Positions 1-64,000 of a DNA stretch of 64,000 nucleotides are shown piece after piece (the first letter of the stretch is position 1; every line of letters begins with the position of its first letter). Origin of the DNA: Tricholoma matsutake (Eukaryota; Basidiomycota; Agaricomycetes; Agaricales; Tricholomataceae). The translations under genes and the position numbers were made by a program. The DNA is taken from assembly GCA_026075535.2 (NCBI GenBank), contig AP026542.1, positions 6,758,001 through 6,822,000 on the forward strand, written 5' to 3'. Under the pieces are notes generated by a model that saw nothing but the letters and a program-made list of their open reading frames with translations, searched no databases and had not been told where the DNA came from.

Positions 1-1244
1 GTTGACCAATACGACCTGAGCACGCTAAAGCTCGTCTTTTCGGCGGCTGCGCCATTGGGACCGGGTTTAATACGACAGGTCAGCTACTGACCAAGGGATG
101 TGACGTTATCGAGCCCTAGTTGACGGTTTATAGGTCAAGGAAAGGTTTAGCTCAAAAGGCTCCGAAATTTCAGTGACGCAGGGCGAGTACAAAAATGTTA
201 AACCACCACCGGAATTGGTTTCATATTTCCAACAGGTTATGGTCTGACAGAAACTTCACCAACCTCCCACATCCTCCCGCCTGGTTCATCACATTTGAAA
301 CCAGGAAGTATCGGGATCCTCTTGCCAAATTTAGAAGCCAGAATAGTCGAGAGTGACGATGGTGATGCCCTGATAGACGCGGCTGATGGTAAGCCAGGGG
401 AGTTGTGGATAAGAGGACCGACAATCATGAAGGTAAATATCCATGTTCCTCGTAGTCTATTTATTCGATCGTCGTTGTTCCAGGGATACTTGAACAACAC
501 AGAAGCCACACTGGACTCAATTACGAATGACGGGTGGTTCAAGTCAGGAGATGTCGCTGTAAGGGACAGAGATGGCTTTTACTGGATTGTGGATCGTAGA
601 AAAGAATTGATAAAATACAAGGTGCTTTTCAAGCATTGTATTGCACTGTCTACTAACCGTGGGATATAGGGATTTCAGGGTAACTTGTTGAATCACCTGA
701 ACCGACTAGTATAAATCTAACGGCGGTTGCCTGCAGTTGCTCCATCCGAGCTGGAGAGTGTCCTCCTGACGCACCCCAAAATCGTGGATGTTGCTGTCAT
801 TGGTGTAGATGATCTTGCTGAAGCGACTGAGCTGCCCAGGTTTGTATGTTTGGTAATTGCATGAACTCTTCTGACAGTACATTTGTTTGCAGAGCATACG
901 TAGTGCGTGTTCCGTCTGCTCAAGGCGAGGCCACGATTGCGAACCGCGCGTTCGCTGAAGATGTCAAGAAATGGATGGAATCCAAAGTTGCTAGCCATAA
1001 GTTGTTGCGTGGAGGTGAGCTGTATCCGTTGCCGCGCAAACTTCACTTGCTGATAGATCCATGAAGGTGTTTCTGTGATAGAAGAAATCCCAAAGAGGTT
1101 TGTTCGATCCAACTTGCACCAACACATCAAACCGTTAATACGGATGTTGCATTCTGCAGTGCCGCAGGGAAGATACTTCGCCGAGAGTTGCGAGAACGCG
1201 CTAAGCAAGAATTTGTAGCTCAGTCTCTAACGTCGAAGCTGTAA
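1..1244 (+). CDS. Acyl-CoA synthetase / 4-coumarate-CoA ligase-like protein, 3' part (5' end outside window)
   Basis: This is the C-terminal part of an ANL-superfamily adenylating enzyme, which activates a carboxylic acid as acyl-AMP and transfers it to CoA. Visible in order are a YDLSTLKLVFSAAAPLG segment, the GYGLTETSP motif, GELWIRGPTIMKGYLNN, DGWFKSGDVA with the catalytic aspartate, IVDRRKELIKYKG, and the C-terminal SAAGKILRREL lysine motif. The protein ends in SKL, a peroxisomal PTS1 signal, so it probably acts in the peroxisome. Introns that I can place are 433-483, 622-669, 680-736, 840-892, 1015-1066 and 1098-1159; the exon at 670-679 is only 10 nt. The stop is at 1242-1244. Between about 80 and 230 the frame does not run cleanly from LIRQ to GYGLTE: a TGA follows in frame and no good GT donor restores phase, so a frameshift or pseudogenisation is possible. 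Family is clear; substrate is not. Confidence 0.8.
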
Positions 1245-2203
1245 ATACATAATAACTATGTAATATTAATTATGGATCCCCATTGGTATGATTTAAAGGA
1301 TGCTGGGGCAGTCGCCAACGAGACGGTAGTACTTGCAACATGAATCGAATCTGCACCAGTCCTCGATTACATCGATGTTCCATACTAAGTACAGCTCCCA
1401 TACCTCCTTCACATATCCACACCATGTGATTGTTCCAATCAAGCCTTGGAACGTTAGAGTCCCATGCCTACAAAAAGAGATGATCAGTTGTTGTATTGAT
1501 AATCAAGAGAAAATATAAATCAGAGGGGTCAAAATTCTGGAGCCTACCCTACGCTGATCATAATCTGTAGGTATACACCATGAAGAAATTCAAAAGACAT
1601 CATGCAGGAAACCTTCTCGTCCAAAAAGGAAAAGCTTACGTGTATCAGAGGCAATGCGGAAAAGTATGAACGACAAGGTCCAAAGAAAAGGAAAAAATAT
1701 CACTGAGGCCGAGCCGCAAGAGAGTGAGCCCCATTGAGTTGCAGAGGTCTGTAATCGTATAACTGTGTCTATGAGCAACAAATTGCTCAACCATCAACCA
1801 GCCAGCCAAGCATCAGGTATGCTCATATCTTCGCATGCCCATGCCTTCATCGACCAGACAGCATCAGGAAGGAGCACCAGAGAGGCTTGAGATGGAGCTG
1901 GAAATCAAGGATTCCAACAGATGAATCTCGCTGTCCTCGCCCACGACCACCGTGCTTAAGGGTGGTTGATTTCCGAGCAGAGGGTGAGGACATACTCTGG
2001 ATCTCCGGGGACTTTCCCCACAGCAGAAGGAAGGAAGCAAAAAACTTCCTGTGCATGAGCTGCGAAAACGATTCTTCGAACGGCACGGTAACAGAATAAA
2101 AAACAAGTTTGATGGAAAAGAAGAAAGTTTCGATATTTGGAGCTCCGCTTCAAATGCAGTGTTCTGGCCGAGGTGCCGCCCGAAGTCATCGTACAACTTA
2201 ACG
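1245..2203. other. Intergenic stretch, no gene supported
   Basis: After the ligase stop I see only short, mutually overlapping open frames on both strands without recognisable motifs. The right part (about 1850-2203) is the upstream region and probable 5' UTR of the next gene; an in-frame GTG at 2051 precedes its ATG but nothing suggests it is used. Confidence 0.4.
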
Positions 2204-3210
2204 ATGACCACCACCGACGCAGTTCATACATCGCAAAGGACGAGAAAACCTCCTTTGGCTGATTGGCCTACAATCAAGATATTGACACCGCCAAAAGGTA
2301 ATTTCCCATCTTCAAGTCCTGCAAAGTTAACACTCCTGACAGGCAGATTTTCGCCCAAAACTGATGAATGGTGTCTGACTTACTGTTCCCAATCTATCAC
2401 TGGACGCATCCATTCCAAGGAGCCTTTCTGCAAATCGATTTGTATTCGCCAAGTCTTTCCACATGAGGTAAAAAATGTCATCGCATTCAAGAATCATCGA
2501 AATGTAGCGCCCGATGGCAAGGCAAAATACCCGCTACCTCCGGAAGGTCAACCAGCGAACATACCTCGGTACCTGGGTGGGAAGTCTGCCGAGGATGGCG
2601 ATGCTCGGGAATCAAATGTAGACGGACCCAAGATGTGGGACGAGGGCTGGTACCTCTGGACGAGTCACAGTCGATTAGCTATACATGAAAAGACCGACAC
2701 GATGTTGATGGACCTGGAACAGCAGCGGCGACTTGCTGAGCACTGGGAACAGAGGCGGGAGGTTTGGCAGGACTATCAGGATCATCTTCAGAATGCTCCA
2801 CACAATCAAGACAGCGAAGAGCATAATACACAGCCCAGCAGGTGGTGGGGACCCATTGTTCCTCCGCCCCCTGTACCCGAATTTAGGTATGTCACTGAAA
2901 GCAGATTGCACGTCCAATTTAACTCATTATGGCTAGTTCATACTCCCTTCTGGTGCCGCTACCACCCGACATCCCTCCGTTTTGGGAACGCATCAGTAAA
3001 CTTTTAGCTCCGTCGTACAAGGTGCTGAATATCTTTCATGACAGCCTGGCGTCGGGGGAGCAAAAGAAATTTGCAGAGAGGGTGTGGGAGAAGACGTGGT
3101 CGTATGAACCATTTATTCTCGCCAGCCGGACCTTGACTACCACATACGAACGATGGAAAGACAGAGATGTACATGAGGATGATGGAAAGAAGGGTCCAGG
3201 GTCACCATAG
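2204..3210 (+). CDS. Hypothetical protein, fungal, function unknown
   Basis: A two-exon gene of 318 residues. I chose the ATG at 2204 (MTTTDAVHTS) as the first methionine of the open frame. Exon 1 runs to 2886, the intron is 2887-2936 (50 bp, GTATGT...CTAG), exon 2 runs 2937-3210. Visible features are a Trp-rich core (GWYLWTSHSR near residue 150), a charged probably helical stretch (LEQQRRLAEHWEQRREVWQD near residue 170), a proline run (IVPPPPVPEF) just before the splice, and a hydrophobic-then-basic second exon. No signal peptide, transmembrane segment or catalytic motif that I recognise. It is in tandem with the flanking genes and has normal coding character with no in-frame stops, unlike the transposon genes further right, so it is probably a functional host gene. 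Confidence 0.7.
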
Positions 3211-3336
3211 ATTTAGCGTCACCGTTGATATATCGTTTGTTGTACTCTACCAATGCCATGTAATTCTACATACATACTTAATCGTCTCAGTGATGTTACC
3301 CACGACTCAGATCTGTACTAATTAGAGTCTCTGACA

Positions 3337-5907
3337 ATGGGGATCCATGGCCTGACGACTTATCTACGTGAAAACCGGCGTGTTCTCTCAGCATCATTGA
3401 CATTGCAGCCCAAGTCCCAAGCCTCGGTCTTGGCAATTGTCGTGGACGGCTGGTCGTGAGTTTGATGTTTGATGTTTTTTGGGGTTCACCTAGGCCTGTC
3501 TTATCGGCAGATTTATCTATCACCTGTACAACACCTCGAATTTGCCTTGGGTGTATGGTGGTGAATACGACCAGTACTGCCAACTAATTGCGCAGGTTGT
3601 ACAGGCATGGATTCAGCTTGGCCTCAAGATATATTTCGTTTTCGATGGTTTGTAGTATGAAGTCGCAAATATTTTTATGTCAGACTGACAGACCACACAG
3701 GTATCTGTCCGCCTTTAAAGTTTCCTACCGCTGCATCCCGCCTGAGCCAATCCCATGTTCAACCATCTCTACTATTCTTCCGAACGTCGCCCGCCTCGCG
3801 CAGTACGCCACGCTTTCTGAACGAGACACGAATTATCCCTCCTTTATCATATACAGCATGTCTTCATGTTCTAGAGAGTATCCAAAGATCGACATCGCTC
3901 CTCGAGATCCACTTCGCCGATGGAGAAGCCGATGCTTATGCTGTTGAATTGGCTGGCAGACTTGGAGGCTACGTCCTCGGAAATGACTCTGATTTTGTTG
4001 TGCTCCATACTGAAGGGTACCTTGGATATATCCCTCTGGATGAGATGACCTGGCAGCCTCTCCTTCCCTTTGACGATGTTCCTCCGGAGGAGGACAAGAA
4101 CGGATTCCGTGTGATTCGCAACTCCAAAACGAAACGGAAGATTACCAGTGAATCGGGACATGGGAGAGGTTTTGCACCCTCAAATGTGGAGGGAATGACC
4201 TTGGCTGTTACCGTTTATCGGCCAGAAGCTCTGGCTGAACATTTTAAAATACCCGTCACATTACTTCCCCTTCTAGGTGCGCTGGTGGGCAATGACTTTA
4301 CAAGTCAGTTAGAGTCAGATCGCCACAGCATCCAATCGTTGTTCTTCGAGAAGCACCTCAAACCAGTGCAACGTATTACTCTCGTGGCTAACACAATTCA
4401 AAATATTCTTTCGCCTACTGCACAGAAACGGAAAAAACAAAAACACCAAGTGGGAAGTGTTATAGATCTCATTGATAAAGCAGTAAATTCGCTTCTCTCG
4501 CGATCCCTCACATTCCTTGGTTCTGGAGAGGTGGACAACATCGCAGACCGAATTGTGGAAGGTACACTCCAATATGCAATACCAAGACGTGAAGGAGATC
4601 TTTCCCAGGGCGAACTCTGGCCTACGAGAGTATGTGCTTTGCATGAACCGGAGGCCTGCCCCTTATTGTCAATAATATCTCGGGTATTGGTGGAAGCCGA
4701 AAAATTGACACCAGACGGGCAGGAGAGCGACGAGCTGACGAGAAGACACGCTTTAAGAGGGATGTTTCTGGATGCTTATCGAAAGGGCCATCTGGCACCG
4801 AAAATCCTGGATACATTGAACTCGGGCACTTTCTGGCCTGAGCTTTTCCTTGAAGACCCCGACTTAGAGACAGTCAGCCGAAGTTTTAGCAGGCCCATCC
4901 GACAATGGGTCTATGCAATAGTTCACGATGCGATTGGTTTACCGTGTATGGAAGATGAAAGTGACGAAAGTGACGATGATATTGTGGCAAGCGACGAGGA
5001 TGAGCTTGTTGACGTCGTCGAGCCAGATGATGATCAGAGCAGTACGAGCGAAGACGACCCTTTAGCTCCACTGAAAGGTGAATTGCATCGCCTTCGAGGC
5101 TCAGCGGGAGTCGACTTGCCTGCATCGTCGTCATCTTCCGCTGCTCCACGTTTCAAACTGCCCGTTATAACTGAATTTGTTCGACGTGGTTCCCGAGTAG
5201 CACAAGAGGCTATAATCGTAAACCCGTTGTGCGAACTCGTGCACTCCCTTCCGTCTGGCAATATCTTGTTAGAGAATGATGTTCCTCTTCTGCTGCGCCC
5301 AGAAGGTGAAAGGTTGACATTCTTTCTTCAAGTTCTACATTCTGACACTCACATTGTCCGAGCCTTACCTCCTGAGCAAATGACTGTCGCAGTTGGCTTG
5401 CGATGGGTCTTGCAAACAATTCACCAACGTGCTCGGGAGTCGGTTAGCATGGATCGTCACAAGGAGCGGTGGACCCAGCATGAAGTACAATGTTTCTTGG
5501 CCTCGTTTGGTTGGACAGCAGCAGTCGATGCTAGGATGAATGTGGAGTCACCCCTCATTGTAAATCGCAATGTCCAGTTAGTGGCTCAAACCCTATCGAC
5601 GATGGAAAGCATCGAACACCTCGCGCAAAGTCTTTTGTTATCAGACCTTCTCCCTTCCTCCGCACATAGATTTTCAGGGAAGGCATTCCACGCTTATCTT
5701 ACGGGATTCCTCAGATTAAATAAAGATACAATCCCCACATCCCTGCTTGAGGCCAGTATACAGGGCTTAGAGGATGTTTTAGTTGAAGAGAGGAAACGGA
5801 AACCAAAGAAAATGAAGAACGCAGCGGATAGAGGTCACGTTGTGCTGTCTTCCAAATCTGTTTCCAATGCTGGACTCTTCCATTTGTTAGCAGACGTTGA
5901 GGCATAA
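3337..5907 (+). CDS. Asteroid-type XPG-domain protein (FEN1/XPG nuclease fold)
   Basis: An 820-residue protein in three exons: 3337-3455, 3511-3647 and 3701-5907, with introns of 55 and 53 bp. It opens with MGIHGLTTYLRE and VVDGWSFIYHLY, the N-terminal XPG-type fold with its first acidic site. KIYFVFDG follows, then FADGEADAYAVELAGRLG and YVLGNDSDFVVL at about residues 155-185, which match the internal XPG acidic cluster. The start is the ATG of MGIHG because the XPG fold needs a free N-terminal glycine loop. A long Asp/Glu/Ser-rich segment (about residues 505-545) looks disordered. Asteroid-family proteins are structure-specific nuclease relatives; whether this member is active is not shown. 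The frame is uninterrupted, so this is probably the last intact host gene before the transposon nest. Confidence 0.85.
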
Positions 5908-6409
5908 CGAGATGCATAGTTATATCAGGCTCCTAAAACCAGCTCTCTCGTGTCGTTAGAAGTGGGCGTAATCCAAGTACAATATTTTATGAGATGAGAA
6001 AAAAAATCCTATTTGATATTTGAGACATCCGAACACCAAACCGCAACCCAAATCTGGTGTTCACTCTACTGGGTATAAATAGATGCAAATCGAAAAAAAG
6101 AACTAAAAACAGAAAATTTTGATAGGGAGCTGAACGTGCATCAAATATCTTACCATTGAGGGCAAAGCTCTTAGAGGCATGTTATCAATGTTGGATCAAA
6201 TTGAATACAATACTTTTAATGCCTGAGTGTCTATACAGTGAGTATGCACACTCCCAATTCAGTATCCAAGACTTTTTTATTTATTTATTTATTTTTTTCC
6301 ACATCTATCAGTATCGAGCCAAAAAAAGGAAAGATTGTTAAATCTACCACGGACTTGCCACAGACTCTGAATCGGCACCATTATGGATATCAACCTCCAT
6401 GCATCATCA
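5908..6409. other. AT-rich intergenic region
   Basis: This stretch holds a T-rich tract near 6270-6300 and no gene I can support. It separates the tail-to-tail asteroid-like gene (plus) and the exonuclease-like pseudogene (minus), so it probably contains the 3' ends of both. Confidence 0.4.
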
Positions 6410-7869
6410 TCAACCTGCTGCTGCACTGGCAGCTGCAACAGCCCCCGTGCATTCCTTTCCGTTATCTACACCTCGACATCCGGTAAACTGGCCACACTTT
6501 TTACAGGCCACCCTGCATTTCTTTTGGCACTTGCAAATATCATTATTTCCGGGGCACAATTCTTCCCGGCATCGACGGCATGTGCAGATATTCTTTCGTT
6601 TGCGGAGGTTTTCTGGGACTACTCATCGACATTTTGTAGGTCGAGTCAGGTCTTGTTCTCTGTAATGATATTTAAATAGCTGGGCAATCAACATAACATT
6701 GAGACACACATAGTCCCACTTGCAGTGGGCAAAGCAGTGTACACTGGCACCTGGAGTTCAGCTACTACAGGCTCAACTTGAAAATTGCTGGGAGACTCGG
6801 ATGTGCATGGGGTAGATTGTGTGCTTGGAGTCTGAGTTGGTGACTGATGTGCTGAACGATGTGGTAGATGTAATACCAATGGAAGACTTGGACTGTTTGA
6901 CAAGGGTGGTGGAAGTTGAATAGGTCGAGATAAAGAAGCATCAATGGAAAGTGAGGATGGGACATACTCTTCAAGGTCCATGACACCTCGAGATGGCTGG
7001 ATTGAACTGGGCACTGATGTGAGAAATGCTGGAAAAGGCTGATGAGGCGTGGCAAAAATTTTGCTGGTCTTCTCAATCATGTTCATCTAGTTAATTCATT
7101 AATATCCATTATATCCTGGGATCATATGAATTTCGTACCTTCATCAACTGAACACTGAGCTTCAAGCATCTGTAAGTCCACCTGATCTGAGTCCTCATTC
7201 ACAATATCAGAATCATTGTCAGAGCTGTCCATATCATCAATATCTGTCTGCAGTGGAATAGATTGGCCCAGAGCTGGAGAAACAGTTGACATATTCACGG
7301 GTGAAGAAGCTGATAGGTTGACAGGGCTAGAAGGTGAGCATGTATGATCTTGGTGATCAAAATCAAGGAGGAGAAGTGGGACCACAGCTTGGAAAGTCGA
7401 AGCAGATTGAAGCTGGGCCAATGTTAATGCACCTGGTTTCATGTGTTTCGAATTTGGATGAGATGATGGAACAGTAAGATGGAGAATTGCAGCTGCTGAA
7501 GGAATTACAACTGTTTCAATATCAATTACAAGTCAGCTCCTGCTCAGACTTTGACACAGACATTCCCAAGAGAGGTTGGTTGTAAAGGTACAATTTTCCC
7601 ATATGCAGCAATTTTACCTCCCTCCTGAACTAGAACCATGACTCGAATACCACTAGGAGTTTCAAGTGGAGATGACTCAGTAGCCTTCTCAAAAACCATT
7701 TGAGAACCAATGACATCCTGCACTGCATAGTGAAGAAGATCTGAATGGAGAGTTTTGGCTTCCCATTCCTCACATCGGTGCACTGTGTCATCCTTTGGAA
7801 GATATAGGTGAAGGGTCTTGGCTAGAAGGGCATCTAATGCACCTGATTCCTTCCGAGTTATGATACCTC

Positions 7870-8575
7870 TGTTAAGAACTGATCCTAGAGGCCGCTTCAG
7901 AATCTGTACGGACACTGCGGGTGATGATAGCGGGAGATTGTCGGGTCGATGCGGATTCTGTGGGAGGGGGAACGGAAAGGACTTGGCTTCAGCTTGTAAG
8001 AAGCTGTGCCCTTCACCTCGTCTGGTGTCCTAATTTCAAGTCGAGGGTTTAGAGGTAGGAGCAGGAAAGTGCAGGTAAATGCAGGGAGGAGTACAGAGGG
8101 ACTTAGGTTGAGTTCAGATGGGACTAGAACTTCAGAGGGAGACTAGAGGTTGAGTCAAATGTAGTTCAGACTCTTAGAGGACAGGGGTTGGAGTAGAAGG
8201 AGGTTTTAGATTGGCAGGGTAAAGTCGAGTCTATGTCGATATACGAACTGAGGAATACAAGGCAAAACTAACTAAGCTTAAATACTGTAGTCCGGAATAA
8301 TGCGGAACAGGAATGAAGACTGCAACAGTGTCTCGACTGCATAGATAAATTACCTATGGGAGCCGCACAGGAATCTGTAGTCAAATTTGCAATAGAGATG
8401 GCAGCCTTGGGAAGGCAGCCATGGATGCTGTACAAGGTGGCCTGATGCACAGCAGTGTGGGCAGTGCAAGGCAGCTGGGAACGAAATCGGGAGGCATAGA
8501 CACAAGTCATGTTCGACGTGCAGGAAAGAGTCGGATGGATGTGGGTTCTGATTGGGCGAGGAACGGTTCTTGACA
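7870..8575 (-). repeat. LTR of gypsy family 1 (3' LTR in coding sense)
   Basis: 706 bp, pairs with 13685-14390. The two LTRs differ at scattered sites, several of them CG versus TG or CA, so the insertion is not very recent. Confidence 0.92.
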
Positions 8576-8711
8576 GTATTTCCCCCTAGTGCCAAGCCTA
8601 TGAGGGACATGAGGGTTTGAGTCTGAATGAGGAAGTTGGTTGAATTTTCTGAATGCAGTAATTGGTTGAAAAAATTTTCATGTTCTTTCCTTCCCCCATC
8701 AACTATCAATT

Positions 8712-9708
8712 ATGTCCCCTCCAGCAGTATCCGCACAGATCAAATTGGCTGCAATGAGGGCTCAACACAAACAGAGGGAGCGGGCAATGAAGGAGCAGAT
8801 GGAATGGGAGATGAAGGAGCTGGAGGAAGCAGCGAGGGAGGAGGAATGCTGGGCGCAGGAGGCGCAGAAGGCAGCAGAGGAGGCTGCAAAGGCTGAGGAG
8901 GCATGTCAGGCAGAGGCGTGGAAAAAGGAGGCATTGGCCGCAAAACGAGTGGAGAAGAAGTGGGCAGCTGTGGCTGCAGGTTTGGAGGATGAGGCTGAGG
9001 GGAGCAAGTCCCCCAAGAAAAAGAAAGTCGCCAAGTCAAAGGCACGAGTGGGGTCGGAGGAGTCGGAGGGTCCAGTGTGGGTGCAGGCCGCATTGCCTTG
9101 CAAAAGGTATGTACTTGTTTCCCTTTCCAGTCTTTTTTTTTACTGACAAGTGGCCTAGGTGCAAATATCAAAAGATCGCTTGTTTCAAGATGGGTGCGAA
9201 GGGACACGTGTGCGACAACTGCATGCACGTCAAACATAAGTGTGAGGAGGTAGTGTGGGAGGGACAGGAAGCCCCTGCAGCAAAACCGGCGGGAACAACC
9301 GGGGCGACTGGGGAAAACCCGGAAATAATGCAACAAATGATGAAGTTGATAAGGAAGGGGTTCACTGAGGTGGTCACTGCAGTGCAGGAGTCGATGGGGG
9401 AGATTCGGGATGCTATGGACCCAGAGTGGGTGGAGGAAGAAAGTGCCGGGGAGGAGAGCGATGAGGGTGACAAAAAGGTGGAGTGGGCGGTGCGAGAGTC
9501 CTGGTGGAAAAGACGCGGGATCCAAAAATCTGGAGATGAGTGGGAGGCCTTCCAGAGATATCTGGAGAAAAGGCAAGCTGATGATGAGGAGGAGAGTGAG
9601 GATGAAGAAGAGGGTGAGGAGGGTGAAGAGAAGGATGAGGGCAGAGACGCGGGTGAAGTTGGGGGAGAGGGAGATGAAGATGGAGAGGGAGAAGCGGTGG
9701 TAGTGTAG
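8712..9708 (+). CDS. Zn(II)2Cys6 cluster protein, antisense gene carried inside gypsy element
   Basis: Two exons, 8712-9106 and 9159-9708, separated by a 52-bp intron with GTATGT donor, TACTGAC branch-like site and CTAG acceptor. They give 314 residues with no stop. Splicing creates CKRCKYQKIAC followed by FKMGAKGHVCDNCMHVKHKC, spacing C-x2-C-x6-C-x8-C-x2-C-x6-C, which is the fungal binuclear zinc cluster of GAL4-like DNA-binding proteins. Residues about 10-95 are an Ala/Glu/Lys-rich probable coiled coil (EEAAREEECWAQEAQKAAEE), a KKKKVAKSKAR basic patch precedes the cluster, and the last 80 residues are strongly acidic. The gene starts 136 bp inside the element from one LTR and runs toward the end of pol, on the opposite strand. 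Unlike pol in the same element it has no nonsense or frameshift. A nuclear DNA-binding role is inferred from the cluster only; it has no fungal middle-homology region. Confidence 0.75.
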
Positions 9709-9793
9709 GGACCCAGTCGGGTCCAAAAAATCTCTTTTCAATAAAATTTGTTCTGAGTTCGGACTGAGTGAATAAGTAACGTGACTAGTCTCT

Positions 9794-12700
9794 AAGTGGG
9801 TAATGGTCCGGGTTTCTGCGGGTAGCAGGTGTGAAAATCCGCAAGGAGTTCTTGGGCATGGTCAAGTTACATAACAGGTAGCCAGGAAGTCTCTTTGTCG
9901 GTTCCCTGGTAACCTTCCCATTGGACGAGGTAGAGAATTGTGCAGCGACGTCGGTTGTTGACTTTGGAGTCGAGGACTTTGGTGATCTCATATTTGAGCT
10001 CATCATTGATGGTGATCGGAGGAGGTGGAGGTTGTACTCGATTTGGAATTGTGTTTGGGGAGTGTTTCTCTAGTTGAGAGACATGGAAAACAGGGTGAAT
10101 GGCCCGCATGTGATCCGGGAGCCGCAGGGTGACTGAGTGAGTGCCTGGGCGGGCGATGACTTCAAAGGGGCCATGGTGCTTTTCGGAAAGTTTCTTGGAA
10201 GGACATGTGGTGCAGATATTTTCTGCAGTGACATAGGCAGAATCACCAATGTTGAAGTCGGGTGCGGGTGCCCGATGTTTGTCTGCAGGACCTTGATAAC
10301 GCTCTTGAGCAGCCGCAAGCTGTTTCCGAAGCTCCTGATGAAGGTCATCTAAGTCGACAATGAACTCGCGGGTGCACTGTGAAGCTAAGTCACGTTCTGG
10401 AAAGATGGAAATGTTTGGGTGATAGCCTTTGTTGGCAAAGAAAGGGGATACGCCTGTAGAGGCAGAAGGAGCATTGTTGTAGGCAAATTCACCCAAGGGT
10501 AAGAGGTGAGACCAGTCGTCCTGCTGATAGTTGCAGAAGATCTGGAGGTACTGCTCCAAGGTCTGATTAAGTCATTTTGTCTGACATCACCTTGTGGGTG
10601 ATAACTGGAAGTGAAGTGGATCTGCATGTCAAGTGCTTTTCCGAGGGAGCAGAAGAAATGGGTGACAAACTCGGATCCCCGGTCACAAGTGACGTGCGAT
10701 GGAACACCATGCTTGGAGAAGACATGGAGGACGAACAGGTTGGCTAGTTCTTGGGCTGTGATTTCATTGACAGTTGGGATGAAGATGCCTTGCTTGGTGA
10801 GGCAGTCAACGATGACCAGGATAGCAGTGTGACCATTGGAGTTGGGTAGTTGTTCAATGAAGTCCATGGAGATGGAGTTCCAAGGTCATTCTGGAACTGG
10901 AAGTTGCTTTAGGAACCCATAGGGCTTGTGTCAGGGTGATTTGGATCGTTTGCAAGTGGTACAGGATTTGCAGAATTCTTGCACAAAGGTGCAGAGGTTT
11001 GGCCAGACATATTCCCGGCGGACAAGCTGCTGGGTTTTGTTTTGTCTGAAGTGGCCAGAGAGGATGTGATTGTGTTTGAACTGAAGGACTTTGAGGCGAA
11101 GATCTGCGACGTCCGGAACATAAATCCGGTCAAAGTGGTGGAGAAGACCTGCCTTGTCTATGGTCCAGTTGGGGTCGGTAGGTGTCAGAAGATGTGCAGA
11201 TGAAAAGGGGTCAAGGGGTAGGGAGGTGCGGATGTTGTGGTGAAGTTTCTCAATATCCATGATTACTGCCTGTCAAAGGATGGGTGTGGTGAAATAGGTG
11301 GCATGGAGGGAAGAGGTGAGCTGTTCCTGTGTGAATACAGGTCGGAAGTTGGTTGGGTTTACGGAGGCAAAGTCGCTATTTCCCCCTTTGCGGTAGATGT
11401 CCCAACGTCTAGTGAGTGCATCTGGCTTGGCCCCTAGTTTCCTGGGGCGGAAGCAGATGATGAGATTGAACTGGGAAAGGTACTCAGACCAATGGGCCTG
11501 GCGGCGGGTGAGCAACTTGGTAGTACTGAAGTACTCAAGATTTTTGTGGTCGGTGACCACATCAACCGGGTTTGCGGAACCCTCAAAGTACTGCCTCCAG
11601 TGTTTGAAGGCTTGAAAATGGCCAAGAGTTCCTTGTCATGTGTGTCATAATTTAGTTCAGCGGGATTGAAGGAGTGGGAATGAAAAGCGACCGGATGGAT
11701 TTCTCCATCCGCAGTGTAAACTGAAAGGATAGCAGCTAGGGCATAGTCGGAAGCGTCGGTTTCAAGTACCATTTGTGAGTCGGGTACCCATTGAGTTAAG
11801 ATGGGTGCGTGAGTGAATTCTTGTTTGAGCCTTTCAAAGGCATTGCGGCACTTCTTGTTGAAGTCCCAAGGTGCAGATTTCCGTGTCAAGCGGGTGAGTG
11901 GGATGACAATGTCTGAATAGCTGTTAATGAAGTGGCAGTAAAAGTTGCAAAAGCCTAAGAAGGATTGAATGTCCTTAACTTTCCTAGGCTTGGGCCAGTC
12001 AAGCACGGTTTTGACTTTATCCTCGGACATCCGCAGTCCATCCGGTGAAAGAATGAAACCCAAATATTCGACGGTGTCTTTGTGGAACTCACATTTCTGT
12101 GGAGAGGTGTAAAGTCCATTTTTCTGGAGACGGTGGAGGACTTCTTTGATGTGAGCCCCATGCTGGGACTTGTCATCGGAATAGATTAGGATGTCGTCGA
12201 GGTATACAATGACACAAACATCCAGCATGTGGCTGAAGATGTTCTTCATAAACTGCTGGAAAGCTGTGGGTGCATTAGTGAGCCCAAAGGGGACCACCAA
12301 CCACTCGAAGGATCCATAGCGGGTGCGGAAAGTAGTTTTCCACTCATCACCATCAGCAATGCGGACTAGGTGATAAGCGTGCTGCAAGTCTATTTTGGTG
12401 AACAAGTGGGCTTTGCGGGGAGAGTCAAGTAGGTCAGAAATGAGAGGAAGTGGGTAGCGGTCTTTCTTTGTAAGACAGTTAAGTCCTCGGTAGTCGACAC
12501 AAAGTCAGAGACTACTGTCCTTCTTCTTGATGAAGAGAATAGGGGCACCATGTGGCGACTTGGATGGGCGGATGAAATCTGAGCAGATGTTTTCATCAAT
12601 AAAGACTTGTAAGGCTTCTTGCATCCAGTAGATGTCATTGCTGTCCTGCGCTTTCAAGCACAGTTCTGCGAGCGTATTGGGTTTACCACCCCGGAGAACT

Positions 12701-13350
12701 TCTATGTGAAGCCGGAGTGGAAGACCACAGAAATAGTGGTCACAAAGGGCTGCTTCATTCCAGTTGACCCTAGAAGCTAATTCCCAGAAGTCAACGTTAT
12801 ATTTCGTGATACGACCACCTTTCTTCATGGCTAAATCAGAGAGAGCTTTTTCCACATCTCTGACTGGGTCGTGTGGACTGAAGTTGCTTTCCAGCTCAGT
12901 GAGGAAAGCTTTGTAGTCCCACATCCAGTGTGCGGAATCTGTCGGGTCATTCAGACCAGGCTCAAACCAACTGAGAGCTGATCCCTTAAGATAAGAAAGG
13001 ATGAATATGATCTTTTTCTCATCAGAGGAAAATACATGTGGATGGTCGCGGAAATGAAGATTGCAGGAGACTAAGAAGTCTCTAAGTTTCTTTGGATTGG
13101 CACCGTCGAAAGTGTCGGGGTCACAAACTTTGATTTTTTCGGTCTTGGGTGTGTTATTCTGACGAAGGGTGCAGATACTCTCTGAGAGGTTGTAAAGGAC
13201 ATCTATGAACCTATCCCCTGGGTCAGGGTTTTCCCCCGTGGGAGGTTGATCCTCAGGATCATTGGGATCGGGGTCACCCCCAGGGCCGTCAGGACCACTA
13301 GGGTCATCGGGTCCGCCGGGGGGTCCATCCTCTAGACCAGGATCTTCCAA
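9794..13350 (-). pseudogene. Gypsy family 1 gag-pol: gag, RT, RNase H, integrase, chromodomain (protease missing)
   Basis: Reading the minus strand, a Pro/Gly/Asp-rich start (MEDPGLEDGPPGG) leads into a Ty3-type gag capsid (FRDHPHVFSSDEKKIIF, GSALSWFEPGL). The frame then runs directly into the reverse transcriptase (FIRPSKSPHGAPILFIKKKD) with no zinc knuckle and no DSGA protease between. RT motifs are TKIDLQHAYHLVRI, PFGLTNAPTAFQ and VYLDDILIYS; RNase H starts at LETDASDYALAAIL; integrase shows the HHCC finger, then D (MDFIEQLP), D (TCDRGSEF) and the HPQGD block; the end has a chromodomain (LYLVQWEGYQGTDKETSW). Breaks are a TGA after KKKDSSL (expected CGA), frame changes near 11600 and 10560, and stops near 10895 and 9866. 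It cannot make a full polyprotein, and loss of protease suggests dependence on another copy. Confidence 0.88.
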
Positions 13351-13684
13351 CCCAAAGGGTTCAGGCTGGTTGATGCCTCCTATGTACTCAAGGGGAGTTC
13401 TTGATCAAAAACCTTCTGGGTTGCCAGAAGGTTGTGGGGCACGGGCAGACATGAGGTTGGCACTGATTGAGGGAGCTTCTGAGCCGATTTGTCAAAAGAT
13501 GTTTGAGGGTCTGGAAGACACTCCAAAAGTAGTGGCGGGTCGAGGGTCGGAAAGGGTGGATCGCTGGATTGCAGAGATCCCTGGAATAGTACCGGTGCAT
13601 TGAGAGTTTCTTGTTGTGCACTGGTGGGTCTCGGTAGGGGTCATAGAGAGGAAATGGACGAGTGAAGTGTGAGTTCATATATAC

Positions 13685-14390
13685 TGTTAAGAACTGATCC
13701 TAGAGGCCACTTTGGAATCTGTATGGACACTGTGGGTGATGATAGCGGGAGATTGTCGGGTCGATGCAGATTCTGCAGGAGGGGGAATGGAAAGCACTTG
13801 GCTTCAGCTTGTAAGAAGCTGCGCCCTTCACCTCGTCTGGTGTCCTAATTTCAAGTCGAGGGTTTAGAGGTAGGAGCGGGAAAGTGCAGGTAAATGCGGG
13901 GAGGAGTACAGAGGGACTTAGGTTGAGTTCAGATGAGACTAGAACTTCAGAGGGAGACTAGAGGTTGAGTCAAATGTAGTTCAGACTCTTAGAGGACAGG
14001 GGTTGGAGTAGAAGGAGGTTTTAGATTGGCAGGGTAAAGTCGAGTCTATGTTGATATATGAACTGAGGAATACAAGGTGAAACTAACTAAGCTTAAATAC
14101 TGTAGTCCGGAATAATGCGGAACAGGAACGAAGACTGCGGCAGTGTCTCGACTGCATAGATAAATTACCTATGGGAGCCACACAGGAATCCATAGTCGAA
14201 TTTGCAATAGAGATAGCAGCCTTGGGAAGGCAGCCGTGGATGCTGTACAAGGTGGCCTGATGCACAGCAGCATGGGCAGTGCAAGGCAGCCGGGAACGAA
14301 ATTGGGAGGCATAGACAAAAGTCATGTTCGACGTGCGGGAAAGAGTCGGATGGATGCGGGTTCTGATTGGGCAAGGAACAGTTCTTGACA
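13685..14390 (-). repeat. LTR of gypsy family 1 (5' LTR in coding sense)
   Basis: 706 bp, same ends as 7870-8575, followed at 14391 by the target duplication ACCTC. It should hold the minus-strand promoter for gag-pol. Confidence 0.92.
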
Positions 14391-14633
14391 ACCTCGCTGG
14401 ATGCAGTAGTCCTTCAGGTTGATAGTAGTAAAGGAGACCTAGTTAGCAAGCTGAGAAAATTGCTTCTTGATCTGAGTCAGATCAGCTTTGACTGCAGATC
14501 CAATCTTGAAGACTTGTGCTAAGGTAGAATTCATCCACAAGCAACAAATGTCACATGACCAGCATGACAATGTCCAAAACAAGAAATCTTTTACAAAATC
14601 CATTTCTCCATAGCACATAGACACTTTATCCAA

Positions 14634-15353
14634 AAAGTATTTTCAGGGAAATGTTTTAAATTAGCTAGTACAGGACATGAGATAGTCAGTTTTATGTAAG
14701 AAGATGTAGTGAAATCAATTTAATCAAAATAACATGTAAACACATCAATTTCAGCGCATCGCATTGCAAAAAAACCTCATACCTTGCTCAAACATATCGG
14801 TCACATGGGCTAAGCGGGAGTTATCACTGTCATGGATTGCCAATCTTGCTAAGGGTGTGGCCATTGTGTCCTTCCTGAGACTTTGATGGATGACCTCGAG
14901 AAAGCACAGCTAACTTGAACAAAAAACTGTGCTTCCTTTGACCTCTTCATATTTTAATCTGTTCATATTACTACTCATCTTATAATGGTCTTAAATTTGT
15001 TCATAGTTCCTTGTTATATCTCGCAATCATTCCACTTGATCTGTAGATAATCTTACTTTTGGAATTCCAAACCCAGTACATATTAGTATTCTAAACCACT
15101 TGGTACATAGCAGCTTAATACATATTATAATAGTTTCCTGAAAGCAGAATTTGAAAAGAGGGGGTGGAACGAGTTCAGCAGCCGTTTTGTGGACTTTTCT
15201 CCTGTTATGGATGAGTGTGTCACAAAAAAGTAACAGCACATGACATTTGTTGGTTATGGATGAATTCTACCTTAGAGGGCCACTGCTTCACATGTCATGT
15301 CTGAGTTCTTAGGGGTTAGAGGTGATTTATTTCTGGGATTGTTCCCACATTAT
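14634..15353. other. AT-rich stretch between exonuclease remnant and Helitron half
   Basis: No complete gene is seen. It contains a possible minus-strand exon at about 14784-14865 with a GTATGAG donor. At about 15235-15275 lies a plus-strand segment that matches, inverted, the minus-strand sequence at about 14519-14560 (shared core GGATGAATTCTACCTTA). One end of the Helitron should lie in this stretch, but I could not place its terminal hairpin and CTRR. Confidence 0.35.
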
Positions 15354-16475
15354 CTAATATCTATATATTGCCAATATTGCATGAAAAAGTTGTGCTGAGA
15401 TTGTTCTGGATTCCTTTTTAAGAGTGACTCCAGTCAGAATTCCATCATGAAACCACCACTGATTTTCATGATCTAAGAAATGGCTGGTAAAGTGTTCATG
15501 AGCTAGATAAATGATACCACACAGATGGTAAGTGTGATATATATCTTCAGCAGCTATATGCTGTGTGCTACTAAGAGTTGGAGCATTTATCCCCAATTCA
15601 AATGCTAGTAAAGGTTGGTGAGACACTATTGTTGTCGATCTTAGTTGATGCTGATTGCAAGTCTGGCATCTTGATGGCAGGGGTTCTTGGAAATGGTTCA
15701 TAATACTTTGTAGAGATTGGGATGGCTTGGCTGCAAACACTTTTATCATTGCATTTCTTACAGTTGTCTCATGGAACATTGCATGGTTTGAATTCATACA
15801 TTGTCTTGTGGTCTTTGTAACTGCAGTCTCCCTTTGTAAAGTTAAAAAAATGTTGTGTACACTTGTATAGTGTCCATAATGAAATGAAGAATCTGATAAG
15901 CTGGCAAAATGATGTCTCATGTTTTCTCTGATAGTTTCCAATGAAACCTGTGGATTGTCAATCAGTTGATTAAATCCTGTCACTAGCATGTTTAACTCAG
16001 TGTTTACTATTTGTTGCCAAATTGTTGTGTAGTAAGCTGGGTTTTGGTGCCAGGTGTTAAATAAAATTGCCAGGATAGCATCATAAGCACAGCTGTTGTT
16101 CTCCCATCTGGTTCCTAGATGATTGTTCTCTGGTTCTTCCTGCATTGCACGAGGCTTGCTGTGTACTCCTAATTTTGTAGTATTTTTAGCTGGCAGCTGA
16201 TCATGCTTAAAATCTTCTGCTTTTCTTTTGAGTCTGCAATTTGCTTCTTTATCTATAGCCTGTCGTTCTTTTGCCTTTATGATTGCCCATTTAATATTTG
16301 AATGATTCCATTCTAAATAAGGATCCTCCTTGCTCCACACAATTGCAGGATGTGTAGTCAATGGGACAAAAGATTCTCCTTTCCATTTTTGAAAATTAGA
16401 TATCAGAGTGTTTTGTCTGTCTATGATTGCAATATGAGTGGGAAGACAACCTCCATATTGCAATGTGGTAATCAA
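15354..16475 (-). pseudogene. Helitron protein C-terminus: end of helicase plus cysteine-peptidase-like domain
   Basis: A 373-residue open frame continuing the helicase of 16472-17737 after a frame change. The first third corresponds to the last helicase segment; a Lys/Glu-rich linker follows. Then comes GTRWENNSCAYDAILAILFN (Cys nucleophile candidate near 16090) and, near the end, YHLCGIIYLAHEHFTSHF and NQWWFHDGI, placed like the His and Asn/Asp of papain-fold or USP-like peptidases. Fungal Helitron helicases are known to carry extra C-terminal peptidase-like domains; assignment to a precise clan is my inference. The domain itself is uninterrupted. Confidence 0.6.
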
Positions 16476-18815
16476 ATCATAGTTTTAACCAAAGGCACTA
16501 CATTAAGAGGTAAGTCTGGTAGCTGCACAGATTGAGTTGGGTTCATGAGTTTGAGAAATAAAGTTTCTAGATAAATATCTTCAGTGCCTTTGCTATATTC
16601 CCAACCATAAACAGTTGCTTCTTGACCTTTTGTCATACAGAGTTCTGTTGCTGCATTGTGTTGAATCATAATTGGCATGCCCACACAAATTGATAGTTTA
16701 GCAGGAATCAATTTAGAATTTCTGCATGGTGGCTGATTCCATAAAGTCTGTTGTATTTCTCTGGTCAATTTGGTATGGTGTACAAGTTGTCTTCTGCCTG
16801 CTGCTCTTTTTGTTGTCTCGTCATCGTCACTGGAAGGAATGGTGTCTTGAGACAAGAAATGGTTCAATTGCTGGCCAGTTTCTGCTGGAAATCTAAGGCT
16901 ACCTAATTGGTTGATTTCATCTTTCTGAGAGTTAAGTGCTGTGATGATCGATACATTTCTAAACTCTATCTGTGACACATGTGATCGTCCCTTGATTTTA
17001 CTTGATACAAGTATGTTCAAAAATGCAATATCTGTCTGAGTGCATGCCTTGTATCACATATTTTGCAATGCAGTTTGAAACTGCAAATCTCTGTGGGAGT
17101 CAGCAACTTGTCTCTGATTCTGCCATAAGATTACAACAGTAGTCACTTGGTGCCATAATGCCTTTCCCATGGCTGCTTCTTGGCTTTGTACTGACTGTGC
17201 ATTAATACCAACTGTCTGACTATATAAGGAAGCATTTTCACCTCCAATAGGTGGTGGTAATTGTGCAAAATCACCAGAAAAAATCATGTGCATACCACCA
17301 AAAGGAGAAGTTGGATTGTTCATAAGCTCAGCCTGTCTTGCACTAATGCAATATAAGTCACGGCAGGATAGCATGGACACTTCATCAAAAAAAACATAGT
17401 CTACTCCTTGTAGTCATGTTTTTGCTTGTGCTAATTGAACAACACTGGTCCTTCTTCCTTCTGAGTGAATTGTAAACATATAATGATAGGTTGAGCCATT
17501 TAGTAAAGATGCAGCACTTCCAGTAGGAGCTACAATTACTAATTGATGAGCTTCCTTTTTCTGTGTGAATAAATGTATTAGTGCCTTTAGCACCCTGGTT
17601 TTCCCTGTACCTGCCATACCTACAAGGTTCATTTTTAGTTGCTCAGGGTTTTCACTACAGGAATGATTTGCTACAATTCGGTAAGCTCTTTCTTGTTCAG
17701 TGTTCAATTCAAATGTCTTTACTATGTCGTCTATCAAAGGTTGCCATTTCAGTGTTGCACTTTTTCTTTCTAAATGAGATTTGTCTACTACTTTTACTTC
17801 ATTTGGTGTCCAATTTACTGCATGTCCTTTTTTCTGTCCTGAGGCACAAATTGAGCTCTTTCTTCTAAAACATGAGCATGTGCTGCCATTACAGCAGCAT
17901 TCCGCTGTCCTGGAGGCTTACTCACTGACACAGGCTCTGGTGCTAATTGCAAATCTGAAGGTAACAGTTTTGAATTACAGTTTGTCCATCCTGCATCAGT
18001 CAGTGTTCTTCTAATTGAAGTCATTATACCTTGCATGCATAGCTGAGCTTTACCAAATGTTGATGAAATATGAATGTCTGCCACAATGTCTGCATATTCT
18101 GCTGTATCTAAATTATCATCTGCGATTGTTTGATCAAGATTGGTCCATACTGTGTTGTCTTCTTCTGCCCAACTTGGTATTGAGACTGCTCCTTTTTTTA
18201 TTTGAGCATGAAAATCATCTTGTGCATCTAAACATTCATATTGTATGTTCATATTAGCCATAATTTCTTTTGACACTCTGAAAATTTGTAGTTTATGAAG
18301 GCATCATTCCATGTGTTGTTTTCGTGTTTTAAATGTAGACCTGTTCTCCATGGCCTAAACTAAGTGAGCATGGAGCTGTAATAATATTCTCAATCTCTTT
18401 GGTCACATCGTGGAATAGTAGTTCCAATAAAATTTGGAATTTGTGCTTTACCAGGTGCCAACCAATGACTTGCATGTGTCATCAAAAAGGGGTGCTCTGG
18501 TAAAAATTTGAGCAAAGAAGCTTGCGGTTTAACCTGTAATTTTTCTTCATCATCAACTTCAGAGTCTGAGTTGTTATCTGGAACCACAGTGGGATGTGAG
18601 GGTTTGTTAACCTTTGATTTAACATGTTGGCAGCGAGATATCCAGTCATATAAGCAAACAGACTCTAACTCTGGAGCATGCAAAAGATAGTCATCTACTG
18701 GTGAAACCCCTATTATGTTGTGATGCTGTTGAAGTATTGCCACCTTCTCTGGCATCTTGTCTGTCAGATGCTCTTGAGAAATTGTTGGATCAGTATTCCA
18801 TGCAGCATGACTCAT
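16472..18815 (-). pseudogene. Helitron central region and Pif1-type helicase, decayed
   Basis: Minus-strand pieces in order. 18815-18390 is the region between Rep and helicase, ending in PNFIGTTIPRCDQRD. 18350-18280 encodes the start of the next conserved block (PWRTGLHLKHENNTW). 18276-17815 is a spacer. 17737-17414 carries Walker A (NLVGMAGTGKTRV near 17610) and VIVAPTGSAA. 17400-17054 carries Walker B (DYVFFDEVSML) and FSGDFAQLPPP. 17020-16472 carries motifs of the C-terminal helicase core (LIPAKLSICVGMPIMI). This is the SF1 helicase that unwinds DNA during Helitron rolling-circle transposition. TGA codons at about 17412 and 17051 fall where CGA is expected (AKT-stop-LQGVDYV, NM-stop-YKACTQT). 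Frame breaks occur near 18385 and 16475. Confidence 0.85.
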
Positions 18816-18816
18816 A

Positions 18817-19178
18817 GTGTTGCCACTGGCTCAGCGGAGGTTTTTCAATAAAATGGATATAGCATGCCAGATAAATCTGCTAAATTCACCAGAATATTTG
18901 AGCCTATGGACGGGCCCATAAGCTGAGGGGTCATCTGCCAACATTAGTTGCACTGATCGATCATCCCTGAGTTATTTAATAAACAAAATTCAGCTTGATG
19001 GCTTGGCTTCAAATCAAAGCCATGTCAAGAAGGGATGATTCGATAAGCTAATGTTGGTGGAAGACCCCTCAGCTTATGGCCCCATCCATATGCTCAAATA
19101 TGTTGGTGAATTTAGAGAATATATCTGGTATGCTATGTCCATTTTATTGAAAAACCTTGGCTGAGCCAGTGGCAACAC
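18817..19178. mobile_element. 362-bp MITE with long terminal inverted repeats, TSD TA
   Basis: Starts GTGTTGCCACTGGCTCAG and ends with its complement; the arms pair over more than 100 bp around a short centre, so the element is nearly one hairpin. TA flanks both ends (18815-18816, 19179-19180). Cutting it out with one TA restores the Helitron frame through KAHAVMSHAAWN. TA target and non-coding content suit a Tc1/mariner-type MITE. Confidence 0.88.
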
Positions 19179-19180
19179 TA

Positions 19181-19213
19181 ACTGCATGAGCTTTTGATAC
19201 AAATGATTGCCAG
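19181..19213 (-). pseudogene. Helitron fragment at the rearrangement junction
   Basis: Minus-strand codons for YWQSFVSKAHA, continuing across the MITE into 18815. The first 8 bases on this strand (CTGGCAAT, plus-strand ATTGCCAG at 19206-19213) are the target site of the adjacent hAT-like element and recur, inverted, at 62074-62081 at the end of the other Helitron half. Confidence 0.8.
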
Positions 19214-20317
19214 TAGGGAATATCATGGGTACGGTAAAAACCACGGTGTTTGGGTCACGGGGACTGTGGGTATGGGTACGGTATTAGACATTGCTGACCT
19301 GCTTACTACTGTGACCCATTACCATGGTGTCACGGTGTTACACAGTATATTTGTTTATCTTTATCCCATGACACTCAATTGACCAAATGATGAACACGTT
19401 CCCCCCTCTACCTGTTCAAAACCCCCCTCCCTTCTCCCACCTCCATTAACGATGACTAGTGCTGCTCCAATGTCCTCCCGCCAAGACCAAATGGCAACAT
19501 GCATGGCTATAGGTACAACTCTGCATCGCCCATCATGAGTTTGACTATCCGTCACTCACTTTTCATAGGACCTCTCGAAAACATCTATATGTGAGGACTT
19601 AGGACCCCTTCAAAGCAAAAGGTAAGTTTTTCTATATTGTTCTTGTGCTTTTTAGTTTCTAACAAATTTTTTTGTCTATTTCTTAGGTTTCTGTTACTAT
19701 CTACAATGATGACATGCTGGACCTGCCAAACCCCTCCTCCCCATCCGAAATGGATATGAGGGGTTTGTTTGATGCTGGGAAGACCTCAGGGAGATGCACA
19801 AGGTAAGCATTCCCCTTCAGCCCATAAAACTGCCATGTCACTGCTTATCCCCTCCCACATGAGCCACCACTACAGGAACAAAACCCAGGCCAATGCCACC
19901 ACCACCTCTGCATCCTGCACCACCACCAATGAGGGATGACCATGCAAACAGGTGCAGAATGCCAGTGACAACAATGACAATGACAGCACCCACCCCCACC
20001 GCTGTGAGCAACTACTCGCAGGGTGGAAACGGGGAGCAATGACGACTAGCAAGCAACACAAACTGGCCACATTGTGCAGGAAATGGGCCCAAACAATGTC
20101 TATTATCGTTTGGGCCCTAGGTATTTTTTTAAATATCTTTTGTTCTGATTGTTTTGCAAGTAACTAACATTTTTATGTTTATTTTTAGGTTCTGATACTC
20201 TACAGTGACAAAAAGGACGGGCACCCCCAACCACCACCATGAGCAACCACTCATTGGGTGGAAATGGGGAACAATGGAGATGGTGAGAGGGCCAAGATAC
20301 CAGGACAACAATGATGG

Positions 20318-20341
20318 ACAACAACAACAACAACAACAATG
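20318..20341. repeat. ACA microsatellite inside hAT-like copy A
   Basis: A short run of ACA triplets. The inverted copy B has the corresponding TTG run at about 63104-63142, clearly longer. Confidence 0.7.
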
Positions 20342-20795
20342 ATGGCCACAACAATGATGCTGATGGGGACCCCCACGCCAACAACAGCACCCCCAACAGC
20401 TGCAAGCTACGCAAAACAGATGCATGGCACAGGAAACAGGCTCAAACAATGTTTATTGTCGTGTGGGCCCTAGAAATTTTATATATATCTTTTGTTCTTG
20501 CTTTTTTCTAACTACCTAATGTTTTTATTTGGTTTTTAGATTCTGATAGTGCACAACGACAACAACAGCGACAACAGGGAACAGGGAAGACAACGAGGGG
20601 GGCCACACAGCCACCACCCACCACCACAGCACCCCCAACCACCGCCGTGAGCAATTGCTTGCGGGGTGGAAACAGGGAGCAATGGAAGGGAGAGGGACAG
20701 CTACCGCGGCCTGCACCAGCACCACCGCTGCACCATGTACACTTACCCCCTCCTGCACGGGCCACCGCTACAGGAATGGAAACGAGGGGAATGAG

Positions 20796-20892
20796 ACAAA
20801 AGGGAAGGGAACAAGATGAAAGGGAAGGGAACAAGATGAAAGGGAAGGGAACAAGATGAAAGGGAAGGGAACAAGATGAAAGGGAAGGGAAT
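20796..20892. repeat. 20-bp tandem repeat (AAAGGGAAGGGAACAAGATG), about 4-5 units
   Basis: Four near-identical units followed by degenerate ones (GAATGAGACA variant). The matching place in inverted copy B (about 62620-62690) has fewer units, so the array has changed length since the copies separated. Open frames seen here on the minus strand are translations of the repeat. Confidence 0.85.
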
Positions 20893-21420
20893 GAGACAAA
20901 AGGGAGGGATGAGACGAGATGAGGGAACAATGAGGAGGAAAATGAGAATGGGGGGGATCAAGAGGGAGGAGACCGAGAAGGTGGAGAGGGTGCAAGGGGG
21001 GAAATGCGAGGGAGGGATGACAACACCTGCCCCTACCGCTGTGAGCCACTGCTCGCAGGGTGGATCTGTGGGTGCTAATGGATGAGGAAGAGGTGTTGTG
21101 GGGTTGGTGGCTAACTTCCATGAGCCCCTCTCACTCCCCACTTTATGCAGCCCCTGTGAGTCAGATGGTGAGTAATAAGTCATCACTGAAGCAGGGGTTT
21201 CTGATAGGTGATGGGGAGTTGAGCTGGTGCCAGTGGTAGTGGCATTCAACCTGTGAAACCACAGGTTTTCCCTGTGGTATTAGGCCACAGTGGAGTGGTG
21301 TTTTTCTAATTACCATGGTGAAAACATGCACCCATGGGTGTGGTGTCCTAATGGGGGTGTATGTGGGTATGGGTGCGGGTCAGTCTAATTTACCTGTGGT
21401 GTGACCCGTGTTACACCCTA

Positions 21421-23567
21421 TTGATCAGTATCCATCTAAAGCAATGCAGCTGCTTGATTTGCATCAAGATGAGTTGAGAGTGTTGGTGCCATCACTTTTA
21501 GGACTGCACAATCAATGTGTGACCATCAATGACTACAAAAGTGAAGGTGGATTGAAAAGATCAAATTCACCAAGGGGTAGTCGGGAAGAAGGCCAACACA
21601 GCTCAGAGACACTGGGACAAAAGTTGCTTTCTCCTCTGGGACCCATAGGCCCAGAGATTACTATTGAGAGACTGCTCCTGGGAATTCAGTCTGTTTGGGA
21701 GCTGATGATGCCATGAAATCTTTCTCTGAAATGGAATGAGTTGCCGTGCACATCAGCGCCAGCAACAACAATGTCAGAAGATGCACAGCAGATTAGGAGA
21801 GAAGAAAAGAAGACAGTTGAGGAAGAAAATCAACTGATTGGTGCCAAAGGGGAAGAAAACCCTTGGACACATTATACACAGATTGCCAATGAGAACTGTG
21901 CTCTACATTGCAAAGACATATTGAATTTTAATTTGTATGCCTTGCTGCAACAACTGAAAGAGTTGTTGGACAACTATTCATGCAGGCATCCTCAGATGCC
22001 TGTACAATATAGAGAATTCCCTGATGTGGGTTCAGAGGTACCCTCAAAGAAGAGGGTACATTATGATACTACAAACAGAATTGCACTGCAACAAGTGCGC
22101 AATGGCAATCTCTGAGATGGCCTGTCCACCAATATTCCTTATCAAGGGATCAGGTTTGGCAAGGATGGGAGCCCCTGGGAAAAGAAGGACCCCCAAACCT
22201 TCACAGAGTCATGCAGATTACAGGGATGCTCCAGGAGGTGATGACTCCAGAGATGACAGTAGCAGTGATGGTAATTCATCCTACAACCCATCCCATGGTA
22301 AGGGCGGATCTAAGTGTTCCTTGTCCACTGACAAGGTATCTGTAATTCCAACTTTGCCAGATGTCCAACAAAGAGTGGGAAGGCCACTTTCCCATTGAGA
22401 TAGGTTTGGAAGTGTGACTACCAAGTCATATAGAGAGACCATGCACAAGCAATCTCATACCAGAGGCGCTGACTAGTATAGAGAAAAGGGCCCTCACAGG
22501 TCTTCAAAATATTTGAGGGCCATGCATGCCAAATTTCACCAACAGATAGACAGCAAAGTCTCTGTTTTATGTGATACTCCTGCCATTGGAGGCAAGAATG
22601 GACCTTGGGTTCCAAACCTGCTGATGTACAGCAGGAACCAGGACACTGAGGTGTTCAAGCATTGGCTCAACAGTTTACTTTGATGGTTGAGGGTGAACAA
22701 GATCTGCAGACCAGAGAATGACTCTGATAGAATAGAATTCACTGCGATGTTCCTAGAGCACAATGCACTTTCCTGGTTTGAGGACAATGTCAACAGTGCC
22801 TACCATTGATGCATGCACTGGACTTTTAAAGATGTGATAACTGGTCTTTATGACCAGTTCGCCCATGATAATTTGATGCATGACACATCAGATAAATTCT
22901 GGAAAGTTGAGTATGATGCTGATGATGGCATCATGAGCTACTACTACAAGCTGGAGTGTTATGCTAACAGGATGATAGAAGCTCCAGATGCATTCACCTT
23001 CCAGTCACAACCGGTGACCAGATTACCAGTGAACATTATAACAATAAAGGCTGCACCATGGAGACTGCCTCCATGGAGGAAATATTGTTCTTTGCCCAAG
23101 AAGCAGAGGACATCAGAAGAATGACACTTGGGGACTCTGTACCAACCTTTGGGAACTGCAGTGACTGTCAGAGGTATGCTGGATTTGTATCAAGTGAACA
23201 TTATCTTGCTAGGATGATGACAAAAGGCATCAAACGTAGTGAGCCAGATGCAAATCAACATACTGCATGCCTTGCTCCTGATCAAATTGTTATTGATGAC
23301 TCCCACAAGGTTTTATCATTTTGGGTTCTTGAATATCTAGTTGCTGATATATTTATAGATCAATAAACACATTGCAAAAATTGACGGTGACCCAATCTTT
23401 GGTGCTTTGTGGACGTGCATGTCATCCCACTATATTCAGGGTCAAGCTTTGACCTTAACAAAAGCTCATGAAGAATGTATTGGGCCTCTCTCAGGTATTG
23501 CCAAGTCAGCAGAACATTGCCAAGTCAGCAGAACACTATGGCATGATAATCCTGTTGTAGCATTTTC
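21421..23567 (+). pseudogene. Degenerate gag-like host locus, 5' part, identity unresolved
   Basis: Plus-strand pieces with scattered stops. 22640-23000 resembles a retroelement gag capsid (FKHWLNSLL, FTAMFLEHNALSWFEDNVNS, KDVITGLYDQFAHDNL). 23260-23567 reads through a likely intron (GTTTTATC...TTTATAG, about 23310-23359) into KIDGDPIFGALWTCM and ends DNPVVAFS at the copia insertion. The frame continues after the copia element as DDPIK (35735-35750), and after the solo LTR beyond an intron as DKKLIYLAFPSLALN (36500 onward). A 20-bp direct duplication (ATTGCCAAGTCAGCAGAACA-like) lies at about 23500-23540. I do not recognise the family as a whole; it could be a captured or old gypsy gag gene. 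Confidence 0.45.
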
Positions 23568-23860
23568 TGTTGAGGAACACACCGTGGAATGACGCATTAC
23601 CAAATGCAGAAATGTCAGCATGTTTGATGTGGATGCTATTGTTAGCGCATCCCTTTGATGTGCATGAACAAACACCTTAGTTCCCTTTCTCACTCTTTCT
23701 CTTTGCTTAGCAAAACATATATATACTTGTAGATAGACAATCTGCCACCTCAGTCATTTGTACAAGGACTGAGGTGAGTATGATCTTAGACATTGTATTA
23801 TGATGATTACTTACTGTACCTCTAGTATAGCCTTGTTTATTCTAGGATCAATTCTCTACA
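23568..23860 (+). repeat. Left LTR of the copia element
   Basis: 293 bp. The right LTR is about 60 bp longer because it carries a partial duplication near its end (a second TCATTTGTACAAGGACTGAG). Confidence 0.9.
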
Positions 23861-24076
23861 GGTTATGGGCCATTTCCATCATTGAAATGACGGTAGAGAT
23901 CTCCTAGCCACTCGATGCATGTTGACATCACCCACTCTCAATTGGATCCTGGTAATCATCTCGCCTTGGATCACGGAGCAATTCCCCTTGTGGTAGCCAC
24001 TCTGGTACACATCTAATCTCTTTGTTACTTTCATATTTCCATCCAACTGGTCTACGACACTTTACTCTTCATAATC

Positions 24077-27013
24077 ATGACTGCCGACCCCAACTCCAAC
24101 ATAGTCTCTGTTCCCCTAATTAAACTCTCAGTTCAGTACATGGGAGTCAAGCTTGACAAGCTGAAGTCAAACTACAAAGAGTGGTGCAAGGATGTTACCA
24201 TTGCCCTCTCCCTCAATGGCCTCTACGAGTACGTATCTGGGGATGCTTCTCCCCCACCAACATTTGAGACATGTGCATCCTTAAATTACTCTGCCAATGC
24301 CCGTCTTGCATATGCTTTCCTTGTGTCCAGCGTTGCCCCTAGTGAATGCCCCTTCCTCAACATGACAAAGGGCCCTAGTACCAACTGGACGATTATCAAA
24401 GACTGTCACCAGAAGGAGGGACCCATTCGCCAAGTCCAACTCTTACAACAAGCTTTGTCCATTCAATGCATGAAAGATACCCTGCTCCCCAAAACTGTGG
24501 ACCAGATCTGCACTTTAATAGAACTCGCATTCGCCATGGGAGATATCAAGGCTGATTTCCTATGCTCCATAGCACTCCTGAACTCCCTCAGTGATCATTT
24601 TCCTCATGCCTGTTCAATCATATCCCGCAATATTTCGAACTCTTCCTCGGCATCTCCCTACACTTCCAACAACATTAGATGGTTCCTGGAAAACGAACAG
24701 TCCCTGATCAAGAATGACCAATGCTCTGAGAACAGGTCATCCATTGCACTCACTGCCTGCACCAAGACCCCGAGAATGTCCAGTTCCCTCCTTTGTAGCA
24801 ACCCAGTTTGTAAGAAAACCAGTCACACCATTGAATTCTGCATTAAGCAAGGCAGGGGCATGGCCGGGAAGACAATTGAGGATTCTAAGGCAGCTCGACG
24901 ACTTATGCTCAAAAAGAAGAGGTTAGGTACGGACACGCCCAAGGTCCCTGTCACCGTGAAGGACATTAATGGGCGAGCATTCACTGTACTCATCGACTCC
25001 GTGTCACCACCGACCCCTTCAAACCCACCCAAATTTGCTGGCATCGCATGTGATCCTGTCCCTGCTGTGTCCATTGAGGAGATTGAGTATGAGGGCTGGT
25101 TGGTAGTTGAGGAGGAGCCCATCACATCTATAGATTGGAATCAACACTACACCCCAGCAGCCGAGAATGCATTCACAGCTGAACCTCTAAATCAGACAAA
25201 GCAAACTCAAATGTCCCTTGACAATTTCCCCTTCATTGTGGATTCTGGCGCCTCAGTTCATATATCCCCAGATTGCTCAGACTTTATCTCTCTCCATCCC
25301 ATTAAACTGTGACCGGTAAAAGGACTCAGAGGATCTTCCATCTTCACTATTGGTGTCGGTGATATCAAAGTATGCATGGCGCGGGGTGCATCAATCATCT
25401 TATGTAACAAACTATACATTCTGAACGCAAGTGTTCACCTCATTTCTGTTAGCTCCCTCACCGATGACTCCAATGCCATCGCCCATTTCGATTCATCATC
25501 CTGTTGGATAACCAACAAATCTATGGGTGCCTTCATTGCACGTGGACCCCTTCTTTCCACTAAGAAACTTTATGCACTCACTCTACATTCTGCAACCGCT
25601 GATCATGCCTTCACCGTCCATGGTACCCCCATGCTTGAAACCTGGCACCATCGCCTTGGTCATGCCAATTATCAATCCCTGTGGGACATGACCAAAAAGG
25701 GAATGCTCACAGGTGTGTCTGTCTCTACAATCTCGAGACCGCCTAAATGTGATGCTTGTATCCTTGGAAAGCAGACGAGGACACCGGTACCAAAGAAGCG
25801 TGAGGCGGGGGAAGGACACAAGGCTACAAGGAAATTAGAGAAAGTATGGATAGATTTGTCAGGACCACATGCTGTTAGATCACACACCAGAAATGAATAT
25901 GTGATGGACATTGTTGATGACTGCACTTCCTTTCCGTGGTCCATACCATTGAAGAACAAGGATGACGTGTTTCCAGAGCTCAAGGCATGGGAGCTAGCCT
26001 GCGAAAATGAAATGGGTTTAAAGGTTGGGATTTACATCACGGACAACAGGGAGCTGAAGTCAAATCAAATGGAAGCATGGCTGAAATTCCAAGGCACTGA
26101 ACAGTGCTTCACTGCCCTACACACATCTGCACACATTGGACGAGTTGAACGCATGCACAGGACACTGATGGCAAAAGCACAGACAATGCGCATCTACGCG
26201 CACCTGCCAACATACCTTTGGGATGAGTTTTACCTAACCGCTGTCCATCTGCATGCCAAAACTATGACTCGCTCACTACAGGGGATCACACCCTGGGAAC
26301 TATGGCATGAATGTACACCAGATTACTCATATATGCATGAAATTGGCTGTTGTGTGTTCATCCTAATTCCCAAGAAAGATAACCCAAAAATCTTCAAATG
26401 CTCAATTGAATGTGTGCTTATTGGATATGAACACAAGTCCAAAGCATACCAATGCTACAATCGTGCAACCCACCGAGTACACAGTTCCTACCATGTATGC
26501 TTCATCAAGAGCCATGAAGGACACATCCCATCAGGCCCAGAACCAGTCGTCGCTTTACCAGATACTGCTGAACCCAAGTTAGAAAATACCACACCCCTGG
26601 CACCTGTGGCGCCACATGATGACGATGATGAATACAATGAATTATGTCATACCACCAATCCACCCTAACACAGCACCTCCCCAACTTCCACACTGATCAT
26701 CCCGTATACCCATACCAACAGAACGTAACCCCAATGGGGGTCCTACCATCACACACATAGGAGCAGCTGTCCAGGCATCTCGCGAAAGTGCTACCTGCGT
26801 ACAAGAACAGCGCCGGGAATGCAGAGCAGCTAAGCAGTCAACGGAACAACTCCCTGATCATCATGAAGCATCTGTCTCTGGCAATGACATCAGAAATGAT
26901 CTCCATCAAGCTTTTGAGAATCTAGACCTCAGTGATCAGGCACATGAACTCCTTGCCCTGATCTCGGAAATGACTGATCTCGATCTGGAGTTGCTTCAAT
27001 TTGAGGACGAGCC
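24077..27013 (+). pseudogene. Copia gag-protease-integrase part
   Basis: From ATG 24077 the frame gives a UBN2-type gag (KSNYKEWCKDVTIALSLNGL), a CCxxC-H-C-like segment (CSNPVCKKTSHTIEFC), the aspartic protease FIVDSGASVHIS, an HHCC pre-integrase finger (WHHRLGHANYQSL...CDACILGKQ) and an integrase core with D (VWIDLSGP), D (YITDNRELK) and E (HIGRVERMHRT). A TGA at 25310-25312 (codon after HPIKL, expected CGA) divides it. After a TAA at 26666-26668 the reading frame changes and continues to LLQFEDEPK at the gypsy insertion. Otherwise well preserved. Confidence 0.88.
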
Positions 27014-27018
27014 CAAAA

Positions 27019-27673
27019 TGTTACAATTTTCCTTGTAACTCATGGAACCCGACACACCCGATGATCCCCTCCAGACAGGAGGCACCCCTTGATTCATGCC
27101 TAGGGCATGTCCTTGACATCAGACACACACATGATGCATGCCGACTGCATGCATTCGATCCCCTTCCCCCGAAGGCACCCTTGATGCATGGTGACTCCAT
27201 GCACCTGAACCCACTCCCACACATGCTGTGATATGACAGCCCCCTGACATGAGGTCCATGATGTCGGACTCTCACGATCGACATGCTGCACCACAGCATG
27301 TCCTTGACATTGGACGCCTCATGCTAGGCATGAGGCCTATTGTTTCTATTCTTACTTGATACGCATCTATCTTTCCGATTGGATGATAAGGACCTCCCTC
27401 GTCATATAAGTACTGCAACTCATAGTAGGGATGTCCTTAGTTTAGATCTAGGCAAATAACAGCCTTAACTTGAAACTCGCAAACTTACTCGAAACCACTA
27501 AGGAAGCCCCTTAGTGCGTGAACCTGAACGACTCTATGCAGAAGCCCTGCTAGAGTGCACTACCTATCTTACGTCGGATGCTCCAAGTAAGACTAGTGCT
27601 GAACGACTCATTGAGGAAGCACCTCATTGAATGACATCAACTAGATCAAGTGGTTGAGGCTTCGCCCTTAACA
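27019..27673 (+). repeat. 5' LTR of gypsy family 2, copy C
   Basis: 655 bp; lacks part of a CCTCATGC-rich internal repeat present in the 3' LTR, where a GCATGAGGC/GCCTCATGC hairpin-like unit is repeated. Confidence 0.9.
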
Positions 27674-27724
27674 TAAGATCTAAACTATCTGCTAGCCCAC
27701 CTACCTAGGTGTAGGCAATACATC

Positions 27725-28886
27725 TCGATACACACCACAGCGACCCGGGTCTAGACAAACCCCAGACCGACCACCAAGAGAAGCAGAACCACAGCCAGGT
27801 TCATCTTGGTACCAATACAATGGAAGACTAGTCCGTTACTCGACCCCAGCACAGTGTTGGTTCTACAGATCAACTGACAGACAATGAGGAGATTTCCTCA
27901 CCGACGAAGACTTTGAACAACTGCACACACCCCCACCCAAAACATCCACCCGCTTCTTAACAGACGAAACCGATGACCTCTATAACAAGATGTCCGAACC
28001 TGCAACTACACCAACGATGTCCATAAAGGACATTCAAATCCGATCACCCACAGACTTCTCAGGAGAGCAGACCAAGACTGCCAAGTTCCTGCAGGAGATA
28101 GACCTGTACTTGCGAATCAACGACCAGGTCTATGACACGAATGACAAGAAGATCATCTTCACGCTGTCCTTCATGAATGGAGGGACAGCAGCTGCCTGGG
28201 CACAGGCATTTGTCAACCAGCACCAATCCAAGGGACTAGGTGAATATGCAGGCTTCCGACAGAAGGTCCTAGAGGCCTTCTCACTGATCGACAATGCCAG
28301 AACGGCAAAGACAGAGATTAAGAATCTCAAACAAGGTTCAGGGAACCTCGAAGAATATGTGGCGAACTTCCGCATCCTGAAAGACAGGATGGGAATCACC
28401 AAAGATGCAGCCATGATTGAGTACTTCATGGATGGACTGCATCCCAAGTTACTGAAGAGGGTACACACAATGGAGACAGTGCCCAACACTCTCGAAGGCT
28501 GGATAAAGGCAGCTTCGAAATACGAAGGCCAATGGAAATGGGCCATGGCAATCCTGGGAAAGACCAGGCAGAACCAGAAGACAAACAAAACAACAAAGAA
28601 AGGACAGCCCTCTCTTGACATCAACCGACTGACGAACCAAGAATGCATGGAACACCTCTGGAAGGGATTGTGTTTCATCTGCCACCAACCAGGACACCGA
28701 TCGTCTGACCACAGGGATGGAAAGAACCCCACTCAGACGGGGTCAGTGCCCCCTCCCTACTGAAACCGCTTCACCCAGAAAAAGACTGGGGTGGACACCT
28801 ACCAGAAGATCCGCACAATGCTGGATGAACTAGACGAAGAAGAAAAGGAACGAGCCCTTAACCTCATGGAGGAATCAGGTTTTTAG
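27725..28886 (+). pseudogene. Gypsy family 2 gag (copy C)
   Basis: Capsid region includes FSGEQTKTAKFLQEIDLYL, KKIIFTLSFMNGGTAAAWAQ and EEYVANFRILKDRMGI. Then comes a zinc-knuckle-like CFICHQPGHRSSDH whose last ligand is His instead of Cys, and a C-terminal LDELDEEEKERALNLMEE. The ATG used in copy D (60776-60778) is ACA here. TGA codons at about 27885 and 28761 interrupt it. The uninterrupted 257-residue core is 27990-28763. Confidence 0.85.
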
Positions 28887-28951
28887 AACAGTGGCCTGAT
28901 ATGACGCCAGTCACCGCTGAAGTCTCCATAGGATCTGTACTCTTAGCTACC

Positions 28952-31900
28952 ATGAATAGACAATCTATGCGCCTGTCTATTCGGGTAGCTGAGTCAGACA
29001 ACAGGAAAGACGTTGCAACAAATGCACTCCTTGACTCTGGAGCAGGAGGAGTCTTTATCGACTCAAACTTTGTTGAATGAGAAGGGATCAGAACACACCC
29101 CTTAGGCCGCACCATCTGGGCCACGAACATAGACGGAACCCTGAACAAGCAGGGAACGATCACCAGATGCGTGAAAGGAGGACTCCACATCAACGGAAGG
29201 AGCTACCCAATAGAATACCTAGTCGCTGGACTAGGCAAAGAATCGGTAATCCTGGGCCTGCCATGGCTGTGGGAGATAAACCCGATCATTGACTGGAAGA
29301 AGGGAACCTTTGAGTTCCGAGATGAAGAATGATGGGCTCAAATCCAGTGGATCCTGGAGAAGACAAGAAGAGCCAAATGGGCCCTCCCAAATACCTTGAA
29401 CCTTCCGAAAATTAATGCTGGAAGGGAGGCGCCCGATGACAGGGTGGCACGAATTCGACACATCATAGCCAAGACAAGACAGAGGCTCTCCAAAGAGAAA
29501 GAGAAGAGCCTTACCTGAGCCAGATTGGCCATGGCAAAAACGAGAAAAAGACTCTCTGAGGAGAAGGAGAGAAACCTTGCCCAAGCACGACTGGCCATGG
29601 CAAAGACGAAGGAAAGGCTTTCTGAAAAGAAAGCCAAAGAACTAAATTCTGCCCAGATAGCTGTTGCAAAGACCAGGAGCAGCAACACCCCTAAACAAGC
29701 CAGAAGCCTTGAAGCGGCATGACATGCTGTCGCCAAGACCCAAGAAAACCAGAAGAAGAAACAACTGGAAAAGGGCAAAAACAAAGAATGCGACAGGGCA
29801 CAACAAATTGTGCAAAAGATGAAGGAATTGCTAACCTCCACAGGGGAGGGAAGCACCAGCAAAGGGAATGTAAAAATGACACTATGAAACAGGATAAACT
29901 ACCCTCGGCAACAGACTACCCCAACCCACAATGATAGGACTCCAGATCACAGTACCATCAATGCTAAAATACCTATGTGCAGGGAGACCCCCCCTCAGGT
30001 AAAGATCGAAGAGGTACCCGATGAAGAACTACTGGCAGACACCAGCATGGAAATATGAGCGATAGAACTGACCCCCGAACGAGATGTGATTGAGGACAAC
30101 TCAATACTGATTGCATACGTGCGAGGCGAACCAGTCATTGGCCTATTCAGACCAGCCATAGAACTGCCCCTGACAGAAGAACATCGAGAGCCGACACACA
30201 AATGCATCTGGAAGATGAACACCATCGGCAGACTCGTGAAAGGCAAGGGCTCCCCATGATACCTACTCAACTCTGACATATGGATCAGAGCAAAGACATC
30301 CATATCTCAATGACTGGCACATGAGCAAGAGGAGGGAAAGGAGACTAGCCAACAGACCCTGGATGACTTGCTGCCACCAGAATACCAGAAATACAGACAG
30401 GTATTTGAAAAGGCCACATCTGAACGATTCCCAGAATCAAGACCGTGGGATCATGCAATTGACTTGAAGGAAGGCTTTGTACCAAAAGATTGCAAAGTCT
30501 ACCCATTGACACCGAAAGAACAAGAGAAACTCAATGAGTTTCTCAATGAAAACCTGGAGAAAGGATACATCCGACCATCGAAATCACCCATGGCATCCCC
30601 GTTCTTCTTTGTGTTGAAGAAGGACTCTGACACTCTATGACCTTACCAAGACTATCGCTATCTGAACAAAGGAACGATCCGGAACAACTACCCCCTGCCA
30701 CTGATCAGAGACCTCTTGGACAAGCTGAAGGGAGTGAGATTTTTCACGAAACTTGATATTCGATGGGGATATCATAATGTACGGATAAAGAAAGGAGACG
30801 AGTGGAAGGCAGCATTCAAGACTAACCAAGGGCTATTTGAGCCAATGGTGATGTTCTTTGGGCTGTGCAACTCACTGGCAACATTCCAGGCGATGATGAA
30901 CGATCTCTTCCGAGATATGCTAGATGAAGGATGGCTCGTCATCTATATGGACGACATCCTGATCTTCTCAAAGATGGAAGAAGAACACCGGATAAGGACC
31001 GAAAGGGTCCTCGAATGACTACGACAATGCGATCTCTACCTGAAAATAGAGAAGTGCAGATTCAGTGTACAGGAAGTCAAGTTCTTGGGCATGATTGTCA
31101 GACCCAATGAACTTGCAATGGACAACACAAAACTGGCTGGGATCAAAGACTGGCCCACGCCAAGGACAGTGAAGGATGTAAGATCCTTCCTAGGATTCGG
31201 AAACTTCTATCAATGATTCATTGGACACTTCGCGGATCTGGCCAGACCGCTAAATGATTTGACGAAGAAGAACCAGAAATTTGAATGGACAAACGACTGC
31301 CAGCAGTCGTTCGATGTGCTAAAAAGGAAGTTCAACAAAACCCCAGTACTGCTGATGCCAGATGCAACGAAACCATTTGTGGTGGAATTTGATGCCTCGA
31401 AATTTGCAACAGGTGCAGTACTCAGACAACAGGATGCCAACGGAGACTGGCACCCATGCAGATACATCTTGCATTCTTTCAATGAAGCAGAAAGAAATTA
31501 CGAGATATATGACTGGGAACTATTGGGAGTAATCCAAGCACTGGAAACATGGAGACACTACCTACAGGGGACACCATTCCCTGTGACGGTACTGTCCGAT
31601 CACAAGAACCTGATGTACTTCCATCAGCCACAGAAACTGAACCAACGACAGGCTAGATGGGCTATTTACCTGTCACAATTCGACCTGAAGCTACAACACA
31701 TACCAGGATCACAGATGGTACAATCTGATGCCCTATTGAGGAGAGCAGATCACATAGCCGAAGAAGACACCGATAACGAGGACAAGACCATCCTCGCTGA
31801 TGAACTGTTTGTCAAAACGATCAACACTGAGCTCCAGGGAGCCCTGGTCTCAGCAATAATGAAGGACAACCTCGTAAATGACGCTTTATGAGCCCTGAAG

Positions 31901-32758
31901 AACAATGGAACCCCCCCAATCAAGTCTGCATTGGAGGACTGGAAATTCAAAGATGGCCTGCTCTTTCTCAAAGACAGATGCTACGTGCCACAGGACGAGA
32001 CCCTCCGCTGAGCGATCATACAGAAATGTCATGATAGCATCATGACAGGGCACCCTGGACAATGGCAGACAATCGAACTGATCCGATGAGACTACTGGTG
32101 GCCAGGAATGGCCAACTTCATCAAGAAGTACGTCGAAGGCTGTGCAAAGTGCCAGCAAATGAAAGTGAATACACACCCGACAACCCCACTGCTGACACCG
32201 ATATCATCCGACGCCAGCAGACCATTCGAGCTGGTAACAACAGATTTTATCATGGACTTGCCCATGATAAACAGATTTGACTCAATCATGGTCATGGTAG
32301 ACCATGGTCTTACGAAGGGGGTAATTTTTATCCCTTGCGCGAAGACGATTGATGCACTTGGCGCCGCAGACCTTTACCTGCGCCATGTGTACACCAGATT
32401 TGGACTCCCCGGAAGAATCATCTCAGACAGAGACCCTCGATTCGCATCCAAACTCTTCCAAGAACTCGGACGACTGCTCAGAATCAAGCTATCCATGAGC
32501 ACCGCCTATCACCCCCAGACCGATGGAGAAATGGAGCGAGTAAACCAAGAGCTAGAGGTTTACCTCTGCATGTTCTGTTTGAACAAAGACATTAAACTAC
32601 CAATCGTCTGCAAAGACATTAAACTACCGATGGTCTGCAAAGACATTAAACTACTGATCATCCGCAAAGACATTAAACTAGCGATTATCTGCAAAGATGT
32701 TAAACTAGCGATTGTCCGCAAAGATGTTAAACTAGTGATCATCCGCAAAAGACGTTAA
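28952..32758 (+). pseudogene. Gypsy family 2 protease-RT-RNase H-integrase (copy C), integrase tail lost
   Basis: Protease ALLDSGAGGVFID at about 29030. A linker made of repeats such as RLAMAKTKERLSEKKAKEL follows (29460-29720), then RT with [31 protein letters not shown] and [10 protein letters not shown], RNase H ([18 protein letters not shown]), an integrase zinc finger (HPGQWQTIELI...CAKCQQ) and the integrase core ([36 protein letters not shown]). At MFCLNK (about 32585) it runs into a 27-bp tandem array and the rest of integrase and the chromodomain are gone. In-frame TGAs near 30638, 31016, 31213, 31889, 32009 and 32088 mostly sit where copy D or the family has Arg. Confidence 0.88.
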
Positions 32759-32820
32759 ACTACCGACCATCTGCAAAGACGTTAAATGAGCAATCATCCG
32801 CAAAGATGTAAAACTACAGT
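32584..32820 (+). repeat. 27-bp minisatellite (CAAAGACATTAAACTACCGA type), about 8-9 units
   Basis: Units differ by single substitutions and translate as repeats of CKDIKLPIV. The array starts immediately after the codon where copy D continues as KPEDWECYLP and ends where sequence matching copy D's last ORF resumes, so it replaces about 2 kb of the element. Confidence 0.9.
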
Positions 32821-32993
32821 GATTACCCTTGATACTGTGCAAACCCTACACACCCCTCCCCCTTCCGACAACACCACCCACTCTTTGACACCACTGCTAA
32901 AGGGCAGTATAAAACAAAAAGAACCTGATCACGGTCCAAGCTTGGACACAAACAATTCCTCCATCATACCCCTTGACCCTGACCTACCCACAT
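32821..32993 (+). pseudogene. Remnant of gypsy family 2 ORF4 (membrane ORF) C-terminus
   Basis: Encodes LHTPPPSDNTTHSLTPLLKG and a following tail that align with LQHPPFNDTTDSLTPLPRA of the ORF at 53910-54176 in copy D. The membrane segment itself is missing. Confidence 0.6.
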
Positions 32994-33078
32994 AACCAGA
33001 CCACGCCCGATCAGACCACGAAGGAGAGATGAAGATTTAGGTCAAAGTGTGGAACTTTTGACCATAGCGGGGGGGTAA

Positions 33079-33763
33079 TGTTACAATTTTCCTTGTAACT
33101 CATGGAACCCGATGCACCGGACAATCCCCTCCAGACAGGAGGCACCCCTTGATTCATGCCTAGGGCATGTCCTTGACATCAGACACACACACGACACATG
33201 CTGACTGCATGCATTCAATCCCCTTCCCGTGGAAGGCACCCTTGACGCATGGTGACTCCATGCACCTGAACCCACTCCCACACATGCTGTGATACGACAG
33301 CCCCCTGACATGAGGTCTGTGACATCGGATGCCTCATGCTAGGCATGAGGCTTATCTCTTATTGTTTCCTGATATGCTGCGCTGCAGCACTCCATGACAT
33401 CGGATGCCTCATGCAAGGCATGAGGCCTATTGTTTCTATTCTTACTTTATATGCATCTATCTTTCCGATTGGATGATAAGGACCTCCCTCATAGTATAAG
33501 TACTGCAACTCATAGTAGGGATGTCCTTAGTTTAGATCTAGGCAAATAACAGCCTTAACTTGCAACTCGCGAACTTACTCAAAACCACTAAGGAAGCCCC
33601 TTAGTGCGTGAACCTGAACGACTCTATGCAGAAGCCCTGCTAGAGTGCACTACCTATCTTACGTCGGATGCTCTGAGTAAGACTAGTGCTGAACAACTCA
33701 TTGAGGAAGCACCTCGTCAAACGACATCGACTAGATCGAGTGGTTGAGGCTTTGCCCTTAACA
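33079..33763 (+). repeat. 3' LTR of gypsy family 2, copy C
   Basis: 685 bp, paired with 27019-27673 and followed by CAAAA. Confidence 0.92.
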
Positions 33764-35338
33764 CAAAACATGGGATGAAGCCAAGAACTTAGCGGACACA
33801 ACACAATGGGAAGCCAGGTATAGGGATGAACTGAAATCACTGAAGGAGATGGGAGTTTACAAACTCATTCAATGGTCCGATGTACCCCCTGGGAAATGCG
33901 TCCGAAAAGGGAAACCCGTCTTCCATATCAAGTGAGATGAAGCGGGAAAGGCAGTCAGATGGAAAGTACATCTTGTTTTTAAAGGTTTCAAACAAATCTA
34001 TGGCAAGGATTATACTAAAACTACCTCACCCACTGTGCGCATGGAATCTTGGCATATTCTTCTGCACCTTGCAGCCTCTTTGGGATGGGATGCCCAACAG
34101 ATCAACGTGAAGACTGCTTTTCTATACAGTTTATTACCTGCCGATGAGGTACAATACATGCAACAACCAGTCAGATTTGAGGAACCTGGAAAGGAAGACT
34201 GGGTGTGGCAACTACAGTGTGGCCTGTACGGTATGAAACAAAGTGGTTGCATCTGGAATCAAACACTCAATGCCCAGATGATCGAATGGGGATTTACTCG
34301 TCTAGCATGCGAATCTTGCATTTATTACTGGAAAACTGACACTGGGATCATTATTGCGGCCATTCATGTCGATGACTACCTCTCAATTGCGAACCCAAAG
34401 GAGGAAAATGAACATTTCAAGACCCAGATGCGAAAAGTATGGACCATCTCTGAATTGGGCACTGCACGGTTTATCATGGGTATCGCTGTGACATGGGACA
34501 GGGCCACTCAGACAGTTGTACTCTCCCAAACTGCCCTCATTGACAAAATTATCGAACAGTTTGGCCAGAAAGATGCTCATCCAGTTTCAGCTCCCCTCGA
34601 ACCAGGCTGCAAACTTCGATGTGCCAACCCCCAATCCATCACTCCTGAGGAACGACTATACCTCAATAAACTCCCCTATCGATCCCTTGTCAGTTGCCTG
34701 CTATACCTAGCAATCTCCACCCAGCCTGATATTTCATACACAGTTCAACAACTTTCCCAATACCTTGATTCCTACAATTCTGAACACTGGAGCGCGGCGC
34801 GGCCATCAGGCTTGTCTGATACCTCAAAGGGATGAGGGATTTCAAGTTACACCTTGGGGGTGATGCTCCCATATCTCTCCATGATTTTAGTGACTCCGAC
34901 TGGGCCAACTGCCAGGATACCCGCCGTAGCGTTGGTGGCTACATATGCACCCTCGGTTCTGGTGCAGTTTCCTGGACGGCACGCAAACAGAAAGTTGTAG
35001 CCACCTCATCATGCGAAGCCGAATACATTGCAGCTTTTGAGACTGCCAAGGAATGCATCTGGCTACAAACCCTACTTGACTCTATCGACTACATGCAAAC
35101 TTCCCCCACCATTATATCCTGTGACAATACCGCTACTAAGACTCTCTCTGAAGACCCCCTTCTCCACTCCTGCATCAAACATGTCAACATTAAATATCAC
35201 TTCCTTCGTGAGTGTGTCCAGTCCAACGATCTGCGTCTCACTTATGTCAATACCCGAGAAAATGTTGTTGACATGTTCACCAAAGCCCTAGATGTCAAAC
35301 AATTCACTTATCTACAAAATTCCCTGGGCCTACGATAA
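33764..35338 (+). pseudogene. Copia RT-RNase H part
   Basis: Continues the copia frame after the gypsy insertion. RT shows QINVKTAFLYSLL, LYGMKQSGCIWN and AIHVDDYLSIA. RNase H shows FSDSDWANCQDTRRSVGG and SSCEAEYIAAFETAKE, ending VDMFTKALDVKQF. Breaks are a TGA at about 33934 (FHIK-stop-DEAGKA) and a frameshift plus TGA near 34795-34825, within the segment AAIRLV-stop-YLKG. Confidence 0.9.
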
Positions 35339-35375
35339 TACAATTCCATGCAAGGAGTACCACAGTGAGGAGGAG

Positions 35376-35729
35376 TGTTGAGGAACACACTGTGGAATGA
35401 CGCATCACCAAATGCGGAAATGTCAGCACATTTGATGCGGACACTATTGTTAGCGCATCCCTTTGATGCATGTGAACAAACACCTTAGTTCCCTTTCTCA
35501 CTCTTTCTCTTTGCTTGGCAAAACATATATATACTCGTAGATAGACAATCTGCCACCTCAGTCATTTGTACAAGGACTGAGGTGAGTATGATCTTAGACA
35601 TTGTATTATGATGATTACTTACTGTACCTCTAGTATAGCCTTGTTTATTCTAGGTACAGTATATCTGAATAAAGTCATTTGTACAAGGACTGAGTATAGC
35701 CTTGTTTATTCTAGGATCGATTCTCTACA
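35376..35729 (+). repeat. Right LTR of the copia element
   Basis: 354 bp, followed by the target duplication TTTTC. Contains a duplicated TCATTTGTACAAGGACTGAG stretch absent from the left LTR. Confidence 0.9.
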
Positions 35730-35755
35730 TTTTCAGATGATCCAATCAAGGTAAC

Positions 35756-36461
35756 TGTCAAGAACCGTTCCTTGCCCAATCGGAACCCGCATCTATCTGA
35801 CCCTTTCCTGCACGTCAAACATGACTTTTGTCTACGCCTCCTGATTTCGTTCCCGGCTGCCTTGCACTGCCCACACTGCTGTGCATCAGGCTGCCCTGTA
35901 CAGCATCCACGGCTGCCTTTCCAAGGCTGCTGTCTCTATTGCAAATTCAACTACAGATTCCTGTGCGGCTCCCACTAGATAATTTATCTACGCAGTCGAG
36001 ACACTGCTGCAGTCTTCATTCCTGTTCCACATTATTCTGGACTACAGTATTTAAGCTTAGTTAGTTTTGCCTTGTATTCCTCAGTTCATATATCGACATA
36101 GACTCAACTTTAATCTGCCAATCCAAACCTCCTTCTACTCCAACCTCAGTACTCTAAGAGTCTGAACTCCGTTCGACTCAACCTCCAGTCTCCCTCTGAA
36201 GTTCTAACCTCATCTGAACTTAACCTAAGTCTCTCCGTACTCCTTCCCACATTTTCCCGCACTTTCCCATTCCTACCTCCAAACCTCCAACTTGAAATTA
36301 GGACACCAGACGAGGTGAAGGGTGCAGCTTCTTACAAGCTGAAGCCAAGTCCTTTCTGTTTCCCCTCCCACCAAATCTGCAACAACCCGACAACCTTCCA
36401 TAAATAACACCTGCAGTGTCCGATTGGATTCTGATGAACCTTCCAGGATCAGTTATTAACA
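35756..36461 (+). mobile_element. Solo LTR of gypsy family 1, TSD GTAAC
   Basis: 706 bp, the same length as the LTRs at 7870 and 13685 and similar throughout, reading TGTCAAGAACC...TTATTAACA. GTAAC flanks both sides (35751-35755, 36462-36466). A solo LTR is what LTR-LTR recombination leaves. The target GTAAC coincides with the likely splice donor of the host locus. Confidence 0.92.
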
Positions 36462-36808
36462 GTAACTTAATACACTCATCAGTTGCATCATTCTTTCAAC
36501 TACTGTTTTTAGGACAAAAAACTCATTTACTTGGCATTCCCTTCTCTTGCCCTGAATCTTACTTCACTTCCAGCACCTCATGGTCTTGAATGTCTTGAAC
36601 TCCCTCCAACACTCAACATATCATTTCTCTCAACTCCTGACCTTACAGAGAAGGCCATGTCATCCCTACTTGCACCCTTGATTCAAATGCTCATCTTTGT
36701 ATAAGCTTGGATTCTGGATGGAATGTCTCTAGGCAAGTTGGAGTATCAATTATCCAGACTGCTCCACACAATGATCCTGATACAATTTTTGTGATTCCAG
36801 TTAGTACT
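36462..36808 (+). pseudogene. Host locus, continuation after the solo LTR
   Basis: A 50-bp intron-like segment (GTAACTTAATAC...GTTTTTAG) is followed by an open frame reading DKKLIYLAFPSLALNLTSLP and continuing about 60 residues to a TAA near 36703. It continues the frame that ends DDPIK at 35750. Function unknown. It runs up to the Harbinger element. Confidence 0.4.
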
Positions 36809-36885
36809 AGGGGTTGTTCACAGTAAGCATTTTTCAGCCATTTTTGCTTCATTTTTCATTTTCATTTTTCTTCCATTTTTCAAAA

Positions 36886-38624
36886 ATGAAATTCAGAATG
36901 AGTCAAAATGATTCAAAAATGAACATTTTTGCAAAAATGGAACACACCCCTCCATTTTGCAAAGATGAACATTCTTTGGCTCATTTTCACATCCGATTTT
37001 TGAACATCAAGTTCCGGGTTTTCAAACTCCACTCAGTGCATCCTCCACCGCAACACCCACTTGCCACCATTGGTTGTCAGAAAGGTGCCACAACCAAAAC
37101 ACAGCCTGGATCCGGCCCCAAACGGACTCAAAAGCCATCATTGAAAGCTGCTCAGTCTGCTGCTCTGGATGTTACGGATGATGAGGACACTTGCAAGCAA
37201 ACAACCAAGACATGCCATACCTCCTGGACACCTGCTAGAACTGAGCATCTTCTTGACTGGCTTGAAGAGAACCCTGTAGACTGTCAAAAGCTCTTCTCCG
37301 ACTCAACTAAGGATGCCAAGGATGAGGGTCAACAAAAACATGTTTCAAAGGGCACAAAATCTGAATTCCACAAAATGATAGCAACATTTGTCTTCTCTGC
37401 AGATGTTGATGCTGTTGTCTGAGCCAACTTTGCTGTTAATACTGGGAATTATATCAAATCTGTCAACAACTATATTGCTTGGTAAGTCTCAAGCTCTGCC
37501 CTTACTTCAGTTTCATGCTGATGTGGCTATATGCCCAGATTACAAAAATAGTATTGTATGTTCAACGAGAGGCTTGGCCAAACTAGCGCTGGTCTACGAT
37601 ATGAAGACATCGAAGTGGGGAGCAATCTGTGGAATCTTGTTGGCAAGTATTTCTCATTCTATTCAATTGGTCTATACTAACTTTTCCTCATAGAACAACT
37701 GGAGCAAGATTTTCCATATTGGAAGCATCTCCATGGCTTTTGGTGTACACTTCCAAACTTCAATCCATACATAGCTTTGTCGGAGCCTGGTCAGGATCTT
37801 GCAGCTGAAATGCTAGTGCTGGTTCAAGGCCATAGGGACAGCAGTGGGGATGGGGGACTTGATGACAAAGATATCCAGGACAGCCCCTTGCTCAGCACTG
37901 GTCTCGATGATCAGATGGTTGGCAGTCCTAAACTGGGCAATGACATTGTAAGCTCCCTTTGCCATCTCCTCTGCTCATATTTGATGTGAACCTTACTCAG
38001 GATATTGGCTTCGACGCTACTGATGGACTTAACCCATTCCTTGACAATCCCATTGACAGTCCCATTGACAGTCCCACTCCTGCTGGACTCCCTCAATTCC
38101 AGACTGTGCTCCAAGAGAGTAGGAACTCGAGCTCAACACCTTCCAAATTGGCCTCAACACCCACCCCACAATCAAAAGCCTCGACTCTCATTTCTCATAC
38201 TACCTCTGCCTCGCAGACAGGAAGAGGAAAGTGTACATGCCAGGAGGCATTTGCAGATGAAAACAAAGCTGAGACAGAGGTCCTTGCAGCCTTTGCAGCT
38301 GAGAAGCACACTCGGAAGATGGCGGAGCATGCACAATGGATGGCCAAGTTGGAAATCAAGAAGCAGTGGATAAATCTGGAGGCAAACAAAAAGCAGCTGC
38401 AAGCTGAGGAGTGTTGGATCATTGCTCAGCATAAATGGGAGTGTGAGAAAGAGGCACACAATATACAAATGCTCCATCTCCACCTGCAGTATCAAGAGGC
38501 TGGTGGATCAGGTGTAGGGCAATTCAGGACAGCTCAGTTTGGGGATAATGGAGCATTTGGCGGAGCAGGACTAGGACTGCAAACTGACTTTGGGCTTCCA
38601 TCTCTTCCACCCTTCAATGGTTGA
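36886..38624 (+). pseudogene. Harbinger accessory ORF, Myb/SANT-like DNA-binding protein
   Basis: The exon around 37200-37480 encodes TSWTPARTEHLLDWLEENPV and ANFAVNTGNYIKSVNNYIAW, a Myb/SANT-like trihelix as found in the second protein of Harbinger transposons, which carries the transposase to the terminal repeats. Later exons give KHLHGFWCTLPNFNPY and, from 37959 to 38624, an acidic/Ser/Pro region and a charged coiled coil (LEIKKQWINLEANKKQLQAE) ending LPSLPPFNG. A TGA near 37422 interrupts the first exon. Exact splicing is not resolved. Confidence 0.6.
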
Positions 38625-38745
38625 TTGCGTGACCTTCTAAATTTTTGTTGATAACTATGCATGTTGTGTATCTCTTTCTTTACTAGATTTGTATCGTCAT
38701 TTCAAGTTTGCCAATACCAATGCTGTTTAGATTTGAATATTAATG

Positions 38746-41470
38746 TCAGAATTTCTGTCCATCACTCATGACATGGTGACGAGCATGTTGTAGCTCAGTC
38801 TCATTCTTATTCTCATCACTCCCAACATTGGCTTCTTCTCTGCGATGGTGTGTGTCCCCCTCCCGTGCATCCCAGGTGTTGTACAGCTCCTCTCGCCACT
38901 CTGTATTGATGTTTCTGGCCTCAATTTTCAAGATAAGGTTGTGGAGGATGATACAGCATCAGATCCACATGATGGCCTGCAGATGCCTCTGATGAGTATA
39001 AATTTGGATACGAAGCTGGAACAAAGACTGAAATCGGCCTTTCAGTAGTCCAATGGCATGCTCAACATGTATGCAGATCTATATAGAAGGCCAATAAGGA
39101 GTGGATCACATTGAGCTATAAAGAAAGCTCACCTTTGATAGATGATAGTTGAATGTCCTCTGATCTGGATCCAGTTCACCACGAGCTGGCTATTTGAATG
39201 GTGATACTGACCAAGTTTCAGAAGAATAGGCTGAGTCGGCCCACATCCATTCGCCAGGTGTGAATATGCACCCGTGCTCTTTGAAAGTATGAGTGCTTTG
39301 GAATGCCCATGAGTCATGGACACTGCCAGTATGGCCAACTGAATAGTCAACTATCATCAAGTTGTGAGGGGTCGTCACAAGCTATATTAATTATTCCTTG
39401 TGAGAAGGGCTAAACCATGTGGCATACTGATGCGCACCTGACAATCAATGGAATACTCGCTATCCTTGTCAAACCAAGCATCGCCATGTAAACCAGGATG
39501 TTGGAAGAATAGAATCTTTGTCCCATCTGCCAACAAATATCCACTGCGCCACTTGGTTTGCCATATAGTTCTTTGAATCTTCTTTTTCATCAGCCTCAGT
39601 AGTGTTTGAAGGTTCAGTCCATTGAACCGAAGACTGAACTGGACTGAACTGTGGTCCATGCTTTGGTCTGGTTAAATTTTCTGAAAATAGTGAGTAACTG
39701 AACCGCGGTTCAGTTACTGGTTAACTTATTTCGAAACCATTCAAAAACTGTCAGAAAACTGGTTTGAACTGATTGTAACCGGTCTTTGTACACTTAGATT
39801 ACATAGCCTATAAAATGATAAACTAATGTACATATGATATATAATAAGCTAACTACGAGGGGAGATGCCATGTGAATTGGTGGGGTTTATATATGCTGTA
39901 GTAGTTGTACATGTTTGTTTACACCAAGTGGCACCATTTGCAAGATGCCGCATCACCACGACCACAAACTTCCAACAAACACAAAGCAGGGGCCCAAATG
40001 ATGTTAATTCATCGTTTGGGCCCTCTGGGTATGTTCCTTTTATTTGATTTCTTTCTTTTACTAATGAACTAACTACTATTTGTTATTTTTAGTTTCTTGC
40101 CTGTTAATAACGACCCCCACCTGTGCCCTATGCCACCGCTGTGAGCCTCTGCTCACAGGGTCGCAATGTGCCCTGTTTCTGGACAACGACAACACAGAGC
40201 TGCCATGTCACACAGCGCCACCACCCCACCTGTGAGCCGCTGCTCATAGGGGGATATGAAGGTGCTGACAACAATGGGTGGCATGGATGACAAATAGCAG
40301 GGAACAACAAATGGGGCCAGGCCAATGAACAACTGATGACAAATGGCGGGGAACGACAATGGTGGGGAATGACAAATGGTGGGAAATCTAGATGAACAGC
40401 GTGGGTGACAAACAGCAAGGAACAAAGACGAATGGGGAATGAAGATGAACGTGGGTGACGAATGGTGTGGGTGATGAATGGCAGGGAATGAAGACAAACA
40501 GCACAGGTGACGAATGGCAGGGAACAACGAACAGAGGGAACCAGGCCAACGAATGGCAGCAAGACCCCACCCTCACTACAAATGCAAGATGGTGGGGCTG
40601 TTCTTTTTTCTTTTACTTTTTTGTTCTCTTTTTTTTTGTTGTCTAAGTAGCTACACTGCACCGCTGCAAGCAACTGCTTGCAGGGTGTTTATTTTATTTC
40701 GTATACATAATTAAATTTAGTTAGTGTGAAAAAACAGGGGGAAAACCAGTCAAAACCGGTTTTTTGGACTGTAACTGAACCGATAGGACCAGTCTCAATC
40801 AGTTCGGTTACGGTCCAACTGACTTGGGGTGCTGGTCTAGACCGGTCACAGTTATGGTTAACCCTCTTAGAGGTCAAAAAACCAGACCAAACCAAACCTT
40901 AAAACACTAAGCCTCAGGGAGGTGGATGGCTTCATCATGATGTGAAAGCAGGGCGACGATAACACGATCTGTACACTTCTCAACTGCACCAACAGAAATA
41001 CCAGCCCATTAAGCAGCATCCTCAGGGGATGCAGCATTGCCATAGTGCCCAGCACAAAAGAGGAAGATACTGAGTTGTAGGTGTACTGGTAGCTGAGGGC
41101 AGTTTGAGTTGTTATAGAAGATAGGGTGTTCTTTGATCTGGTTGACAAAAGCATCAAATGTCTCAGGTTCAACCCAGAGCTTGCGACGAAAGCGGTCAGG
41201 ACTGTGAACTCTCCAGTGGTCTAGTATATGGAGTTGGGAGCACTTGGGTACAGGTGGGGCAGGCTGAAGAATACGGTTTGTTTTGATTTCAACCAATAAT
41301 TTGTGATAACGTCGTGACCAGTTGAAGTAGTACTTGAGCTCAAAATCAGAAATTGAATGCATGCTATCAGTTTCAGAAGATGCTGGAGATGACAGTGGAC
41401 TGTCAGAATCCATAGACACATTGGAGGAAATGTTGATATCTGGTGTATCAATGGAAATTGGAGAGCCCAA
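38746..41470 (-). pseudogene. Harbinger DDE transposase (DDE_Tnp_4 type), split by a hAT-like element
   Basis: The N-terminal part (41470-40910) has an acidic/Ser head, then FRRKLWVEPETFDAFVNQI and PVHLQLSIFLFCAGHYGN, the helix-turn-helix region, then WAGISVGAVEKC and ALLSHHDEAIHLPEA. After the insertion (39591 down) come YLLADGTKILFFQHPG (first catalytic Asp), a probable intron of about 56 bp, IVDYSVGHTGSVHDSWAF, and WADSAYSSETW (second Asp). The C-terminal tail (38931-38746) begins near RNINTEWREELYN. Removing 39600-40909 with one target copy joins LPEA to DEKEDSKNY. There is a TAA before WAGIS and a 1-nt frame change before YLLADG, so it is inactive. Confidence 0.85.
39600..40909. mobile_element. 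hAT-like non-autonomous element, TSD AGCCTCAG
   Basis: 1,310 bp with ends TAGTGTTTGAAGG and CCTTAAAACACTA. The 8-bp target duplication AGCCTCAG is perfect (39592-39599, 40910-40917). Subterminal blocks are rich in GAACTGAACCG/CGGTTCAGTTAC-type repeats. The interior carries a GGGCCCAAATGATG...CATCGTTTGGGCCC hairpin (about 39990-40022), an intron-like T-rich tract, and three copies of the GTGAGC...GCTCAC palindrome (40133, 40224, 40658). No transposase. Confidence 0.9.
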
Positions 41471-41896
41471 GTCTGAGCTTAAAGAGATTGAATCAGAACT
41501 GTCTGACAGTGAGATATCTGATAGGGCAGAGTTGATATGCTCCTGTAATCACCGTCTCTGTGTTACATAGTAGTATTCTGAAAGCTCCTGGAGCATGACA
41601 GTACACATTGTTGGGGTAGGCATTGAGGTGAGAGTCCAAACAAAGCCAGGGACTTTGAGGGGAGGACGTGTTTGAGGTGGGGTTTGAATATGCCAAGCAT
41701 TGTGTAGCATGCTGAAGACCATGCAAAATGCATTTTACTTTCATTTTTGCTATTTTTTTGGGGGGGGGGGTTCACGGTAGCCATTTTTGACTTCATTTTT
41801 GTTTGTTTACTGCCAAAATGATTGAAAATGAAAGAAAAATGAGATTGAAAATGAGCCAAAAATGGCCCAAAAATGGCTACTGTGAACAACCCTACT

Positions 41897-42240
41897 AATT
41901 CTCTGAATTAATATAATATAGTACTTATCTAAAAATTAAAGGTTCACAGATTTTCTATGCTTTTGCCATCACTTCTATGTCTCCTATTATCAGATCATGT
42001 TCTGAGTTCTCAATTTATTGAGAACAAGGTTATGTTAGACTGAGGAATAGAGAATGTTTCAAATCTATTAGTGCAGGGATCTCCAAGCCCTAGTTCATAG
42101 ATTACATCCTGAGCTCGAGTAAGACTCAAAACTATTGATGCGGCAACTGCCAGAGATGGTGGGCACAGCTCGGCCTCACTACCTTCAAAACTGTTGTCAT
42201 CCACTGCCTCCATTCCCATGCCCACTCTTGCATCAACTAA
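41897..42240. other. Unassigned sequence right of the Harbinger element
   Basis: Continuation of the target sequence of the Harbinger insertion. A minus-strand frame (42225-42010) gives MEAVDDNSFEGSEAELCPPS with no recognised family. I see no gene I can support. Confidence 0.3.
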
Positions 42241-43140
42241 TGCCGCTGACCATCACCATCCACATCTTACACTGCCCCTGCATCATTAACAATGCTGTCG
42301 ACACCTTTGGACACCCCCCGTTCACTGCCAATGCCCCCATTTTTATTGAAATGTGCAATGCAGGCCCACAGCCACCCAATTTTTTCCCTCCCCATTCAAA
42401 CAGGATGAGAGGGAGTCAACATGGGCTGGGAGGGTGCAGAAGAATGCAGGGAGACCCTAGAAGGGGGATATTCACCCGTAAAGTACCCAGCAACCCCTAT
42501 AAACACACTCACACCCCCAAAACAGAATTTTATGACAACACTGACCACCACCTATCCCCACCGCTGTAAACATCTGCTTGCAGGTTGGGTAGGGTCAATG
42601 AACAACAGTGGGCTTGGACAACGACAATGAACGAGCACCAGGGCCCACCACAACAAGGAATAGCCCCAGAACCCCACCATGAAGACAGAACGATGACACA
42701 CACCCCATGCATCGTGGGTGGTGACAATGAAGAGAAGGCGAATGGGGATGATGATGAGGATGATGATGGCAGGTGGGGACAACAAGGAAACAACAGAGAA
42801 GCAAGAACAAGGGCCCAGGAGATGTCAAGGTCTCCTGGGCCATAAGTAAGTTTTTTTTTCTTTCCTGCAATTGACAGCAATGACCCAGCCAGCCCAACGC
42901 TGGATGACGACACCCACAGCACCAGACCCCTCCGCTATGAGCAACTGCTCGTAGGGAGCAAGGCTGGTGCATACAAGCCAGCGCCAGCAGGGAGGGGGAA
43001 CAATGCCAAAGGACAAGAGAGGGGGAAGGTGGAGACAACACGGCATTTGCCACCACACCTAAGAGCAATTGCTCATAGGATGGGTAATCCCAGGGAGAAA
43101 GGGAGGAGGGGGGGGGGGGGGTTGGAGACAACACTTACTA
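42241..43140. repeat. GC-rich repeat block with hairpin modules, probably another hAT-like element
   Basis: It shares the design of the interiors of the elements at 19214 and 39600. There is a hairpin GGCCCAGGAGA...TCTCCTGGGCC (about 42812-42841), a T-rich intron-like tract beginning TAAGTAAG and ending GACAG, and palindromes CTGTAAACATCTGCTTGCAG (about 42563), CTATGAGCAACTGCTCGTAG (about 42934) and TAAGAGCAATTGCTCATA (about 43060). A long G run ends it (about 43106-43121). I could not identify terminal repeats. Confidence 0.5.
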
Positions 43141-43500
43141 AGTTACAATGATTTTAATCAAATAGTTATCAACTTTTGTCGCATACACGAACTCACCTGT
43201 CTTAGGCTCATTCAACTTGGTGTCACATGGCTAATTATGCAACACATTTGTGAGACTAGAGCGAGACTTCTTGTCTTTAACTTCTACCAGCATGCAAATC
43301 ATCCTCCACTGTATGAAGTTCTTTCTAGTTGTTTGCTTCCTGGTTTTATGCACTACAAGACAACATGATTTCAAAAAAAGTCAACAGGAACTGTGCAATG
43401 AACTCAAGTGTGTAGTTTAAAATACTTCTCATGCAACAGGACAATTGAACTGAAGCCACGAAATGTCATCTAGCAGTGACTCAAGACCTGTTGGACAACA

Positions 43501-43860
43501 GTTTCTGCTGACAGACAGTATTAGGAAACTTAGCCACTTATCATTAGATTTGCAGTTGGTTCTGCTCTACTCAAATCTTATTCATGAACCTTGGTTGTAA
43601 CACTGAAATAGAAACAATGATACTTGGCAACATTCTCTGCCGACAAACAGTATTAGGAGAATTGGCTGCTTATTGTCAGATTCACAGTTTGTTTTGCTCT
43701 ACTTGGAGCTGATTCATGGAGCTTGATCACAACACTTATATAGAAACAACGATATCTGGCAATATTCTCTGCTGACAAACAGCATAAAGAGAATTGGCTG
43801 CTTATCATTAGATTCACAGTATGTTCCACTCTACTCAGATATTATTCATGAAGCTTCATT
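43501..43860. repeat. 132-bp tandem repeat, about three diverged units
   Basis: Units begin TTCTGCTGACAGACAGTATT (43501), TTCTCTGCCGACAAACAGTA (43633) and TTCTCTGCTGACAAACAGCA (43765). They share the later blocks TTCTGCTCTACTC, TTATTCATGAA and ATAGAAACAATGATA. Confidence 0.8.
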
Positions 43861-43919
43861 GAAGAGCATCTTCTACTTATCAGGACATGCCAGGTGCTAC
43901 CAGTATGAGTGAATGCAGT

Positions 43920-45234
43920 TCATGAGCTGCTACTCATGAACATGGTTCATACTATACATCACCTACATGAGACCACTATTCTCATGAAAAATGACAAGTA
44001 AAATCCACCCTGACTGAAAGCTCATTACAAACATTGGACCCTGACAGAACATGGCTCCTGTATAATAATCCATTACAATTACAAATCACAAACTACACTT
44101 CTGTGACTGCCACACAACTCACTCCAGTTTACAAATCTTTTTCAAAACAGCAAAAGAGGGAGAGCATAATTCATGCCATGCATCATTTGCATAAGAACAC
44201 TATTCTCATGATGTATCAGCAGGCAAAATTGACCATGATTGAAGACTCATTACAAACTTCAAACCTTCACAAGACATGGCTGCTGTATTTTAATCCAATA
44301 CATAGATATCACAGTGTGCCTGTTCCAGGACCCATTCAGTTTTTTCAAAACCTTCACATGTCAATCACCATCCACAAATTGATAACTTATCAAGATTTCT
44401 GGAGACAGTTATACAAAAATGTTCCTGCTACATTTAGGTGGCTGATATTTATATGGTACTTTGCATATGACAGTATGCAGCTCAGAATGCTTCGGTTAGC
44501 TAGACAAATGAGGCAGAACACAACCAGAAGACATGACTACTGTTGCATGACTCTTGAATCTTTGCAACCCAGCATCAGACATGTATATAGATGTCTGTGG
44601 TGTGTTAGTCAAAAAGGTAGACAAGTACAACTGTTACATATGCAGCATGCTATCATACTGTTAAATAACTCTAACCTATTTTGCTGGATTCTTCCTATGA
44701 AGAAAGTTGCCACAGTTTATGGATGTGCTATGATGTCATTTAAATTTAAAATATTGAAATACTTTTTTATAAACTCAATAATTGATTACTTACTGAGACT
44801 CACAACTATCCAATTTCATTTTGTCCACACAAGTTTAAAAAACAGCACTTACATGACTGGAGGAGGAAGACCAGCTGTTTTTTCTGGACAAATGCTACAG
44901 GAATATAATACATCAGAATATGAAACTGACTGGAATGCTAACTTCCATTTTATTGATCATGTTGATAGTACAGGTCTATGCCAATATCCTACATCAGCAG
45001 GATTTGCTCATGTGCATCTGCCTTTGCAACAATTGGTACCAATGCTTACCAACAAAAATATATGTAAGATTTCCAAAATCCACAAAATGCAAGTTGGCTC
45101 TCATAACTCAAAAGCAAGTATGTGTCAGAATTTTGACTTTCATAATTGTGTAAGCTGTAATCTTTATGTTTCTGTCTTTCAAAAGATTAAAACACATGCC
45201 CAAAAACCTGAGGCAGAGATAAAGACCTGAAACC
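43920..45234 (+). other. AT-rich region upstream of the Helitron N-terminal half; one long ORF of unknown value
   Basis: A 398-codon open frame (44034-45230) is rich in His, Gln, Tyr and Leu and has no motif I recognise. The start region is duplicated: a block at about 43920-44080 recurs with divergence at about 44165-44300 (shared CACTATTCTCATGA, CTCATTACAAAC, ACATGGCTCCTGTA). It reads in the direction of the Helitron protein and could be its 5' region or decayed N-terminus, or non-coding. Confidence 0.35.
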
Positions 45235-47046
45235 TTGGCCTATGAAGGAGAAGTTTCACAGCAAAAGACAATGTTCCCTCCTGAGCCACTCAATGAAAAG
45301 GTGATTCATCAAGTAATTAATGATTTTTGCAAAGATTCACAGCCCAGAATGTTGCAAGAGGCTGGATGTGTTGTATGTGGAAAACTTATTCCTATTATTC
45401 AGCTGTCAAAGTTAAATGCAGTCAAGAACCTGTTACACATTCTAGATGTCAAAGGAGTGACCAGAAAACAATGTCAAAGAACAACAGATCAAATTGAAGA
45501 AGAAAGTGGACCGGTGTTGAACAAACATTCGGACCAAATATGTGATACCTGTAGACGTTACTTGCGAGCTGATAAAATGCCATAGCAAATGGTTTATGGG
45601 TAGGAGAGACTCCACCACAATTGTCAAGCTTAAGATTTGTAGAGAAATTATTAATTCAACGAGTATGAGTTAATGGCTGTTTCATTCGAGTTGCTTCTTC
45701 AGGACTCAGGAAAATGATTTCTCATGTAATTGCATTTGAAACTCCAACACCAAAGGTCTACAACATGCTGCCTCCTCCAGTAGAGGATTTAGATGATGTT
45801 CTAGTGATTTTGTTTACTGGGCCATGTAAACCTGCAGAAGAAGACATGGAATGGCTAAAACTCAATCACAAAGATTATGCTGATTTGACAATATCATATG
45901 ATGAGCTAAACAAGTATCCTGAAGATATGCCACCAGTATCTGTTGAATACAGACATGCTTTGTCAAATAAGATTCCAGAGGCTACAAGTACTTTTGACTC
46001 AGCCATAGATGATGGAGTACAAGATGGAGACTGTCCATTTGTGGTTCATGGAATTACTGGGGAACAACTCATGACAAAGACTGTTGCTGCTCACAAAGGG
46101 ATTGCACTGCAGCATTGGAACAACAAAGGAGCAGCTCTATCAGTAAGCCATGCTTCAGGATCTCAATCAATTTACAATAATCCAAACTTATATCCTCAAA
46201 TTTTTCCATGGCTATTTCCATATGGCCTTGGGGGCATTGGCACCACACCATTGTCTGATAAGTCACATAAATGCTACCTTTTGATGTATCATAACAAGAG
46301 ATTTCAACTAGATGTCAGTTTTCCTTTTGTTGCTTTTAGCCATGAGCAAATAAAGGCTGCTACCACTGGAGGTTTTTTGCTTGCAGAGTCAACAAAATTT
46401 AATGACATTTCTGGACGATTGTTAAATGTTGATCAAGACACCTTGCAGCACATTGCCAAAAGAATGTCAGAAGGAGAAGTAGTACATCCTGCAAATGAAG
46501 AGGAGGAACTTTGCTTTCAAGTAATAAAAGATTTAGACCATGTTAGTGGAAAAGTGAAAGGTTCAATAACAAGTAAAAAATACATGCAAAATGAGCTGTG
46601 GTCTCTAATGACATATATGAGTGCTCCACTTTGGTATTTTACAATTTCTCCAGTTGATACCAAACATCCTTATACTATGCTAACACCAAAGAGACCTTTA
46701 ATCCATTTATTCATGTAGTAGATGATAGGTTTAGGCTGATTGCTAACAATCCTGTTGCAGGAGCCCATTTCTTTCACTTTATGATACAAATGTTTATTAA
46801 ACATGTCTTAGGAGTTGGTTCAACAAAAAAAGGCTTGTTTGGAGACACATCTGCATATTATGGAACAGTAGAACAGCAAGGAAGATTAACATTACATTTA
46901 CATATGCTGCTGTGGATAAAAGGTGCCATAGCTCCAGAGGAAATTCAGAATCACATTAAAGATCCTGATTCTATTTTTTCTGAGAACTTAGTCAAATACT
47001 TAGAAAGTTGTCATGCTGGAGAGTTTATCACAGGGACAAAAGAAAC
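45235..47046 (+). pseudogene. Helitron protein N-terminal half: Cys-rich N-domain and HUH Rep region
   Basis: The first piece has FPPEPLNEKVIHQVINDFCK with GCVVCGKL and CDTCRRYLRADKMP, the Cys-rich N-terminal region (DUF6570-like) of fungal Helitron proteins. After a frame loss near 45582 it continues with FVEKLLIQRV, a TGA, then IRVASSGLRKM and FETPTPKVYNMLPPPVEDLD. The Helitron_like_N domain follows (PWLFPYGLGG, YLLMYHNKRFQLD). After another frame change near 46680 comes AHFFHFMIQMFIKHVLG, then DTSAYYGTVEQQGRLTLHLH, whose LHLHMLLW is the HUH metal site. The piece ends GTKETV where gypsy copy D is inserted and continues at 61511. Confidence 0.88.
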
Positions 47047-47306
47047 TGTTAAGGGCGAAGCCTCAACCACTCGATCTAGTCAATGTCGTTTGATGAGGTG
47101 CTTCCTCGACGAGTTGTTCAGCACTAGTCTTACTCGGAGCATCCAACGTAAGATGGGTAGTGCACTCTAGCAGGCCTTCTGCATAGAGTTGTTCAGGTTC
47201 ACGCACTAAGGGGCTTCCTTAGTGGTTTTGAGTAAGTTTACGAGTTTGCAAGTTAAGGCTGTAGATTGCCTAGATCTAAACTAAGGACATCCCTACTACA
47301 AGTTGC
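47047..47306 (-). repeat. 3' LTR of gypsy family 2 copy D, outer fragment
   Basis: 260 bp matching 60825-61084; continues at 53352-53807 beyond the nested element. Confidence 0.9.
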
Positions 47307-47731
47307 TGTAAGGGGACTAGGGGGGTGCCCTGTGTGTTTTTCCTATTTTTTATGTTCGTCCCATATTTTTCCCCACCTCATTTCCTTCTATTCTTCATTT
47401 TCTATGATTTTTCCAGATTTTATTACTAATTTTCCCTTGCTATCATGTTTGTATATGTTGACACTTTTATATTTAGAGGCGGAGTACCCCTTCCGACACA
47501 TACCCCTTGGTATGATGTCATTCGGCGGCCTTGATCCGCCTATCTCCGCCTTTTTCTATTTTTAGGTTATATTTGATTTTGTCGTCTTCACATATACTGG
47601 GCATCAGCAAGGGGATCCTTAGAGTTTTCTCTTCGGATTTCCCTTTGCTAGGTGCGCCCCCAATCCCTGTATTATGTAGCATAATTTTAACTTCGGATTT
47701 CCCTTTGCTAGAGGCTTAGGTTGCCCTTATA
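47307..47731 (+). repeat. 5' LTR of gypsy family 3
   Basis: 425 bp; contains a direct repeat TTCGGATTTCCCTTTGCTAG near its end. Confidence 0.95.
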
Positions 47732-47897
47732 GTAGAAAACTCTCCCCTAAGGCCCGAAAATCGCGAACGCGCTGCCCAAAATAGGCAGGTACAGACTGGA
47801 CGATGCTTCCCAAAGCTTCGCAGAGTCCCTACACACCGTTCCAGATACTCTCGCCTTTATTGCACCGCCATTTTCGCCAAATGCGCTCCCTAGCAAC

Positions 47898-48896
47898 ATG
47901 GACGCATCAGAATGCTTTGACGTGCTTGAAAGCGACGTTTCCGGAATGTGCGCGCAAATCGACTTGCTTAAATCTACGATTGAAAACTTCGTTAGGACCC
48001 TCCAGGCTAACCCTACGACTAATAGTTCCCCCTTCACGACTCCAAGCGCACCCAACAACGATGTTTTGCCAAACGCGTCCACTAAGGAACATGCCCAGAT
48101 CAAACCATCCCCCCCCACCGAATTTAATGGTGCACGTGCGCAGGGACGTGCATTCCTTAATTCCTGTGAGTTATACATTAGTCTCCAGTCGCATCAATTT
48201 GTCGATGAGGCTGCAAAAATTTATTGGGCCTTCACATACATGAAATCTGAACGCGCCTATCTCTATGTGGACCGTATCCTATGTCAAACTAAAGAACTCG
48301 GTTCTCTACCTTTTTCCACTTGGGGTGACTTTCGAGCTGAGTTCGTACGCCACTTCTGCCCCCTCAATGAATGCCACCGAGCAGTGACACGACTTGAGTC
48401 ATCCACTTACCACCAGGGACATCGATCTGTGGACGACTATATCGATGAGTTCAAGGATTTGGTGGACATGGCAGGGTATGGGAGTGGGTTACCAGTAGTG
48501 GTGAAGTTCCGACGGGGGCTCAACCAAGAAATTCAGGACCAGATTGCACAGATGTTGGAAGGGCGCCCAGCGGACGATGATATCCTTGCTTGGTATGAAG
48601 CTGCTTCACTCTGTGACGAGAACCGACTCACAAATGCGGCGTTTAATGCTGCATTCCATGCTCCAACTACCACTCATACACCCTACACCTTCAATCGAAG
48701 CCTCCCCCGCCCTAACCCCATTCCTGCTCGTCAAACTCCCACACCAGCTGTCAATATCCCAGTACCAATGGATGTTGATGCAGCCCGCAGCCGTGCACGT
48801 AAGTTGGATCTCTGCTACCGTTGTGGGGAACCTGGACACAGGGCTGGAGCGTGTCCCCATCGTCAGGATATCCGCATGCTCACCCCCGAGGGATGA
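47898..48896 (+). CDS. Gypsy family 3 gag with zinc knuckle
   Basis: A 332-residue frame from the ATG of MDASECFDVL. Retrotrans_gag capsid: AFLNSCELYISL, WGDFRAEFVRHFCPLNE, YIDEFKDLVDMAGYG. A classical CCHC knuckle CYRCGEPGHRAGAC lies near the end, after PVPMDVDAARSRAR. The frame stops at TGA 48894-48896 after MLTPEG; beyond it the same frame stays open for about 40 codons (DELLQDLLALVDVEEAKDQV), so this TGA is probably a mutated CGA and gag originally ended near 49016, overlapping the next frame. Confidence 0.92.
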   Translation: MDASECFDVLESDVSGMCAQIDLLKSTIENFVRTLQANPTTNSSPFTTPSAPNNDVLPNASTKEHAQIKPSPPTEFNGARAQGRAFLNSCELYISLQSHQFVDEAAKIYWAFTYMKSERAYLYVDRILCQTKELGSLPFSTWGDFRAEFVRHFCPLNECHRAVTRLESSTYHQGHRSVDDYIDEFKDLVDMAGYGSGLPVVVKFRRGLNQEIQDQIAQMLEGRPADDDILAWYEAASLCDENRLTNAAFNAAFHAPTTTHTPYTFNRSLPRPNPIPARQTPTPAVNIPVPMDVDAARSRARKLDLCYRCGEPGHRAGACPHRQDIRMLTPEG

Positions 48897-49012
48897 GATG
48901 AACTCCTGCAAGATTTGTTGGCACTTGTAGATGTTGAGGAAGCGAAGGATCAAGTTGCAGAGGAGGTTAAGCTGGAAGTTGTAGAGGAGCAGGATTTTCC
49001 TATTCGCAGTGA

Positions 49013-52000
49013 GTGAATTGTATGCCCTCACTGCCTGTCCATAACCGCTTTGAAGTCTTGTCAGTTGAATCCCTGGAGAATGAATCCATTTCTGTGACTG
49101 CTCCCCTCTCTGACCCTTCGAAGTTGGCTAAAGACGTACCTGCTCTCCCCATCTCTCCTTCTACTCCACGTCCCAAAATTAAATCATGGGAGCGTAAACT
49201 ACCACGCAAGTATATTGTGGCATCCACTCCCTCTGCACATTCCTTAAACCTAGCCATCAAACTGCAGACGACCGACACTGGACAGATACTCAGTGTCTCT
49301 GCGCTCCTGGACTCTGGTGCGACTGGTCTCTTCATCGATTCCCATCTGGTACAACAACATCGTCTAAATACTTGCTCACTCTCATGTCCAATACCTGTAT
49401 ATAACGTGGATGGATCCCCAAATGAAGCTGGTGCCATCCGAGAGGTTGCAGACCTGGTTCTCCGTTACAAAGATCATAGTGAGCATGCCCTTTTTGCTGT
49501 CACTCAATTAGGAAAGCAAAAGGCGATTTTGGGATATCCATGGCTTTGAGACCATAACCCAGAGGTCGACTGGCGCACCGGGGAGGTTACCATGAGCCGA
49601 TGTCCATCCCGCTGTTGGACGTGTTTCACAGAAGCCAGGCAAGAACGTCATGGACAGAAGGTGGCAATACGACGAACTCAGAAGTGTCGTGCTGGACCCC
49701 TGCCTATACCTGAAGTGGAATTGGAAGGGGTTCCTGATCTAATGCCGGACTCAGATGATGATGATGAGGACCCAGAGGAAGTGGAGGAGGGTGATCGGAT
49801 CTTCTACACTGCGATTCACTCATCGCATGAGGTGTGTGCCACATCAAACATATCCCAACGCCTTGCCGAGGCCTTCCACAAAAACAACGCTGCTAAATCC
49901 TCTACTAACTCCTTACTCCCTCATCTCCATGAGTTTGAAGACGTGTTCTCCAAGGAGTCATTCGACTCTCTTCCTGCACGTAAGCCATGGGATCACGCGA
50001 TCGAACTCACCCCCAGTGCAACCCCTTCATCCTGCAAGGTCTATCCTCTCTCTCCGGAGGAACAATGGCAGCTTGACCAGTTCATCGACGAGCACCTGGC
50101 CTCTGGATGTATTCGACCATCGAAGTCACCCATGGCGTCTCCCTTTTTCTTTGTCAAGAAGAAGGATGGCTCACTTCGACCGGTTCAAGACTACAGAAGA
50201 CTCAACAACATCACGGTCAAAAATCGCTACCCACTACCCCTCATCTCTGAACTCGTAAACCAGCTCTGTGGAGCCCGATACTTCACCAAGCTCGATGTCC
50301 GTTGGGGCTATAATAATGTGAGGATAAAGGAGGGAGATGAGTGGAAGGCAGCCTTTCGTACCAACCGTGGTCTTTTTGAACCGCTTGTCATGTTCTTTGG
50401 CCTTACTAATAGCCCTGCCACCTTTCAGACCATGATGAACGACATCTTCCATGACCTCATCCTCGAAGGCGTTGTCTGCATCTATCTCGACGACATCCTC
50501 ATCTTCACTCGCACGGTTGAAGAGCACCGTCGCATCACACGCCTCGTCCTAGAGCGACTTCGACGGTACAAACTCTACCTTTGTCAGGACAAATGCAAGT
50601 TCGAAAGGACCAAGATCGAGTACCTCGGCCTGATTATCTCGGAGGGTCAAGTGGAGATGGATCCTATCAAGGTAAACAGGGTCACAGCTTGGCCGACGCC
50701 CACAAACAAGAAGGAGGTGCAGTCTTTGCTGGGCTTCATCAATTTTTATCGGTGTTTTATCAAGGATTTCTCACATCATGCACGACCGCTGTTCGACTTG
50801 ACAGGAAAGGAGGCATGGAGGTGGGATAATGCACAACAGGAGGCATTCGAAAAGCTTAAGGAGATGGTCACTTCCGCTCCGATCCTTACCTTTGCTGACG
50901 ATTCGCGTCCTTTTCATGTAGAAGCCGACAGTTCTGACTTTGCGATGGGCGCTGTGTTGTCTCAGCAGTCTCCGGAGGACCAGAAGTGGCATCCTGTTGC
51001 ATTCTACTCCAAAAGCCTTAGTGCTGTAGAGAGAAACTACGAGATCCATGACAAGGAGATGTTGGCGATAATGCATGCGCTTGAGGAGTGGCGACACTTC
51101 CTCGAGGGTGCCCAACACAAGGTGGAAATTTGGACGGATCACAAGAACCTCGAGTACTTCATGACGGCCAAGAAATTGAACCATCGTCAAGCTCGTTGGT
51201 CCCTGTATCTATCTAGATTCGACTTCTCCTTGCACCACCGTCCGGGTCGCAGCATGGGGAAGACCGATGCCCTATCCCGACGTGCAGACCATGGGGATGG
51301 CAGCGGTGACAACCAAAACATTGTGCTGTTGCAGCCAGACCTGTTCACCATTCGGGCACTGGAAGGCATTGTACCCCAGGGCGAGGAGCGGGACATTCTA
51401 CGTGACATTCGTCGTGCAAACCGTAGCGGTTTACATGAGGATGTTGTCACCCGAGCTGTTAAAGAACTGAGGAAGGGATTGACCCTTTCCTTACATGCGG
51501 CAGAGTGGGCTGAAAAGGAGGACTTGTTGTATTTCAGGGATCGCATCTATGTTCCCAATGACCCAGACCTTCGCCGGCACATCATATCCCAACACCATGA
51601 CTCACAGATTGCTGGCCACCCCGGACGCTGGAAGACCTTGGAGCTCACCTCACAGAACTATTGGTGGCCACAAATGTCACGGCTCATTGGTCAGTATTGT
51701 CGCACTTGTGACCTTTGCTTACGCACCAAGGTCCCTCGTCGCAAGCCTATTGGTGAGCTACACCCTCTTCCTGTTCCAGAGAGTCGTTGGGATGTCATCA
51801 GCGTCGACTTTGTGGTGGAATTGCCAGAGTCAAACGGGTTTGATGCGGTGATGTGCACAGTTGACTCAGTGGGAAAACGCGCTCACTTCATTCCCACTCA
51901 CACCACTGTCAGTGCCCTAGGTGCCGCTCGACTCTACCTCCACCACGTGTGGAAATTACATGGACTTCCTGGTGCCTTCCTCTCGGATCGTGGCCCTCAG

Positions 52001-52915
52001 TTCATGGCAGAGTTCACTCGTGAGCTGTACCGACTCCTGGGGATCAAACTCCTCGCTTCAACTGCTTATCACCCACAAACTGATGGCCAGACGGAGCGAG
52101 TCAACCAGGAACTGGAGCAGTACATCCGCCTCTTTGTCAATGAACGCCAGGACGATTGGGATGATCTCCTTCCTTTGGCCGAGTTTGGGTACAACAACCA
52201 TGTCCATGCTTCCACTCAACAGACCCCTTTCCTCTTAGACACTGGACGACATCCACGCATGGGATTTGAGCCTCGCCAAACTCCCTCACACATCGAGACA
52301 GTGAATGAGTTCACAGAACGCATGAGGGATAGCTTGGAGGAGGCAAGGGCAGCCTTAGCAAAGGCGAAGGACGACATGGCACGATTTTACAACCAGCGCC
52401 ACTCCCCAACCCCTCAGTACAAGGTTGGTGATCGAGTTTATCTTGACTCCAGTGACATCTCCACTACACGTCCATCCAAGAAACTCGCTCATCGCTTCTT
52501 GGGACCTTTCCCCATTGTCAAGTGCGTTGGAACACATGCCTATCGTCTACACCTCCCAGCCTCCATGTCCAGACTCCATCCCGTCTTCCATGTTGTCAAA
52601 TTGCTTCCAGCTCCCCCAGATCCGTTCCCGGGACGCCATTCACACCCACCACCACCACCTACAGTGATCGAGGGAGAACCCCAATATGAAGTCGAGTCAA
52701 TCTTGGACAGCCGTTTGTGTCGAGGAAAACTCCAGTATTTGGTACATTGGAAGGGTTATGGGTATGAGGAGAACTCATGGGTCGAAGAGTCTGATGTAAA
52801 TGCCCCTCGGTTAATCAAGGAATTCCACCGACGGCACACTGCTGCACCGCGTCGCATTCAAGTCACGGACTTTGGTTGTATACAATTTCGAATGCATCGG
52901 GGTGATGCATCTTAG
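49013..52915 (+). CDS. Gypsy family 3 pol: protease, RT, RNase H, integrase, chromodomain
   Basis: One frame with a single TGA (49547-49549, GYPWL-stop-DHNPEVDW, expected CGA), after which 1,107 codons are open. Protease ALLDSGATGLFIDS; an acidic linker (PDSDDDDEDPEEVEEGD); RT with [32 protein letters not shown] and IYLDDILIF; RNase H (VEADSSDFAMGAVLSQQ); integrase finger (HDSQIAGHPGRWKTLE...CRTCDLC) and core ([34 protein letters not shown]); chromodomain (QYLVHWKGYGYEENSW). Chromodomains steer such integrases to heterochromatin, which fits nesting inside another element's LTR. Pol follows gag in another frame, so it needs frameshift or reinitiation. Confidence 0.93.
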
Positions 52916-52926
52916 AGAGGGGGTGA

Positions 52927-53351
52927 TGTAAGGGGACTAGGGGGGTGCCCTGTGTGTTTTTCCTATTTTTTATGTTCGTCCCATATTTTTCCCCACCTCA
53001 TTTCCTTCTATTCTTCATTTTCTATGATTTTTCCAGATTTTATTACTAATTTTCCCTTGCTATCATGTTTGTATATGTTGACACTTTTATATTTAGAGGC
53101 GGAGTACCCCTTCCGACACATACCCCTTGGTATGATGTCATTCGGCGGCCTTGATCCGCCTATCTCCGCCTTTTTCTATTTTTAGGTTATATTTGATTTT
53201 GTTGTCTTCACATATACTGGGCATCAGCAAGGGGATCCTTAGAGTTTTCTCTTCGGATTTCCCTTTGCTAGGTGCGCCCCCAATCCCTGTATTATGTAGC
53301 ATAATTTTAACTTTGGATTTCCCTTTGCTAGAGGCTTAGGTTGCCCTTATA
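52927..53351 (+). repeat. 3' LTR of gypsy family 3
   Basis: 425 bp; carries both C-to-T differences from the left LTR. Confidence 0.95.
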
Positions 53352-53807
53352 GTTGCAGTACTTATACTAGAAGGGAGGTCCCTATTGTCCAATCGGAAAG
53401 GTAGATGCATATCAAGTAACAATAGAAACAATAGGCCTCATGCCTTGCATGAGGCATCTGATGTCATGGAGTGCTGCAGCACAGCATGTCAGGGAACAAT
53501 AAGAGGCATCCAATGTCGCGGATCCAATGTCAAGGATCCAATGTCAATCATGAGAGTCCAACATCACGGACCTCATGTCAAAGTGCTGTTGCATCACAGC
53601 ATGTATGGGTGTGGGTTTGTGTGCATGGAGTCACCATGCGTCAAGGGTGACTTCTGTGGGAAGGGGATCGAATGCATGCCATTGGCATGCATTGTAGGTT
53701 CGTCTGGTGTCAAGAGCATGCCACAGGCATGAGTCGAGGGGTGCCTCCTGTCTGGAGGGGATCATCAGGTGCGTCGGGTTCCATGAGTTACAAGGAAAAT
53801 TGTAACA
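53352..53807 (-). repeat. 3' LTR of gypsy family 2 copy D, inner fragment
   Basis: Matches the remainder of 60825-61510, ending TTGTAACA. Contains CCTCATGCCTTGCATGAGGC-type palindromes characteristic of this LTR family. Confidence 0.9.
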
Positions 53808-53909
53808 TTACCCCTTCGCTATGGTCAAAAGTTCCACACTTTGACCTAAATCTTTGTCTCTCCTTCGTGGTCTGATCGGGCGTGGTCTGGTTATGTGGGT
53901 AGGTCGGGG

Positions 53910-54176
53910 TCAAGGGGTACGATGGAGGAATAGTTCATGTCCAAATTCGGACCATGATTGGGTTCTTCTGGTTCGCGCTGCCCTAGGTAGCGGTGTCAAG
54001 GAGTCGGTGGTATCATTGAAAGGGGGGTGTTGCAGGATGGCAAATTCAATGTCTGTAATCGGGGGTTTGGGACTTGGTTGGAAGATGGCATAGAGGCAAA
54101 ATGCGAATGTCAGGGCTGCCGCTGCAGCCAGGGTCATGCCAACGATGATGGCGAGGATCGTAATTCCTGCGAGCAT
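53910..54176 (-). CDS. Gypsy family 2 ORF4: small single-pass membrane protein, unknown role
   Basis: 88 residues. The N-terminus is a strongly hydrophobic segment (ITILAIIVGMTLAAAAALTF, continuing AFCLYAIF), a signal anchor by appearance, followed by a polar tail (PPFNDTTDSLTPLPRAARTR). It lies between the pol end and the 3' LTR, the place of env in enveloped LTR retroelements. The C-terminal part is preserved in copy C (32821-32993), so the ORF belongs to the family and is not chance. There is no sequence sign of a fusion protein. Confidence 0.5.
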   Translation of the reverse strand: MLAGITILAIIVGMTLAAAAALTFAFCLYAIFQPSPKPPITDIEFAILQHPPFNDTTDSLTPLPRAARTRRTQSWSEFGHELFLHRTP

Positions 54177-54215
54177 GGGTCTGTCTTGTCATGCCATCAT
54201 CTTGAGCTCTGTCTC

Positions 54216-54940
54216 TTAAATCCTTTCATATGGTTCTCCCATCATGTTTCCCATTGCATCATCATCAAAATCATCGTATCCAGAGTTAAAGAAGAGCCAC
54301 TGTCTGTGCTCAGCTTCTCTTTGATCGGTTTCTCAATCTTTCTGAGGTTTCTCCAGGCAATTCATCCTGTAGTGTCTGGGGCCTTGCTGTTTGCAATACC
54401 TGCAAACATATCGTTGGCAAATCAGGTTAAAGTGGCCTATCTGTTGGCAGATGAAACATCTGGCATGTCTCATGTGTGGGGGAGACCAAGGCAGTTGGGT
54501 GGTCTTTGGTTCGGGTTCAGGAGTGGTCAGATCAATTATTTTGGGTGCCCTAGGCACGATCTTTGGGTTCTTCATAGAATGGGAGGAGCCTCCAGAGGGA
54601 GCTTGTTGTTCATCTCTGTTGCTCTGCTTGCTGAATGGCGAGAGCGAGGTCGGTGGTCATCTGTGTCAATCTAGGGGGGTGTGAGGTCTCTCCTCAGCTA
54701 TTCTCGGTCTGTCTGACCGCGGTGCAATCATCTCCTGGATCGTCTGTTCAATCCCCAGGGTGTCTGCATTGTTTATTGCTTCTTCTAGATTTCACTCCAT
54801 TTGTTTGATTGTGCTCACATAGTAGAAGCACATCCTGGCAAGATGGTATTTTGGTGGGTCGTGGGCGAGGTGAATGTGAAGGGCATCAGCATTCGATCGG
54901 TTTCGAGGTATTCTCAGGTGAATTGTTGTTCGGCAGGCAT
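54216..54940 (-). pseudogene. Gypsy family 2 ORF3: double zinc-knuckle protein with acidic tail
   Basis: Read from MPAEQQF (54940), through a TGA and a probable frame change, to LARMCFYYVSTIKQME, NLEEAINNADTLGIEQTIQE, a Pro/Ser region, then RHARCFICQQIGHFNLICQR and YVCRYCKQQGPRHYRMNC (two Cys/His knuckles), and an acidic end (GYDDFDDDAMGN) at 54216. TGA codons at about 54795, 54675 and 54334 fall at CGA-like positions. The 80-residue knuckle part (54333-54575) is open. A nucleic-acid-binding role is inferred from the knuckles. Copy C lost this region. Confidence 0.5.
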
Positions 54941-54989
54941 TTTTGGGGAGTGTCGTAGTGGGAAGAAGGGGGGTTCTGGGTTTTGTCAG

Positions 54990-57900
54990 AGGTGGTACCT
55001 CTTCTTATATTCTGTCAGGATCTCGGGGGCATTCTTCAGGTTCGATTCGGGTTCCATGTGTTTTCGGATGTCGGGTAGTCAACCCATTTCACGAGGTAAC
55101 GGCGTGTCTTGCTGTGCTTCTTGTGTGCGATGATCGCTTCCACCTCGTATTCATTTTCTCCTTCCATGAGGTCTGGTGGTGGAGTCAGGAAGTTTCGCCC
55201 ATGAGTGTCATTCTCATGGTATCGTGTGAGTAAAGCCACATGGAATACCGGGTGGATCTTCCATCTTGGCAGCAGTTTCAATCGGTATGTCGTTCTTGAC
55301 AAGGCATCTTCAATCATGAAGGGCCCTTCTCGTTTTGGTGCCAATTTTCTCGTTGGGTAGCCAATCTTCAGGTTCTTGGAGTCAAGCCATACTTGTTCTC
55401 CAACCTTGAATGGTTTGTATCACCCTTTCATTCAGGTGGCCATAGCCTGTCTGGCTAGTTTGTGTGCAGCAAGAGCTTCCCTTCTCGCAGAGAGAAGTTC
55501 TTGGATCCTCTGTTTGGTGGCCAGCACATTCGTCTTTTTGTAAGGGGTGGGGATAGCGCGTGGTTGATATCCCATCATCAAGTAAAACGGCGAATGTTTT
55601 ACTGTGGAGTGCATCTTCTGATTATGCGCAAATTCTGCTGTTGGGAGATAACACTCCCAATCTTCAGGTTTGTTCAAACAGAACATGTGGAGGTAAACTT
55701 CTAGCTCTTGGTTTACTCACTCCATTTCTCTGTCAGTCTGGGGGTGATAGGCGGTGCTCATGGATAACTTGATCCCGAGCAATCGTCCGAGTTCTCAGAA
55801 GAGTTTGGATGCGAATTGAGGGTCTCTGTCTGAGATGATTCTTCCCAGGAGTCCAAATCTTGTGTATCCATGGCACAGGTAAAGGTCTGCGGTGCCAAGT
55901 GCATCGATCATCTTCGCGCAAGGGATAAAAATTACCCCCTTCATAAGACCATGGTCTACCACGACCATGATTGAGTCAAATCCATTTATTATGGGCAAGT
56001 CCATAATAAAATCTGTCGTTACCAGCTCAAATGGTCTGCTGGCATCAGATGATATTGGTGTCGGTGGTGGGGTCATCGGGTGTGTGTTGATCTTCATTTG
56101 CTGGCATTTCACGCAGCCTTCGACATACTTCTTTATGAAGTTGGCCATTCCTGGCCACCAGTAGTCTCGTTGGATCAGTTTGATCATCTGCCATTGTCCA
56201 GGGTGCCCTGTCGTGATGCTATCATGGTATCTCCATATGATTGCTTGGCGGAGGGTTTTGTCCTGTGGCACATAGCATCTGTCTTTGAAAAAGAGCAGGC
56301 CGTCTTCGAATTTCCAGTCCTCCAATGCAGACTTGATTGGGGGAGTTCCATTGTTCTTCAGGGCTCGTAAAGCATCATTTACGAGGTCGTCCTTCATTAT
56401 TGCTGAGACCAGGGCTCCCTGGAGTTCAGCGTCGATCATTTTCACGAATAGTTCATCAGTGAGGATGGTCTTGTCCTCGTTATCAGTGTCTTCTTTGGCT
56501 ATATGATCTGCTCTCCTCGATAGGGCATCAGATTGTACCATCTGTGATCCTGGTACATGTTGTAGCTTCAGGTTGAATTGTGATGGGTAGATGCTCCATC
56601 TAGCCTGTCATCGGTTCAGTTTCTGTGCCTGACGGAAGTATGTCAGGTTCTTGTGATCAGATAGTACCATCACAGGGAATGGCATCCCCTGTAGGTAGTG
56701 TCTCCATGTTTCCAGTGCTTGGATTACTCCCAGTAGTTCCCTGTCGTATATCTTGTAATTTCTTTCTGCTTCATTGAAAGAGTGAGAGATATATCCACAT
56801 GGGTGCCAGTCTCCATTGGCATCCTGTTGTCTGAGTACTGCACCTGTCGCAAATTTCGAGGCATCAGATTCCACCACAAATGGTTTTGTTGCGTCTGGCA
56901 TCAGCAGTACTGGGGCTTTGTTGAACTTCCTTTTTAGTGCATCGAATGACTGTTGGCAGTCGTTTGTCCATTTGAATTTCTGGTTCTTCTTTGTCAAATT
57001 GTTCAGCAGTATCCTTCACTGTCTTTGGCATGGGCCAGTCCTTGATCCCAGCCAGTTTCGTGTTGTCCATCGCGAGTTCATTGGGCCTGATGATCATGCC
57101 CAAGAAGTCAACTTCTTGCATGTTGAACTTGCACTTCTCTATCCTCAGGTAGAGATCACATTGTCGTAGTCATTCGAGGACCCTTTCAGTCCTTATCCGG
57201 TGTTCTTCTTCTGTCTTCAAGAAGATCAGGATGTCATCCATATAGATGATGAGCCATCCTTCATCTAGCATGTCTCGGAAGAGATCATTCATCATGGCCT
57301 GGAATGTTGCTGGTGAGTTGCACAGCCCAAAGAACATCACCATTGGCTCAAATAGCCCTCGGTTAGTCTTGAATGCTGCCTTCCACTCATCTCCTTTCTT
57401 TATCCATACATTATGATATCCCCATCAAATATCAAGTTTTGTGAAAAATCTTGCTCCTTTCAGCTTGTCCAAGAGGTCTCCGATCAGTGGCAGGGGGTAG
57501 TTGTTTCAGATCGTTCCTTCGTTCAGATAGCAATAGTCTTGGCAAGGTCGCAGAGCATCAGAGTCCTTCTTTGACACGAAGAAGAACGGGGATGCCATGG
57601 GTGATTTCGACAGTCGGATGTATCCTTTCTCCAGGTTTTCATCTAGAAACTCATTGAGTTTCTCTTGTTCCTTTGGTGTCAGTGGGTAGACTTTGCAATC
57701 CTTCAGTACAAAGCCTTCCTTCAAGTTGATCGCATGATCCCATGGTCTTGATTCCGGGAATTGTTCAGATGCAGCTTTTTCGAATACCTGTCTGTATTTC
57801 TGGTATTCTGGTGGCAGTAGGTCATCCAGGGTCTGTTTGCTGGCCTCCCTCCCCTCATCTTGTACATGTGCAAGTCACTGGGAAATGGATGTCTTTGCTC

Positions 57901-59227
57901 TGATCCATGCGCTCTTCGAGAATACATATCATGGGGAGTCCTTGGCTTTTGTGATCCTGGAGATCGTGTTTGTTTTCTGTATGTATGTATGGGTCAGTCC
58001 TCAGTGTTCCTTGGTGAGGGATGGTTCTTCTGGTGGTTCAAATATGCCAATGACCGGTTCTCCTCGTACATATGCGATCAAGAGGTCTGTCACATCTTGT
58101 TTGTGGGTTTCTCCCATTGCTCGTATTTCCATGCCGGTGTCTGCCAGTAGTTCTTCATCGGGTACCACTTCGATCTTTACTCGAGGGGGGGTCTCCCTGG
58201 GTATCGGTACTCTGGTGTCAGTAGTACCATAATCTGGGGTTCTGTAATCGTGTATTGGGGTAGCCTCCTGACAAGGGTCTTTTGTCTTGTTTTGTAGTGC
58301 CATTTTCGAGTTTCATTTGCCGGTGCTTTCCTCCCCTGTGGAGGTCAGTGAGTCTTTTTTCTTCCGCAAGATCCATCGTGTCTTGTTGCATTTGTTGTGT
58401 TTGCCCTTTTCCAGTTGCTTCTTCTTCTGGTTTTCTCGGGTCTTGGCAACAGCACATTGTGCTGCTTCGAGGTTTCTGGTTTCTCTAGGAGTGCTGCTGC
58501 TCCTGGTCATTGTGATGGCTTTCTGGACCGAATTCAGCTCCTTTGCTTTCTTCTCGGAAAGCCTTTCCTTTGTTCTTGCCATGGCCAGTTGGGCTTGGGC
58601 GAGGTTCCCTTCTTTCTCTTTGGAGAGCCTCTTTCTTGTTTTTGCCACAGCCAATCTGGCTCAGGCAAGGCTTCTCTCTTTATCTTCAGAGAGCCTCTGT
58701 CTTGTTTTGGCCATGATGCGTCAGATTCATGCCATTCTGTCATTCGGTGCCTCCCTTTCAGCGTCAACCCTGGGGAGTTTTAGGGTGTTTGGGAGGGCCT
58801 GTTCAGCTCTTCTCGTCTTCTCCAAGATTTGTTGGATTTGAGCCTGTCATCCTTTGTCTCGGAACTCAAGAGTTCCTTTCTTCCAATCAATGATCGGGTT
58901 TACCTCCCACAGCCATGACAGACCTAGGATTACCAATTCTTTGCCTAGTCCAGCAACTAGGTATTCCATTGGGTAGCTCCGTCCATTGATGTGGAGCCTC
59001 CCTTTCACGTATCTTGTGATCGTTCCCTGCCTATTCAGGGTTCCATCTACATTTGTGGCCTGGATGGTGTGGCCTAAGGGATATGTCCTGATCCCTTCTT
59101 GTTCGACAAATTTCAAGTCAATAAAGACTCCTCCTGCTCCAGAGTCGAGGAGCGTGTTTGTTGCAATGTCTTTCCCATTGTCTGACTCAGCTACCCAAAT
59201 AGACAGGCGCATAGATTGTCTATTCAT
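54990..59227 (-). pseudogene. Gypsy family 2 protease-RT-RNase H-integrase-chromodomain (copy D)
   Basis: Protease 59227-58847 (TLLDSGAGGVFIDLKFVEQE). A linker with long KRLSKEKEGNLAQAQLAMAR-type repeats runs 58840-58300. Further pieces: [20 protein letters not shown] in [20 protein letters not shown] in RNase H, HPGQWQMIKLIQRDYWW and the integrase core ([20 protein letters not shown]). The C-terminal integrase (55686-55432) and GPFMIEDALSRTTYRLKLL lead to a chromodomain (RYLVKWVDYPTSENTW) near 55060. Stops and frame changes occur about every few hundred bases, many TGA at CGA sites. It preserves what copy C lost after MFCLNK. Confidence 0.85.
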
Positions 59228-59294
59228 GGTAGCTAAGAGTACACAGATCCTAGGGAGACTACAGCGGTGACTGGCATCGTATCAGGCTGCTGTT

Positions 59295-60778
59295 CTAAAA
59301 ACCCGATTCCTCCATGAGGTTGAGGGCTCATTCCTTTTCTTCTTTGTCCAGTTTGTCCAGCATCATGCAGATCTTCTGGTAGGTGTCCACCCCAGTCTTT
59401 TTCTGGGTGAAGCGGTTTCGGTAGGGAGGGAGCGCTGACCCCATCTGAGTGGGGCTCTTTCCATCCCTGTGGTCAGACGATCAGTGTCCCAGTTGGTGGC
59501 AGATGAAACACAATCCCTTTCGGAGGTGTTCCACGTGTTCTTGGTTCGTCAGTCAGTTGATGTCAAGAGAGGGCTGTCCTTTCTTTGTTGTTTTGTTTGT
59601 CTTCTGGTTCTGCCTGGTCTTTCCCAGGATTGCCATGGCCCGTTTCCATTGGCCTTCATATTTCAAAGCTGCCTTTATCCAGCCTTCGAGAGTATTGGGT
59701 ACTGTCTCCATTGTGTGTACCCTCTTCAGTAATTCGGGGTGCAGTCCATCCATGAAGTACTCAATCATGGCTGCATCTTCTGTGATTTCCGTCCTGTCTT
59801 TCAGGATGTGGAAGTTTGCCACATATTCTTCAAGGTTCCCTGAACCTTGTTTGAGATTCTTGATCTCAGTCTTTGCCGTTCCAGCATCATCAATCGGTGA
59901 GAAGGCTTCTAGGACCTTCTGTCTGAAGTCTGCATATTCCCCGAGTCCCTCGGATTGGTGTTGGTTGACAAATGCCTGCACCCAGGCAGCTGCTGTCCCT
60001 CCATTCATGAAGGACAGTGTGAAGATGATCTTCTTGTCATTCGTGTCGTAGACCTGGTCATTGATTCACAGGTACAGGTCTATCTCCTGCAGGAACTTGG
60101 TGGTCTTGGTCTGCTCTCCTGAGAAGTCTGTGGGTGATCGAATTCGAATGTCCTTTACGGATGTCATGGGTGTGGACCTTAGTGTTTCAAGGTCCAGTTG
60201 GGTTGCAGTCTTTTGCAGTCTTTTTAAAATTTAAACTGCCTCCTACTAACTCAAACAATAAGATAAAATCATGAAAATATTTGAGCAGATAGATCTGGCC
60301 AAAGACCGGGGGGTCATCTCTGGAATATAAGGATTCTGGTCAGTGATTGTCAATATAATCACAAAATTTAATCATGGATAGAGAAGTAAAAATAATGGGG
60401 GGTCCTCTCTGTGACAAAATGATTTCATCCAGTCATTGCTGAGATACAGCAAAACAGCAAAAGACCAGACCTTGAAACACTAGGTGTGGTTGCAGTGGGT
60501 TTGGACATCTCGTTATAGAGGTCATCAGTTTCGTCTGTTAAGAAGCGGGTGGATGTTTTGGGTGGGGGTGTGTGTGGTTGTTCAAAGTCTTTGTCAGTGA
60601 GGAAATCTCCTCTTTGTCTGTCAGTTGATCCATAGAACCAACGCTGTGCTGGGGTCGAGTAATGGACTAGTCTTCCATTGTATTGGTACCAAGATGAACC
60701 TGGCTGTGGTTCTGCTTCTCTTGGTGGTCGGTCTGGGGTTTGTCTAGACCCTGGTTGTTGTGGTGTGTGTCGAGACAT
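59295..60778 (-). pseudogene. Gypsy family 2 gag (copy D), interrupted by a MITE
   Basis: Starts MSRHTPQQPGSRQTP (60778) with PGSSWYQYNGRLVHYSTPAQ, runs to MSKPTATTP at the MITE, and resumes MTSVKDIRIRSPTDFSGEQT. The capsid (FMNGGTAAAWVQAFVNQHQS) and the CFICHQLGH-type knuckle follow, the latter with a TGA for Arg and again His as last ligand. Ends EESGF at 59295. Confidence 0.85.
60180..60482. mobile_element. 303-bp hAT-like MITE in gag of gypsy copy D
   Basis: Ends TAGTGTTTCAAGG and CCTTGAAACACTA, nearly the same as the ends of the 39600-40909 element. GGTGTGG flanks both sides (60169-60175 and 60483-60489), with four extra bases on the left, so the duplication is imperfect. AT-rich inside, no coding capacity. 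Confidence 0.75.
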
Positions 60779-60824
60779 ATTGCCTACACCTAGGTAGGTG
60801 GGCTAGCAGATAGTTTAGATCTTA

Positions 60825-61510
60825 TGTTAAGGGCAAAGCCTCAACCACTCGATCTAGTCAATGTCGTTCGATGAGGTGCTTCCTCGATGAGTTGTTCAAC
60901 ACTAGTCTTACTTGGAGCATCCAACATAAGATGGGTAGTGCACTCTAGCAGGCCTTCTGCATAGAGTCATTCAGGTTCACACACTCAGGGGCTTCCTTAG
61001 TGGTTTTGAGTAAGTTTACAAGTTTGCAAGTTAAGGCTGTAGATTGGCTAGATCTAAACTAAGGACATCCCTACTACAAGTTGCAGTACTTATACTAGAA
61101 GGGAGGTCCCTATCGTCCAATCAGAAAGGTAGATGTGTATTAAGTAACAATAGAAACAATAGGCCTCATGCCTTGCATGAGGCATCTGATGTCACGGAGT
61201 GCTGCGGTGCAGCATGTCAGGGAACAATAAGAGGCAAGCCTCATGCCTAGCATGAGGCATCCGGTGTCACGGACCTCATGTCAAAGTGCTGTTGCATCAC
61301 AGCATGTATGGGTGTGGGTTTGGGTGCATGGAGTCACCATGCATCAAGGGTGCCTTCTGTGGGAAGGGGATCGAATGCATGCCATCAGCATGCATTGTAG
61401 GTTCATCTGGTGTCAAGGGCATGCCACAGGCATGAGTCGAGGGGTGACTCCTGTCTGGAGGGGATCATCGGGTGCATCGGGTTCCATGAGTTACAAGGAA
61501 AATTGTAACA
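60825..61510 (-). repeat. 5' LTR of gypsy family 2 copy D (coding sense)
   Basis: 686 bp, TGTTAAGGGC...TTGTAACA, followed by the GAAAC target copy. Confidence 0.93.
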
Positions 61511-62081
61511 GAAACAGTAGAAAAAAAAGTAGAATTAGAAATGGCTTCAGAAAACTATAAGGATCCTACTGAAACATTACCTGTTGCACCACTGCCTGTA
61601 TGCACTGTAACCAATTGTCAAAATTGTGACAAATGCACTGCAATGACTTTATGGACCAAAAAATATTATGAGACAGTTGATGATTTATTGCTAAAATCAA
61701 ATGTTCATATTTGCACAACTAACAGAAGTAAAAATGGTTCACAACACAAACTGTGTTCATTTACAGGCTGTTTAGATAATATTTGGAACAAATGTAAAGC
61801 ACGGTTTCCAAGGCTGCTATTTGAATATACAACAGTTGATAAAGAAACTGGCAGTCTGAACTGCAAAAAAAGAGAGTCAATGCTGAACACATTTACATAT
61901 CCTATTACATATCTCTTCAGATGCAATACTGATGTCACTAGTTTGTGGTCTGGAACTGCTATCAAGGCTGTGTTGTTGTACATCTCCAACTACATCACAA
62001 AGCCAACCTTAAAGACTCATATAATATTTGATACAGTTAGAGCCATATTTCAGAAGAATGCCAAATCTTTTTACTGGCAAT
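61511..62081 (+). pseudogene. Helitron Rep region, continuation with catalytic tyrosines
   Basis: Continues the frame of 45235-47046 after gypsy copy D: EKKVELEMASENYKDP, a Cys-rich block (CTVTNCQNCDKC), then KAVLLYISNYITKPTLK, whose YxxxY arrangement (Y in YISNY) gives the Rep nucleophile tyrosines, and finally AIFQKNAKSFYWQ at the hAT-like element. This segment has no internal stop. The reading frame continues on the other strand at 19213 (SFVSKAHAVMSHAAW). Confidence 0.9.
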
Positions 62082-64000
62082 TAGGGTGTAACATGGGTCA
62101 CACCACGGGTAATTTAGACCGACCCACACCTGTACCTGCATACACTGCACCTGTTAGGACACCGCACCCATGGGTGCATGTTTTCACCATGGTAATTAGA
62201 AAAACACCACGGTGTATGAACACCATGGTACACCACTCCACCATGACCTAATACCACAGGGAAAACCTGCGGTTTCGCAGGTTGAATGCCACTACCACTG
62301 GCATTAGCTCAACTCCCCATCACCTATTAGAAGCCCCTGCTGCAGTGATGAGCTATTGCTCACCATCTGACTCACAGGGGCTGCATAAAGTGGAGAGTGA
62401 GAGGGGCTTATGGAAGTTAGCTGCCAACCCCACAACACCTCTTCCTCATCCATTAGCACCCGCAGATCTGCCCTGCAAGCAGTGGCTCACAGCGGTAGGG
62501 GCGGGTGTTGTCATCCCTCCCTCGCATTTCCCCCCTCGCACCCTCTCCACCTTCTCGGTCTCCTCCCTCTCAATCCCCCCCATTCTCATTTTCCTCCTCA
62601 TCATTCCCTCATCTCATCTCATCCCTCCCTTTCATCTCATTCCCTTCTCTTTCATCTTGTTCCCTTCCATTTTGTCTCATTCCCCTCATTTCTGTTCTTG
62701 TAGTGGTGGCCCATGCAGGAGGGTGTAAGTGTATGTGGTGCAGCGGTGGTGCTGGTGTGGGTCGCAGTAGCTGTCCCTCTCCCTTCCATTGCTCCCCATT
62801 TCCACCCTGCGAGCAGTTGCTCGCGGTGGTGGGTGGTGGCCATGTGGCCCCCCTCGTTGTCTTGCCTGTTCCCCGTTGTCACTGTTGTCATCGTTGTGCA
62901 CTATCAGAATCTAAAAACCAAATAAAAACATTAGTTAGTTAGAAAAAAGCAAGAACAAAAGATATATAAAAAATTCCTAGGGCCCACATGACAATAAACA
63001 TCGTTTGAGCCCGTTTCCTGTGCCATGCATCCGTTTTGCATAGCTTGCAGCCATTGGGGTGCTGTTGTTGGCGTGGGGGTCCCCATTGGCATCATTGTTG
63101 TGGCCATTGTTGTTGTTATTGTTGTTGTTGTTGTTGTTGTTGTCTGTCATCGTTGTCCTGGTATCTCAGCCCTCTTGCCATCTCCGTTGTTCCCTGTTTC
63201 CACCCCACAAGCAGTTGCTCATGGCGGTGGTTGGGGGTGCCCATCCTTTTCATCACTGTAGAGTATCAGAACCTAAAAATAAACATAAAAATGTTAGTTA
63301 CTTATGAAAAAATAAGAATGAAAGATATTTAAAAAAATACCTAGGGCCCAAACAACAATAGACATTGTTTGGGCCCATTTCCTGCATGATATGGCCAGTT
63401 TGTGTTGCTTGCTAGTCGTCATTGCTCCCCGTTTCCACCCTGCAAGTAGTTGCTCACAGCGGTGGGGGCAGGTGCTGTCATTGTCATTGTCATCACTGGC
63501 ATTCTGCACCCGTTTGCATGGTCATCCCTCATTGGTGGTGGTGCAGGATGCAGAGGTGGCAGTGGCATTGGCCTGGGTTTTGTTCCTGTAGTGGTGGCTC
63601 GTGCAGGAGGGGATAAGTGGTGATGTGGCAGTTTTATGGGCTGAAGGGGAATGCTTACCTTGAGCATCTCCCTGAGGTCTTCCCAGCACCAAACAAACCC
63701 CTCACATCCATTTTGGATGGGGAGGAGGGGTTTGGTGGGTCCGATGTGTCATCATTGTAGATAGGAACAGAAACCTAAGAAATAGACAAGAAAGTTTGTT
63801 AGAAACTAAAAAGCACAAGAACAATATAGAAAAACTTACCTTTTGTTTTGAAGGGGTCCTAAGTCCTCACATACAGATGTTTTTGAGAGGTCCTATGAAA
63901 AGTGAGTGACAGATAGTCAAACTCACAATGGGCAATGCAGAGTTGTACCCATAGCCATGCATGTTGCCATTTGGTCTTGGTGGGAGGACATTGGAGTGGC
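62082..64000. mobile_element. hAT-like non-autonomous element, inverted copy B, runs past window end
   Basis: Begins TAGGGTGTAACATGGG, the reverse complement of the right end of copy A, and follows copy A in reverse up to the base pairs equivalent to about 19475. It includes four palindromes (near 62475, 62810, 63208, 63440) and the TTG run. Left flank CTGGCAAT (62074-62081). Scattered substitutions and different repeat lengths relative to copy A show the copies are diverged. If its length equals copy A's it should end near 64290. Confidence 0.85.

Follow-up and report, generated by a model that had tools for sequence, protein, structure and literature searches.

Introduction

Among the described systems closest to the present locus are the Galileo inversions of Drosophila buzzatii, in which two cut-and-paste copies lie in opposite orientation at the breakpoints and their target-site duplications are exchanged. 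In the available sections of PMC2775673, ectopic recombination was inferred for inversion 2z3 from exchanged duplications together with chimeric copies, two further inversions (2j and 2q7) are described as having arisen "seemingly" by recombination, and the outcome of hybrid-element insertion is called strikingly similar to that of recombination, except that it leaves identical copies where recombination leaves chimeric ones. In maize, alternative transposition of the hAT elements Ac and fAc produces inversions with elements at both breakpoints, 8-bp duplications and one new matched flank pair (PMC8225341, in the sections available). A transposon-made rearrangement in a fungus has likewise been attributed to aberrant transposition of impala, a Tc1-mariner element and so of a different superfamily, in Fusarium oxysporum (cited in PMC8225341).

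The stretch analysed here, referred to as the window, comprises 64,000 nucleotides of Tricholoma matsutake chromosome 5 (assembly TMA_r1.0, also Tma1.0; positions 6,758,001-6,822,000). Searches covered the whole genome of 161,040,721 bp in 13 contigs, of which chromosome 5 accounts for 12,860,286 bp (PMC10211490, PMC10627285), and L009 denotes fetched DNA running beyond the window end. Within the present assembly the window almost certainly holds a real inversion (Table 1). The locus resembles the Galileo inversions in its oppositely oriented copies and exchanged duplications, whereas Galileo belongs to the P superfamily, makes 7-bp duplications in an insect host and has chimeric copies shown for 2z3. 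With the maize inversions it shares a hAT-type element, the 8-bp duplication, elements at both breakpoints and a similar size (~81 kb in maize), but in matsutake two flank pairs are exchanged.

Table 1. Coordinates of the inversion and associated features (window numbering)
Feature	Position	Strand	Remarks
Helitron C half (helicase part)	16401-19213	-	PF05970 PIF1 in 17414-17917
ATTGCCAG	19206-19213		Helitron-site 8-bp duplication, left of copy A
hAT-like copy A	19214-21420	+	TAGGG...CCCTA, 2207 bp
Inverted segment	21421-62081		40,661 bp today; exchanged duplications at both ends, empty-site paralogs
TTGATCAG	21421-21428		Locus-2 8-bp duplication, right of copy A
Locus 2 inner flank	21421-22100	+	Part of decayed repeat; 5 other genome matches
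Helitron N part, first piece	45669-47046	+	PF14214 Helitron_like_N; ends at LTR insertion
LTR element in Helitron N part	47047-61510		Younger LTR element nested inside
Helitron N part, second piece	61511-62081	+	Ends at copy B; lacks 153 bp present in paralogs
CTGGCAAT	62074-62081		Partner of duplication at 19206-19213, adjoins copy B
hAT-like copy B	62082-64000 in window; end at 64238 (L009:4738)	-	2157 bp in total

Exchanged Duplications at the Breakpoints

The four flanks of the two elements are two 8-bp target-site duplications with their partners exchanged: copy A stands between ATTGCCAG and TTGATCAG, and copy B between CTGGCAAT and CTGATCAA. Two features expected of ectopic recombination are found, namely element copies in opposite orientation at the two breakpoints and duplications exchanged between the copies. 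The octamers ATTGCCAG, CTGGCAAT, TTGATCAG and CTGATCAA are so rare in the window (3, 4, 1 and 2 occurrences, respectively) that two reciprocal matches at fixed positions can hardly be due to chance.

The fourth flank lies outside the window and had been named in the original prediction from the window's letters. Copy B terminates in GATATTCCCTA, and the next 8 bp, read in L009, are CTGATCAA, exactly as predicted; neither a direct duplicate of CTGGCAAT nor an unrelated octamer, the sequence outcomes named beforehand as refuting, follows the element. Copy B does end past the window as anticipated, although about 50 bp away from the expected position near 64290. The letters of the elements, of the Helitron halves and of the three octamers within the window were all present where they had been placed. 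Together with unbroken paralogs at both sites, the matched outer flank bears out the proposed inversion, its endpoints, the prior insertion in a Helitron and the exchange of the two duplications. Since LTR elements lie inside it, the segment may have spanned less DNA at the time of the flip.

The hAT-like Elements

Elements of the hAT superfamily carry short terminal inverted repeats that begin with YARNG. Copies A and B both end in short inverted repeats, TAGGG...CCCTA, that fit this consensus, and the two pairs of 8-bp duplications have the length typical of the superfamily. The copies differ by 182 substitutions in 2116 aligned columns (8.6%) plus 132 gap bases; transitions make up 169 of the substitutions, and 142 of these transitions fall at CpG-type sites. 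A hAT transposase of their own was sought by Pfam scans, introns ignored, and neither a 158-aa frame of B nor the longest stop-to-stop frame in A, at 178 aa, gave a match. The element would be at most a non-autonomous, hAT-like one. The hAT transposase domain PF05699 has at least 151 matches genome-wide, none of them tied to the A/B family.

Neither the whole element nor either of its ends, used as genome queries, revealed a full-length copy besides A and B among the matches scored, which were 40 of 1632, 86 and 267 candidates, and a full-length copy may have been missed. Relatives have about 130 bp at one end and shorter internal blocks in common with A and B. Four such relatives were fetched, three via the left end and one via the right; two of them (L077, 1929 bp; L078, 1049 bp) have perfect matched 8-bp duplications, which argues that swapped flanks are not usual for this element, and in the other two no partner end was found at one mismatch or fewer within the 2.4 kb fetched.

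Pre-insertion Sites in Paralogs

The Helitron N piece matches 42 places in the genome and the C half 41 (compared over 16401-18815). Apart from the window itself, both queries match best at C1 and C12, in which the parts lie in order at 96-97% identity. Among 14 distinct Helitron copies fetched, the window's own excluded, 10 carry TTTTTACTGGCAATCA uninterrupted; in one (chromosome 2, 827 kb) the bare octamer occurs, though only in a different context, and three have no match. In the unbroken paralogs the octamer (ATTGCCAG, or CTGGCAAT on the other strand) is single.

The second site, locus 2, lies in a decayed repeat whose flanks are about 43 kb apart today. When the right flank (L009:4747-4866) and the left flank (21429-21600) were searched separately, both led to the same five loci (L042-L046), in which they lie side by side; these loci are all the other matches returned by the genome search with 21421-22100. 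The site is unbroken in all five. Exactly 8 bp, one copy of the duplication, separate the flanks in L042; TTGATCAG is found unchanged in L042 and L043, with one base altered in L044 and two in L046, and in diverged form in L045. The window's copy of locus 2 is without about 15 bp beside the site that several relatives possess. As a control, the right flank compared with the other fetched loci gave a single 19-bp match. The present assembly itself shows the two insertion sites, the two duplications with their partners exchanged, and how the elements are oriented.

The Split Helitron

Helitrons begin with TC at the 5′ end and terminate with a hairpin and CTRR at the 3′ end. Both domains looked for in a Helitron were found here, with the PF14214 match spanning 45669-47170 and PF05970 in the C half, which probably extends to about 15354. 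The element had been described as two halves on opposite strands; the opposite strands are confirmed, whereas the main pieces number three, with the N part itself cut by an LTR element. This LTR element is bounded by a 5-bp duplication, GAAAC (47042-47046 and 61511-61515), and the younger one nested in it has the duplication GTTGC and LTRs that are 99.3% alike. The end of the N half, given as AKSFYWQ, has the letters in place, but the reading runs across the 153-bp deletion, which lies about 15 bp from copy B; the deleted segment is present in all three paralogs measured (L002, L003 and L004). A palindromic insert occupies approximately 18815-19180 in the C half. As to the order of events, it is safe to place the Helitron first, the insertion of the hAT-like element in it second and the inversion last.

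Divergence and Relative Dating

Raw divergence between A and B (8.6%) exceeds that between the window Helitron and its paralog C1 (94/2882, 3.3%). As proof that the A/B copies predate the insertion in the Helitron this comparison was rejected, given the excess of transitions and CpG-type changes between them. Outside CpG-type sites, A and B differ at 40/1899 positions and the Helitron pair at 45/2804 (p 0.22), while the LTR pair inside the Helitron differs at 20/639 (p 0.17 against A-B and p 0.015 against Helitron-C1). Because this LTR pair is necessarily younger than the Helitron copy and nevertheless shows more non-CpG change than Helitron-C1, rates are not uniform.

Transversions (13/2116 between A and B against 9/695 in the LTR pair, p 0.085) would place the A-B split later than the LTR insertion, whereas CpG decay, with A and B retaining about 24% of sites and the LTR pieces 33-75% (33 sites; about 10 bp in common counted twice), would place it earlier. 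With the two measures in conflict, the LTR pair was dropped as a dating anchor. Former CpG sites are estimated at 154, of which 25% survive in A and 23% in B; both copies retain 12, against 8.9 expected if losses were independent.

Mechanism of the Inversion

A flip by recombination between two inverted copies is cautiously favoured over hybrid-element insertion. Briefly, a hAT-like element without a recognised transposase would have entered the chromosome 5 Helitron and duplicated CTGGCAAT, while a second copy in opposite orientation would have sat in the decayed repeat of locus 2 with CTGATCAA duplicated on either side. Through non-allelic homologous recombination between these elements the intervening segment would then have been flipped, leaving the Helitron halves on opposite strands and each element with one flank from each site. 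We infer that two copies predated the flip and that host recombination rather than a transposase acted. Copies A and B are long inverted repeats and so a substrate for recombination. The preference follows from the precedent of Galileo 2z3, where exchanged duplications and chimeric copies were assigned to recombination (PMC2775673, available sections), and from the consideration that near-identical inverted repeats would have had many generations in which to recombine.

If the copies had decayed unequally before a crossover, the bias in CpG retention should switch along the element. A scan of A and B for chimerism on this basis found no switch point (27 vs 23 sites; p 0.33 by permutation). Splitting the element where the contrast is greatest, 11:3 vs 16:20, gave Fisher p 0.056 before correction for choosing the split. 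No third full-length copy with which A and B could be compared was among the matches scored. That A and B are the sole full-length copies among these matches counts against recombination, as a one-copy mechanism explains it more simply; their scarcity speaks for such a route, or else for recombination after a local jump. The disagreement between transversions and CpG decay over the age of the A-B split is a further point against recombination.

The one-copy route is hybrid-element insertion, in which a single element sits in the Helitron and its ends on two sister chromatids insert together at a new site; it is a lesser but substantial possibility. Derived for this locus, it yields the same four flanks, in keeping with the striking similarity of outcomes noted in PMC2775673 (available sections), and it accounts for the only two full-length copies among the matches scored sitting at the two breakpoints. 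CpG loss is similar in A and B (27 vs 23 sites retained on one side only) and nearly independent, as the sites retained in both indicate, and the non-CpG divergence of A and B is such that their split need not predate the insertion in the Helitron. By this route the copies would have been identical when the segment flipped; the flanks fit, and the copies today differ at 182/2116 positions, 169 of them by transitions. Against this, the reaction is a rarer one and requires active transposase, the same data also fit a local jump followed by recombination, CpG decay makes the A-B split look older than the entry of the LTR element into the Helitron, and the literature read on transposon-made inversions yielded no demonstration of it for fungal hAT elements. 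It is possible, if less likely than recombination, that one non-autonomous hAT-like element produced this natural inversion in a single step and left the genome's only two full-length copies at the breakpoints.

Recombination between inverted copies, the favoured reading, was also weighed against an artefact of assembly, in which the true order would be unflipped and the segment between the repeats inverted by the assembler. The same flanks would be expected, and the assembly rests on HiFi reads with an N50 of only 10-11 kb from a sample with 1.05% heterozygosity (PMC10211490, available sections). Reads of that length exceed the 2.2-kb repeats, which differ from each other by 8.6% as well as by indels, and Table 1 of the same source gives counterpart contigs for samples A10 and B4, each assembled separately; an assembly flip is very unlikely. 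Transposition using the reversed ends of two elements, the route of inversions by hAT elements such as maize Ac (PMC8225341, available sections), is less credible still: it creates one new matched flank pair, whereas this locus has two matched pairs and two evident empty sites, and it was rejected as largely contradicted by the second pair. A reading with no inversion, in which the Helitron halves are unrelated and separate insertions happened to cut them at one site, is helped by how common Helitron relatives are (42 places for the N piece) but can be dismissed almost entirely, as the halves complement each other, join at the same 8 bp and share their nearest paralogs, and the second reciprocal flank pair, also joined in paralogs, contradicts it.

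Significance

Transposon-made inversions with exchanged duplications are already known; matsutake adds a fungal case with a hAT-like element. Literature on matsutake transposons and inversions and on fungal inversions does not report this inversion, as far as titles and abstract openings tell. The locus is a legible and unusually well-marked transposon-made inversion in a basidiomycete, and the survival of both pre-insertion sites in paralogs makes it readable from a single assembly. Between T. bakamatsutake and T. matsutake multiple inversions have been reported, with no mechanism named in the available sections of the source (PMC10627285), and the present locus shows one route by which such inversions can arise. 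Elements with swapped 8-bp flanks offer a template for finding more of them. The locus also makes it testable whether fungal hAT elements flip chromosome segments by transposase or serve merely as homology.

Further features in and around the inverted segment

Besides the inversion between the two hAT-like copies, A and B, several further features were located (table below), part of them in the locus L009, which runs past the window end.

Features in and beside the split Helitron and the inverted segment
Feature	Position	Location
Palindromic insert	18815-19180	Inside Helitron C half
Long LTR-type repeats, opposite orientation	27019-32587 and 55669-61510	Inverted segment
Nested LTR elements	47047-61510	Within Helitron N part
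153-bp deletion in Helitron	62060-62067	~15 bp off hAT-like element
Repeat, ~186 bp	L009:4941-5126	Outside window
Hairpin element	L009:5127-5453 (window 64627-64953)	Outside window; beside copy B

The palindromic insert, whose two arms are 77% alike, is missing in all six Helitron paralogs aligned at that place, and TCATGC, judged by eye, may be its duplication. The deletion is likewise relative to paralogs, 3 of the 3 measured. Among the nested elements, the outer carries the duplication GAAAC and the inner (~47307-53351) GTTGC, with LTRs of the latter 99.3% alike. The oppositely oriented LTR-type repeats are 86-90% alike and may be a further substrate for a flip.

Beyond copy B, the hairpin element displays the termini TAGGG...CCCTA and is surrounded by a perfect 8-bp duplication, CTGATATT. 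For the ~186-bp repeat, 40 of 503 candidates were scored, and these include 39 further matches at 94-98%.

CpG is strongly depleted across the whole window, with an observed/expected ratio of 0.47; copies A and B have 0.29-0.30, and for the pieces of the Helitron the ratio is 0.06 and 0.13. Such strong depletion distorts dating and suggests that the repeats decayed in a methylation-linked manner.
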